Positions 1 to 64,000 of a stretch of DNA of 64,000 nucleotides are shown here, one piece after another; the first letter of the stretch is position 1; each line of letters starts with the position of its first letter. The position numbers and the translations under genes were made by a program. The notes under the pieces are model-generated. The model had not been told where the DNA came from and searched no databases. It was given only the letters and a program-made list of their open reading frames with translations. Source of the stretch: Tomocerus qinae. Lineage: Eukaryota > Arthropoda > Collembola > Entomobryomorpha > Tomoceridae. The DNA lies in the NCBI GenBank assembly GCA_020055645.1, contig CM034547.1, positions 14,106,513-14,170,512 of the forward strand, written 5' to 3'.

Positions 1-3000
1 CCAAATCCTGTAAGAATTACTAGTTACTAGAATTATAGTAGAGTCATAGGCCCAAATTCAAATTATTTACTTATTGGAAGCCGTATTTCATGTTGGGTTG
101 ACGTTGCCGTAAAAGTTTTACGCATTCTATTTTGAGGGAGAGGATCATCCCGTTTCAATAAAATACTTTCACTTAAATCAGATTTTATCAGACTGAGGAA
201 ATCGAAATATAATAAAACCTACTTAATTTTGCCTGCAGTTAGTTTGAAACTATGATTAGGGTGTAGTTACGTATCACAAGTTATTTTTAATTTCACGCCT
301 AATTGGACATTGTCATGATATTTTGTTTGTATTCGCATAGTATTTTAATTGCCTACTGTTATAGATAATTGCATTTCTCATGCACATGCACTCAAAAACT
401 GCTATTCATCAGTAGATTACTGAGAATACTGAACTAGATGTAAGTCAGTTGCAAAGATAATATGACTAGTTGCTCAAATATGATAATATGACTGGTTCAA
501 ACATATGAAATTCGAATAGGTTATTCAAATTCGGTAGAAATTAAATTAAATCAAAACATATAAGCCAAATATCAAAAATCGAGTTCCTAAATAAATATAT
601 AGCTGTAGAACTGTAGATGTAGATAAAAGGAGTTTCAGACGTTCATAGTTGTACTAGTTGTCAGCATGCTAAGTTAGCATAGTGTATTGTCAAGTTGCAA
701 ACGTTAATAAGTTTCTATATTATTAGTTACCCTTTCAGAATTCTTTTATGGATTGAAATCTATTTTTAGTTAAATTCCTCTAAGCAATGTAATGTTTTCT
801 GCGATGAGGTTAGATAACTAGAGTTAACATAATAAAACACTAACATAACAGTATTTAAAGTCATTGTTGATATAATGGTAAGTTTATACTAGTGCGAATG
901 AGCAATAGCGTTTAATTTAGTAACTTTCTCGAGAGTAGTCGAGAGTCTTTAATAAGCGCGTAGAATACCATCTTGTTTGTATTGTACGATGGAAAGATTT
1001 GACATGGATTGTAGGAGCGACAAACGATTAGGATGAAATTAACGTCCTATTGTACTTAATGCATAGGCAATTGTAGTAAGTAATGGTACACTACTTCGTG
1101 AGACATTTTATTACATAGGAGCATATTTTGGCTGCGTCACATCTTGCAAAGTGTTTGACGAAACAAGACAGTAGAAGTGAGTATAAGATACATCAAAATA
1201 CTACCGGAGTGTGTGTGAATATGTATTTAAGTCAGATTAAAGTAGAGAGTCAACAGAACATGAGCAGCAAATAATAATTGTAGCTTAGGAAAAGAGAAGC
1301 ACACGTGTAGATAAGCAGTATATAAACAATGATATTGATACTCTTATATAGAGAGTAGAAGTATGGCTAAATTGTAGGACGAAATATTAGCGGATTGTTG
1401 TGGTTGTGGTTCAAGTGGTGATAATGAGAGCAGAGGAGCATGACACAATACACTGAGGTCAACTGTAACCAGAACTTTCTATATATGTTCGTGTGCATTT
1501 GTTTGTATATAAACTTGTGTTTTGATTTCGGCCATACCCACTGCTGTGCGAAATTCACGTTGTATCTATTACATTAAAGTCTATTTTAGAAAGATAGGCC
1601 ACAGATAGGCAAATGAATGTTGAACCTCTTTATGGCTTTCGATCCACACTTTTTATGTGTAGCACTTTTTACCATTTGATATTTAGAAGAAATCCAAAGT
1701 TGCAAAATGCACAATAAGCAAGCATTTCGATTGTACATATCCACTGATAGTCATACGATATGATGATCCTAACTGAGATAATTGTTTTAAAGTGCGTAAT
1801 TACCTTTACTTTAAGACTTTTTCTCACTATTCATGTAGGTTGTAATTTGTTGACATGGCTTTGCCCTGACTTGACATAGTCTGCTGACTTTGGAGAATGA
1901 CATTCTTTTGAAGACACTTTTCCTTTACCTCCGATCCTTTCCCATTGTACACTACTTTTCAATTATCTACACTCTGACTGTAATTTGACTTGTAATAATG
2001 ACAATTTCTGTATTAACGTAACATGATCACAATTACTTACTGATTTACGGTTACCTTCAGTTTCGAATGAGTAATGCATGCCAACACGCTGCATTGTTCT
2101 TTATTACAGACTATCATGCTAAATACCAAAGAAGTCTCACCATAAATACATGCTCAAGTGTCCAAATTATTTTAATTTCATCAGCTAACTGTGCTTTTAC
2201 ATTAATCACAATTATTAATTATACTATTTTCACTGTTTTGAAAGGGGCACGGATCGGTTTGTCGTCACTTGCATTTCTCCATCGCTTTGAAGTCGTTGCG
2301 TTACAAAAACAATTTCTAATTTGTATTCAAAGGTGATTACCACGAAAAGGAAGAGTTCCCACATTCCCTATAGACAGTTTTCCTCATTAAATTTTTCAAA
2401 ATTCAGTGCTTTGGAAAAGTATATTTGGAGTTTTCTGTGTATAGCTAGTAATTACATGCATTATCTTAGATAGTTGTAAATATTTGCATGTACCGATAAC
2501 AGGAATGATACTTCTTGATTACCATAAAAGGATTTTCGTGTGTACATTACATTTTTACACTCCAACAGTAGAATCTAGCAAATTTAACAGTGTTTAAGTT
2601 TTTGCACTGGTACCTGTGACGTGGATGGCTTTTAATATTTTGGAGAACTTAGCTGTTTCTTTTGTTTATGCTAATTGAAGTTAAGTATACTTACTAATTG
2701 CACATTAAATTGATTCGAGTAATTAATAAAGAAACGTTACAAATAAATTGGTACTAGGGAGAGTTGCGTAGTAAACCGTATTGATATGAAAAAGATAATT
2801 AGGATTAGGGTGATTGAATGTAATGGATAGTATTGCACATTTAATTTTGCATTATGGTCGAGTGCATTTACGGAATCTCAAGTTTCAGCACCTATTCAGA
2901 ATCCTGCTAAGTTAAATACAAGTTGTGAAGAAAATCTCGTCCCCCACAATCATCAGTAGCTACTCGATGTACTGAAGTGATTAACAATCCTCGCTTAATC

Positions 3001-6000
3001 ACAGTAATCAAAAGGAAAGCAGTTAGGCAGGATGCAATCTGTATCTGTAATCACATTCTTATCAGAAATCAATTCGTCTAGAATGTACAACTGCAGAGAT
3101 AGTATGTGATGAGAATTTGATTCCTTGATGCATGGATAGGAGATGAAGTAAAAATACAGATAAATTGCATTACTTCAATATACACAATGTTAGATGTATT
3201 TCCTCGTGTAGCCAGTAATTGTAAGTGGAAGGTAATTATAAATAATTTGGTTTCTTCTGTCGCACTTTTTTCAAATTGATTGAACATTGCAGGAATTGTT
3301 TAACAACAGTATTCCTACGGTAGTATTGACAGAAGTATTCAGTTCTCGTACGATATTTTCTACTATAACTGGTGTTTTCTCTCAAATTAATCTTCCTAAT
3401 TATGAGTATCGCATTTAATTAGCTTTCCTACTTTACCTACAGCTGCTTTATTGCCGCAGGAGCCTTATTGTTTTAAAATGTGATGTTCAAAGGATTGTTA
3501 TCTTCGTGTGTGCATACAGATTTTTGTAATTGATTTCAGTTTAGCAACTTGTCTTGGTTCTACATTGTAGAACTATTACGAGAATAATCTTAGCTTACAA
3601 TCTTCATCCTGATAATACTACACTTGATTTACTGGTACAAGTTGTTATCAAAAGGTATATACTACGTGATGGGGTAATTTATTTTAGAAAATATTTAAAA
3701 CCAAAAATTATACAATAATATTTCAATCTAAAAATCTCAACTGTCTACAAACGTTCTTCAAGATTTATCAGTACCGATAGCAATGCCAATACAGAGGTAG
3801 TTCATATCTAATTTTTTATTTATGAATTAATATTATACAGCAAGAAGCTAAGTCAGTCAAACATTCGATGAGGGTATAGAAATGTTTAAAGTAATCTGTC
3901 AAATCTGAAATGATTATCAATCTGAGTACAAATGCCTTCCTCATTATAGTAAAATACGGCTTAAAGAGGTTTGGTAATGTTCCACTTAAGCTTTTTTGTT
4001 TTTTGTTGTGCTATCTTTATTCGTTGTTTTATAGCAGATTGAAGATACATATTGTAAAATCTACGTAGATGAGCAAATGAGTTGAGAGTGGCATTGGTTT
4101 TAACTTTTTAACCTTAAATATTATTTTAACGGGATTTTTCTCAGTTGCACTGCAACGCATCAAGCTCAGCCACCGTGGAATGGTACACCTATTAATCTCA
4201 ATGTTATGCATCCTTACACGCTTACATCACAGGCTGACGATGATACAGATCAAATTATTGTCAGAATGATGAGTACAAATAAAGCACACTAAAGTTGTAT
4301 CTCCCTTTGGCTACGTAGCAATTCATTTCAGACAGAGAATTAGCTGACCTGACCTAATCTCTGGCAATGATCTTCTTGCCGCCTCTCCCAAGCACATTAA
4401 TAATATTTTATATACAGATGCAATTATATACAGAGTAATTTTGAAGGTTACTACACGCTACACACACTCTACTATGTTGAATGAGCTGTTTTTTCTACGG
4501 TGATTACTGACTGAGGCACTTAATTTGTTCTGCAACTGCATCAAGTTTAAAGTGGAATTTCATACTGGAGCGAAGTTAAAACACAGAAAATCCATTTAGA
4601 GCGGAAGCTTTTATGCACTCTTTCTACCCGGGATGACTTACTGTAAACAATGTTTAACAACAAAATAACCTCAAACAAATAAAATTATTAAAAATCTGTT
4701 TTCGCGGCTAATTGTTTTAATAATTGCCTCTCTGTAGTAGGTAAGCATAGGAATTAATCGTCAGTAAAGAAGTACCTACTTCTAATTACCTACTTGAACC
4801 AAGACGATTTCGAATAAAATCGCGGTGCGTTCTTATTGCCGTTACATACTAACAACCTCACGTTCAATGTGTTGAAAGTGTAAATAAGACAATAATGCTA
4901 GAGTCAGAGTGCAGAACTGAGTGGGCATATTTTAACTAGTCTATTCACTATATTTACTTTACGTCTCTTTTTATTGCATACTAAAAAATAAGCGACTATT
5001 TTTCATGTCGTCTCCTTACTAATGAGTGTAGAGTGTGAAAAGTAAGAAAGGTTTATCTTCAAAGTAAAAGTCAACAGTCAACGTACTTATTTACTGGGTG
5101 CATAATACATAGGTTATGGTATTGATGTTATTCTCTGTAGTCTATTATTTAGTTACATAAATAGTTTCTCCTAAATTCAAATACTTGAGAATGGAATGCA
5201 AATGATGTTACATACATTGTTGCCCCATTGTATAAATCAACTCAGTTACGTTTTCATTATTATGTCTTGCTTGCTATGTTGACTGGATGATTGTGATAAA
5301 AGCACACGCCCGTTTAGATTTCTAATGTAAAGTGCGAATCGTAAAGATAATAAGATGCATGCAAATGACAAGAGAGCAGCAAATAGAATAGAGAATAAAT
5401 AGAAAGCGTCTTCGTCGAAAATCCCTTTTTTCACTTAGAATAAAAATCCATTATGTACATTATTCACTTTGGTTATGAATATATTACATTGTACTTAATA
5501 ATAAAGTACATTTACTTTTCTCTTATTGTTATCTAAGAATATCTCTACGATTGCGAAATATTTAAACACTATTCATTTATAGCCTAATTGTAAAGGATTC
5601 CAATTAACCTCAATAAATTATTAATACAATTCCTCACATATGCTAATTAAATCCAGTTCACAAATTCGCCAAACATTTAAAATTGTGATGCAAGATGCAA
5701 GTTTGCAATATTCTATTATTATTAGATTGAATGAAAGGAAATCCTAATCATATTATTCCAATTCTTAATTATAACACGATGCAATTATTTGCACAGATTG
5801 TCCTGTCATGTACGCTACAATAATGTGTCTCTTGGGATGCATTAACAAAGACAGTGCTATTTAGTATACAAAATAAAAAGGCATTATTTTTCGTTGTGCT
5901 ACTGCATTTATTTTTAAGGTATACAAAATTGCATTGTAAAAAAGTGCAACTATGCAGAGGTAAGGTAGATGCCATTTAATCTTCATCTAAATTAAAATAT

Positions 6001-8896
6001 TATGACAGGTTACAAGTTGCGCCAACATTTCTGTCAATTAGCAAGAGAGATCTATGATCTACTTAAGTGACAAATACAAATGTACATAATAATATGTTGA
6101 AATTAGAGGATATTATTGTTCTTTTCGCCTTTTATTAAAACATCGGTATTATAGCATAATTCCTAAGAGTATTTGCACATACGGAATAAAAAGAGGCGAC
6201 AGAGGGTAACGATGTACATGATGATTGATTTTAATAAAGAACTTATCTGTATGACAAGATAAATGTTCTATCCGTTGGAAAGCATCAGTAAACAGAGTGA
6301 GAATGAGTAGCTGAACGTGGGCGTTACAATATTACACTGAGTAGTGACACATAATTTGAATGACCCAGCGACCTAATGCCAAACAAAACATTATGCTTTA
6401 TCCTACAGCATAATACTCTGTATGTCAAACACTCCCTGTTTGTGAAGAAATTCATCATCCCGGTGTAGCAGTTGTATATAATGGTACAGCTTAAACCAGA
6501 CAGACCCATTAATTGAACACACACTTATTACGCAGAGAAGATGTAGCAACTCATGCTAATTCCCATTTGTTACTGGCGATTCATAAGTATGCGTAAGTAG
6601 ATAGGCAATAACGTACAGCTCTATTTGTTTAATATAGTCAAGTCATAGTTGACAGCACGTAATTTCATGCATCCGATGCTCCTAATAATCATTCACTCAT
6701 TCATTCGCATATATTCAAGACTAACATTGCGCATCGAGGAAGACTAAACAGCTGTAAAATATATGACTATTAATACACGTTTTCCTCTGATAAAGATACA
6801 TTAGTAAATACAGGTTTCTTAAACAGTCCCTGCTACAGATTTGTTTGAGTTACGCATTTTTACAATTTACCTGCTCGACTTATCTGTTTGTTTTTAGGAA
6901 GAATTCCCTTGATGGTATTAAAGTAATTATAAAAATACATTTAGGGATTTTATTACCTTTTCCCTAGGGTCTTCCGCTATATAATGATGAATATGAATAG
7001 TAGTTTAATGTTATTTTTAATAAATAATACAAGCATTCTCATGCACAGATCTGTTGGTTTATCTGCAGTTACGGAAGGTCACGTAGCCCTTTATCTATTC
7101 ACTAGACTAGTTGTCTAGTTAGTTAGACTTTCTACTGGTATAGACGGCTTCGCGGAAAGTATTTATTTTAGGGTTCGGAATTTGAGAAACTTGACTTGAC
7201 TTTTTATAGCTAATTGGAGACATTTTTAAGTTATACAAGCTTATAGGGACTCGGGTGCAAAAATTCGGATTTTTCTTCAAAGCTACAGATAGACAGACGA
7301 CAAGTAAATTGGTATCATTTCTTGTAGCCCAATAATAATCATGTAATTATAAACACAGTTGTGCTTTAGTGCTACGTTTATGTCGTCAATCTGTGGATTA
7401 GTACATGAAAAAATGTTTTTATAAAATAGAGATTGGTCCATATTGTAAAGAAGAAACGGAAGAGCTATAAAATTGACTTTGATTTAAGAAAGTAAATAAG
7501 ATACACATTGGCGAGATGTGGATGAGGCATTAAAAAGTGAAACTAATTAAAAGATATCATCATGTAAGTATATAATTGTACATTAATATATAAGAACATT
7601 AGGAACTCTGATGTAGGTAACAAAAAGGAAGAAAGTCATCTTGAATGTAATCTAGAATGATTAGGAAGAACATGAGGATTTTATGATGTGTTTTTCCTTG
7701 AGATTTTTAGTTTGCTGCAAGCGATTTAAGTACTTACATGGATATGGTGGTCTGTAAAAGCAGAAATAAATAGAGTGACACCGATGAATCTGCCACATAG
7801 GTCTGTTGAATTCCAAGATTTCGAAATTTTTGAAGCATTAACTCATGAATGTACTTACAGTTAGGTAGAAGAGTGCGTTTAATCAATTAAGTATAGTTTT
7901 ATGTTTATATTTTATCATTGATACATCGTAAGCAATATTGACTGGATTATATTAGTTACCTTCAGAAAATAAGCAGATTGTACAGATAGAATTTGTAATA
8001 GTAATGCAAAAGGTACAATTTATTCTAGGAAAGAAGATGCACAACAACATCAGAATCTACAAGAATTGGAGATCAAAGGTTTAGTAGTTGCTACCGATTA
8101 TGTTATTATTTTTTATTAATGTACGTTTTGTACGAGATATTTGTTTGAGGGAATGAGCACATGAAATTTTAATTTAAAAAGTTATATCTTTGTAGAACTG
8201 CTCTTGTTCTATGATTTTATTATTGATGATTTTTTCAAGTGGAGGAAATTAAGTCAGCTAAAAGTAAACCGACCTAAACAAAGGGCGAAGTCAGTCTCAG
8301 TGCTGCTACGTAAACAACACATTCAATCACTACTCACTTGTCAGTACCAACTAACTCATACACTGTGCTTAGCAAAATAATAAAACCGTGTCTTCTAATC
8401 GTAAACAAAGTATTAACTAGAATATACTAATAACCCCTTAACATTTACAGAATCTCTGAATCTCCACTGCGCAAATCATACGGGAGGTATTTTAATAATA
8501 ATTTAAATAGCTATAGCAAAAATAGAAACTTAACTATGCTAGAGTCAGTACTAATAAACATTCACTGATATCTCGTTAAGGTACGTATATAATTGATTAT
8601 TTTCCTTTGCATACTTGTTTCTAGTCATGCGTTTGCCACTGCATTTATAATTTACTTAAAAGCCGACGCAAATCTTATACCCATTGATATGTTTATATAG
8701 AATTACATTTCTTCTATTTTAAAACACGTTTTTCTAGTAGTATTGGTATACGTTGCAGTTTTAGTTGGTCAGTGAGTCAAACTGTATGTAAATAATAGAG
8801 ATCTTGTTACTATCGGACTTAATATACCTATCTACCCAACAAGAAGGATCGATCACCATAAATTCTTCCATGTTTACAAATAGTACATATAATTAG
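1..8896. other. Gene-poor AT-rich stretch
   Basis: No coding region could be supported on either strand. Open frames here are short (at most about 90 codons), low in complexity, and lack recognisable domains or splice-linked continuations. The stretch could be intergenic DNA, a very long intron, or the 3' untranslated tail of a gene outside the window; the sequence does not decide. No tandem array, tRNA or rRNA was recognised. Confidence 0.6.
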
Positions 8897-8904
8897 GTAT
8901 GGAC

Positions 8905-9212
8905 CAAGGCAAATAGACTGATTCCTGCCCCCTCCTCCCCCTCTCCCCTCCCCGCCCCTCCCCCTTCCCCGCATCAGGTGGTTTCAGTAGAGAAAGTCCC
9001 ATAAGAGAGTTTGAGCTTTTATATGGGACTTTCTTTTGAAATTAGTCCCATTCTGGTCCCAGTAGTCATGGATACCCACCCTTCAGGAGTAAATTGCAAG
9101 TCCCATATAAAAGTTCAAACTCTCTTATGGGACCTCCCTCTACTGAACCCACCTGATTCCAGGGAGGGGGAGGAGGAGGAGGGAGGGGGCGGGAATCAGT
9201 CTATTTGCCTTG
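8905..9212. mobile_element. Non-autonomous hAT-like MITE with 8-bp target duplication
   Basis: A 308-bp near-perfect palindrome. The left end reads CAAGGCAAATAGACTG and the right end is its exact reverse complement. It is flanked by a perfect direct repeat GTATGGAC at 8897-8904 and 9213-9220. An 8-bp target duplication and termini fitting the YARNG pattern (CAAGG) point to the hAT superfamily. The arms carry a C-rich, CCCTCC-type tract on the left (about 8930-8970) matched by a G-rich tract on the right (about 9162-9190), then a second inverted motif built on AGTCCCATA. No transposase is encoded; the open frame running through it is by-product. The intact duplication suggests a fairly recent insertion. 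Superfamily assignment is inference from target-site length and end bases. Confidence 0.85.
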
Positions 9213-9220
9213 GTATGGAC

Positions 9221-12200
9221 ATTAAGCATCAGTGTGTAAATATACTTGTATAAAAATATATATTATATTATTATGGCTCATGCTGGTACATATAAATGCA
9301 CAAATTATTATGATACATAATTATGACCAATATCCCTTATAAGTACTAATAGAATATAGCAGAGTGGGTAGTCAATGTAATTTATTTCATATGTTCACCA
9401 AAGGAATTTTTCCTAGTGTAGAAGATGAGCATGCATGGTCATTGGCCATGTCCATCTTTTGTTATAGCCAAGATTTCAAGATGTGTTTACTGAAATGGAT
9501 ATCCAACAGTAGTATGTGTTGCTCAATTCACACTTAAATGTACCTACGTATGCAAACATACCACAATTTCTTCATTGATAATTAAGAATACTTCTTTCAT
9601 ATCACTTACTATACAAATATTATAAAACATCTGTCAACAATGATGTGGTAATGCTTTTCAATAATTTCCTTTCCTTTAAGGGAATAACACATGAACTGTT
9701 GTCATAATTATGTGTGGTTTCAGAAGAGACGGAAAATGTGAGAAACGTTAAGTAGTAAATCGACTTTATGGATTTTGCAAGGTTATTTTGCAAGGAGATA
9801 ATTAATAGCTTCCATTTCTCTTCATTTTACCCTAATTTTTTAATTACACTTCTGTTGCTGTACTAATATCTAAATAGTCATAATAATTTTTTAGTGCTGT
9901 TTTAGAAATGCTTATGCGGCACTATTTGGTCAGCCACAAAAATAGAGATTAATCACTGTCGCTATTTGTATTGTTAATGAATGGGTTGTGGTGAAAATGA
10001 AGAAACGGTGATCTATATTGATACATATAATAGGCACGCATACATAGATAGTATTATTGTTGTCTTCATGTAGGTGCTCAACTGCTCAGGATGATTTAGT
10101 ATTTTTTAAAGTAGTATTTGTAACATCAATCCGTACGTTTATGGCGAATTCATTCGTTCCTTGTTTCTGTTCTGTCGTGTTAGTAAGATGATGTTTGCAC
10201 ATCTTAAGGTATTAGCTATCTACATTTGTGGATGTACAGAAGCATCCAATGAAGGATCTATCCTAACTAGATAGTTCCGAAACAAAGGTTTTGGCATCTT
10301 GTCTATTACAAGTTGTAATATCACACAGAGGTGTTTGATATATGCGTTACACTAAATACCGATTATAAACTGCAATTATCAGTATGCTTTGGGACTAAAT
10401 ATTGAGTGTATATGTAACAGTGTAGGTATAGTCTACTGTAACGTTTAATTTAGAGTAAGCATAGTAAGTAAAATCAGTATTAGAGTACAAGTTAACTCGT
10501 AATAAAAAGTCAGGTGGATTGGATAGGGCATCTTGGGCATGTAATTTAGCTCTGCTCCTTATAGTAGACGTTTTCGGTTGAGAAACTGGGGCGGAATAGG
10601 GCGTAGGCGAATTAAAAAATAAGAAACTCTACCTAAATATAATATAATGTACTATATGCAAGAAGTATAAGTTGTAAATAATATGAGCGAATTGCGGTAC
10701 AGTCCCGTGCAGTTCTCTTGTATTTATATCCTTATAATATTGTGATCTATATGCCACAGACTGTATATGTATTATTAGAATTGCTAGGTAGATGGATTTA
10801 ATATCACTTGCAATGAGATCTATCTGTATAAGAAATGTCTAGTATTCAAGTATTACACACGTTTTTGAAGGCAAGAGTTTCTACTTGAATTTAGTAAATC
10901 TTAATGTGTAATGCAATAACAATGTTAAGAGTATGTGAGTTGTGTAGTGCAGGTAGGTATACGGATTAATTTGGTAGAGAGGGTTGACGGTAGACTGCTG
11001 AGTTGAAGTTTAAACGAAACTAACATTTTCTGAATCCATCCCCATTAAAGATATCGCACAGACTCCTCGTATAGTACTCTACATTGTATACAACTTATGT
11101 GTGTTAAAGGTAAGTTTCTTAATGTTGAGTGGAAATGCAAGCGTGTCTGACTGAACCTGTTGCTTTTATTAAGTTAGTTTTATTTTTGCTCCTGTCTTGT
11201 TAGAGTATTTCTTCTTTCGTGTAAATTGTAGAATACACATTGTAGCTTATATACGTATCATGCACATGGTTTGGTTATTTGAACACAGTATGTAAAGTAA
11301 CGCATATAAGAAAATAGTAGAAAACACACGCAACTCACTATAAGTATATTCTGAAGAAAAGTTACGGTTATGCTATAAGCATTCTATGGTAATAATAGCT
11401 CTGTTTGTATTTAAAGCACTTTTAAATACCAGCTAGCCAACAAATCTCATCAGATGAGTGCCGACTTACTTGCGACACACATGCAGTCACAGGAGTCTGT
11501 AAATAAGTTGTTGTTTATTTCGTTATCCCAAAAATTAATTTAATAATCAGACTTAAGTGCTACTGTATTTACTTTAACCGGAGTTTAAATTCACTAAAGT
11601 GTTTATTTACAAATTGTAAATTGTGCTGCATCAAGTGAAGTGCATCAGTGAACTTTATTTCCTTTATTTTTTACTGTATAGGAAATAAATACATACTAAA
11701 TCAAGTTTTACTAATGGATTAAACCAATTCCAAAAGATTGGCACAAAGTCAATCATTTCCTGTTTCTATTTGGCAAGAGGAACTACAGGATATTATTGTT
11801 TTGAATCTTTTAAGTGATCTGTTTAGCGTAATTGACAATTTCTTTCCAGTTCTACTAAACGGATTTTCTATGCTTCTAAGTGAGAAAAAGGAAACTAAGC
11901 TATACGGAATTTCCAATACTATAAATGTGCATATATAATTCGGTAGAAAGTCAATCTTTTTAATAGATTCTCTCATCAACTATATCAAGAACGTGTTCCT
12001 TGTCACTATCAACATAATCGCTATCACTTCGCTAAATACAACTGAGAAGCTTGAAATAAAAGCTCTCACGTCTTCCTTTCCACGTGCGCATTTTATATTT
12101 AGCATTGGTCTCATCTTTTTTTCTCCAATCCGTCTCTTCACGCTGAATGTACAGTGACACGACTGATACGAGTCATACCAATCATAGCAGAAAAGGAGAT

Positions 12201-15200
12201 ACATGTTAAAGCGAAATTTATTCTCCAAATGAAAATCTGTTAATACAGTGTACTAAGCCATTTCATTTACCTCAATACAATTTTCTTTCATCTCACAAGC
12301 TAAGTAGTTAAACTTGCTCTCTGTATTAAATGGTAGAAGGTGCTACTTACATGAAATCCTGTGAGAAATAAAACAATTTGCAAAAACAGTGCATGTGTTA
12401 ACCCAAACATCAGTTTTTCTCGTGCCTCATTTTACTTCACGCCGCAAAACTTTGGATTTTCACTCTACTCGAATCAAACAAGATTAAACGTAAGAACCGC
12501 AAAATATAATATACTTTCTTTAACTTATCTGTAATAGTTTGGGTCACATATGAGAGTATGTTTGAAGAATTTGTGTTTTTGGTACCAATAATACTGTTGC
12601 AATATAAATGCGTGAACATTTAGGAATGTACAAGGCAAATATTGCGCAATCATAAAGTACGCGTGTCAAACCGTTAAAATTGGATAGTTACTGACATGCT
12701 ATTGCAAATCTTTATTAATTGCACGACAACAAGAAGGCTGATCATAAGAATAGTGCGCGGAATTTGACAAATGGTTCTACAAGATCCACGAATGATAATA
12801 TGATATATGCAAAGAGGTTCTAATAATATACAGGGATAACCTCTTTGAATATATGACATATAATTTTGGCCAATTTTTATGGCACAAATTGCTAACTGGA
12901 TACCAGGTTGTATTTAAATGACAATGACACACAAGCCTGTAATTGGAAATTAGAGTATGATTTTTGTGGAATCAAAATAAAATCTCAGTGTGTGTCTGTA
13001 GTCCAAATAGTTAAATGGGAGTTTCTTAGAATCTGTATAAAAATGTGTAATGATTTCGTTTCGTTACGCTGCAGTTACATATGTGCGTAGTTGGTGTATT
13101 ATTATGTAGATTAATACAGTAAACTGGTAGGGACGATGTACGTAAATAAGAAGACAGGTAAGATGAGGATGAGTATGACGAAATGAAGGTATACATGAAA
13201 GATTTAAGGAAGAAGTGGCATGAGACAATAGAAACAGGTGGACCTCCAGGACATTGACTTGACAATGTGATATTGTTTATTTCATTACGACGTAAAAGTA
13301 TAAACTCATTTTGAATATACTTACCTACGCTACATTCAATTACATTGCAACGGCAGTTTCCCTCCTCATTTTTCATTAGACGGAGGAAGTGACTTTGTTT
13401 TTAGTTTCGATCTTTACCATGCCTCTGAACATTATTGTCTACAAGTATAGTCTCTTCCCTACATAGTAGAATGAACTAAACATTAAAAAAAAGTCTAGAG
13501 CACTTTAATCGCTGCCTTTAACTTGAATTAGTTTTCTACATGGCTAGATATTTATGTGTACATTTTTAAAATTGTAATTCAATAGTATATCTGGGGAAAT
13601 GCTTTCACAATCTGGAATGAGCATTAAGGTAACCTATTCATGGATTTTATTACATAGATACCTCACACAGATTATTTTTAGGTATAGAAAAGAAATCGTA
13701 GCACTGTAACATGTTTTTCTATGACATTTAAATGTATTTTTTAAATTATAAGTTTAGTCAAGGAAGTACATAGACTCATTCAGTGAATTAACGATGGTAT
13801 CAATTTAGCGAATGCACCAATTCATATTTTAAAGCGTGCATTCACAGCTCCGGTTACTATATATGCAAAAATGCAAATCCCAGAATTTATATGTCACTTG
13901 AATAAATATTAGAGCCATGGAGGAGAGTTTAGTAAGTTATATAGATCTGAAAGTCACGTCATTTCCTCAAAAATATTATTCTCGCACTGTAGCTACCGAT
14001 TTCAACACAGGAGAAAATATATTTTATATAGCCAAGGAGTTATAGGTAGTAGAAATGTAGTTAAACCCAGAATGAACTTAAAGTTGGCTTATTGCACTAA
14101 AAAAGAGTAATTATGGAGAATGAAGTGAGTATATGTATCATTGTATCATTCAAACAATCAGTCTGTGCGTTACATTTTACACTTACGCCTTGTATGTCAT
14201 AATCCTGCAATTGCACCCAAAGTGTACTTTATCCTACTCAGCAGTCATGTACTAGAATTGATTGTACTGCACTGCAATGTGTGAGCTGTCGTATACCGTT
14301 GTTCTATAGTGTTCATTTACTGACTTCACTGGGCAATAACCACCACTGCGTTACGAGATTTTTATTCGTAAAGTGTAAATTTGATTTTTATAATCATTTT
14401 TGTACAGTTAGCAGTTTAGCAGTCACATAAATACATGTGAGTAAAACCTTTAGTACATTCAATATAAATAGTACGTTAAACTCATGTGTCATGCTACAAT
14501 TTGATTGACAGATGTGTAGAGTATTAAACTGCATGGGGCACTTTTAGAATTTAACGCTGTATTTAACTACTCAGATAATACGGGTATAGTCACATATGGT
14601 GCCGATATATACTCCCATTTCATGTAAATGTCTATGTGCGTTTTTACAATGACTCAACAATCAAGACATAATATTATGTGATTATTATTAGTATTGTTGG
14701 ACATTGTATTCAATTTGGGCTGTTATTACATAAGTTTTATATAATAACATATTTGTGAACTATAGGTGAGTGAGCCTTAGGATTATTTCTAGAATCAATT
14801 GCATTATTTATGTTTGTATGTTATTAAACGTCCTAGTAATACTAAAATATACTTTAATATGCATTATTATTATACAAGTACTCTATGCACACATACCTAA
14901 TACATTTAGTTTAGCGTGCTATAAAAAAGTACTTGGTGCATGCTGGGTTGTTCTTTGTCATATTTATGCATGTAAATGGCGAGTATGTGTATGCATTATA
15001 CTACTGTCGATTGCATTAGAATGTTTGCATGAAAGAAAAGACTTGCTTCTTATTATCAGAGTTATCACTTTGGAAATCTCCGTAAGAAATGATTTGGGTC
15101 AGAAGAAACAAACGAAGCGAATCACATATCACATCACTATCACATTTACTTCTTGTTCTATGCACAACGCAGGTACTTCTCCAAGTTTGTTCTTCTATCT

Positions 15201-17607
15201 CTCTATATACTACGTTTAGTTTTAATAAAACTTTTAATCTACAAAGCTGTACAAGTTCGATTGATCCACTATACCTACATCTCCACACAAAATATTGAAA
15301 TAAAACTAATTGCATGTATCTAATGACTCCCCAGCACCGTCATCTCAGTCCAAATGTGTATTTTCATCTGGCTAGTGATGACACTAATTTAATTACATGG
15401 ACACATTTTTACACACCTGTGTTCCGTATATTATGTGTCTCTTTAATCAAAAACCTCATGTAAATGTGTACTGATTCATCAAGGTATCTCCAACATTGGA
15501 TGTAGATTTTGTAATAATAATAGTTCTATCGTTAAACACTGTTTCACAAAGATATGACTCCCAACAGAGGCCATATACAACAGCCTACTATTCATAGATA
15601 GGATCTCTTGTGGATTAATTGTCATTCCATGACATCCATTCCCCACTGAACGATTTCCTAAGAAATGCATGTGCCGAAATTGTTGTCGAATAATGATATG
15701 CCGTTTTCTGTCACATATTTATGCATACTAAATCTTTTATTCATCAAAATCCTGTGCAAAGTATATTATATCTATATTTGTACACATATGTGAATAATTC
15801 TTTACTAAAAAAACTAACTTCCTGGCGTTAGGCAAATCAAATTTTTCTCTTTTTGGCATTGTCATCTTAAATAATTTTCTGGATTAATTTAGGATATGTG
15901 CTGTAACATCATAATTAAGCTCCTACCCTGACATTGCTAGTACTGATAAAGCACTTGTGTTGTGATGTAAAATACCCCCAGATCGACAGATCAAAGAAAC
16001 AATAAAATCCAAGAACAAGTTGACAATTAGAATATGGAAGTAGGGATAAGAATCTCTGCTGTGGTTTATGGCGTCATAACTAATTTTTTGTAAATTTTTA
16101 ATGAAGCAGAACTGGAATGTTACTTAATGTATGGTGTTCAGGGTAAGGCTAGAAATAAAGTAGCGAGTATCCGTTTTCTCCGGCCTTGTCATCATGCTCG
16201 TTTCCGCTGATTTTCCAATAACCCTGCAAATCTCTATATAATGACAGTGAAAAGGGAGCAGGCAAATTATTATGACCGCTCATCCAATGCAATTATTTCA
16301 TTGCCATTTTACAAAACTGCATGCTTGTAGATCTGTACTATTTGGAAAGAAGAAAAAGAATTTCCATTTCGTTGAATTTGTCGCATGCATTGCATTTTGT
16401 CATGTAGGCATCACAATCACAAGGCTCTGTAGCTTGGCCTATGTAATTTATATTTATTTGCTATAGAGAGACACAAGCTTGAGATCACTATAATTCAACC
16501 CACTATTTATTTGTTTCCCAATAATATAATTTCGTATATTCATTAAAGAACAGGATTCTTTGATGTAACTGATTGTTGGTGATATGCTTGTGTATTTCTG
16601 AACAAATAAATTACTATGCACTTTATGTGGTGATCACACAGGTGCCAGGAAAGATAGATTTCCATAAACAAATTGCAATTTGCAAATTGAATAGCAGTAT
16701 AAAATCCTTTACGCAATTAGTAGTACCAACTAATCATCAGTAATCGGAAGTGTTGGAAATTGTACCATGTGACGGTGACGATCAGTGATAACGGCGATAG
16801 TTCTTAAGTAACAATGCCACTGAAAGGTTTTTCCATCTTCGTGATTGTAAAGCGGAAAACATGGTTTGCAAAATTTAATCCTAAATAATCGACAGTTCCT
16901 ACCTATATCAATGCATGAATTAATTATATTGTGTAGAGCATAGAGTATCTCTATATTTAATTAGTTAACATGCTAGTTTAAAATTTAGTTCAGGCATGTA
17001 GGGAAAATGTAAAAAAGTGTCCACTACACTGCATACAAATGACTAGCAATTACCTCTGCATAAGAAGACTAAGCATTTTACAAATGATAAGTTGAAGTAG
17101 GAATTGTCTGTAAATTAGCCCGTTAAACAGAAATCAGCTTTAGATCGGTCTGTTGCATCGCTTGCTAGTGATCAGTAAAGGGAAGAGATTAATTTCACAT
17201 GTTTCAACAGAAACATTAGACTTTCCCAAAGTTGATCACAGTTTTTGATGTAAGACGGTAAATGAAATGGCATGATGACATGGTGCATGGTTAATAAGTT
17301 ATACTCTCTGGTGATTCAACAAACTTAAGTAGAGACACGCTTCGCTAATTATCAGTTCGATTAAAAGGAATAATAATTCCTTGTCCGTGCGCTTAAGGAT
17401 TTTTAATCGTTTCCTTTGTAGCTCTACTAATATCCGTTAAGGAATGAGATATCGATTAAAATAAATAAACGCATTTTTCTGAGATACCTACCTCTATTGC
17501 TAAGTACTTGTTAGTACATCTTTATTTCTATCTTATAAGTGTATACCTATATAGATATGCTATAGTAAATGTTCTTCTAGTGATAGTGTTGTGTTTCTCT
17601 TTTTCAG
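9221..17607. other. Gene-poor AT-rich stretch upstream of the atk-like gene
   Basis: No coding gene is supported. The longest frame (14770-15219, + strand) encodes a low-complexity Ile/Cys/Tyr-rich sequence without domain or splice context and is best read as chance. The stretch may hold the promoter and further noncoding 5' exons of the atk-like gene, since an acceptor-like pyrimidine tract and AG stand just before 17608. A TATAAAA at 16698-16704 with a TCAGTA about 39 bases downstream is a weak promoter candidate. Confidence 0.5.
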
Positions 17608-17789
17608 GATCGTGATTTCTGACAAATATCGTGCTCTCCCCATCAGTGCAAAGCACTTTGTCTCAAGTGAGAATAAGGAAAAGTTTAAAACAAAAGCTGA
17701 ATTCTATTCTCCTTGCAACATGAACAAAAGGCTGGTGAGAGCTCAACTTGGATTCAAAAGGAACAATATTATCTGTAACACTACAATTT
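17608..17789 (+). other. Candidate noncoding 5' UTR exon of the atk-like gene, with a uORF
   Basis: A pyrimidine-rich acceptor ends at 17607, and a donor (GTAAGT) starts at 17790. The next AG is at 17831-17832, giving a 43-base intron, and the start codon of the atk-like gene follows at 17871. Inside the exon an ATG at 17720 opens a 23-codon uORF that would stop exactly at the splice junction (T joined to AG). This is an inference from splice signals only; transcript data would be needed to be sure. Confidence 0.45.
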
Positions 17790-17870
17790 GTAAGTAACAC
17801 CAAGTGAATTGAACATTGTCAACTAATTACAGAGCAACTTAGAAAATTAGAAGATAATTACAAGGAGAAG

Positions 17871-20800
17871 ATGATGATTCATCGGAGGAAAATGGGAACT
17901 CGAGATTATTTCCTGATTGGAGCCTTCCTCTTGGCTTGGTTCCCATTTCCAATTTATGCTAATAAATGTCCACCACCCGAACACATTATGCCTTGCAGGT
18001 GTCGTGGTCGCAATGACCAGATTCAAGTCTGGTAAGTAAACCTCTTCAGCTCTGCCAACATGATAATTACTTCGGTTTTACATTTTTCCACAAGTCATGA
18101 ATTTAATCTCAGATGTTTCTTACTTACTTACTTACGGATTTTCTTACATTGTGTTCAGGTGTAGTCACAGTGACTTAGAGAGAGTAAATGGAGCACTAGA
18201 GAACTTAATGAGACTTCGTAGTATGCCAGCCATTGATGAACTCATAGTGGAGAACAATCGAATGCCAACATTGCCAGCTCGTGCTTTTGGGGCTTTGCAA
18301 GTAAGATCTTCAATTTACTGAAACAATAATATACATTTACATATCGTAAACAATCATAAGTGAAGCTCTGCCTAAAGAGATAAACTCGGTTTCAAGTCTT
18401 CTTTCTTGGCTGAACGGCTTACTTATCCGAACACACAAGAAAAACACTACTTAGCATCAACAAACAATTACAAAGCAAAAATTTATGGTCTAATGATTTT
18501 ATACCTACCACTTTGATACGGACAATACAAATAAAAGTACCTAAACAAAAATATTAACAAATGAATGCGTGTTTCTGTCCGTCATACTTAATAGCAAAAA
18601 AAACTAATGCAACACTTAATACACTTAATTGTTTCAGTAATTAGCAATTACTAAATATATGGTGTTTCATGTGCTATTTTAAAATGTGTGAGCATGGATG
18701 TTAATTAAGAATTTAATTGTATTATAGATTGGACGACTCTTACTAAGAAACAATGGTTTAGAATCCGTTTCCCGAAATGCATTTGCGGGATTGGAAGATT
18801 CGATTGAGGAACTGTACATTGTCGAAGACAAACTAGTCGATTTTCCGTTTGATTCGATAGAAAATCTAAGAAATCTAGAAGCTTTCACGGTTGAGCGAAG
18901 TCGCATTCGTTTACTTCCCCGATTCAGTGGTCTGAATCGCCTGAAACATATTCGGATTGATGGGTCTCTCATCACCGGATTTCCTGTCGGAGCATTTTCA
19001 GCCATGGCTTCTATTAAACAAATACATGTGGTCAATTCAAATGTGGCTAATTTGGCAGAGGGGATCTTTGGACCGTTAGATACTCTCATTCTGGCCAACT
19101 TTAGCGGAAATCGCATAGATTTCATTCAGAGGCGCAGTTTCGCTCTACTTCCTAAATTAGAGGTCAGCTCATCTCCTTTGTACTTTATACACATTTACTG
19201 ATACGACTAGCTTCAGCACTACCATTACACATGTACAGACATTCTGTATCGTATTACTCGTATGCAGCCTTCGTTACTCTTCTTCTACACCCGAGAGTCT
19301 TCACTCCTATGGCTTTGATTTCTCAAGTTCTAAAGTGGTGCTTCTCTCAACTATATTTTATGACTTGTCATTGTTATCTCTTTTAAAGCTCCTATATTAT
19401 ATCTTAGCTTCCCAACATATTCATCAACCATCACCTAAATAAATACCTACTGACGTACACAGACGGATGAAGGTGTTCTTACGCTTTTTTAGTTTTGTTG
19501 CTGTATTTTGATCTCATTTCAGCTACTAGTTGCTTTTGTTATCCCTAGTTATCTCTGAATTCTATTGCTTACCTTGTATTTGATATGTATAGTATCGAGA
19601 CATATTCAGTATTCCTATGTAAAACTACAAGTATTTTATATACCTAAGTATATCATCATTTTTTCCTTGATACATTTTTTTAGTTTTTATAGGATAACAA
19701 AGTTTTCCATTCTATTTGTACCTCTACAAATTGTTTGTGCTTATTTCCTTTATCTTCTGTTACGGAGAACTCAGCTCACTTACATTTTGCTTTTGTTATT
19801 CTCTTTTCGGTTTTACTGCAACTTAAGTGAATCTTCCCATTTGAAATGGAAAGGTTACAAAAACGATGTCTCATTTCTTATTGTCTATTTCTGTCAATAA
19901 AATACCTTATGTGCTAGGCTTGAGACTAGAAACGCTTTGACAGCTTCAATGTACATACGTTCAGGCATATTTGAATGATGATTATACATTTACGCTTTTA
20001 TGAATACTATAAGGGTGAAGTTTAGCGGATATGATACGAAATATTAGAATACTTTTTTTAAAGAATTTCGTGTACATCTTAAATATGTGCTATCTATAAG
20101 AACTTATTTACACGAATTTAAATGATGATTTATGAAATGCAGGTATTGGCAATGGCAAGCAATAATTTACAAGATGCCATTGCAGTTGGGAGAGCATGTG
20201 AAGAACTCATATCTTTAAAATCGTTGGACTTAAGCAACAATAAATTCAAAACCCTTCCCGAAGGATCCTTTGTTAATTTGAGAAGTCTTCAGATGCTAAA
20301 TTTGGCATCTAATCAAGTGCAAAGTGTCAGCCCAAGGTCTTTCACCCATTTGCCAGCACTAAGAAAAGTTGATTTGAGTTTCAATGAACTGAGGAATTTT
20401 CCACCACTATTTTTTGATTCAGCACCTTTACTGGAAGAATTAAGGTAATTATTAACTTGTTAACTTGCACTAATGGGGGCGATACATAAAACTGAAGTCA
20501 GTAAATATTGTTTATTTTTACAGGATGAGAAAAAATTTGTTAGGAACGGCAAATGAAATAGGAGAAATGTTAGGCTCTCTGAAATCACTTCGGTTCCTCG
20601 ACCTTGGAGAAAACGGTCTCACTGAGTTGCCAACAGGAGCTATTAGAGACCACACACATCTTCAGAGACTTGACCTTAGTGACAATAAAATCACTAGAAT
20701 TCAGCGAAATGCGTTCAAAAATGTTCCTTCGCTGATGGAAATGAGTCTACGGAATAATTCCATACAGGAAATTCCTTCCGATGGCGAAGCTTGGGATATT

Positions 20801-23800
20801 GCTTCCTTAAAAGAATTGGACCTTTCATCGAACAATTTGCAGCAATTGTCTCAAAATGCTTTAAAAGGTCTTCCACGTCTCGCAAGAATGGACGTCAGCC
20901 ACAACTCAATAAAAAATATAGGACAAAACACATTTTCTTTCAATACAGACATGGAAATGTTGGATATGAATGGAAACAGCATCAACTTTTTGGCTTCAGA
21001 TGCCTTATCAGGACTCACTAAATTGAATAAGCTGGATATGAACAGAAATCATTTGGAAGCCATACAACCAGGGACGTTTCGCGACTTAAAAAATCTTCAG
21101 ACATTAAATCTCGCTAATAACAGACTGAATAATCTTCCTCCCAATGTTCTCAACGAATTAAAATCGCTGGAAGAGTTAAACCTAAAAAGCAATTCCATTT
21201 CACAAATTCCCCATGGAATTTTTACGAATCTGGCTAACCTGAAAGACTTAAATTTGAAGCACAATGCTTTGTCGCATGTAAATTCGATGATGCTAGGTGG
21301 GCTTACAAATTTAGAATCTCTAAAACTAGCTTCGAATCAAATAAATAATTTTGATGAATCTGCCTTCGATAATCTATTGAAACTACGATCTATCGATTTG
21401 AGTTCAAATCGAATCAATAGACTTCCTAGTCGATCTTTCAAAAATTTACCAACACTTGAAAAGTTTGAAGCAAGGGAAAACAGAATAAGCAATTTGGAAC
21501 AAGGAGCTTTCGCGAACTCTGAAAATTTGCAAATATTGGATTTGGCTCACAATGCCTTGGGCAATATACCTGATCTAATCAAATCAAATCCTGCTCTTAA
21601 GGTTATCGATTTGAGTCACAACCAAATAGAGAAGGTAGAATCCGACACATTCAAGGAATCCAGTAACCTTATGGAGTTATATTTAAATGACAATAAAATC
21701 AAAGGAATCACTTCAAGAACATTCGATGTAAGTAATCCTAAATCTTAATAATCCATATTGAATAATGTATAGGTGAAGATAACTCATAATTGGTAATGTC
21801 TGATTTTGTTTTGAATGGTCCTATATAAAATTTGATATTGCACGAAATTAATTTATAGATTGGGTACCTACTTATAACTAATGATAAGGGTCATTTCAAA
21901 GCATGAAATTCATTATTTATTGCAGAATACGAGCTCATATTTTATTGGTATTGTGAAGCTTTTTAATTAATTTCATGAATGTATATATCTTGTTTAAACT
22001 AGAGTATGAATTCTCTTACCATTTTGGATATGGATGGAAATGACTTGGAAGAAGTTTTACCTGAAAGTTTCCGGAAACTACCAAGATTAATATATTTGCG
22101 AATGAGTCGGAATAGAATAAGAAACATTCGCAGTACAGCATTTTCAGATTTAAATTCCCTGGACGGTCTGGATTTACAAGAAAATGAATTAGAGTCTGTT
22201 TCAGAATCGGCGTTCGACAGAACGGGAGCTTTGAAATATCTCAACTTAAGTCACAACAATTTCGACAGTATGTCGAGAATGGGTCTTGCACCTTTGCAGT
22301 CTTTGGAAGTGCTCGATACAAGTTTTAATCGTTTGCGGGATGTTGATGAAAAAACACTTCGTCATTTGCAATGGCTTGTTGAACTAAGGGTCTAATACCT
22401 AGATTTTCTATTTATTAACGATTTTACTTTATTAATGGAAATGCCTGTTTGCTGAAGTGTATTATAATTGTGTTTATTGGCTTAAATAGATGAATGATAA
22501 CGGAATATGTCGACTTCCTGTTGGAATTTTCGATGGCATGAGTCGACTGAAGATGCTCGTCATGAAGAACAATTTTATTTCTCATTTATACGAAACAGTG
22601 TTCTACAAATTAAGAAATAATATTGCATTCTTAGATATCTCTGGTATTAATTGGAACGGTTCCCTTTTTCAAGTTATTTCACTGGAATTGCTACAATGAG
22701 AATATTAATACTAAAATTAAATGTATTTGAACAGGAAATCCTCTGGCATGCGATTGTGAGCTGACGTGGTTGAGAAATTTAATGGCTAGAGAAGCAATTC
22801 AAGAACTCTCGGAATCCATTTGTGATAGTCCTAACGAACTTAAGGGCTCGTTAGTAAAACAAGTTCGACCTGGACGAATGGTTTGTCCATCGAGTAATCG
22901 AGGTCATTCTAGTTACATCAGTGATGAAAAGTGTCCAGCTTTAAAGGCTTCTCGAAGAAAGCCTCGGCCAAGTCCCGATGCTTTACCTTCTGAGCAGCGT
23001 CCACTTTTCGGAAACACGGGAAGCAGTTCTAATGGGCTCTTTACCGACGCTGCAGATTCAGCAATGAACAATGATTTAAAAAATCGTCGCAAAGGTGCTC
23101 TTTAGTTCTTATACAGTAAATAAAATGTGTGCATGCATATATGAAAAATCTTTTGAAATTTTCAGACGAGAAACTTATCGAATCAAATGACTACATTCCC
23201 GGAGATACACCAACGATATATGCAGGAAGTAGCAATACTGGCACTAAAGTAAATATTTAAAAGCAAAATAGTTCCTTATTTTCTAAAATCGTCGCAACAG
23301 ATAATTGATAAATTCTTATTTCAATAGGCAACTCAACAAGAAGTGAAGAAATCCTCCTCGAACAGTGTTTTTGGAGGTCTTGGCTCACTATTTGGAATAC
23401 CTTTAGATTTTGGCTTAAATCTAGGAATTTCTCCAAGTTTCACAATAGCCAACAAAGACAAACAAAGTGACGATACTGACAGAGGTTTCCAAACGGGGAT
23501 CAAAGGTCCTGATCCATTACCTGCCAGTTGGATGGACAGACCTTCTAAAGCAGACTATGGAAAACCATCAGGAAGTGTTTACGAACCTCCAGAATACATT
23601 CCGAGAAAACCTTCTCAACCATACATTCCATTGAATCCATATGCAGAAACAGGCCCTCAGTCAAATGTGGTTCCAAGTGGCACAGCAGATATCCATAAAA
23701 CCGTTTCTCCGTCCCAAGATGCTGGGAATACCCAGAGAAGGCCTTCAGGAATCAAATTCCCAGCTACAGGTCCAAGCGCAAGTCCATCTAATCCTGCGTC

Positions 23801-24860
23801 CTGGCATCCGTCATATACTCCTAATACAGAAACGGGTTTTATCCCAATAGAACCATTTTTCCACTCTTCTGGTGGCAATGATAAAAGAAATGAGACAAAA
23901 GTCCGAGACGAAATTCCTGGAGCGTCCATAAATTATTACGGCACAACAGCAAGACCAAGTTACAATAACATAAATTCAGATTTACCGAAAGTTACCACAC
24001 CTACACCTTACCCCACTAACAAACATGGATTTGAATTATATAACCAAGAAGCTAGTGTTACCCCACCTACTTCCGCTTCACAGAGTGAAGAGTACGAAGA
24101 CGAAGTGTCCTTCACTCCCATAGATGTTCAATCAACAAGTGATGAGACACCCAGTGGTCAGGTGCCTGGAGAAGACTTTTCTTTGTCTGATTTCTGGAGT
24201 ATGTTCTCAGGAAATGGCTCCAAGGATAATGTAATCAATAAGAATGAAAACGAAGTTGCCACCGACAAAGACAGAGGAGTACCTGTTGATTTCTCATTGC
24301 CGATTGATACGAGTACCCCAAGTTCTCCGTCCTATACAACGGGACCTTCTTCAGGAGCGCGGCCAGAAGATCCTCACCAGAATACTGGATCTGAACATTC
24401 CTTTGGAGCATCGAGTCAAATCCCTCATGATGCTCATGCTAGAAGACCGCCAGGAAGACCTACAATTACAAAGATTACAATGGATGAAACTGCACCTCCA
24501 TTTAGGAACAATGCAAATACTAATGCCCCAGATGTAGACAATTTGAATCAGCACCAGTCTCAGCAACAACTTGGAACTCCTAATGGTTTCTCTGAAGGCA
24601 ATGAATTAGCCACTGTTAGTCCATTAGTTCCGCCTGTTGTTATTGGGAATGCTGAAGCTCCCTTAGACTGGTACTACACCAATTACAATAACCACAACAA
24701 TGATCGAGAGGAGCTGGAGAAATTCCTCGAAAGAAGCAAAGTCAATCAGTTTGAAAATGAAATTGTAGACTTAAGTGGTGGGAGGAGCAAAGGAATTTCC
24801 AGCTATAGAAGCTATTCTTTAATTCTTTTAATTGCTTCTCTCCCCGTTTTCCTATTTTAA
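17871..24860 (+). CDS. atk: Artichoke-like extracellular leucine-rich-repeat protein, about 1586 residues
   Basis: Exons: 17871-18031, 18159-18300, 18728-19162, 20143-20444, 20524-21727, 22003-22389, 22490-22643, 22735-23094, 23166-23248, 23328-24860; all phases join in frame. Residues 1-30 form a signal peptide ending near IYA. An LRRNT-type cysteine cluster follows (CPPPEHIMPCRC, then WCSHSDL). About 35 leucine-rich repeats (LxxLDLSxNxL pattern) run to about residue 925, then an LRRCT cap (GNPLACDCELTWL, about 928-980). The remaining roughly 600 residues are rich in Pro, Ser, Thr and Asn, ending in an acidic linker and a hydrophobic C-terminus with no cytoplasmic tail, as in GPI-anchored proteins. 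The N-terminal segments (QVWCSHSDL, DELIVENN, ELYIVE, LPRFSGL) and total length match Drosophila artichoke, a matrix protein needed for sensory cilium shape. That role is family knowledge. Intron 3 (19163-20142) is large and empty. The start chosen gives a clean signal peptide; an inner ATG at residue 8 would also work. Confidence 0.85.
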
Positions 24861-25301
24861 TTATCTCGTAAGATGGATACGTGTAAAGTATTTTCTTTTT
24901 CCAGTGCCGTTACGTTATCTGTTTATCAATACCAATAAGAATCACTATTGTTGGATGAATGAATATATGAGATGTGTTGTAGTTTACATTGTCTGTGATT
25001 AGTTCGATTCGAACAGAGTCTTGCCTTTCTGCTTTAAAATATCGTCCAAATATGTAAATACACAAAATTTATCATTTCGTGGATTGGACACTTTTACCGT
25101 TTCATCGAGTGTTCAATTCTCGTCAAAATCTTTATGATGTGAGGTTGTTATGTACCTTTTTGATTTTGAATAGATGATAATTGAGTGTGGAATGTCCTGT
25201 TTAAAGTCATCAGAGGTGTAAAGTAGTATGTTATTCTTTGTACTTATCTGGTTATGCTATATATTCTAAATAATCTATTCATATACCATACAGGAAATGT
25301 A

Positions 25302-25334
25302 AATAAACCATATTTTCATACGTTTTTAAATAAA
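25302..25334 (+). terminator. Polyadenylation signals of the atk-like gene
   Basis: AATAAA occurs at 25302-25307 and again at 25329-25334, about 440 bases after the stop codon on the coding strand. They are the first canonical signals in that direction. Confidence 0.55.
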
Positions 25335-27460
25335 AATGAGATTTTTTACGGATAAAACTATATTTAATTAATTGGAGAGTTAATCTTGATTTTTGTAGGT
25401 GTACAATAATATTTATTTTGGCGATCGGTATTCCAATGGCATAATATTTTTAACTCAAGTAAAAGTTACTTTATTCTTTATCGACTTGTATTTATTAGTG
25501 TTTTCTTGCCAAATTAGCATTCTGTGGCAAGCCAGACGAAAGATGTACTATATTTGAAAGACTGTTGAAGCAGGGAATATTAGGCAGGTAAATATTTATT
25601 TTACGCCTTGTTCTTTCAGTGAACCAGAACCGAACAGATTGTCGTATGTAGTGGGTTAAGTGTGTTTTTGCACTCCACACACCCATCTTCAAAGTACGGA
25701 TGAATAGCTAGTACATGTGTAATGTGGCGTGGGCGAGAGGAGACAAAAATCCTTATTATATTTTTTTTGTAGGTACAAGGAAAATGTTGATGTAATTTAG
25801 CATCGGGTTTCGGGTTCCGTAGATGCGATAGTAGGCGTTTGCATTGAAAACAGAAAGATTTACATCTATACAGTCTGTGTCTGTGTCTGCTCAGATGCCA
25901 CTGGTTTCGAGAATGACAACGCTGCTGGTGGATTCATCAGCCGATTTTCGAAAGCACATCTAGGTTCGTTAAGAACATTAATTTCTTGACACTCTTACTC
26001 TTGAATGTTATATTTTTCAATTATGTTAGTATAGCATGCATGAATATTTTATCTGGAAGATTGTTCAATTGTTTTTGGGTTACCGTTACACTACTAATTA
26101 GTACAGGGACAAATATCTTTGATGCTGAATAGCAGCCCCAGAGACAAAAGATTGAGTGAAATTCGTATATAGTTCATGGGACTGAAATATATTTCGAGTA
26201 CTGAGTTTTTGTTATAACTGCTAATATTGAGTCTGCCATTTATTACTATAATATGCTCGACGGGACTCTTTTGAACTCCTCGTCTAAAATAATCTTGTGT
26301 GTTGGCATCTACTTGGCCATATTGCATGGTATAGAAAGTGTAATAATAAGCACTAATATGCATGGCAGTCGTTTTAGCCTCATAATCACGTAACATAACT
26401 AACAAAATCACAAAGTTGGGACTCGTGCCAGAAATGCTACACTTGTGTTGGTATTACCACAGGAAATATAAGTAACATACACACCTACATAGTAAAGAGC
26501 ATAATGATTTTTTATGCAAAGAGTTAGCTAAATAAATCCACGCCCGTTTTACTCGAGTTCTGCTTCAGTCATAACACAACTATGTACACAGTGGATTATT
26601 GTTTCGACTTAAATGATGATATTATAATTAAAATCTATATTTACTTTATACAGAGAATGCAGACATAATAAAATGTACAGATACTATGTCACTTATCCTG
26701 TGCGATGCATAATAATTTGCTGTGAAACCATAATTTACACATGGGTACATGTCTCCATTCTCCATTCCATGCATGTCACTGTAGGGTGTTGCTTTTAAAA
26801 TTTGTAGGTACGAAAGTAAGTTCTAAAGTAAGGGGCCAGGCCAAATGCACTGTGCATGAATTGTTATCATCGCACTAGTCAAGTGTTTTCCAATTTCATA
26901 CATATTTCTCGGATAATAATCTCGGTTGGGCACGATAAATAATATCTTTTACAGAGATATCATCAATCAGCATCATTAGAACCATAAACCATAGTATTAT
27001 TTATTATTTGAAACTTCTACTTGTGCATCTCATAGAAAATTACGCAAAATTAAGCCAAAAATCGGTGTCAATTTAGAAAAAACTTTCCTTCCTGTGCACG
27101 GCACTATCTTGTAATTATCAGTTATATTGAATATGCATGCACTATTTTATGCACCCTTTTATCTCATACATATTCTAAGCTTATAGTAGCTATGTATTGC
27201 CGAAGTCTTAATTCATACATTTTGCTTACCTATAAACTTGCTTCGTTCTATTTTCCGAGGATTGGTTTTAGATTTTTCAGAGCTAAACAGAAAGGTTTGC
27301 TGTATTGACTCTGACTGACTCTGACTATGTATGTACTATATACGTATACTGTATATAGAAATTACTTATTTGTAAAAGTCATCGGGGAAAAAATGCATGT
27401 ATTCAGATCTTTATGCTTATAAGTATTTGCTATGAGTATTATAGATATTATAGTTGAATC

Positions 27461-27483
27461 CTAGCACACATAAAGTGTGCTAG
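27461..27483. repeat. Perfect 9-bp-stem hairpin upstream of Mhc copy 1
   Basis: CTAGCACAC, a 5-base spacer ATAAA, then GTGTGCTAG form a perfect inverted repeat about 470 bases upstream of the Mhc copy 1 start site. It could be a palindromic protein-binding site or chance; function is unknown. Confidence 0.5.
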
Positions 27484-27953
27484 AAAATGTTGAAATCAGT
27501 AAATTTCTAGCGACTGCGCATTGGCCCAAATTTCATAGACCGTTGATTGGACTCAGTACTGATAGCCTAGTCCTTGCTCATTAATTACAAAATATTACGG
27601 ACATAGATACAAACATTTATTCAGGAATAGTGAAAGAATCCCATGCGCATGCCCCACTTTATCTTTATGTAGAGTAAAGATGTGATCTACTATAGGAAAT
27701 AGGGAATGAATATAGGATAATGACTAATGACTATGTTTATGACTTTGTCTTGGAAGTTGGCACAAGTCCGCTTAACCCAAAAATGGCATTGGGGCTGCCA
27801 CAGGGAGAAATGCAAGAAATACACGTTATGAAAAGGGGTCTTCTTGTAAGATGGAATGTATATTACTTACTCGCATGACGGGTTCTTTCCTCCGGTGCTC
27901 CACTCTGGCCAAATATTGCCTCCGAACTACCGATTCGAAGGTAAAAACTATAT

Positions 27954-27959
27954 TCATTT
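27954..27959 (+). promoter_or_regulatory. Initiator of Mhc copy 1 (TATA-less)
   Basis: TCATTT matches the arthropod initiator TCAKTY, with +1 at 27956. The supporting evidence is comparative: from this A to the first donor is exactly 34 bases, the same as from the TCATTT A of Mhc copy 2 to its first donor. Unlike copy 2, no TATA box stands about 30 bases upstream. Confidence 0.6.
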
Positions 27960-28622
27960 TCTTTCCGGGGCTCAGAACAGCTTTCGACCGTAAGTATGTT
28001 GCAGTGCATCCATTTTCTTCCTTTCTAATTGTGTATTATTGAAGAGCAATTTATCATTGGTACAAAATTTCAAGAAACAAAAGCAGTTTTAAAGATTTCT
28101 AAATAATTTTATCTGAAATTTTGTGGCGAATTTTTAATTTTAAAAATATAACCCAAAAGATTTGGGAGAAGTTCGTTGTTCGTCAATTGATTGCACGCCG
28201 TCGCCGCCATTTTTGCATTCCTTCAACCGTTCTCTCTTTGTTCTTAGTGCACGGCGTGCATGATTCATTACAAATACAAACTAAAAGAATATCCGATTAT
28301 AATTACACATTTTCAAATTGCGTATTTTTATAAGGACTGTTTTTGTTTTGTTGCCTTTTATGGTTCACAATGGAATTATTATCATTTACCTAAGCCAGAT
28401 TTTTAGTTAAATCTGTATTTCTCCAGTTAACATTAAAATTTGGTTTTTGTTTTAGGAAAGCTCCAGAGCTGTTCATTGTTCATTTTTTGTGCGGTTGTTC
28501 GTTCCGTACAATTAAATCGAACATAGTGATTTTGTCAGCGTTTCAACATCCGGAAAGGTCGTCCGTGTCCGCATATCTTTGACTTTCTTAGCCAGAGCTG
28601 TCCATATCGGAAATAATTCAAA
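27956..28622 (+). other. 5' UTR of Mhc copy 1: noncoding exon 1, intron, leader of exon 2
   Basis: Exon 1 is 27956-27989 and ends before GTAAGT. The intron is 27990-28455. Exon 2 begins at 28456, giving 167 bases of leader before the ATG at 28623. The last 19 bases of exon 1 (from CAGAACAGC) and the first roughly 20 bases of exon 2 (GAAAG, then GCTGTTCATT) are nearly identical in Mhc copy 2. This supports both the exon boundaries and a shared spliced leader structure. Confidence 0.75.
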
Positions 28623-31600
28623 ATGGTTATTGAACAAAAGTTCAAAGCCGGCGAGGAACCGGATCCATCTCAATATCTTTTTGTGTCAATGGAAACTAAA
28701 CGGCAAGATCAAACGAAACCCTACGATGCAAAAAAGACGTGCTGGGTTCCCGACAAGGAAGAAGGGTTCGCTCAAGGCATGATTAGCGCCACAAAGGGAG
28801 ATATCATTATGGTCACTGTTAATGGAGAGGTAATAAATTGAACTAATAAATTAAAATCTTTATATCACCAAAAAGAATCTTGTTTCAAGTTCTATACAGT
28901 TTAAAACTTCTGCTTAGTTAAAAGATTATAATTTTACATTGAAAATGTAATATTCCAGGACAAGCCATTCAAAAAGGATCAAGTGGGTCAAGTTAATCCC
29001 CCAAAATATGAAAAAACCGAGGATATGTCCAACTTGACTTTCCTGAACGACGCTTCTGTGCTTTACAATCTCAAGCAACGTTATTACAATCAGTTGATCT
29101 ATGTAAGTAGAATATTGGTGGATAAATAATATTGTGGATGCAGAGTATCAATAATCAATTTAGAGTTTTCGGTAAGAAAGCTATGTAAAAATGTGAAAGT
29201 TTGTTTTCACAGTACGGTACATTAGCAAATGGTGCATGTACATAACCCTGCTTGTAATTAAAGCAGGGATATATACATGTAGTGACTTTTTAAAAGTACA
29301 TGTTTTGCGTAATTTAAAAAATGTCTACAGGCTGCTCTTTCTCCGACGAATAATTAGCACTCAGGCAGATTTATCAAAGTATTATATTAACTTCCATCCA
29401 CATTGTAGTTTGCATTTTTGTCAGAAATAATACTTTGTGGAACTAATAGGGCCTAGTACTTCATTTCCATGTTTATTGCTGTTAACAAAAACTCAGAATT
29501 TGTGACTTTAATTACATTTGTTCACTCGCAATATAGTTTTGGTATGTAAATTGCAATAATTTTCTTGAAGATGCCCTTTTTTGCCCTACAATTAGAGTAT
29601 ATTTAGCAAGGGTGGTATATACCGTATAGACAAATGCTCTTCGACAAAGCTAACTCGGAAGCTAGAGAAATACATGGTTTTGGTGTAGCAATCTTGCTTC
29701 ACGGTGCTGAAATGTAATATGAGATTTGAAGAGTGTTCATATACCGTTCAATGTTTCTATATTTTCTTGTCTCTATTTTTGGTTTATTTACATTTCCATG
29801 TATTCTCTGCTTCAGCAGCCATTTGCTCTCTTTAGCTATTTTTAAACTGGCTCATCAAGGAAAGACATACAATTCTACGGTGTATAAATAACCAAATGCT
29901 GGATCAGTAGAAGAACATCACCTTACTGTCTGCGTTTACTGCAGCAAATCACAAACTTAAAATGTCTTTCAATAATACATATTTTGTCGATACATCTCTC
30001 CACTTCCACTTTCTTCCCCTGTTCCAATTTTTTAGTACGTATCGTAGTAGTAATGTATATAAAACAACGCTGTAACCAAAAATACTGAATTGATATTGAT
30101 ACTTTGATGATAGCTTTCTTCTATGACGCTAATGTAAAATGCAAATTCATTATTATGAATGTTTTAACGCACTATTAGTTGGTACTTAATATGAATATAT
30201 ATTTTTTTAGACCTACTCAGGATTGTTTTGTATCGCTATCAATCCTTACAAGCGTTTCCCCATTTACACACAAAGAGCAATGAAAATTTACAACAACAAA
30301 AGACGAAATGAATGCCCACCTCATATTTTTGCCATTGCAGAGGGTGCTTATGCTGACATGTTGACCAGTAAGTATTAAATGCTTTACAATGATACAAAGC
30401 ATCTAACAGTTACAATGCAATACAAGTTAAAACCACTTTTTACAATTTTGTTGCTTGGCTTGTTTAATGATACTTCTGAGGTAGGGGATAAAATTATAAA
30501 ATGAATTTTTATGTAATTTCTCTTTAAAAAGCAAAAGGTTTAAAAGTACAAGCCATGAAGAGAAAGTAAATTAAAGTTAATCTTTGTGAATTAAATCATA
30601 GTTAAAATGAACACGTAAAAATTGTTTAAGTGTTGCCTACTCGGTATAGTAGTTGGGCGGACATACTGATAACTTATTACTTACAATGTTTAATTTTGAT
30701 GTTCAGTATTTATGCATGAAAAATAACGACTAGAATTCTTGGCACTCACAATGAGTGCAGTTATAATATACTTAGGTACCTATATTTGTCATAAAACCAA
30801 AATTTATGGACTTGATGAGTTATGTGGCGTTCTTAAATGACTCCGGTTGTGAACCATTATTTTTGTTTAATTTCAGATCATGAAAATCAGTCCATTCTCA
30901 TTACGTAAGTGTCAAACTTAGATACAATAAATTCTTAAGCTGTTATGACATCAACAAAATTATTTAGTGTATGCAAAGCATTTATCTAACCCACGTTTGT
31001 ATTACGCAGTGGTGAGTCTGGTGCCGGAAAAACTGAAAACACAAAGAAAGTCATTGCGTACTTTGCCACTGTTGGTGCTTCCGGAAAACCTGGAGATGAG
31101 AAAAAGGTTTGTTACAATCTCGTTTATATATTTCATGCATACGTTTACCTTCCTAATCGTTTATGTGTAATAAGATACTCTGAACACTAACTAATTACCA
31201 ATTTTTTGCCTTTGGCCATCAGGTCTCTCTTGAGGATCAAATTGTCCAGACTAACCCTGTACTGGAAGCTTTTGGAAATGCCAAGACCACTCGTAATGAC
31301 AACTCTTCTCGATTTGTAAGGATCCTCAATCGCTTACTTATAAGTCCCAATGATTGTCAGTTATGATGGTATTTTTTCATTTAGGGTAAATTCATTCGTA
31401 TTTTCTTTGGTCCAACTGGAAAATTGGCTGGTGCTGATATCGAAACTTGTAAGTAATATACATCTTTTAAGTGCATAAAAGATTTATTAATCTTAACTTA
31501 ATCTTAAATATGATACTAATTTCAAGAAAAGAATTATAATAATTAATGAACTTTCCAAGTTAATTAATAGTAATTATACTATCAGTATATCAAATTTTCA

Positions 31601-34600
31601 TATATCTTAGATCTATTGGAAAAAGCCCGTGTGATCTCTCAACAACCTTTGGAACGTTCTTATCATATCTTCTACCAAATGAATACTGGAAAGGTCCCCG
31701 GGCTCAAAGGTATTTGGTTTGTACCGTCGTACATATTTATTTATTTTTTCTAATTCAAAAATCGATTGACTTTTCAAGTTAGTAATTATCCCTTTTATCC
31801 AAATTTACACCATTTAAAAGTAGCCCTTAAAGAGTACCCCTACATTACCCAATGAAGCTTACCCTTATAAAAGGAAGTCGTTCTGCAACTTAAAAAATTA
31901 GATTCATTACTATAATACATAGTACAATTAATATATTTTTCTTTTAAGGGGACAATAATGATTACTTGGTATTATAACTTTTTAGACAATTGATTAGGTT
32001 GTAGAACGGCTTTCAAAATCTTTATCTTGGTGTTTCACCCATTTTTCCCATGAGATTTTACTTTACAACAATATACTCCACTACTACTGTATACTGGCAT
32101 GAAAATATTTCAACCCCTTGTTTGGAAACCTTTACTTTACATTTTTCCCTGTACTTTACATACGGAAATGTGATTTGATTAAAATGTCCCTTTTATATTG
32201 CTAGTTTGAGAAATATTTTCTTATTTGCCATTTTTACCTAAATTAGATGCGTAATAAGGCGTGGGCTACGATTTAGTAATTTACTTCCAAAGAAATCTTC
32301 AGATGAGGAAGCAGGTACAGGTAGTTGGTGTAATTCGACAGATAGTCCCATCCCAATTTTTTTGAGGCACTTTTCATAGTGCTTTGGTTCTATGAACAAC
32401 TTTAGACATGTGTTTGCTGAGTGACAACATTATGGACTATTACTTCGTGTCGCAAGGAAAACTTACAGTACCAAGTATCGACGATGCTGAGGAGTTGGTG
32501 ATGACTCATGTGCGTAAGATCGACTCTCAATCAAATCGTATCCGAGTCCAGTCAATTGTTTTTACTCAAAGAACGTTCATGGTTGAAATAATCAATGTAG
32601 AAAGCTACAAAGCAAAATTGCTGTTTCTGTTTAATCAACTCATGCATCCAGCAAGCCATTTCATTGCTAATTTAGAATGTCATGCTTTATGGTATGAATA
32701 TACACATGAACGAATATTGTCTGCTGTCTGTTATATATATATGTATTTTGAATTGAAGCTATTATATACAAAATTTTATATTTTTATGCATCCCCCGAGT
32801 AAAATATATTGTACTACTTAATTAATAGAAATTGTAGAGATAATCTTATAAGCTAGAACAAATTAGGCCATAAACTACTAAACTGCTACTGCAACTGCAT
32901 CACGATGTGAAAATTTCAAAATCCAGTAAGGTTTGTTCAGGTTGCTAATTCAATGTAGTTTGTTTCAATTTTTAAATCGCTGAATTTTGATCGCATGTTT
33001 TAATTAAGGCATGCCCCCTGTTTGCGCTTGTTGTGATTTAATTGTTGCCCTTATCTGTACTTAATCATTAATAAAATTGTATAATTGTATAATTCGGAAT
33101 GCATAATTAAATGTAATTCTTCTGCAGGTTTTGTCATTTATTTAACGATTTATCTATAATTCAATTTTGTTAATGATCACTCTACAGGAAGCTTTCGAAA
33201 TTCTGAAGTTTACAGCCCAGGAGAGAGATGATATTTACAAGATTACAGCTGCTGTAATGCACTTAGGATCCATGAAGTTCAAGCAACAAGGTCGTGAAGA
33301 ACAGGCCCAACCCGACGGATTAGACGTAAGTTTGCGAATATTGTAAACTTTTAGCCAGACATCATTGATTGGTTAATGAAAGTCCATTTTATTGTACAAT
33401 AAATATTGTTCGTTGTTTTTCAGGAAGGTACGAGAGTTGGAAAATTGTTGGGAGTTGACGGAGAGCAACTGTACAACAATTTCGCTAAGCCAAAGATAAA
33501 GGTCGGAACTGAGTTTGTCACCAAGGGCCAGAATGTCAACCAAGTTAGTTTTATTATACAATAATATTGTTATACACATTTAATGTACTTTAAGGAAGAT
33601 AAGTACTAATTTTTTACTTTCGGTAATTGTAGTGCTCTTATTCAATTGGTGCTATGGCCAAGGCAACTTTTGACAGGCTTTTCCTCTTCATCGTAAAGAA
33701 GTGTAACGAGACATTGGACACAAAACAAAAGCGTTCTTCCTTTGCTGGTGTATTGGATATCGCCGGTTTTGAAATTTTTGACGTAATAAGAATATAATTC
33801 AATATTGCAAGAATTTCCATATACAATTACTAGTATATTTGAATCCACAAATTGTCTTATTACTTTGTGCAGTATAATGGTTTCGAGCAGTTGTGCATCA
33901 ACTTTACCAACGAGAAACTCCAGCAGTTCTTCAATCATCACATGTTCGTTCTTGAGCAGGAAGAGTACAAAAAAGAAGGTCTTGATTGGATCTTTGAGGA
34001 TTTCGGTATGGATTTGCAAGCTTGTATTGAACTCATGGAAAAGGTAAACAATCTACTATCTACAATGTTCATAAATTTTGCAATAATGAGGCGTAACTAA
34101 AGGTACAAAAATATTTTAGCCTATGGGTATTTTCTCCATTCTGGAAGAAGAGTCTATGTTCCCTAAAGCCACAGATCAAACATTCATCGATAAGTTGAGG
34201 GCTAACTGCTTGGGAAAATCAGCTAACTTCATCAAGCCTAAACCACCAAAGCCTGGCTGTCAAGAGGCTCACTTTGCTTGTGTTCATTATGCTGGAATCG
34301 TAAGCAATTCTTCAATTTGGCTAGCAGCAAATAGAATTTTTAACAATGCTTTATCTTTGTTCATTCATTAATTCAATATAGGTACCTTACAGCATTACAT
34401 CATGGCTGGAGAAAAATAAGGATCCTTTGAATGACACTGTGGTTGATCAGTTCAAAAAGGGTTCCAACGCTTTAATGGTTGAAATTTATGCAAACCATCC
34501 GGGACAATCCGCACCGGCCGATCAAGCAAAAGGTAATTAGACACTGTTTGATTTTTGGTATATGCAATGATGAAGAATTTACCATATTGCTGTTGAATTT

Positions 34601-37600
34601 ATTGAGATACGACATTGTTATTGTTACTCCATATAGCATTCTCACCAATTCCCCAAAGAAATTATTATACGTATCCAGTTTACGAACCTAGCTATAAGTA
34701 ATGTACCTGCAGTTAGAATTTCCTCGTAACTTTTGAAATGTACGGACTTGCACGGAATGTTTTAGTAACACAATTTTGTACAACTTTTAACTCTACAGGA
34801 GGAAAGCAGAAGGGTGGCGGCTTCAGGACAGTTTCTTCCTCTTACAGGGTTAATTAAATTCTAGTCTCGTTGTTGATTTTTGAGAGTGTTTATTTGTCCC
34901 TTTGTCATTAGTTGTTATAGTTGAGAAATGTAGTCTTCCAGTTTGTCTGCATATAATAGCTAATGTAATATTGAGTCGCTTGAAAGCACTCAATTGTAAA
35001 TTACTTCTGAATCCTAGTGAAAGGAGGATGATACTGATGTGTTAGTTTGTGTGTTCCTTTACGCCTCAACTGTAAAATGCTATGAATTTCCTGTGTGTCC
35101 CCTTACTTTGTATTGTACATAATAATCCGATGCCGATGAACAGAGCAGTCCCATATACATCAATTTGGACTTGCTATTGACCATTGTGTTCTGTTTATGT
35201 GTGCTATGACGGTAATAGTATTTTATTACCTGATTGAGCTTGTGTCATTAGATTCCCGATGTTCCCTTACGCAAGTTTGAAATGAAGGTCTATTACATCA
35301 TAAATTGCACCAGTTGCAATTGCTGCATCACATAAAATATATCTGTAGACACAATTACTATTTATAAACGATTAGTAATGGTATGTTCAAGTGACAACAA
35401 TAACCATCAGTATTTCTTACATGTGATGGTTGGTGCATCTTATAGAGTAGAAGATTGTTATTGCATGAAACAACCAGGACAAGAAAGTCATGGAAAGTCT
35501 GCAGTATGATGTTGGGATTAAAATAGTGTTTCCAATTTCAAGATGTAATCTAAAATACTCTATTAAACAATACAGGAGCAGCTTAACAGCTTGATGACCA
35601 CTTTGAAAGCGACACATCCTCATTTCATTCGTTGCATTATTCCGAATGAAGTAAAGACTCCAGGTCTGCAAAAGAATTTACTGTTCAAAATATTGCGGAA
35701 TCGAAATTTTTGTTCGTGATGATAAATTAATTGTTTATACTTACAGGTTTGATTGATTCTGGTTTGGTTATGCATCAGCTCACATGTAATGGTGTGCTGG
35801 AAGGTATCCGTATTTGCCGAAAGGGTTTCCCTAACCGAATGTACTATCCGGACTTTAAACACAGGTAACAAATTATATGGATATATTGTTCTCATAAAAT
35901 GCGTACCTTTGGATGAGTTTGTTGCAGAAGTTTTCTTACTCTTTAAAAATGTAACCTGTTTTTCTGTTGGTATAAAGATATTCCATATTGGCATCCAAAG
36001 AAATGGCTGCACAGAAGGAGGATAAGAAAATGGCAACTGCTTGTTTTGATACCATTGGACTACATGCTGACAAATGGAGAGTTGGTCATACAAAGGTATA
36101 ATAATTACTTACTAATACTAAACATAACCCAATTTTCAATGATTTTGCGATGTAATTTTGGAAAAAGAAAAGAAATTAACTTTAGCAGATACGATAACTT
36201 ACCTGTAATTAATCCTAGGTGTTTTTCCGTGCTGGTGTTCTCGGAGAGTTGGAAGAAATCCGTGATGACAAGCTTGCGAAAATCATTACATGGCTCCAAG
36301 CCACTGTACGCAGTTTCCTCGTCAGAAAAGTTTACAAAACTTTGTCGGATCAACGGTAATTTATTAAGACGTATTTTTCTACCATTCTCACGCGGTGTTT
36401 CTAGAAAATCACCACACACCACTTTCTCTTCCTTTACGCTAACTGACTCAGTATAAACGTTTCACCAAACTTTCACCTGTGCTTTCACTAAAGTTGAAGC
36501 AAAAGCTTGACATGGTTAATGTGTATATAGTTGACGTAAGGAAAGAAAGTAACGAAATAGTTCTTTAGAAACAAACTGAATATTAATTTATTTTTGTAAA
36601 TTATATGATCTTTGTTTCAAAAATTATAAAAGCCATTCAAAGTTAAATATTAATTATTGATGATTTCTTTGTAATAGTTTGGCTTTAGAAGTTGTGCAAC
36701 GTACTATAAGACGATTTATGCGATTGAGAACATGGCCATGGTGGCATTTGTGGAAAATTATCAAACCAACACTCAATGTCACCAGAGTGGAAGATGAGAT
36801 CAAGGTTGGTTCTATTCTATAGTATTCACACAGAATTAGAATTTTAACATAGGTAATAATTGTAATCAAATTGCGATTTTCTTAGAAATATGAAGATCGT
36901 ATTGGCAGTGCTAAAGAAATCTTGGCAAAAGAAGAAACTGCAAGAAAGCTGGCTGATGCTGAAAACAAGAAACTGACCAAAGCTGTGGACGAACTCAGAG
37001 ATGAACTGGAGTCGTCTAAACATGGAGCAGGGACTATGACTGACAAGCTGAACAAGCTTAACAATGCCAAGACCGAACTTCAAAATTCAATTTCTGTAAG
37101 AATGATCAAACGCAATTATCTTCATTGATACTCTCTTTGAAATTAACATGAAAAATCTATTCCTTAGGATCTAGAAACTCGTCTGTCTCAAGAAGAGGAT
37201 GCCCGCCACCAATTGACACAACAAACAAAGAAGTTACAAGCCGAGCAGAATGGTGTGAAAAAAGACTTAGAAGATTTAGCTGCCCGAATCCTAGCTACTG
37301 AGGGTGACACTGCATCTAAAGAACTCCTCATTCGAAACCTCAACGATGAAATCGCTCAACAGGAGGAACTCATCAACAAACTTACCAAAGAAAAGAAAGC
37401 CATCCAAGAAATGAATCAAAAATCAGCGGAAGATTCACAAGTATTGTTTTTTTTAATTCTTTATCCCATAATTTTGGAAAGGGAAAAATAGTTTCGAAAT
37501 ATTAGCGACGAAATTTAAAATGAGAAACAAAGTATGATCATAATTGTATAAAATTATAATAAATGTCATGTTTTAGTCCCAAGAAGACAAAGTCAACCAT

Positions 37601-40600
37601 CTGAACAAAGTAAAGGCCAAATTGGAACGATCTCTTGATGAACTAGAAGATTCTCTGGAAAGAGAAAAGAAACTCCGTGGTGATCTCGAAAAGACCAAGA
37701 GGAAGGTCGAGGGTGACCTTAAACTCAGTCAAGAAGCAGTAGCTGATCTTGAACGCAATAAGAAGGAACTCGAACAAACTATCCAGAGAAAAGACAAGGA
37801 AATTTCATCACTCAGTGCTAAATTGGAAGATGAATGCTCTCTTATTGCTAAACTCCAAAGGCAAATTAAGGAACTTCAGGTACAACAATAAAGTAGCTTC
37901 ACTTTTGCGAGGTGGTCTATAGCAGTTACTTACACTTTATTATTATTATTAATTTCTAGGCTCGCATTGAAGAATTGGATGAAGAATTGGAAGCTGAGCG
38001 TCAAGCTCGAGCCAAGGCAGAGAAACAAAGAGCCGACCTTGCGCGTGAATTGGAAGAACTTGGTGCTCGGTTGGAAGAAGCTGGAGGTATGACTTCTGGT
38101 CAAATCGAGTTGAACAAGAAACGTGAAGCAGAGTTGGCCAAACTTCGTCGTGAGAACGAAGAAGCAAACATTCAACATGAGGCGTCGATGGCTGGAATTC
38201 GTAAACGACACAACGACGCAGTTGCTGAAATGGCTGAACAAATCGACAATCTCAACAAAATGAAAGCCAAGTAAGTCAAGCCTTATACTTAATGTTTACA
38301 TTACAAAAAACGTCAGAGGAAACTATATTTTATCATTTTTAAAGGGCTGAGAAAGAGCGTTCTCAAATTTCCACTGAATTGAATGATGTTCGGGCTTCTA
38401 TGGATCAAATGGCCAATGACAAGGCTGGTCAAGAAAAGTTGGGCAAGCATTTGCAACACCACCTGTCTGAGCTTCAAGCTAAATATGACGAAGTTAGCCG
38501 GACAATTGGAGATTTGGATCAAAGCAAGAAGAAACTGGCTATTGACAACTCTGACATGACACGGCAGTTGGAAGAAGCCGAATCTCAAGTGTCCCAATTG
38601 AACAAGTTGAAGGTTTCTTTGGCCACCCAATTAGAAGATACAAAGAGAATGGCCGATGAAGAGGCTCGTGAGCGTGCTACTTTATTGGGCAAGTTCCGAA
38701 ATGTTGAACATGATCTGGACCTCCTCCGTGAACAACTCGACGAAGAAGCTGAAGGAAAAAGTGAAATTCAAAAGCAAATCTCCAGAGCAAATGCGGAAGC
38801 TCAACTGTGGCGTGCAAAATATGAGTCCGAAGGTGTTGCAAGGACTGAAGAGCTGGAAGAAGCCAAGTAAGTTATCGGTCACGTCTTTAGAGATTTTCGA
38901 TTTCAATCAGCTACATCTAAGAATCTATTTAAGCTAAAATAAAATAATCGAATGTTACTATTTTTAGGCGTAAATTGATTGCTCGCCTAACGGAAGCTGA
39001 AGAAACAATTGAATCTCTCAATCAAAAGTCAATTGCATTAGAAAAGACACGCCAGAGATTGACAACTCAATTGGAGGATATGCACACGGAAGTAGATCGG
39101 TCCAGAGCTCTTGTTGCACAGATGGAGAAGAAACAACAATACTTTGATAAAATCCTTGCTGAGTGGAAGAACAAGGTGAATGATTTATCCGCGGAATTAG
39201 ATGCTTCCCAACGGGATTGCAGAAACTACGCAACTGAAGTGTTCAGAACTAAAGCTGTGTATGAAGAAAATCAAGAGCGATTGGATCAAACGAAACGGGA
39301 GAACAAAAACCTGGCCGATGAGATCAAAGATCTTGTTGATCAAATTAGTGAAGGTGGTCGCAATATTCATGAGATTGAGAAGGCCCGTAACAGACTTCAA
39401 ATTGAGAAAGAAGAACTTCAAGCAGCTTTGGAAGAAGCAGAGGGTGCTCTTGAACAAGAGGAGAACAAGGTCTTGAGAGTACAACTCGAATTATCCCAAG
39501 TGCGACAGGAGATCGACAGAAGGTAATCTATTGTAAAGCAATGATGCCAGTGAAAATATTACTGAGAATTTTTTCCATTTTGACAGAATCCAAGAGAAAG
39601 AAGAAGAATTTGAAAATACTCGAAAGAACCACCAACGTGCCCTTGATTCCATGCAAGCCAGCTTGGAAGCTGAGAGCAACGGAAAGTCAGAAGCCCTCCG
39701 AATGAAAAAGAAGTTAGAAGCTGACATTAACGAACTGGAAATTGCCTTGGATCATTCTAACAAGGCCAATGCAGAAGCACAAAAGAGCATCAAAAAGTAC
39801 CTGCAACAATTAAAAGAAAGTACACAACAGCTTGAGGAAGAACAACAGGCTCGAGAGGAGACAAGGGAACAGGTAGGAATTGCCGAAAGACGAGCCAATG
39901 CCCTTTCAAACGAACTTGAAGAATCTAGAACCCTGTTTGAACAAGCTGACCGTGCCCGTCGTCAAGCAGAACAAGAATTATTCGATGCCCGTGATGCCCT
40001 TACTGAACTTACAAATCAAACAGGACTTCTTGCCGGTGCTAAGAGGAAGCTTGAAGGAGAACTTCAAGCTCTTCACGTGAGATTTCAATTTTATATATTA
40101 GTGAGACTGTCAAATTCCGAGTACAATATTAATTTTTTTCAAATGTTTAGTCTGATTTGGAGGAGATTTTGAATGAAGCTAAGAATTCCGAAGAAAAAGC
40201 CAAGAAAGCCATGGTTGATGCCGCCCGCCTTGCCGATGAACTCCGAGCTGAGCAAGAACACGCTCAGAACCAAGAGAGAGCCCGCAAAGGAATGGAAGTC
40301 CAAATCAAAGAACTCCAAGGCCGCCTCGAAGAAGCCGAACAAAATATCCTTAAGGGCGGAAAGAAAGCCATTGCTAAACTAGAAGACAAACTCAGAGCCC
40401 TTGAACAAGAATTAGATGGAGAACAAAGACGACACGCAGATGCCCAAAAGAACCTTCGTAAAGGAGACCGACGTGTCAAGGAGTTGAGCTTCCAAGCCGA
40501 GGAAGACCGCAAAAACCACGGAAAAATGCAAGACCTGGTTGATAAACTTTTGCAGAAGATCAAGACTTACAAGAGACAAATTGAAGAAGCTGTAATTAGA

Positions 40601-40944
40601 ATAAATATTTGAGATGAATTATTAACTTATGTTTCATGAAATGGGGATTCATGGTATTTTAATTTCATTTTAATTACAGGAGGAAATTGCTGCACTTAAT
40701 TTGGCTAAATTCCGCAAGGCACAACAAGAACTGGAGGAGGCCGATGAACGATCTGAAATGGCAGAGCAGGCATTGAGCAAAGTTCGAGCAAAGGGACGGG
40801 GTGGTTCTGCAATTCGAGGAGCCAGTCCATTAATGGTAGGCAAAAAGACTTTTGGTGGACAGTAAGTAGGCTACACAATTCATACTTATTTTAACATTTT
40901 TTCTTTTGTAGAACAAGCCAAAGAAGCAACTCCAGCTTGAATAA
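28623..40944 (+). CDS. Mhc: Muscle myosin II heavy chain, copy 1, about 1944 residues
   Basis: Coding exons: 28623-28829, 28959-29102, 30211-30367, 30877-30904, 31010-31106, 31223-31315, 31385-31448, 31611-31709, 32406-32509, 33188-33325, 33424-33543, 33633-33782, 33873-34043, 34120-34299, 34382-34532, 34799-34848, 35576-35663, 35747-35864, 35978-36095, 36219-36355, 36678-36804, 36886-37095, 37168-37440, 37577-37879, 37960-38270, 38345-38866, 38968-39522, 39587-40076, 40151-40591, 40680-40835, 40912-40944. The phases join throughout. This is the thick-filament motor of striated muscle. Seen: SH3-like N-terminus; P-loop GESGAGKT (180-187); switch I NDNSSRF (to 242); switch II DIAGFE (about 459-464); loop 2 with [11 protein letters not shown]1/SH2 helix [12 protein letters not shown]; converter; IQ region; coiled-coil rod from about 850 to 1920. 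The length is close to insect Mhc (about 1960). No duplicated alternative exons were found in any intron. The tail has a second possible donor (see findings). Confidence 0.95.
40836..40865 (+). other. Possible alternative C-terminal coding extension of Mhc copy 1
   Basis: The penultimate coding exon has a donor at 40836 (GTAGGC) that gives the tailpiece ending [10 protein letters not shown], aligned with copy 2. If that donor is skipped, the frame stays open for nine more codons (VGKKTFGGQ) before TAA at 40863-40865. A stronger donor (GTAAGT) at 40862 overlaps the end of this extension. Alternative tail exons are known in Drosophila Mhc, so this is plausible, but only transcripts can show use. 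Confidence 0.35.
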
Positions 40945-40971
40945 ATTACACCATGTATTAACGTAAGTTTT

Positions 40972-40977
40972 AATAAA
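40972..40977 (+). terminator. Polyadenylation signal of Mhc copy 1
   Basis: AATAAA lies 28 bases after the stop codon of the main Mhc copy 1 frame. A GTAAGT just before it (40963-40968) and an acceptor-like CAG around 41037 leave open an extra 3' exon. Confidence 0.5.
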
Positions 40978-43125
40978 CTCGTAAGTTAATTTCCAGAACC
41001 AATATTTAAATTTTTTCATGTCTTTTAATGGTTTCAGGATCACATTTTGATCGCTCTGCAATAATTTGCCATAATTAGAGCTAATTAAAAGTCACCATCC
41101 GAATAAGTGGGATTAGTTATGTTACGTGTGAAATGGTTATTAAGATACTGTTATTATTTATCTCTTACAAATACTATTTACGAGGATCCATCACTTCTTC
41201 ATTTTTAATTATTGTTCTAAAATCATCTCATTCAATATTAATTATAATGTCTGTTTGATCAATAGAATAACGTGAAAATTGAATTAGAAATACCTTTGTT
41301 CATTCATAAATCATTAGATATAGCAAACGTAATTCTTCATGAAATCAACAAATAGTAAAGCAAAATGAGAAAACAATGTTATCATCACACGTTCAAAATA
41401 TTGTACAGAACAGAAGAGCAACGATCTTCCGAAAGCAAACTGAATGACAGAGTCTAAAAATGATGTCTAATGTTGTGAGATGTTTCTTGCATGTGACTTA
41501 TGATTGTTTTATTTGTCTGGGGAATATTTTGTTGGAATTGAACCGCTTAAGCGTTTACGGAACGGACGACCTTATAAACGAAAAATGCATGAACAGCAAT
41601 ACAGCAAAATTTCTTAGACTAAATGAATATAATGTTAACCTACATCATAGTCATAGTCGCTTGTTGATAAACATCTTCTTTTTCTTCTGGTCTTTTTTGG
41701 AAGACAACGAAGTAAAAAGTGTGTAAATTAAATGCTTGAAACGACAATAAAATGGTGGATTATTTGCCGAGTTACTTCACTCACTTCCGGATAAACATTT
41801 CGTGATTTTATTTGTAATGACACTAGCAAGGCCAGCAAGGATGAATGAATTCATGCTTAAAATTTTAGTGCATCCTAAATAGTCATCTCCGCATCTAGAA
41901 TTCAGTTTCAGTTAAGTGTTGTTGTAAATAAGTTGTACAGACAAGACAATTTAAGATAGCCTGAGTGAATCCACTGAATTTACCATACTATTGGCAGTTT
42001 ACATATCATATAAATCGTTATTGCCCAATCAATTTTTTTCTTCTGTCTCGCTTGGGATTTGCAGTCGTTCAGTAGGTTTTCTTCAAGAGTTTATCGATAG
42101 AATCACATAGTTGACATAAGGAATCTATCGCAAATCACAATTAGCTATGCACTACTTATTCCATCTTAAATCCACTCTATCCACACACATGATTGGTAAG
42201 GGGACATTGTATATATCAGAAGTAGTGGATTTTCCCCTGTAGAAACAATCGTTCTTAAGTAGTGTTATTACATGTAGGAACATCCTCAAATCCAACTGCT
42301 AAACGTTTCATATAGGTTTAGACGGAAATCGAAACTTAAATTGCATCTATTTAAACAGTTGAATCTGGTGCTCTCCAACTAAGCGACTATAATAATATAT
42401 TTACAACTCAGACCTTGTGACACTATTTATTGCATTCATATATTGTAACAGACCCCATTTTAAGTAGGGTCTTAATTAAAAAAATTGTCTTTATTAACTT
42501 AAGCCTCAGACCGGAATACAAAGATAGATGCTCCTCCTTGATATATCTCGAAAAATCTTCATCTCATCTTGAATCTTGACATACATAGTTAAGTACCTAT
42601 ACAGACCTTTGATTCAGAGATCAACGGATTATATATAGGTCTTTTAGAAGTTTAGAATTAATGAAGGAAGGTTAATTTAATACTTATCCGAGTCTTCAGA
42701 TCTAACTATCTCAGAGAATAAAGAAAATTAGTAACAAAAGTTAAGATTAAATATGAATGATATCTGGGATCATTTTACCGTTTGCATCTTTGCATGTATA
42801 TCCACATTAATATCTGTCTCATGTATCATCAAATCATGTATACTCAGTTATGCTTCACACTCCAGACTCCAGTATACCCGATTTTTGGCTTAGATCCATT
42901 TCTTTCTCTTGTTTCACTCCCTCATGATATACTGAAAAGACTTTAGGGGAGTTACATAGAGTGCTAAGCCAAGGGAAAAGGGGTTTGTGCTTCGAGTACC
43001 TATGTTCTGTAGTTATTATTGGAATTCGGAACAGTAGCTTGAAGATTGTACTGTAAATTCGTTGTACTTGTGTAGGTGTTTTTCTCTCTGGCTTATAACT
43101 CCATGAGTCAACCCCTAAGCATCTT
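40978..43125. other. Intergenic DNA between the two myosin genes
   Basis: About 2.1 kb of AT-rich sequence with no supportable gene separates the copy 1 polyadenylation signal from the copy 2 promoter. No pseudogene fragment of myosin, tandem repeat or transposon end was recognised. It should contain the muscle control region of copy 2. Confidence 0.6.
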
Positions 43126-43157
43126 TATATAAGAATCTTTAAAAGGTGTAGTCATTT
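43126..43157 (+). promoter_or_regulatory. TATA box plus initiator of Mhc copy 2
   Basis: TATATAA at 43126-43132 stands 28 bases upstream of the A (43154) in TCATTT (43152-43157), which fits the arthropod initiator TCAKTY. This is the normal TATA-to-start spacing. The resulting first exon is 34 bases long, exactly as in Mhc copy 1. Confidence 0.75.
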
Positions 43158-43746
43158 CCGTTCTTCGGTGCAGAACAGCTTTCGACCGTAAGTCCAACTT
43201 GCAATTTTTACGTTAAGAGCAGTTTTTTAAAAATTCAATTCAAGTTTACATGTGTTTTTGTGAATAAAAATGTGCATTGGCTAAATAACAGTTACATAAC
43301 ACTTTGGGGAATTTTGAAACGAATTGGCCACAGTCGTGGGAGTATTTTTGGCAGTTTCATCAATTTTTTTCTATACATATCTAAGTAAAAATTATATGAG
43401 CACGATAACCTGACCAAATCTTCAGAAAGTCAAAGAATTTGTGGTTTAATTATTTTCCTAAACTTCCAAAAGCGATTTTATATTTTCTATGCTGTCATGC
43501 AGCTAAGCTGTTTTGATTATTTACAAAAAGGGATCACATTAACATAGATTGCACAGTTTAAGAGGGTAGAAATCAAGATTCCTTACATTTCATTACGAAA
43601 TATTCATTATTGTCTAAGTCAAATTTTTTTGTGTTTTTACTATAGGAAAGTTCAAGGGCTGTTCATTCAGGCTTTCGTCTTCCGTCCGTTCCCGTAAAAA
43701 TCACTCCTAATTTTTGCTAGTTTTGTCCAACAACTAGCAATCCAAC
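43154..43746 (+). other. 5' UTR of Mhc copy 2: noncoding exon 1, intron, leader of exon 2
   Basis: Exon 1 is 43154-43187 and the donor GTAAGT follows. The intron is 43188-43645 (458 bases, against 466 in copy 1). Exon 2 starts at 43646 with GAAAGTTCAAGGGCTG, close to copy 1, and gives a 101-base leader before the ATG at 43747. Confidence 0.75.
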
Positions 43747-46700
43747 ATGGTTATTGAACAAAAATTCAAAGCGGGCGAGGAGCCCGACCCAACCGAGTAC
43801 TTGTTCATCTCAATGGAGATGAAAAGACAAGACTCCACCAAGCCTTATGATGCCAAAACAGCTTGCTGGGTCCCTGATGCTGAGGAGGGTTTCGTGCTTG
43901 GTATCATCAAAGGCACCAAAGGAGATATCGTTCAAGTCCAAGTTCCATCCGGAGATGTATGAATTCATGTTTTCATCAATAAATAAATTGAACGTCATGA
44001 AATGTAAAAATTGAATAATATTATCTTTTCTGTAGGAGAAACCATTTAAAAAGAACTTGGTGGACCAAGTCAATCCGCCTAAATACGAAAAAGCTGAAGA
44101 CATGTCCAACTTGACTTTCTTGAATGATGCGTCTGTACTCCACAATTTGAAACAACGTTACTACGCTAAATTGATCTATGTAAGTTAAAAAATGTTGAAG
44201 TACCAAAGGTAGAAGCTATAGAATAATGCTAAATGTGCTTTCTAAACACAAAAATGAATTATTTGTCAATCTACTTTTACTTTTTGGGTAAATTTTTTTA
44301 TCGATGATGATTGTTTGTAAACAACAGAATCGACATAGAGAATAATTACACTATTTGAGGCAAATTAAGTGAGACTGATAAGAAAATAATGGGCAGGTTT
44401 TTAAAATATAATTAATTTGAGGGCCAAGTACCTATAGCTATGTGGAACTACGAGGGCTGATAAAAAATATATGGTTAGGGTATAACGTGGTTAATAAAGA
44501 GATAAAACTAAATTCCTTCGATGACAACATAAGTAGGTTATGAATACGAAATATATTTTTAGAGCTGCCATTTAAAGTTGGGTTGGTACTTTGATAGCTA
44601 TTGTATTACCTATTACCTCATCTTAGTCTTGAGCTTCTTTTATTTTGCATGAAGGTAATATAGACACAAGGAAAGAGTAGGATTATATGTGCCGTGAGAT
44701 ATTAAAACTTAAGACAAGACAAGTCTATTCTTCTTGAATGTAGAAACGATCTCGAGGGAGCTGGAGACTGGAGCTCATTCTATTTTTATTTTCTAATCTT
44801 TGCTGCAACAGCAAGAGACAGATATTATTGGGATAATAAATGAGGTGCAGATGCAAAAGACATCGTAATGTTTTATAGTCCTAGCATAGATATTAACAAA
44901 AAGTCATTTGTTGCAGTATTTCCATGTACTACTGATACTGCACTGATTATGCTTTGATACTCGTGTATTATTATTTAGTTTAGACGAATAATTACTGAAA
45001 ATGTTTACGAATTTAATTTCTAGACGTACTCCGGTCTTTTCTGTATCGCTATCAATCCCTACAAGCGGTACCCGATTTACACGCAGCGAGCTATGAAAAT
45101 TTACAACGGAAAGAGGCGTAATGAAGTCCCGCCTCATATTTTTGCTATTGCTGAAGGTGCCTACCAAAGTATGATCCAAGGTGAGTGTTGGACGAGACCG
45201 TGGATTTGGTTTTAGGTGACCCTACATTGAAAATGTCTAAAAGCCTGGAACAACTTGGCCAGATATATTTTGTTCCTTATATAGAGAATATCGAGATCAG
45301 TTGTATCTTTAAATACCTTTCCTATTACATGCATACAATTACAAACTTGTAGGCAAACGAACTGAGTAAGAAGAAGTGTAGGAAATGGTACAGAAGAAAC
45401 TTAGCTTACCTTATTTAGGTATGTCGCATGAAATCCTTCCCAAAATAACTCAAGAAGTCCTCGCCCTGAAATTGGCGACTACACTATTCTCTTCTTCTTT
45501 GGCATTTTGCCTTGATACTTCTACTATATACAGATATAAGTGAGACAATTAAATCATAGACAAGAATTCGGCCCCCGCACTTTAAGAGATGCTTTCTATA
45601 ACAAATATGTAGGTATAGTCACCGTAGTGCACGTAACAAATTAAGGCTGCCATTGCAATTACAATTCTATTTTAAACCAACTAAACGTATATGCTACATG
45701 CTACAATGACTACAAAGATAATCGGCTGCTGTAACACTATTTTATGAATGAACAAACACGATAATATAGAAAATCTATAGTGCTATCAACTACTAAGAGA
45801 AAATAACTAGACTATCAAATATGACATTTTATACACATTATTTTTAAATAGATTTACTAACACATGTAGTATCTACTTATATAAGAACTTATCCTTACTG
45901 ACTTTAGAAATGATATTTAACTCTCTTTTCCGCTTTTACATTTTTATAGTGATTTAACTTTAATACTGTAGAAATTACTTACTTTTAACTGAGAAACTAT
46001 TAACTTCTATGGCTGGAACTATTATTTTCTTTATTTATTTATTTAGCTTAAAGGCTGTGGGAAGGCTGGATTTGAAAGGCTGAAAAAGGCTGGAAAATAA
46101 ATCATATTTTTTAATATAATATTATATATAACCAAATTATATACAATACTCATTAATATATGATTGTAATAATATGATGTCGTATTTTCAGATCACGAGA
46201 ACCAATCTATCTTGATCACGTAAGAGTCTTTGCATTTTTTAAATCCACAATTTAATTCCAGTCCAATATCGGCGGACGTTACAGACACAAATAAAATATA
46301 CGAGACTTGAGGAATTGTCACTTGTTTTGGTTTTTCATACTTGTTTGCAATTTTTTAATATACAAAATTGCTTTATATAACATTAATTTATAATATTACA
46401 AACATAGAGGGGAGTCTGGGGCTGGAAAGACTGAGAACACGAAGAAAGTTATTGCTTACTTCGCCTCTGTCGGTGCTTCTGGAAAACCTGGAGATGAGAA
46501 AAAGGTAAAAAAAATTAACAAAATTGTCATCTGAAGTACAATTTAGCAAATTATGCTTAGAAAAGGAAAATCAAATAATTTTACCTTGATATTCGTACAC
46601 TTAAACATTTTTCAATACCAATCCATAGATCTCCCTTGAGGATCAAATTGTACAAACAAATCCTGTACTTGAGTCTTTCGGTAACGCTAAAACAACGCGT

Positions 46701-49700
46701 AATGACAACTCTTCTCGATTCGTAAGTAGATTTTTTCTGCAAATAAAATGATTTTAAGATATTTGTAAAGGGTCTGAACTGAAGTTCTAATTTTACAATG
46801 AATATTATGGCTTATAGGGTAAATTCATCCGTATCCATTTCGGTCCCACTGGTAAATTGGCTGGTGCTGATATTGAGAACTGTAAGATTTTTATACATCT
46901 AAACCGGTCACATGTCTTGTACAAAAGAAAATAAATGTAAATATTTTTATGCACACCAGACCTACTGGAGAAAGCTCGTGTCATATCTCAGATGCCTCTG
47001 GAACGTTGCTATCATATCTTCTATCAATTGATGTCTGCTGCGTCTGTTAAGGCTGGAGTTAAGCGTAAGTTTTCTTACTTTTAGCGATCACATTGAATAA
47101 TTCTTATGCTGGGGTATCATCGATAAAGTGAAATTTTATGTTCAGAAATGTGCCTTTTGGGAGATGACATATATTTCTACCACTATGTGTCCCAGGGAAA
47201 AATTACGATCCCCGGAATTGATGATGCTGAGGAGTTCGATGCTACTCATGTACGTTACAAAAATGATATTGCCTTTATTGAAGAATAGCGGCCATTTCTT
47301 TCTAAATCGATTTTCTGTAGGGATTTATATTCATAAGTAATACATTGTTGTATTTCCAGACTGCTTTTGAGATCTTGAACTTCTCAGAACAAGAGCGATC
47401 TGATATCTACAAAATAACAGCCACTGTAATGCACATGGGAGAAATGAAATTCAAACAACAGGGTCGTGATGAACAAGCTGATCCAGCTGAAAATGATGAG
47501 GGTGATGCCGTCGGTAAACTTTTGGGTATAAGCGGTGAGGAAATGTACAGAAATGTATGCAAACCAAGAATCAAGGTCGGAACTGAGTTTGTCACCAAAG
47601 GCATGTCTGTCAACATGGTGAGATATTTCATAGTGAAAATTTAATTATTGTAGATGCGTTCCATTTTGTTTAATACTATTATTCTGAAATGGTCACTTAT
47701 AATTTTCAACAGTGTAACTATACGATGGGTGCGATGGCCAAGTCTATTTTTGATCGGCTCTTCAAGTTCTTAGTCAAGAAGTGTAACGATACTTTGGACA
47801 CCCAGCAAAAACGAGCCTCATTCGCTGGTGTGCTTGATATTGCCGGTTTCGAGATCTTTGATGTAAATAAATTGTATCTTATTTGTCTTTAGTATATAAT
47901 GTATAATATTATACAATAAAAGTTTTTGCATTTTTAAATGTTTAGGAAAATGGCTTCGATCAGTTGTGCATCAACTTCACTAACGAAAAGCTCCAACAGT
48001 TCTTTAACCACCACATGTTCGTACTTGAGCAGGAAGAGTACAAGAAAGAAGGTCTTGATTGGATCTTTGAGGATTTCGGTATGGATTTGCAAGCTTGTAT
48101 TGAGCTTTTCGAAAAGGTGATATTTTCTTTTGTTAAAAATTAAAAATAGCATTTTTCGAAACTCTAAATATGGAAGGTCGGAAAATACAATTTGTGTATT
48201 GTTATTCATGTATAGCCTATGGGTATCTTCTCCATCCTTGAGGAAGAGTCTATGTTCCCCAAAGCAACTGATGCCACATTTGCGGAAAAGTTGAAGAACA
48301 ATCATTTGGGGAAGACAGCTTGCTTCCTTAAGCCCAAGCCACCAAAGCCGGGATTTAAAGAAGGTCATTTTGCAGTCGCCCATTACGCCGGCACAGTAAG
48401 AATTCCTCATAAACCTACATATACCTATTTTGTTAGTAATTTACTTAAAGAATCTTGTATTTTAGGTGACTTATAATATCACTGGTTGGCTGGAGAAAAA
48501 TAAGGATCCCTTAAATGACACTGTTGTCGATCAATATAAAAAGGGTACCAACCAACTGGTTCTTGTTCTGTATGCTGATCATCCTGGTCAATCTGCTCCT
48601 GCTGATGCTGGTGGCGGCGGCAAGGGTAAGATGATGGGACTCTTTTTGTTGATGATAACAAAAATTATTATCCCTACACGATTTTATGGATCAGTGATAA
48701 ACATTTTGATTTTATTTGGAGAGAAAGACCGCAAAGTTTTTGGTGGCAACGCAATAATAGTTGTAATGTAAAAAGCTGTAGATGTGCACGAAGTACAACA
48801 TGTACTGAAATTGTCTCGTCTTCACAAGTTCTAACACTGTCCATGTCTTTAGTTACATGGAATGCCGAAACTAAACAGAAAAACAACTTACTGCTACATA
48901 AAATAATCATTTGCATGATTGTTACATTACAACTGACATAAATGCAGATGCAGATTGTAGTCTGGTTTTTGAACATAATGTACAGTCTGAGTCTGATTTA
49001 ATGTAAAACAAAGATGTTCGTAGATATTTGTCTTAAGGTACAATTTTACAAATCCAACAGGTGGAAAGAAGAAGGGTGGTGGCTTTGCAACTGTATCTTC
49101 CGGTTACAGGGTTAATAAAAAATGAAAATATATTTGAAGTGCCCCTTTATTCTTTACCCAGTTTTCATTTTAATCTTGACCCCGATTTGAACTTTGAACC
49201 TTTCTGTGTATAAATTTTGTTGAAATCTTTACCAACAGGAAGTCTACTTTTCTATCCCTTGTGAACCCCTCAAAGGGAATCTCTGATTCATTTCTCCCAA
49301 GAGTGTTTGTGACTGTGATCCCTCCCCTCGAGTTTATAGACCAAAACCACCTGAAATTCTGTCGCAACTGGTAGAATGTCTTATAATGTAGCCCTAAAAC
49401 CACCCACATTGAAATCTCAACAGAAGAAACTGTATTTAGCCCTATACTTGTAAATAGATCATTACCTACTAATTCTAACCATCAAAACTATTTTATGTGT
49501 GCACTTTTCCCATGAAATAACCATTGGCTTCTTTGAAATCTCACAGGCTGTTGTTTTTGGTTTTGAAATGTGAATTTTTGGCACAAATTAATATTTCTGT
49601 TGAAATATATATCTTTCAGGAGCAACTTGGAAGCTTGATGACCACGTTAAAAGCTACGCATCCTCATTTCATTCGTTGCATCATCCCCAACGAAGTCAAG

Positions 49701-52700
49701 ACTCCAGGTTTGAATAAATACTTCACAACATTTATGAATTGTATTCTTAATTCAATTTTCATTGGATTTACTTCATTATTTCTCCATTTCCTCAGGTCTT
49801 ATTGATTCTGGCTTGGTTATGCATCAGCTTACCTGTAATGGTGTGCTTGAGGGTATCCGTATTTGCCGTAAGGGATTCCCCAACAGAATGGCCTATCCTG
49901 ACTTTGCTCATCGGTATAAATATATTTGTCTCCTAAACTTTGTAATGACCATGTCGGCAGATATCGTAAACTTTCTTCTTTTACGTAGATACCAAGTATT
50001 GGCATCGAAGGAAATGGCTGAAGAAAAGGAAGACAAGAAAATGGCCACAGCATGCTTCAATCACATCGGTCTTAGTCCTGACAAATATCGTGTCGGCCAC
50101 ACCAAAGTATTCTTCCGTGCTGGTGTCCTCGGAGAGATGGAAGAAATCCGTGACGACAAACTATCAAAGATTATTGCATGGATGCAGTCTGCTATTCGAG
50201 GATTTAACACTCGAAAGGACTACAAGAGGCTTAAGGATCAGCGGTAAATACTCTTGTTATTTTGGCAAATCTTCTATCAAATTAATTTTTGTGTGGATAA
50301 AATGCACATAATTTTTTTTGATAGTCACGCTTTGGAAGTTGTTCAACGCACATTGAAGAGCTACATGAGATTGAGATGCTGGCCATGGTGGACATTGTGG
50401 AAGGTTATCAAACCTACACTGAATGTGACTCGAGTCGAGGATGAAATCAAGGTATTGTTATTGGCACTTTGGACACAGCTACTATTTCGTCATTCAGAGT
50501 ACTAAAGTTATTTCTTAACTGATAGAAATACGAAGACCGTATTTCTAAGGCCGACGAAATCTTGGCTAAAGAAGAAAAAGCCCGTGCTGACTTGGAGAAA
50601 GAAAATAAGCGACTGATAAAAGCGCGCAATGAACTTCAGGCTGAAATCGACGACGAGAGAGCCGGTGCAGGAGGAATCACAGAAAAATTGGCTAGACTGA
50701 ACAACACAAAGTCTGAGCTTCAAGTTCAACTTGTCGTAAGAATTATAATATAATATGGTTTGTTTCTTTGGTATAGGTAATCTACATTTAATGCTACTAT
50801 ATTATAATATTTCTTCTAATCCAAGGATTTGGAGACTCGATTGTCTCAAGAGGAAGATGCTCGTCATCAACTTACTCAACAGACAAAGAAGCTGCAGGTC
50901 GAGCATGCGACCGTTAAGAAGGAATTGGCGGATGTAGCTGCACGAATCCAAGCCACCCAGGGAGATACTGGATCGAAAGAACTACTTATTCGCAACTTGC
51001 AAGATGAAATCGCTCAACAAGAAGAGCTCATTTCTAAGTTGAATAAAGAAAAGAAAGCAATTCAAGAACAAAATCAAAAGACATCTGAGGACTCACAGGT
51101 TTTTGTTACATAAATAATTAAACGGTGAAATATGGTTTTAAAATGTATAAGATTTTATTGCATTTTATGAATTTTAGTCCCAAGAAGACAAAGTGAACCA
51201 CTTAAACAAAGTTAAGTCTAAGTTGGAACGCTCTCTTGACGAATTGGAGGATTCCTTGGAACGTGAGAAGAAGCTCCGCGGCGATATCGAGAAGACGAAG
51301 AGGAAGGTGGAGGGCGACCTCAAGTTGAGCCAAGAGGCTGTCGCTGACCTGGAACGCAACAAGAAAGAATTAGAACAGACCATTCAACGCAAGGACAAAG
51401 AGATCTCTTCCCTCAGTGCTAAGCTCGAGGAAGAGCAATCTCTTATCTCCAAACTTTCAAAGCAGATCAAGGAGCTCCAGGTAAAATAAAATGTAGCATG
51501 CAGGCTTTGAATTAAATTAACTATTTAAAAAAAACATTTTAAGAAATAGAATTTCAAACTTTCTATTACCTTGGCGGTATAGGCTCGTATTGAGGAGTTG
51601 GATGAAGAACTTGAATCAGAACGGCAGTCTCGTTCCAAGGCCGAGAAGCAACGTGCTGATCTTGCTCGTGAACTGGAAGAATTAGGTGCCCGGTTGGAGG
51701 AAGCTGGAGGAGCTACATCTGGCCAAATCGAACTGAACAAGAAGCGAGAAGCTGAGTTGGCCAAGCTCCGGCGAGAAGTTGAAGAAGCTAATATTCAGCA
51801 TGAAGCTGCAATGGCCAACATCCGCAAGAAACACAATGACGCTGTTGCTGAGATGGCTGAGCAAATTGACAACTTGAACAAAACCAAAGCCAAGTGAGTA
51901 TTTCTGAATGCAAATGAGTTTTACAGTATATTGCACCATTTCCTAACTAAAGTCGTTGAATTTTTCAGGGCCGAGAAGGATCGTGCTCAAATCGCTACTG
52001 AGTTGGGTGACGTCCGGGCAGCTTTGGACCATTTGGCCAATGACAAGGCTGGCCAAGAGAAGTTAGGAAAGCATTTGCAACACCATCTGTCCGAACTCCA
52101 AGCCAAATACGATGAAGTCACTCGCACTATCGGAGATGTTGATCAGACCAAGAAGAAGCTGACAATTGACAACTCTGATATGGGCCGCCAATTGGAGGAA
52201 GCCGAATCTCATTTGTCCCAATTGAATAAATTGAAGGTATCCTTAGCCACCCAGTTAGAAGACACGAAAAGAATGGCCGATGAAGAGGCTCGTGAGCGTG
52301 CTACTTTGTTGGGCAAATTCCGCAATGTTGAGCATGATTTGGACGTTCTCCGTGAGCAACTTGACGAGGAAGCTGAAGGAAAAAGCGAAATTCAAAGACA
52401 AATTTCCCGTGCTAACGCTGAATCCCAATTGTGGCGTGCCAAGTACGAATCCGAGGGAGTTGCAAGAACTGAAGAGCTGGAGGAAGCGAAGTATGAAACA
52501 TATTTTGTTTCCATTTAGTTCTAATTGTAAGCTTGAATTGGTATCTAAAATAGTATGTTTTCAATTTGCTAAGGCGCAAGTTGCAGGCTCGGCTGGGAGA
52601 AGCTGAAGAAACAATTGAATCTCTGAACCAAAAATCCATTGCCCTTGAAAAGACGAAGCAGCGATTGACCACTCAATTAGAAGACCAACATGCCGAAGTC

Positions 52701-54581
52701 GACCGGTCTCGTGCCCTTGTTATACAAATGGAGAAGAAGCAACTATACTTTGATAAAATCCTGGCTGAATGGAAGAACAAAGTGAACGACCTCTCCGCTG
52801 AGTTGGATGCCTCCCAACGCGAAGCCCGTAATTATGCCACCGAAGTATTCCGCACCAAAGCCACCTACGAAGAGAACCAAGAACGGTTAGACTCTACTCG
52901 TCGGGAGAACAAGAACCTTGCTGATGAAATCAAGGATCTCGTTGACCAAATAGGTGAGGGTGGCCGTAATGTCCATGAAATCGAAAAGGCCCGCAATCGC
53001 CTCCAGATTGAGAAGGAGGAACTTCAGGCTGCTTTGGAAGAAGCCGAAGCTGCTCTGGAACAGGAGGAGAACAAAGTCCTTAGAGTACAATTGGAGCTTT
53101 CCCAAGTCAGACAAGAGATCGACCGCAGGTAAACGTAGTTTCAGTGGAAATTCATGATTTATTGTATTTAAAAAGTATTTATTTTAAATCTTGCGTATTT
53201 TATTTTCTTCAAGAATCCAAGAAAAGGAAGAAGAGTTTGAAAATACCCGCAAAAACCACCAACGTGCCCTTGATTCCATGCAAGCCAGTTTGGAAGCCGA
53301 GAGCAATGGAAAGTCTGAGGCCCTTCGGATGAAGAAGAAGTTGGAGTCTGATATCAATGAACTGGAAATTGCTTTGGATCATTCTAATAAGGCTAACGCC
53401 GAAGCCCAGAAGAGCATCAAAAGATATCTCCAGCAATTGAAAGAGAGCACGCAACTTCTGGAAGAAGAACAAAGAGCCCGAGAAGAAACCCGAGAACAAG
53501 TTGGAATTGCTGAAAGACGAGCCAATGCACTTTCCAATGAACTCGAAGAATCCCGAACCCTCCTCGAACAAGCCGACCGTGCCCGACGACAAGCCGAGCA
53601 GGAGCTTACCGATGCCCGCGATGCCCTTAACGAACTCTCCAACGCAACCGGACTCCTTGCTGGGGCCAAGAGGAAGCTCGAAGGCGAACTTCAAGCCCTC
53701 CACGTAAAGAATTTTTAACAAAAGTAATTTACTAGATCTAAAATTTAAAATAGCTAACCAAAGCAATTTTAATTTTCAGGCCGATCTTGAAGAGATTTTG
53801 AATGAAGCTAAAAATTCCGAAGAAAAAGCCAAGAAAGCTATGGTTGATGCCGCTCGCCTTGCCGATGAACTCCGAGCTGAACAAGAACACGCCCAGAACC
53901 AAGAAAGATCCCGCAAAGGAATGGAAGTCCAAATCAAAGAACTCCAAAGTCGCCTCGAAGAAGCCGAACAAAATATCCTTAAGGGAGGTAAGAAGGCCAT
54001 TGCCAAATTGGAAGAGAAAGTCCGAGGAATCGAACAGGAACTGGATGGGGAACAAAGAAGACACGCCGAAGCCCAGAAGAACGTTCGTAAAGGGGAGAGA
54101 CGTGTCAAGGAACTCAGTTTCCAAGCCGAGGAAGACCGTAAAAACCACGAGAAGATGCAAGACCTGGTTGATAAATTGCAGCAAAAGATCAAGACTTACA
54201 AGAGACAGATTGAGGAAGCCGTATGTTTATTATGACTTTTGAGTTATACCTTCTTAATAAACATTTTTTAAAAATTGAAATTGAAATGAAATTCCACAGG
54301 AGGAAATTGCTGCCTTGAACTTGGCTAAATTCCGCAAGGCTCAACAAGAGCTGGAAGAAGCTGATGAACGGTCAGAAGCTGCTGAACAAGCATTGAGCAA
54401 GGTTCGCGCCAAGGGACGGGCTGGATCCGCTGCTCGCGCTCTGAGCCCTGTGGTAATTATACTGTTGCAAATATATTCATATACGATTGTAAAATTAGTC
54501 TCTAATGGCTGGATATTTTTTTTTATTTTATCATTGCAGTCTGCTAAGCCAAAGAGAGCCCCCGTCGCTGCCCTTGAATAA
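43747..54581 (+). CDS. Mhc: Muscle myosin II heavy chain, copy 2, about 1952 residues
   Basis: Coding exons: 43747-43956, 44036-44179, 45024-45180, 46192-46219, 46408-46504, 46629-46721, 46818-46881, 46960-47064, 47146-47249, 47360-47617, 47713-47862, 47946-48116, 48216-48395, 48466-48625, 49061-49110, 49620-49707, 49796-49913, 49989-50243, 50325-50451, 50526-50735, 50826-51098, 51178-51480, 51583-51893, 51969-52490, 52574-53128, 53214-53703, 53780-54220, 54300-54452, 54540-54581. The frame is continuous. Same architecture as copy 1: P-loop GESGAGKT (181-188), [27 protein letters not shown] region and rod. Two introns of copy 1 are missing here, so exons 47360-47617 and 49989-50243 each correspond to two copy 1 exons with identical total length. 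Loop 2 is longer and glycine-rich ([14 protein letters not shown]). The residues around 308-340 and the converter differ from copy 1. The C-terminus ends [13 protein letters not shown]. No alternative exons were found. Confidence 0.96.
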
Positions 54582-54602
54582 TGTCATTTACTAAAGTCAA
54601 TG

Positions 54603-54608
54603 AATAAA
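54603..54608 (+). terminator. Polyadenylation signal of Mhc copy 2
   Basis: AATAAA lies 21 bases after the stop codon, making a very short 3' UTR. Confidence 0.65.
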
Positions 54609-55277
54609 TTCTCTGCAATTCAAAACTAAAAGCGTGTCAATTATTTGTGCATATATAGATGGGTTCAAAAATTAGTAAGCCCTTCCTCATGAACATAGAA
54701 AAAAAGCTATATATAGTTATATCAAAAATTTCCCACTTCATTTTTCATATTGAGCATAAGAAAGATATACCAAGTCATACATATGTACATGCACGGCAGC
54801 AAATTGTATTTTACAAGGCTACTATCGCTCGTTTCTATTTTCATTTAATACTTACGATTTATCAAAAATCCATGCTCCATACTTACCAAACTTACCATTC
54901 GTGCTGGGTTTCGCTGATGTTTTTATCGCTGTTCTGTCTATGTGTATTTGTTATCACGCCTTTGTTATCAGTTAATGCCCTTTCCATTAGGTATACTGAC
55001 ATGCAGTGTCTTCTTATCACATCTATTTTGTCCTTGCAAATTATCTCAATATTATTTCATTCCAGATGGTTATGCATGACATTCTGTTGCACTACATATT
55101 ATTAAGTTCTGTAAATTTTGAAGCACCGGAAATATTTTTCAAAGAATCCTTCACAAATATTAAGCTTTAATTATTTAGTTAAAATTCAAAATCAAAACAT
55201 TTATTATTCAGTTAAAATAAAATTATTTTCAAAACCTTAGTAAAGATCAAACAAAGGATTTTTCCTAGTTGTCAATC
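54609..55277. other. Intergenic DNA between Mhc copy 2 and the P450
   Basis: A 148-codon open frame (54659-55105) fills most of this gap. Its predicted product is an unstructured mix of aromatic and hydrophobic residues with no domain, and there is no splice or promoter support; it is treated as chance. The gap should include the P450 promoter. Confidence 0.55.
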
Positions 55278-57875
55278 ATGATCTTTGAAATATCTATATT
55301 AGTGTTGAGTCTATTGGTCTTTTGGTATTTAAAAGGACATAATGTTAATAGTTCAAAGAAATATCCCCCCGGTGAGTCTAAGTCTAACCTTTATAAAATT
55401 GAACTTTTTTCTAATTATGTAAATTCCTAAGACTTGTTAATGTGTATTCAGGGCCAACTAAATTGCCCTACATTGGGAACTTATTACAAATTGGCAAATT
55501 GCGTCCCAGACCTCCGTACGAAGCTTATGAAATTTTGTCCAAAGAGTATGGCCCTGTAATGAGTATTAAAGTTGGTTGTCTGGACCAGTGTAAGTGAACA
55601 ATATTGAATTCAAAATGAGAATGTGTTGCAATTTTCATTTCATGTTCTATCTTTTACTAAAATTGCAATTTCTATGTATAAGCAGTAGTTGTTCACGACT
55701 ATGAAACCATGAAAGAGATTTTGGGCAGCGAAATTTGGATCAATCGCTACTTTGATCCTTGGATGGCTCAAAGATCCTTCCATAAATCATTGGGTACCAA
55801 AAAATTTTAATTTAACACAAATAGTAGATTAAACAGACGATTTTCCTTAATATATTCTCACAAAATATTAAGGTCAATTTCTCAACTGTAAGCAAAATGA
55901 TTTGATTTGTCGGAAAAATATTTTCAGGAATAATATTCATTAGTGGAGACGTTTGGAGAGAGATGAGAAGATTTAGCATACGGACGCTAAGAGATTTTGG
56001 GTTTGGAAAGCAGAAGAGTATGGAGATGTATTTAAACGAAGAAATAAATGAATTGATGGAAAGCCTGGACGAATCGGTTAAAGAAAAGAAGTCGATATCC
56101 ATGAAGCACTTTTTCACTATATCAGTGTTGAATATTTTATGGACAATGATTGCCGGCTACAGATTTTCTTCCGACGACAAAAGACTTACAAGTTTACTGA
56201 CTTTCATTGATAAAATGACACGAGCGAATGCAGTGGGCAGTAATCTTGTAATGGCATTCCCCTTCCTTACCCATATTCTGTCGTATACACCAAATGGTCG
56301 TATGAGAAGCACTTTCATTAAACAGATGCAAGATTTTTTTACTGTATGTACTGAAAATAAAAATTGTAGAAGACACAGTAAAGCAGATACTAAATGTTAT
56401 AGCTTTTTAGGATATTTTGAAGGAGAGACGGTCAGAAGGAAGCTATAAAGAAGAACAAAAGGATTTCATTGATGTTTTCTTAAAAGAAATTGATAATCGA
56501 AAAAATGACAACCCCTTAACAAACTTCTATACAGGTTGGAGATTAAGATTGCCATAATATAGTATATTATATGTAAATTTCATGGTGTTACTATTGTACT
56601 TTCATATTATAGTATTATTCAAATTAAATATTGACAGATGAGCAGTTTATTATCGTCTGTTTCGACCTTTTCGTTGCTGGAGCCGAAACGACCAGCAACA
56701 CAATGGAATTCGCAATGCTTTATATGGTCCTTAATCCTCATGTCCAAATTAAAGTTCAGGCCGAGATTGACAAAGTGGTCGGGAGAAGCCGTTTACCATC
56801 AACTTTAGATCGATCTGAGTATTTGTTTTTTAAATTTTTGTATTTGCTTAAATTTTTAATTTAAAATATTAAGTGGTTCTGTGTAGATAGCGGAACTCAG
56901 GTCAGACTTGAAATATACGTAGATTTTTTGAAATAACTCTCAGTTTTGTATTTATATAATAGCTGCTGTTTTGAAAAAATTTATGCTCAATGCTCAGTGC
57001 ATTATATACCAAAGTCAGTATCTATAGCTGACAATTAATGACATGTTAATTATTATTCACCATGTCCATTTATCGAGATTTATTTTACTGATAGTCTGTT
57101 CAATTAATGTAGAATGCCGTATACTGAAGCTACATTGTTGGAAGTTCAACGAATGGCCAGTGTGCTTCCTATGATCATTAGGTCAGCAACTCAAAATACC
57201 AAAGTTGGGTCTTACGACATTAATGAGGTGATGATTTTTCTTGCTTGGGCAGTTTATAAGTTTCCATTTTTATTGAAAACATTTTTTGGATGTTTTGGAA
57301 GGGAACTGTTGCTGCATTGAATGTATACAGTATGCACTATAACAAAGACATGTGGGGAGACCCTGAAGTTTTCCGTCCTGAAAGATTCCTAGATGCAAAT
57401 CTCAACATCATCAATGCAAATAAAATATTACCATTCGGTCTAGGTAAATACACAATAATTTAAGAAATATACATTGATGTAAATGTAACTAAATTATTAT
57501 TAGAGTTAAGATGGAACAGATATGAAAGCATTTAGCTTTCAATTAATGTTTTCAATAATATACCCCAACGCATACCTCCATGTACTAAATTTAGCACATG
57601 AAGGTAAGGGTTGGGGTACATTATTGAAAACATTAATTGTCAATTTAATGATGTAAGTGACATTTATATTTTGAATTATCTTCATGACGTGTATAGGTAA
57701 GCGGATGTGCTTAGGGGAAGTTTTAGCAAAGGCTACAATGTTTGGATACTTTGCTGGTTTGCTGCAGCGCTATAGCTTCGAAGTTCCAACAAGTCATCCT
57801 CGACCGAATTCTAAAGCTATGAGTGGGTTTACATTATCTCCTGAACCTTTCCATGTTGTTGTCAAACCACGGTGA
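55278..57875 (+). CDS. Cytochrome P450, CYP2 clan, about 498 residues
   Basis: Exons: 55278-55371, 55452-55589, 55686-55793, 55928-56343, 56411-56534, 56638-56818, 57113-57227, 57302-57443, 57697-57875; the frames join. This is a microsomal haem-thiolate monooxygenase. Residues 1-20 form the membrane anchor, followed by the proline hinge (YPPGPTKLPYIGN). Also visible are the C-helix WREMRR, the I-helix oxygen motif AGAETTS, the K-helix EVQR, the PERF motif and the haem loop FGLGKRMCLGE with its cysteine ligand. The wording around PYTEATLLEVQR is typical of the CYP2 clan, which in arthropods includes hormone-related and detoxifying members. The substrate cannot be told. Exon 3 has tandem acceptors (AG at 55681-55682 and 55684-55685) that would add or drop one residue. 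Intron 8 carries a fold-back repeat. All key residues are present, so it looks functional. Confidence 0.93.
57540..57639. repeat. Near-perfect 100-bp palindrome (MITE-like) in P450 intron 8
   Basis: The ends CAATTAATGTTTTCAATAAT and its reverse complement match over 30 bases with one difference. The centre (about 57570-57611) is also self-complementary with a few mismatches around CTAAATTTAG. No clear target duplication was seen. It is most likely a small fold-back or MITE insertion; a structured RNA is the alternative. Confidence 0.75.
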
Positions 57876-57936
57876 ATTATCTCTTTTTCGTCTATTCATT
57901 CTGTCACTCCTGTTATGGAAAGTGCGTCCAACATTT

Positions 57937-57942
57937 AATAAA
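57937..57942 (+). terminator. Polyadenylation signal of the P450 gene
   Basis: AATAAA lies 61 bases after the P450 stop codon, on the coding strand. Confidence 0.65.
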
Positions 57943-58915
57943 ACCGATACATAGTTGACTACTTAAATCCTGTGCTAATTTTTAGAAACGTATTACATCA
58001 AAAGTGTAGTCCATCTAGCTTTCTTATTTCACAAAGTCTAACTTTCAGTATAAGGTACGTCAAACTTTGTTCACACTTGAAATGTGCTTGTCAAAATATC
58101 ACAACAAGTTAGATCCTCAATTCATTGATACCTGAGACAGGAAATGATGTTGCACACATTGTTATAATACAATACAGAGACTGATACGGACGAGAGAAAC
58201 TTTAGTACGTGATCGCAGAAAGCATGTCTATTTTCAGTCCATTGTTAATACATTGTAATCGACCATACAACGTAATATTACTAATTTTCTCTTTTACTAC
58301 TACGTAAAGTTGCATGGTAAGCTTGCATAAAGTTTCATTGTACACCTACTCTGTCTTTGTTGTACTTGTACGGGTTGTACGTAACTAAAGTATGTAAATG
58401 TTACTTGATCCTGTTCTTTTATGCAAACATTTACAAAGGAGTAACGTAGAGGAGTAGTGACGATTAGAGTATGCCTTCATACAATTAATTGGTAACTTGA
58501 CCACAAAATGCCATTGTATTGTAATATTTGCTCTCATTTAGAATTACGTGCTTGTAATTTTTGACAATGACGGCTGATGACTAATTTGGGGACTTATATG
58601 CTTTCTCTCTTGCAGAAACTTTGCATCTAAAATTTAGTTTTCACTTTGTATAATCATCAGTAAGTCAGTATCATTTTAGCATACATTACAGGTTTTCTGT
58701 GCAATTTAGCAGATCCATGCAGAAAAATACATGCACATTATACATACATCTGATTCATGTCAGTAAGTCAAAAAGCAAAGGAGAGCAGAATAAGATCAGA
58801 GATATTAGGAACATGTACTAAAAAAAGTTTCCATTTGATAACTCGGTGGCAGAAGTACAGACAATTTTATGTTTTTTAAAAACAGTGGGCAAAGTAAAGA
58901 TACTAAAATTCGGAA
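57943..58915. other. Intergenic DNA between the P450 and the small secreted peptide gene
   Basis: About 970 bases of AT-rich sequence. No gene or repeat was recognised. It should contain the promoter of the downstream peptide gene, but no convincing TATA-initiator pair was found. Confidence 0.55.
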
Positions 58916-59338
58916 ATGAAATTCTTCAGCCATATCACATTCTGCTGTTTTATTATTCTTACATACGCTGGCTATAGTGCCCACTCTGAAAAAAACGTTT
59001 CATCCTCTACCAACATTACAGGTAAGTAAATGACAGTAAAATTTCAGAATATCCAAGTAATAATATATATTTTACCACTAATTTATTGATTTTCGTTTCA
59101 TACAAAAGCGGTTGCTGGTACAAAACCTCTCGCCCTTCGCACTAGACGAAGTCCTTTCGTAATGGCTTTCCGTATGCCTCCAAAATACCCTGGTATATTT
59201 CAGATGACCGTAAATCGACCTAATTTTCTTGGTATGATGAGTAATTTTACATCCAGAATGAGAAATATGGTAATTCAACTCAGATCACTTTCAAGTAGAA
59301 GTTATGACCTTGAACAACCCAGTTATCGCTATTACTGA
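58916..59338 (+). CDS. Small secreted peptide precursor, 111 residues, unknown family
   Basis: Exons: 58916-59021 and 59109-59338, joined through a GTAAGT donor and an AAAG acceptor in frame. Residues 1-22 look like a signal peptide (MKFFSHITFCCFIILTYAGY). The second part contains RTRR at residues 46-49, which fits the furin rule R-X-[KR]-R. Cleavage there would release a 62-residue, cysteine-free, basic peptide starting SPFVMAF and ending SYRYY. Possible N-glycosylation sites are NVS and NIT before the cleavage site and NFT after it. No glycine amidation signal precedes a dibasic site, so it is not a classical amidated neuropeptide. The family was not recognised. Intron-exon structure with correct phase and a signal peptide make it a likely gene, but no domain supports it. 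The nearest polyadenylation-like signal is a variant AATATA just after the stop. Confidence 0.6.
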
Positions 59339-60333
59339 TTGAATATATTTTACAGAGTATTTTATACGCACTTCTGTCAAATAACAAATTGTTGTTGTTG
59401 TCATTATGTAATGTGTATTATTATTTGTACTTGCTTTACATAAGCATAGTAGTAATTAGTAAATTATATAGTATATTTTAGTATATTTTGGATTTACCCC
59501 AATTTTAATTAAATGATTATATTTTTCTTTAATATATAGATCATAGTCATAACGAAAGGTACTTTTTCCAAAATATACCTAAAAGTACTATAATTTTTAG
59601 TATATTTATTATGTTTTGCTGCAAACTGGACGCAGTAAACAAAAATTTTCTAAGATTTTTCTCAATGGAAAATCATACCCTTTTCCTAAGTTCTTTTCCC
59701 GAATGACGAATTTAGTTTTTCAGTGTATAATCACTTTTTAAGCCACCCGTCACTATTTTTGCCTTTTTTAAGCTAACCTAATAAAAATGAATATAATAAA
59801 TGTTTGGTAGTTTCAATTTTATTAGGTTAGGTCAAAAAAGAGGCAAATAGTGACTAGTTTTGAAAATACTTAGAAATTTGTTGCCTGATTTTTGCATTGG
59901 GAAAAAACTTAGAAAATTTTCGGTTACTGCGTCCCGTTTGCAGCAACCCAACCCATTTTTGTCCATACAAATTTTCACTGTCACAGTCATTTTTTGTATG
60001 CATACCACTTTTTTTATAATTTTATGGGTTCTTAGTGCTTATCGTAATACATGCTTTTGCCTCTAATTTTCATCGGAATATTTGTATGTACAAACGCGTC
60101 AAGAAAATAAGAAACGGAGTTTCGTATTTCTGAAAATAGAATTTGTAGATACAGTGTATGAATTATGAATAAAATAAAAATACCAATATTTTCTTGCTTC
60201 AGAAAGGAATTTATATATAAACTTTGCGTTTTAAAATTATTGTTCTCAATTGTAAATTATAGACATCCTCTCTTTCATTCACCCTCAAAGTAGGTGTAGA
60301 ATATATTTTATATGTGCACGTGTAAAGCTTGGT
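59339..60333. other. Intergenic DNA containing a fold-back repeat
   Basis: Between the secreted peptide gene and the 3' end of the TPMT-like gene. Apart from the fold-back repeat at 59616-59946 it is AT-rich, and no coding potential was supported. Confidence 0.6.
59616..59946. mobile_element. Fold-back DNA element with long terminal inverted repeats
   Basis: The left end TTGCTGCAAAC and the right end GTTTGCAGCAA are exact complements. Complementarity continues inward for roughly 150 bases per arm with scattered mismatches. Matching blocks include GGACGCAGTAA, AAAATTTTCTAAG, CACTATTT and CTAACCTAATAAAA. The centre is a short unpaired spacer near 59800. It encodes nothing. No target duplication was recognisable, so the exact ends and superfamily are uncertain; it looks older than the element at 8905-9212. 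Confidence 0.7.
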
Positions 60334-61263
60334 TCATTTTTTCATGGTTATCAGAAACCAGCTTTGACCAATATCCGATCTCATGTCTGGTACTTTCCGA
60401 AGGCTATGATTTTCTTGCAATGGAATTCGTTCTAACCATTTGTAGTCACTCCAACTTGAGTACAATTCAGTCATTTCATTGTCATCAACCGGCCGGGGTG
60501 GCCCAGGAAATTTTGTACGATCATAATCAACTATTTCCAAAAGATAACGAAATGGTACATCTAAGTAAAAAAACAATAAACCATTTTGAAAATTTCAGCT
60601 CTGCAATTGGGACAATACCTAGTATTCCCAAAATTATTATAAATCATAATAATTTTTTAATTTTAAATCATTAGAATTTTTATGTAACAAACATTAATAT
60701 ATTTCAGTATGCTAAGTAAAAGTTGGACATTATGTACAATGTAAAAGTTATTTACATTCTCCATTAGTATTTTGGACACTTCTCTGCATCATTTTGATGT
60801 AATCTGATCGTGCAGAGTAATCCATCGCAATCAGAGATCCTCGATCCCAAATGAAATCGAAAGGACCCCATTTTTCTATAGGACACTTAAAGAAGTCCCC
60901 AAAGAAAATCTTTAGTTTTCCATCCGAAGTACTATAAACAGACTCGTTCTCGTCGAATGACAATTGGAAATTGTTTTCTTTGTCCAATTCTTGAATGGCT
61001 AGTAAGACGCCTTCAACACAGAAGACTTGATATCCTAGGCTCAATAAATAAGCCAAATCTTTGGTTTTTCCGCAGAGGGGTACAAATATTTTCTTTTCTG
61101 AATTTGTCTGTAGAGAACCAGAGTTTTCTGGAGAGCCGGTTAACACCTCTATGTATTTTATGAGGATGGGGTTTATGGCATCCATGTGCCATCCTGTTCT
61201 GCTCTCAACCCATCTTTTTGCCCAGTAATCAATATCATTTTTCTCTGGTTGGATTTCACTCAT
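60334..61263 (-). CDS. Thiopurine S-methyltransferase-like enzyme, 244 residues
   Basis: Exons on the minus strand: 61263-60756 and 60560-60334, joined with phase 1 (T then AT gives Tyr). TPMT-family proteins use S-adenosylmethionine to methylate small thiol, selenium or similar substrates in the cytosol. Visible family features are the N-terminal WAKRWVESRTGWH segment, the SAM-binding FVPLCGKTKDLAYLLSLGYQVFCVEG motif region, the acidic DFIWDRGSLIAM segment, and the FPGPPRPVDDNEM segment in exon 2. The length equals that of vertebrate TPMT (about 245). The intron and local base composition argue for a resident nuclear gene and not contamination. The gene is transcribed away from the F-box gene. 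The physiological substrate in arthropods is unknown. Confidence 0.92.
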
Positions 61264-62485
61264 TTTGAATATGAATATATTTTCGGATGAGATGGAATTG
61301 AAAAAATTGGATTCGTATTTTTTTTATCTTGTACAAAAGTAATTGTAACTTGCCGGCTTAGGAAATTTTTTAATTCACCCCTACAATTGCAGAACTTCAT
61401 GTGTAAAGTAAGATACGTGCATTTGTAAGCATTCCAGCCAGCACAATTCTTACGATTAGTTACAAGTACTACGCTCGCAAAAAAAGGAGCTATCCAAGTT
61501 GACAAATCACACTAGTATCTGCATAACTTAAACCGCTGAACTAAATGCAACACATTTTAAATAATGTTGGTTTTAACAGTACGTACCACGTGCATTAAAA
61601 TCTACTCCCAAAAAACAAGAAAAATGTTTCGAAATCCATCTTTGTTGATTTGAGATTCTTAGATTTACAATTTGTATTTGTACAGTAGCCCTCAATTCTC
61701 AATTAGTCAGCTTTAACTATCATTAAAATTAAAATAATCAAAGATAAAAACAATATAAACCATTTCTGTTGCCTTAAAAGGTGCAATCACGACAGTAAGA
61801 AACGGAATTCTTGAGTACGACTCCAATTGTACAGAATTTATGGTAACCTATTGGAGTATCAGAAGGTATGGTATTACAAATAGTATTTTGAAGAATTTGA
61901 CATTTGGAGAAGCAATGGTTTTTAAAGTGAAAGGTAGCATCCTGTTCCTGTATATCACATCAATCAATACTAATAACATCATATTGTAAGCCAAAAATAT
62001 ACAAGACACAATCATTCAACTATTCGAGAGTCAATGGTATGTTATAAAATCTGAAAATATAGCTAATACTTCTGATACCCTTATACAGCATCGGTTTGAG
62101 GCACGAGTAATGCCCGGTACATGCTAGATATATACTCTACGTAAAAGAGTATAGATATATATTTGTCGTCCCTATATTTTATGCCACGCACTCCATTTAT
62201 CGATTCACCTTGGAAGGAGAAAGGGCATTACAAACGGTACATAGTGCATGAATTTATTTACCTGTATTTACTTTCACTTTACTTTCTAAGAAAGTTTAAC
62301 ACGGAGAAACAGAATTTTGGCATTTTTTGGACACCGAATTGGGGTATTTGTACTTCGACTACCTACTATTATAGACAATTTAAGGATTGTTGATGTCGTT
62401 GTAAATAGAATCTTCTATTGCGTCTCAAAAACAACCATACTAACCCGTACTTTGCAGATTGCGGAGCCCATGACTTTTGAACACG
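61264..62485. promoter_or_regulatory. Divergent intergenic region between the TPMT-like and F-box genes
   Basis: The two genes are head to head with about 1.2 kb between start codons, so both promoters should lie here. An acceptor-like TTTGCAG ends at about 62458, suggesting an upstream noncoding exon for the F-box gene. A short imperfect hairpin of TATATACTCT type lies at 62126-62160. No clear TATA-initiator pair was identified. Confidence 0.4.
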
Positions 62486-64000
62486 ATGGATGGTGAAGAA
62501 AATAATGTCAGAGTAGCAGTAGCAGACCCACAGGAAGTTGGGAATAATAACCCACCAACAGTAAATCCACTCTTAAACGATCTGGTATATGTATTATTTT
62601 ATCTAAAACAACCACTTGATATTATTTCGAAGTGTTTTTTGCTAATGATGTCCATTATTATTATTGTATGCATAGGTGATGGACTACATATTTGATTTAT
62701 TGCCTCTCAAAGACATTTTAAATTGTCGTTTGGTATGTCAGCAGTGGTGTACTCACTCTTCTGTAAAACAAATTATGCAAGATGTCAACGTGATTTCCTT
62801 TGGAGATGATACAACAGATCATGAGAAGCATTTGGAAAGACTCTCGAGTTTTAACAGTATAATGAAGAGAAGTTATTATTTGCCATTCAACAAATTTTCT
62901 CTGAGCAATCTACCTGTGAAGGAGCCTATTGTAGAAGAGTTTTTCGAAATTTTTGGCCCGACCATTAGATACTTGAAGCTTCGGATGAGTAAAGAAGATA
63001 TGAATATCTTTGATTTCGGGGAGATCCTTGTCAAAAATCTACCTAGTCTTCACACTTTAGAAATGGCCGGCTTTTCAAACAGAGCTGTGTATTCGCAAAA
63101 ATTGTTTTCAGAATACGAAACAATCCCCGAACTTCCGAGTATAAAATGTGTGATTATACAGGAAGTGCGAACACAAGTAGTAAACTTCTTGGCTGTTTTT
63201 TTCCAAGCTACAGTTAATCTGGAAGAAATTATAATTTCATCGGACACTAGAAGAGATTGGGAAAATCAGACAGGGATAATGAACACACATTCTCCAGCCA
63301 CAGTTTCAGCTTTATCTGGGTTGATATTTGCGATTAAAAATATTCACAAATTGAAGCGACTCAAATGCGAAATCTTGGACAGAGCCAATGTAAATGTACT
63401 CATCAATTTGGCTAAGCATGGGATGAAGCTCGATTCCCTTGAAATGAAAGGAGTTGCCAAAGACTGTGACTGTGATACTTTCGAAAGATTCCTTGCAACG
63501 CAACAGGATAACCTAAAGATATACAAAACATTTCAAGCGAAGGTAAACAAGCGGAAGAGAGGCCAAGATAATGTAGACCAGTTTCGACTGAAATTTCCTG
63601 ACAGAATGGATTCTTTAACTTATCTTCAATTGGCATATCGTCATAAAGATCAGTCTACACCTGTTTTCCCAATTTCTTACTATTCTCAGCTCCCTAATCT
63701 TCGTGTATTAATCATACATGGTTGTGCTTCTCTAATGGACTTAAATGAATATTTTCCTTTCTGGGCAAATCCAACCCCTCAGACATCACTCAGAAAACTA
63801 GTCCTTCCCAGTGGTGTAGAAGATGATATGTTTCCTGCAGGATTGGCCAGAATGTTTCCAAACGTAACAGATTTGGAAGTATCCTGTCCCAGCAATTCAT
63901 TTTTACAATGCTTATGGTCTTCGTGGATTAAACTCAATACTCTAAAAGTAATAACCGCTCCTGACGATAATTTAGATGCTGGATTTACAGGAATATCTCA
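62486..64000 (+). CDS. F-box protein with leucine-rich C-terminal part, truncated by window end
   Basis: Exons: 62486-62584 and 62676 to beyond 64000, joined in phase 0. The F-box straddles the splice: NPLLNDL continues into VMDYIFDLLPLKDILNCRLVCQQW, with the expected Leu, Ile, Arg-Leu-Val-Cys and Trp spacing. F-box proteins bring substrates to SCF ubiquitin ligases by binding Skp1. The remaining 400-plus residues carry irregular leucine-rich segments (for example IRYLKLRMS, LPSLHTLEMAGF, LPNLRVLIIHGC) that look like degenerate LRR substrate-binding repeats. The start was set at the first ATG (62486), because the frame upstream offers only a TTG. The substrate is unknown. The C-terminus and end of the gene lie outside the window. 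Confidence 0.85.

What the first reader, a model, noticed from the sequence alone, without database searches (positions are those of the whole stretch)
28623..54581. Tandem muscle myosin genes without insect-style alternative exons
Two complete Mhc genes lie head to tail about 2.8 kb apart. Insects usually make muscle diversity from one Mhc gene by mutually exclusive exons (N-terminal, residues about 300-330, relay, converter, hinge). I looked in every long intron of both copies (for example 29103-30210, 31710-32405, 32510-33187, 34849-35575, 44180-45023, 45181-46191) and saw no second version of any exon. The paralogues differ most at the sites insects vary: the segment before MCLL, the converter ([14 protein letters not shown] against [14 protein letters not shown]) and the tailpiece. 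Duplication may replace splicing here.
Basis: partly seen in the sequence, partly recalled or inferred. Interest (0 to 1): 0.8.

Follow-up and report, generated by a model that had tools for sequence, protein, structure and literature searches.

The report
Muscle myosin paralogues without alternative exons
Two neighbouring muscle-myosin genes in this arthropod show no alternative exons, but the same genome still holds two other muscle-myosin genes that do, so gene copies seem to supplement splicing here rather than replace it.

Summary
Observation confirmed: the window holds two complete, intact muscle Mhc genes head to tail (W1 28623-40865, W2 43747-54581) with no duplicate exon found in any intron. 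The scan that reveals 10 extra exons in sister genes A and B reveals none here.

Five muscle Mhc genes were found: W1, W2, a third gene without duplicate exons (C, C1:62.2 Mb), and a second tandem pair A and B (C1:104.8 Mb). A has classical exon clusters (1, 2, 7, 8, 10; 72 predicted motors); B has two (5, 10; 6 motors). So duplication coexists with splicing. W1 and W2 are not sister copies: W2 pairs with C. The claim that W1 and W2 differ most at insect-variable sites is not supported (permutation p = 0.81).

Best reading: an Mhc family private to this lineage (perhaps a springtail; the species is recalled, not shown), some members of which kept one variant of each exon under low dN/dS; W1 and W2 have a leader motif of their own. 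Mosquitoes, mites and copepods give precedents: a new member of a known kind. The nested pattern A(5) > B(2) > W1/W2/C(0) in one genome is the most interesting part; expression and muscle specialisation are inference.

The parts
28623..40865 (+). Mhc paralogue W1, 30 coding exons modelled to 40838, open to a stop at 40863-40865; a spliced C-terminus is also possible (GTAAGT near 40860)
   Evidence: 29 GT-AG introns, no stop; muscle myosin II by PDB comparison of a tail exon
43747..54581 (+). Mhc paralogue W2, 28 exons modelled to 54458 plus a last exon read by eye ([13 protein letters not shown])
   Evidence: 27 GT-AG introns, no stop; PDB comparison of a tail exon
27976..27989 (+). W1: conserved end of a probable non-coding first exon (AACAGCTTTCGACC), followed by donor GTAAG
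   Evidence: the 19-mer occurs 4 times in the genome (up to 1 mismatch allowed, all 4 exact), upstream of A, B, W1 and W2; 0 for the reversed control; exon role inferred
43174..43187 (+). W2: conserved end of the same probable first exon
   Evidence: exon role inferred
28456..28508 (+). W1: probable second leader exon (acceptor TTTTAG, then GAAAGCTC...), similar in A and B; a 25-base part also in W2 (43643-43667)
   Evidence: exon role inferred from conservation
28959..29102 (+). W1 exon 2 (cluster-1 position), single, EDMSNLT type as in the Drosophila K chain
44036..44179 (+). W2 exon 2 (cluster-1 position), single, EDMSNLT type
32406..32509 (+). W1 exon 9 (cluster-5 position), single; 63% identical to W2, the most divergent motor exon
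47146..47249 (+). W2 exon 9 (cluster-5 position), single
33873..34043 (+). W1 relay exon (cluster-7 position), single; WIFEDFG, where gene A and five PDB arthropod chains have I, L or M in place of the E
47946..48116 (+). W2 relay exon (cluster-7 position), single; WIFEDFG
34799..34848 (+). W1 loop-2 exon (cluster-8 position), single
49061..49110 (+). W2 loop-2 exon (cluster-8 position), single
35978..36095 (+). W1 converter exon (cluster-10 position), single, GHTK type, GT donor
   Evidence: the 6 converter exons of A and B have GC donors
49989..50243 (+). W2 converter exon fused to the next exon (intron at query position 766 absent, as in C)

Best explanation
W1 and W2 are functional-looking muscle myosin II heavy-chain genes of a family of five. 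Shown: gene A keeps five clusters of duplicated in-frame exons at positions known from arthropod Mhc genes, gene B keeps two, and W1, W2 and C show one version of every exon. Shown: in the motor tree the five genes stand together against Drosophila, Lethocerus and tarantula chains; with the root on the tarantula side, A branches first. Inferred: the copies arose by DNA duplication within this lineage, and on the way to W1, W2 and C the surplus exons were lost and one set was fixed (EDMSNLT-type exon 2, GHTK-type converter); in W2 and C the converter exon fused with the next one. Inferred: W1 and W2 have their own promoter and leader exon, so this motor is chosen by transcribing the gene, while A and B still choose by splicing.
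For: Five muscle Mhc loci: tail exon, 32 of 32 candidates scored: five loci at 85-100%, the rest 46% or less over part, or 33%; relay exon, 21 of 21 scored: seven exons at 88-100% = A x3, B, W1, W2, C; next 77%. Alternates: A exons 2, 5, 13, 16, 19 (2, 2, 3, 2, 3 versions), B exons 9 and 18 (2, 3). Motor tree: five-gene split 99/98, {B,W1,W2,C} 100/100, {W2,C} 100/100; the first two hold without the MXE-type exons. Two introns are missing only in W2 and C. dN/dS 0.05 for W2-C, 0.045 for W1-W2 with dS near saturation. Leader 19-mer only upstream of A, B, W1 and W2.
Against: No expression data: transcription, leader-exon use and splicing of A and B are predictions. Only three reference species were in the trees, none a crustacean or another wingless hexapod, so 'within this lineage' is loose. 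The place of W1 is soft: B+W1 is not rejected (p-AU 0.111), and without the MXE-type exons B, W1 and (W2,C) form an open fork. The tail does not place B (A+B 62/51; B+W1+W2+C p-AU 0.16). C lacks the leader motif, so the own-promoter argument covers W1 and W2 only. Whether B's exon-9 pair is ancestral was not tested properly.
Confidence: 0.8

Rival explanations
1. Strict replacement: this animal gave up Mhc splicing and makes muscle diversity by gene copies alone, like copepods.
For: W1, W2 and C show no duplicate exons; five Mhc genes. The salmon louse has 17 Mhc genes without MXEs (PMC3912159).
Against: Genes A and B have 7 and 3 extra in-frame exons with splice sites at known cluster positions.
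Confidence: 0.04
2. W1, W2 and C are copies without function, for example 'partially' processed pseudogenes, the origin that Odronitz and Kollmar preferred for mosquito Mhc3/Mhc4.
For: One variant per cluster with introns kept is the pattern described there (PMC2257972).
Against: No stop in 1935 (W1), 1941 (W2) and 1926 (C) modelled codons; all introns GT-AG; dN/dS about 0.05; leader motif kept in W1 and W2. An origin through a partly spliced RNA is not excluded, but shared sequence upstream of the coding exons, with a splice donor, speaks for DNA duplication of W1 and W2.
Confidence: 0.05
3. W1 and W2 have internal alternative exons that are too diverged or too short to be seen.
For: Exon 4 (8 whole codons) cannot be tested and the 16-aa loop-2 exon loses power at 40% identity.
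Against: No hit above null with queries from all five genes; 13 of 13 exon tests at 100% (rounded) power at 50% identity. Even A's most diverged converter alternate (48% to A1) was found at 96 against 7.
Confidence: 0.06

Closest known systems
Aedes Mhc3 and Culex Mhc3/Mhc4 (Odronitz and Kollmar 2008, PMC2257972; abstract, part 1 of Results, part 1 of Discussion and passages seen)
   Same: Extra muscle Mhc genes beside an MXE-bearing Mhc1, same exon organisation, one variant per cluster; in Culex an alternative exon is fused to the next exon.
   Different: There the extra proteins are 84-91% identical to Mhc1; here W1, W2 and C are 75-78% identical to A, and an intermediate gene with two clusters (B) exists. 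Aedes Mhc3 keeps a GC donor after its converter exon; W1 has GT.
Metaseiulus occidentalis Mhc1, 3, 4, 5 (Kollmar and Hatje 2014, PMC3912159; section seen)
   Same: Several Mhc genes, tandem array, different numbers of MXE clusters in one genome.
   Different: There three of four genes keep MXEs, and the array is called most probably recent; here W1 and W2 are old (dS near saturation) and not sisters.
Copepod Mhc families (Lepeophtheirus, 17 genes without MXEs; PMC3912159, section seen)
   Same: Expansion of muscle Mhc genes without MXEs.
   Different: Those copepod genes have no MXE cluster at all; this genome keeps gene A with five.
Pediculus Mhc1 (PMC2257972; passage seen)
   Same: Converter exon fused to the next exon, cluster lost, as in W2 and C.
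   Different: A single Mhc gene that keeps four other clusters.

Membership tests
Muscle myosin II heavy chain (Mhc1-like) | Motor plus long coiled-coil tail closest to striated-muscle myosin | tested here: met
   A W1 tail exon scores 216-241 bits against Drosophila, Lethocerus and tarantula muscle chains, 46-50 against smooth/nonmuscle chains; a W2 tail exon has the same top three; motors:
Muscle myosin II heavy chain (Mhc1-like) | Intron positions conserved with arthropod Mhc genes | tested here: inconclusive
   Of 30 intron positions in the five genes 25 are in all five; published insect positions were not aligned here
Insect-type Mhc with mutually exclusive exons | At least one cluster of duplicated in-frame exons | tested here: not met
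   W1, W2 and C: none found. Met by gene A (5 clusters) and gene B (2)
Mosquito Mhc3/Mhc4-like MXE-free paralogue | An MXE-bearing Mhc elsewhere in the same genome | tested here: met
   Genes A and B
Mosquito Mhc3/Mhc4-like MXE-free paralogue | Same exon organisation, one variant per cluster | tested here: met
   with two introns missing in W2 and C
Mosquito Mhc3/Mhc4-like MXE-free paralogue | Common descent with the mosquito genes | not tested
   Mosquito sequences were not held; the five genes stand apart from Drosophila, which suggests convergence
Processed pseudogene | Introns lost, frame broken or constraint relaxed | tested here: not met
   27-29 introns, no stop, dN/dS about 0.05
Recent tandem duplicate pair | The neighbours are each other's closest relatives | tested here: not met
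   W1+W2 rejected, p-AU 2e-8 motor, 0.011 tail

The most novel reading that the evidence does not exclude
One genome preserves a graded hand-over from splice choice to gene choice in the same protein: exon clusters fall from five (A) to two (B) to none (W1, W2, C) along a nested duplication series, and the converter exon moves from GC donors (A, B) to a GT donor (W1) or to fusion with the next exon (W2, C). The motors of B, W1, W2 and C share a relay-loop change (hydrophobic to Glu) and would serve a particular muscle, for example a springtail's jumping muscle, W1 and W2 being switched on through leader exons of their own.
Probability: 0.22. Interest if true: 0.6.

Novelty: new member of a known kind. 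Interest (0 to 1): 0.36.

Why it matters
How animals make different muscle motors, by splicing one gene or by keeping several, is mostly compared between distant species. Here both solutions and an intermediate sit in one genome, so the order of exon loss and a take-over by promoters could be tested in one animal. The genes without alternative exons follow published precedents.

Tried and rejected
Tail gene conversion between neighbours: W1 and W2 look closest in the distal tail (92% identity), but tail trees still pair W2 with C; the effect is a longer C branch. For A and B the tail cannot decide.

Segmental duplication of the neighbourhood: none of 350 ORFs (40 aa or more) in the window flanks matches any of 822 ORFs in nine pieces held around A, B and C at E 1e-6; only short stretches around those loci were held.

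Weak converter donors as the cause of mutual exclusion: GC donors follow 6 of 6 converter exons in A and B, but Aedes Mhc3, without MXEs, also keeps a GC donor, and some MXE-bearing insect genes have GT (PMC2257972).

Organism: COX1 copies, a PDB comparison and paper searches (passages) did not name it. The assembly size (334.44 Mb) and second contig (71.85 Mb) fit what I recall of the springtail Tomocerus qinae; two searches found no held paper with these numbers. NRPS genes fit a springtail but occur in other animals too (PMC10531068, passages).

Rows set aside: several peptides were out of frame (A1 and B1 converters; exon 9 of A, B2, C, W1, W2; loop 2 of A3, B, C, W1, W2). Converters were redone in frame; exon 9 and loop 2 were not. 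Short hits at null level (W1 37519, W2 43645, B 104813045, 104819421 and 104813240) were not counted as exons. The gene A and B scores (77-312) are self-matches, because the alternates were among the queries; the independent control is. The tail alignments were cut in the output and not used.
Full report
What is there. The window (G000:C2:14106513-14170512 of a 334,443,149-base, 115-contig assembly) holds two complete muscle myosin II heavy-chain genes on the + strand. W1 has 30 exons from 28623 to 40838 and stays open to a stop at 40863-40865; W2 has 28 exons from 43747 to 54458 and a last exon, read by eye, that ends in the stop at 54579-54581. There are no internal stops, and all 29 and 27 introns are GT-AG. 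PDB comparison of a tail exon of each puts them closest to Drosophila, Lethocerus and tarantula muscle myosin.

No alternative exons seen in W1 or W2. Each exon was slid without gaps over its own masked gene and flanks (1.1-1.7 kb for W1 and W2), with the reverse strand as null. Apart from two short null-level hits nothing stood out; in several exons the forward best exceeded the reverse best (W1 converter 17 against 4), but only at about 12% of the self-score or less. The same scan showed seven extra exons in gene A (scores 43-304, nulls 7-23) and three in gene B (133-162, nulls 9-10). Then 154 exon peptides of all five Mhc genes, alternates included, were aligned locally with gaps to the introns: best forward against best reverse W1 35/38, W2 39/43, C 41/41. 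Intron sums are 25,235 bases in A, 8,572 in B, 6,411, 4,889 and 5,360 in W1, W2 and C. In a power test copies mutated to 50% identity were seen in 100% (rounded) of 200 draws in 13 of 13 exon tests; at 40% so were all but the 16-residue loop-2 exon. W2's fused converter was not in that test, and a second exon 4 (8 whole codons) could not be seen.

The rest of the genome. Searches with the myosin head and tail families, a relay exon and a tail exon show five muscle Mhc loci: A (C1:104774057-104805093) and B (C1:104810943-104825313), head to tail about 5.8 kb apart; C (C1:62228198-62239335); W1; W2. A class II gene at C1:114.13 Mb matches less well (relay 77%, tail 33%) and is probably the nonmuscle one. 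Gene A has two versions of exon 2 (cluster 1), two of exon 5 (cluster 2, P-loop and loop 1), three of the relay exon 13 (cluster 7), two of exon 16 (cluster 8, loop 2) and three of the converter exon 19 (cluster 10); gene B has two of exon 9 (cluster 5) and three of the converter exon (borders of A's extra exons 5 and 16 read by eye, each one codon longer than its partner, in frame). Cluster numbers follow PMC3912159 (section 6); the assignment by protein region is mine. With free combination this is 72 predicted motors from A, 6 from B and one each from W1, W2 and C. A's upstream loop-2 alternate (KRAKGSAFQTVSALYR) resembles tarantula, and A's third converter has the GNTK ending of the Drosophila embryonic chain, so these choices look old. 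W1, W2, C and B have the EDMSNLT form of exon 2 and the GHTK form of the converter.

Descent. A motor tree with two Drosophila chains, Lethocerus and tarantula (taken) gives (A,(B,(W1,(W2,C)))) against the references: five-gene split 99/98, {B,W1,W2,C} 100/100, {W1,W2,C} 93/92, {W2,C} 100/100. The tree is unrooted; A branches first if the root lies among the references. A+B is rejected (p-AU 6e-10) and so is W1+W2 (2e-8); B+W1 is not (0.111). Leaving out the MXE-type exons keeps the five-gene split and {B,W1,W2,C} but opens the order of B, W1 and (W2,C). The tail (about 853-1578) again pairs W2 with C (99/98) and rejects W1+W2 (p 0.011) but does not place B. Of 30 intron positions 25 are in all five genes; two are missing only in W2 and C, one only in B, one is present only in W1, W2 and C, one only in C. 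So the two neighbours in the window are old and not a recent tandem pair. dN and dS are 0.077 and 1.54 for W2-C, 0.110 and 2.44 for W1-W2, the latter near saturation. The references are three species only, so how far the family reaches beyond this animal is open.

How it may work. Shown: the 19-base string AACAGCTTTCGACCGTAAG occurs four times in the genome, upstream of A, B, W1 and W2, none for the reversed control; a second conserved stretch behind an acceptor follows in W1, A and B and in part in W2. I read these as non-coding leader exons, so W1 and W2 would be separate transcription units; this is inference. Shown: six of six converter exons of A and B are followed by GC donors, W1's by GT, and W2 and C lack that intron. 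GC donors in this cluster are described for insects, with GT after the most 3' version, and fusion of the converter exon for Pediculus; but Aedes Mhc3, without alternatives, keeps GC, and some genes with alternatives have GT (PMC2257972, passages), so the donor is a correlate, not a cause. The likely course is loss of surplus exons and fixation of one set, after which transcription of the gene, not splicing, selects that motor. B, W1, W2 and C share WIFEDFG in the relay loop where A and five PDB arthropod chains have I, L or M in place of the E; the effect is untested.

Over 20 motor exons W1 and W2 differ at 16.2% of residues in the six MXE-type exons and 20.8% in the other fourteen (one-sided permutation p = 0.81; W2-C 0.95; W1-C 0.69). 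Exon 9 (63% identical) and the converter (77%) are divergent, but so are exons 1, 8, 10, 11, 14, 15 and 20 (68-75%); the relay and P-loop exons are among the most conserved. Outside the motor the first S2 exon is the most divergent (54%).

What is known. MXE-free extra Mhc genes beside an MXE gene are published for Aedes and Culex (PMC2257972: abstract, part 1 of Results, part 1 of Discussion, passages), a mixed family with a tandem array for a predatory mite and MXE-free families for copepods (PMC3912159: abstract and sections 6, 9, 10, 11, 13). The main text of PMC3912159 does not hold the words Collembola, springtail, Diplura or Entognatha. Searches for springtail or collembolan muscle myosin gave listings without a paper on the point (0 papers; 3; 3), nor did one for Mhc duplication and mutually exclusive exons in insects since 2014 beyond the 2014 survey (3). 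Of these listings one paper was opened besides that survey; its passages have nothing on springtail myosin (PMC7581897). All this covers the open-licence library only.

Organism. Not named by any tool. Assembly and contig sizes fit my recollection of the springtail Tomocerus qinae, and NRPS genes fit a springtail; this stays a lead. 'Insect' in the finding is therefore uncertain.

Verdict. A correct observation, an interpretation that the rest of the genome overturns, and a real but modest finding behind it: a graded Mhc family in one genome.

Noticed in passing
G000:C1:104774057-104825313 (L009-L014): A second tandem Mhc pair (A, B) with 7 and 3 extra in-frame exons; A has a cluster-2 duplicate, which PMC3912159 (2014) reports among insects only in Palaeoptera.
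   Followed up: yes
window 27976-27994 and 43174-43192: A 19-base string found only upstream of four Mhc genes in the assembly; probable end of a non-coding first exon with its donor. Gene C lacks it.
   Followed up: partly
window 33873-34043 and 47946-48116: Relay loop WIFEDFG in W1, W2, C and B; A and five PDB arthropod chains have I, L or M in place of the E.
   Followed up: partly
L029, L030; G000:C1 near 39-60 Mb and at 108.4 Mb: Nonribosomal peptide synthetase genes with open frames of 1602-2456 aa inside a 140-Mb contig of an animal genome.
   Followed up: partly
L027, L028; G000:C1:36670928-36672268 and C1:139.1-139.8 Mb: Cytochrome oxidase I copies inside a large contig, one matching all 436 profile positions with TGA as the only in-frame stop codon: nuclear copies of mitochondrial DNA or assembly joins.
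   Followed up: no
window 18728-21748, 55906-56448, 60748-61323 (-): Neighbouring genes: leucine-rich repeat protein(s), a cytochrome P450 piece, a thiopurine methyltransferase-like gene.
   Followed up: partly
window 40779-41000: W1 has two possible C-termini: read-through (GKKTFGGQ*) or splicing at GTAAGT to a further short exon.
   Followed up: no
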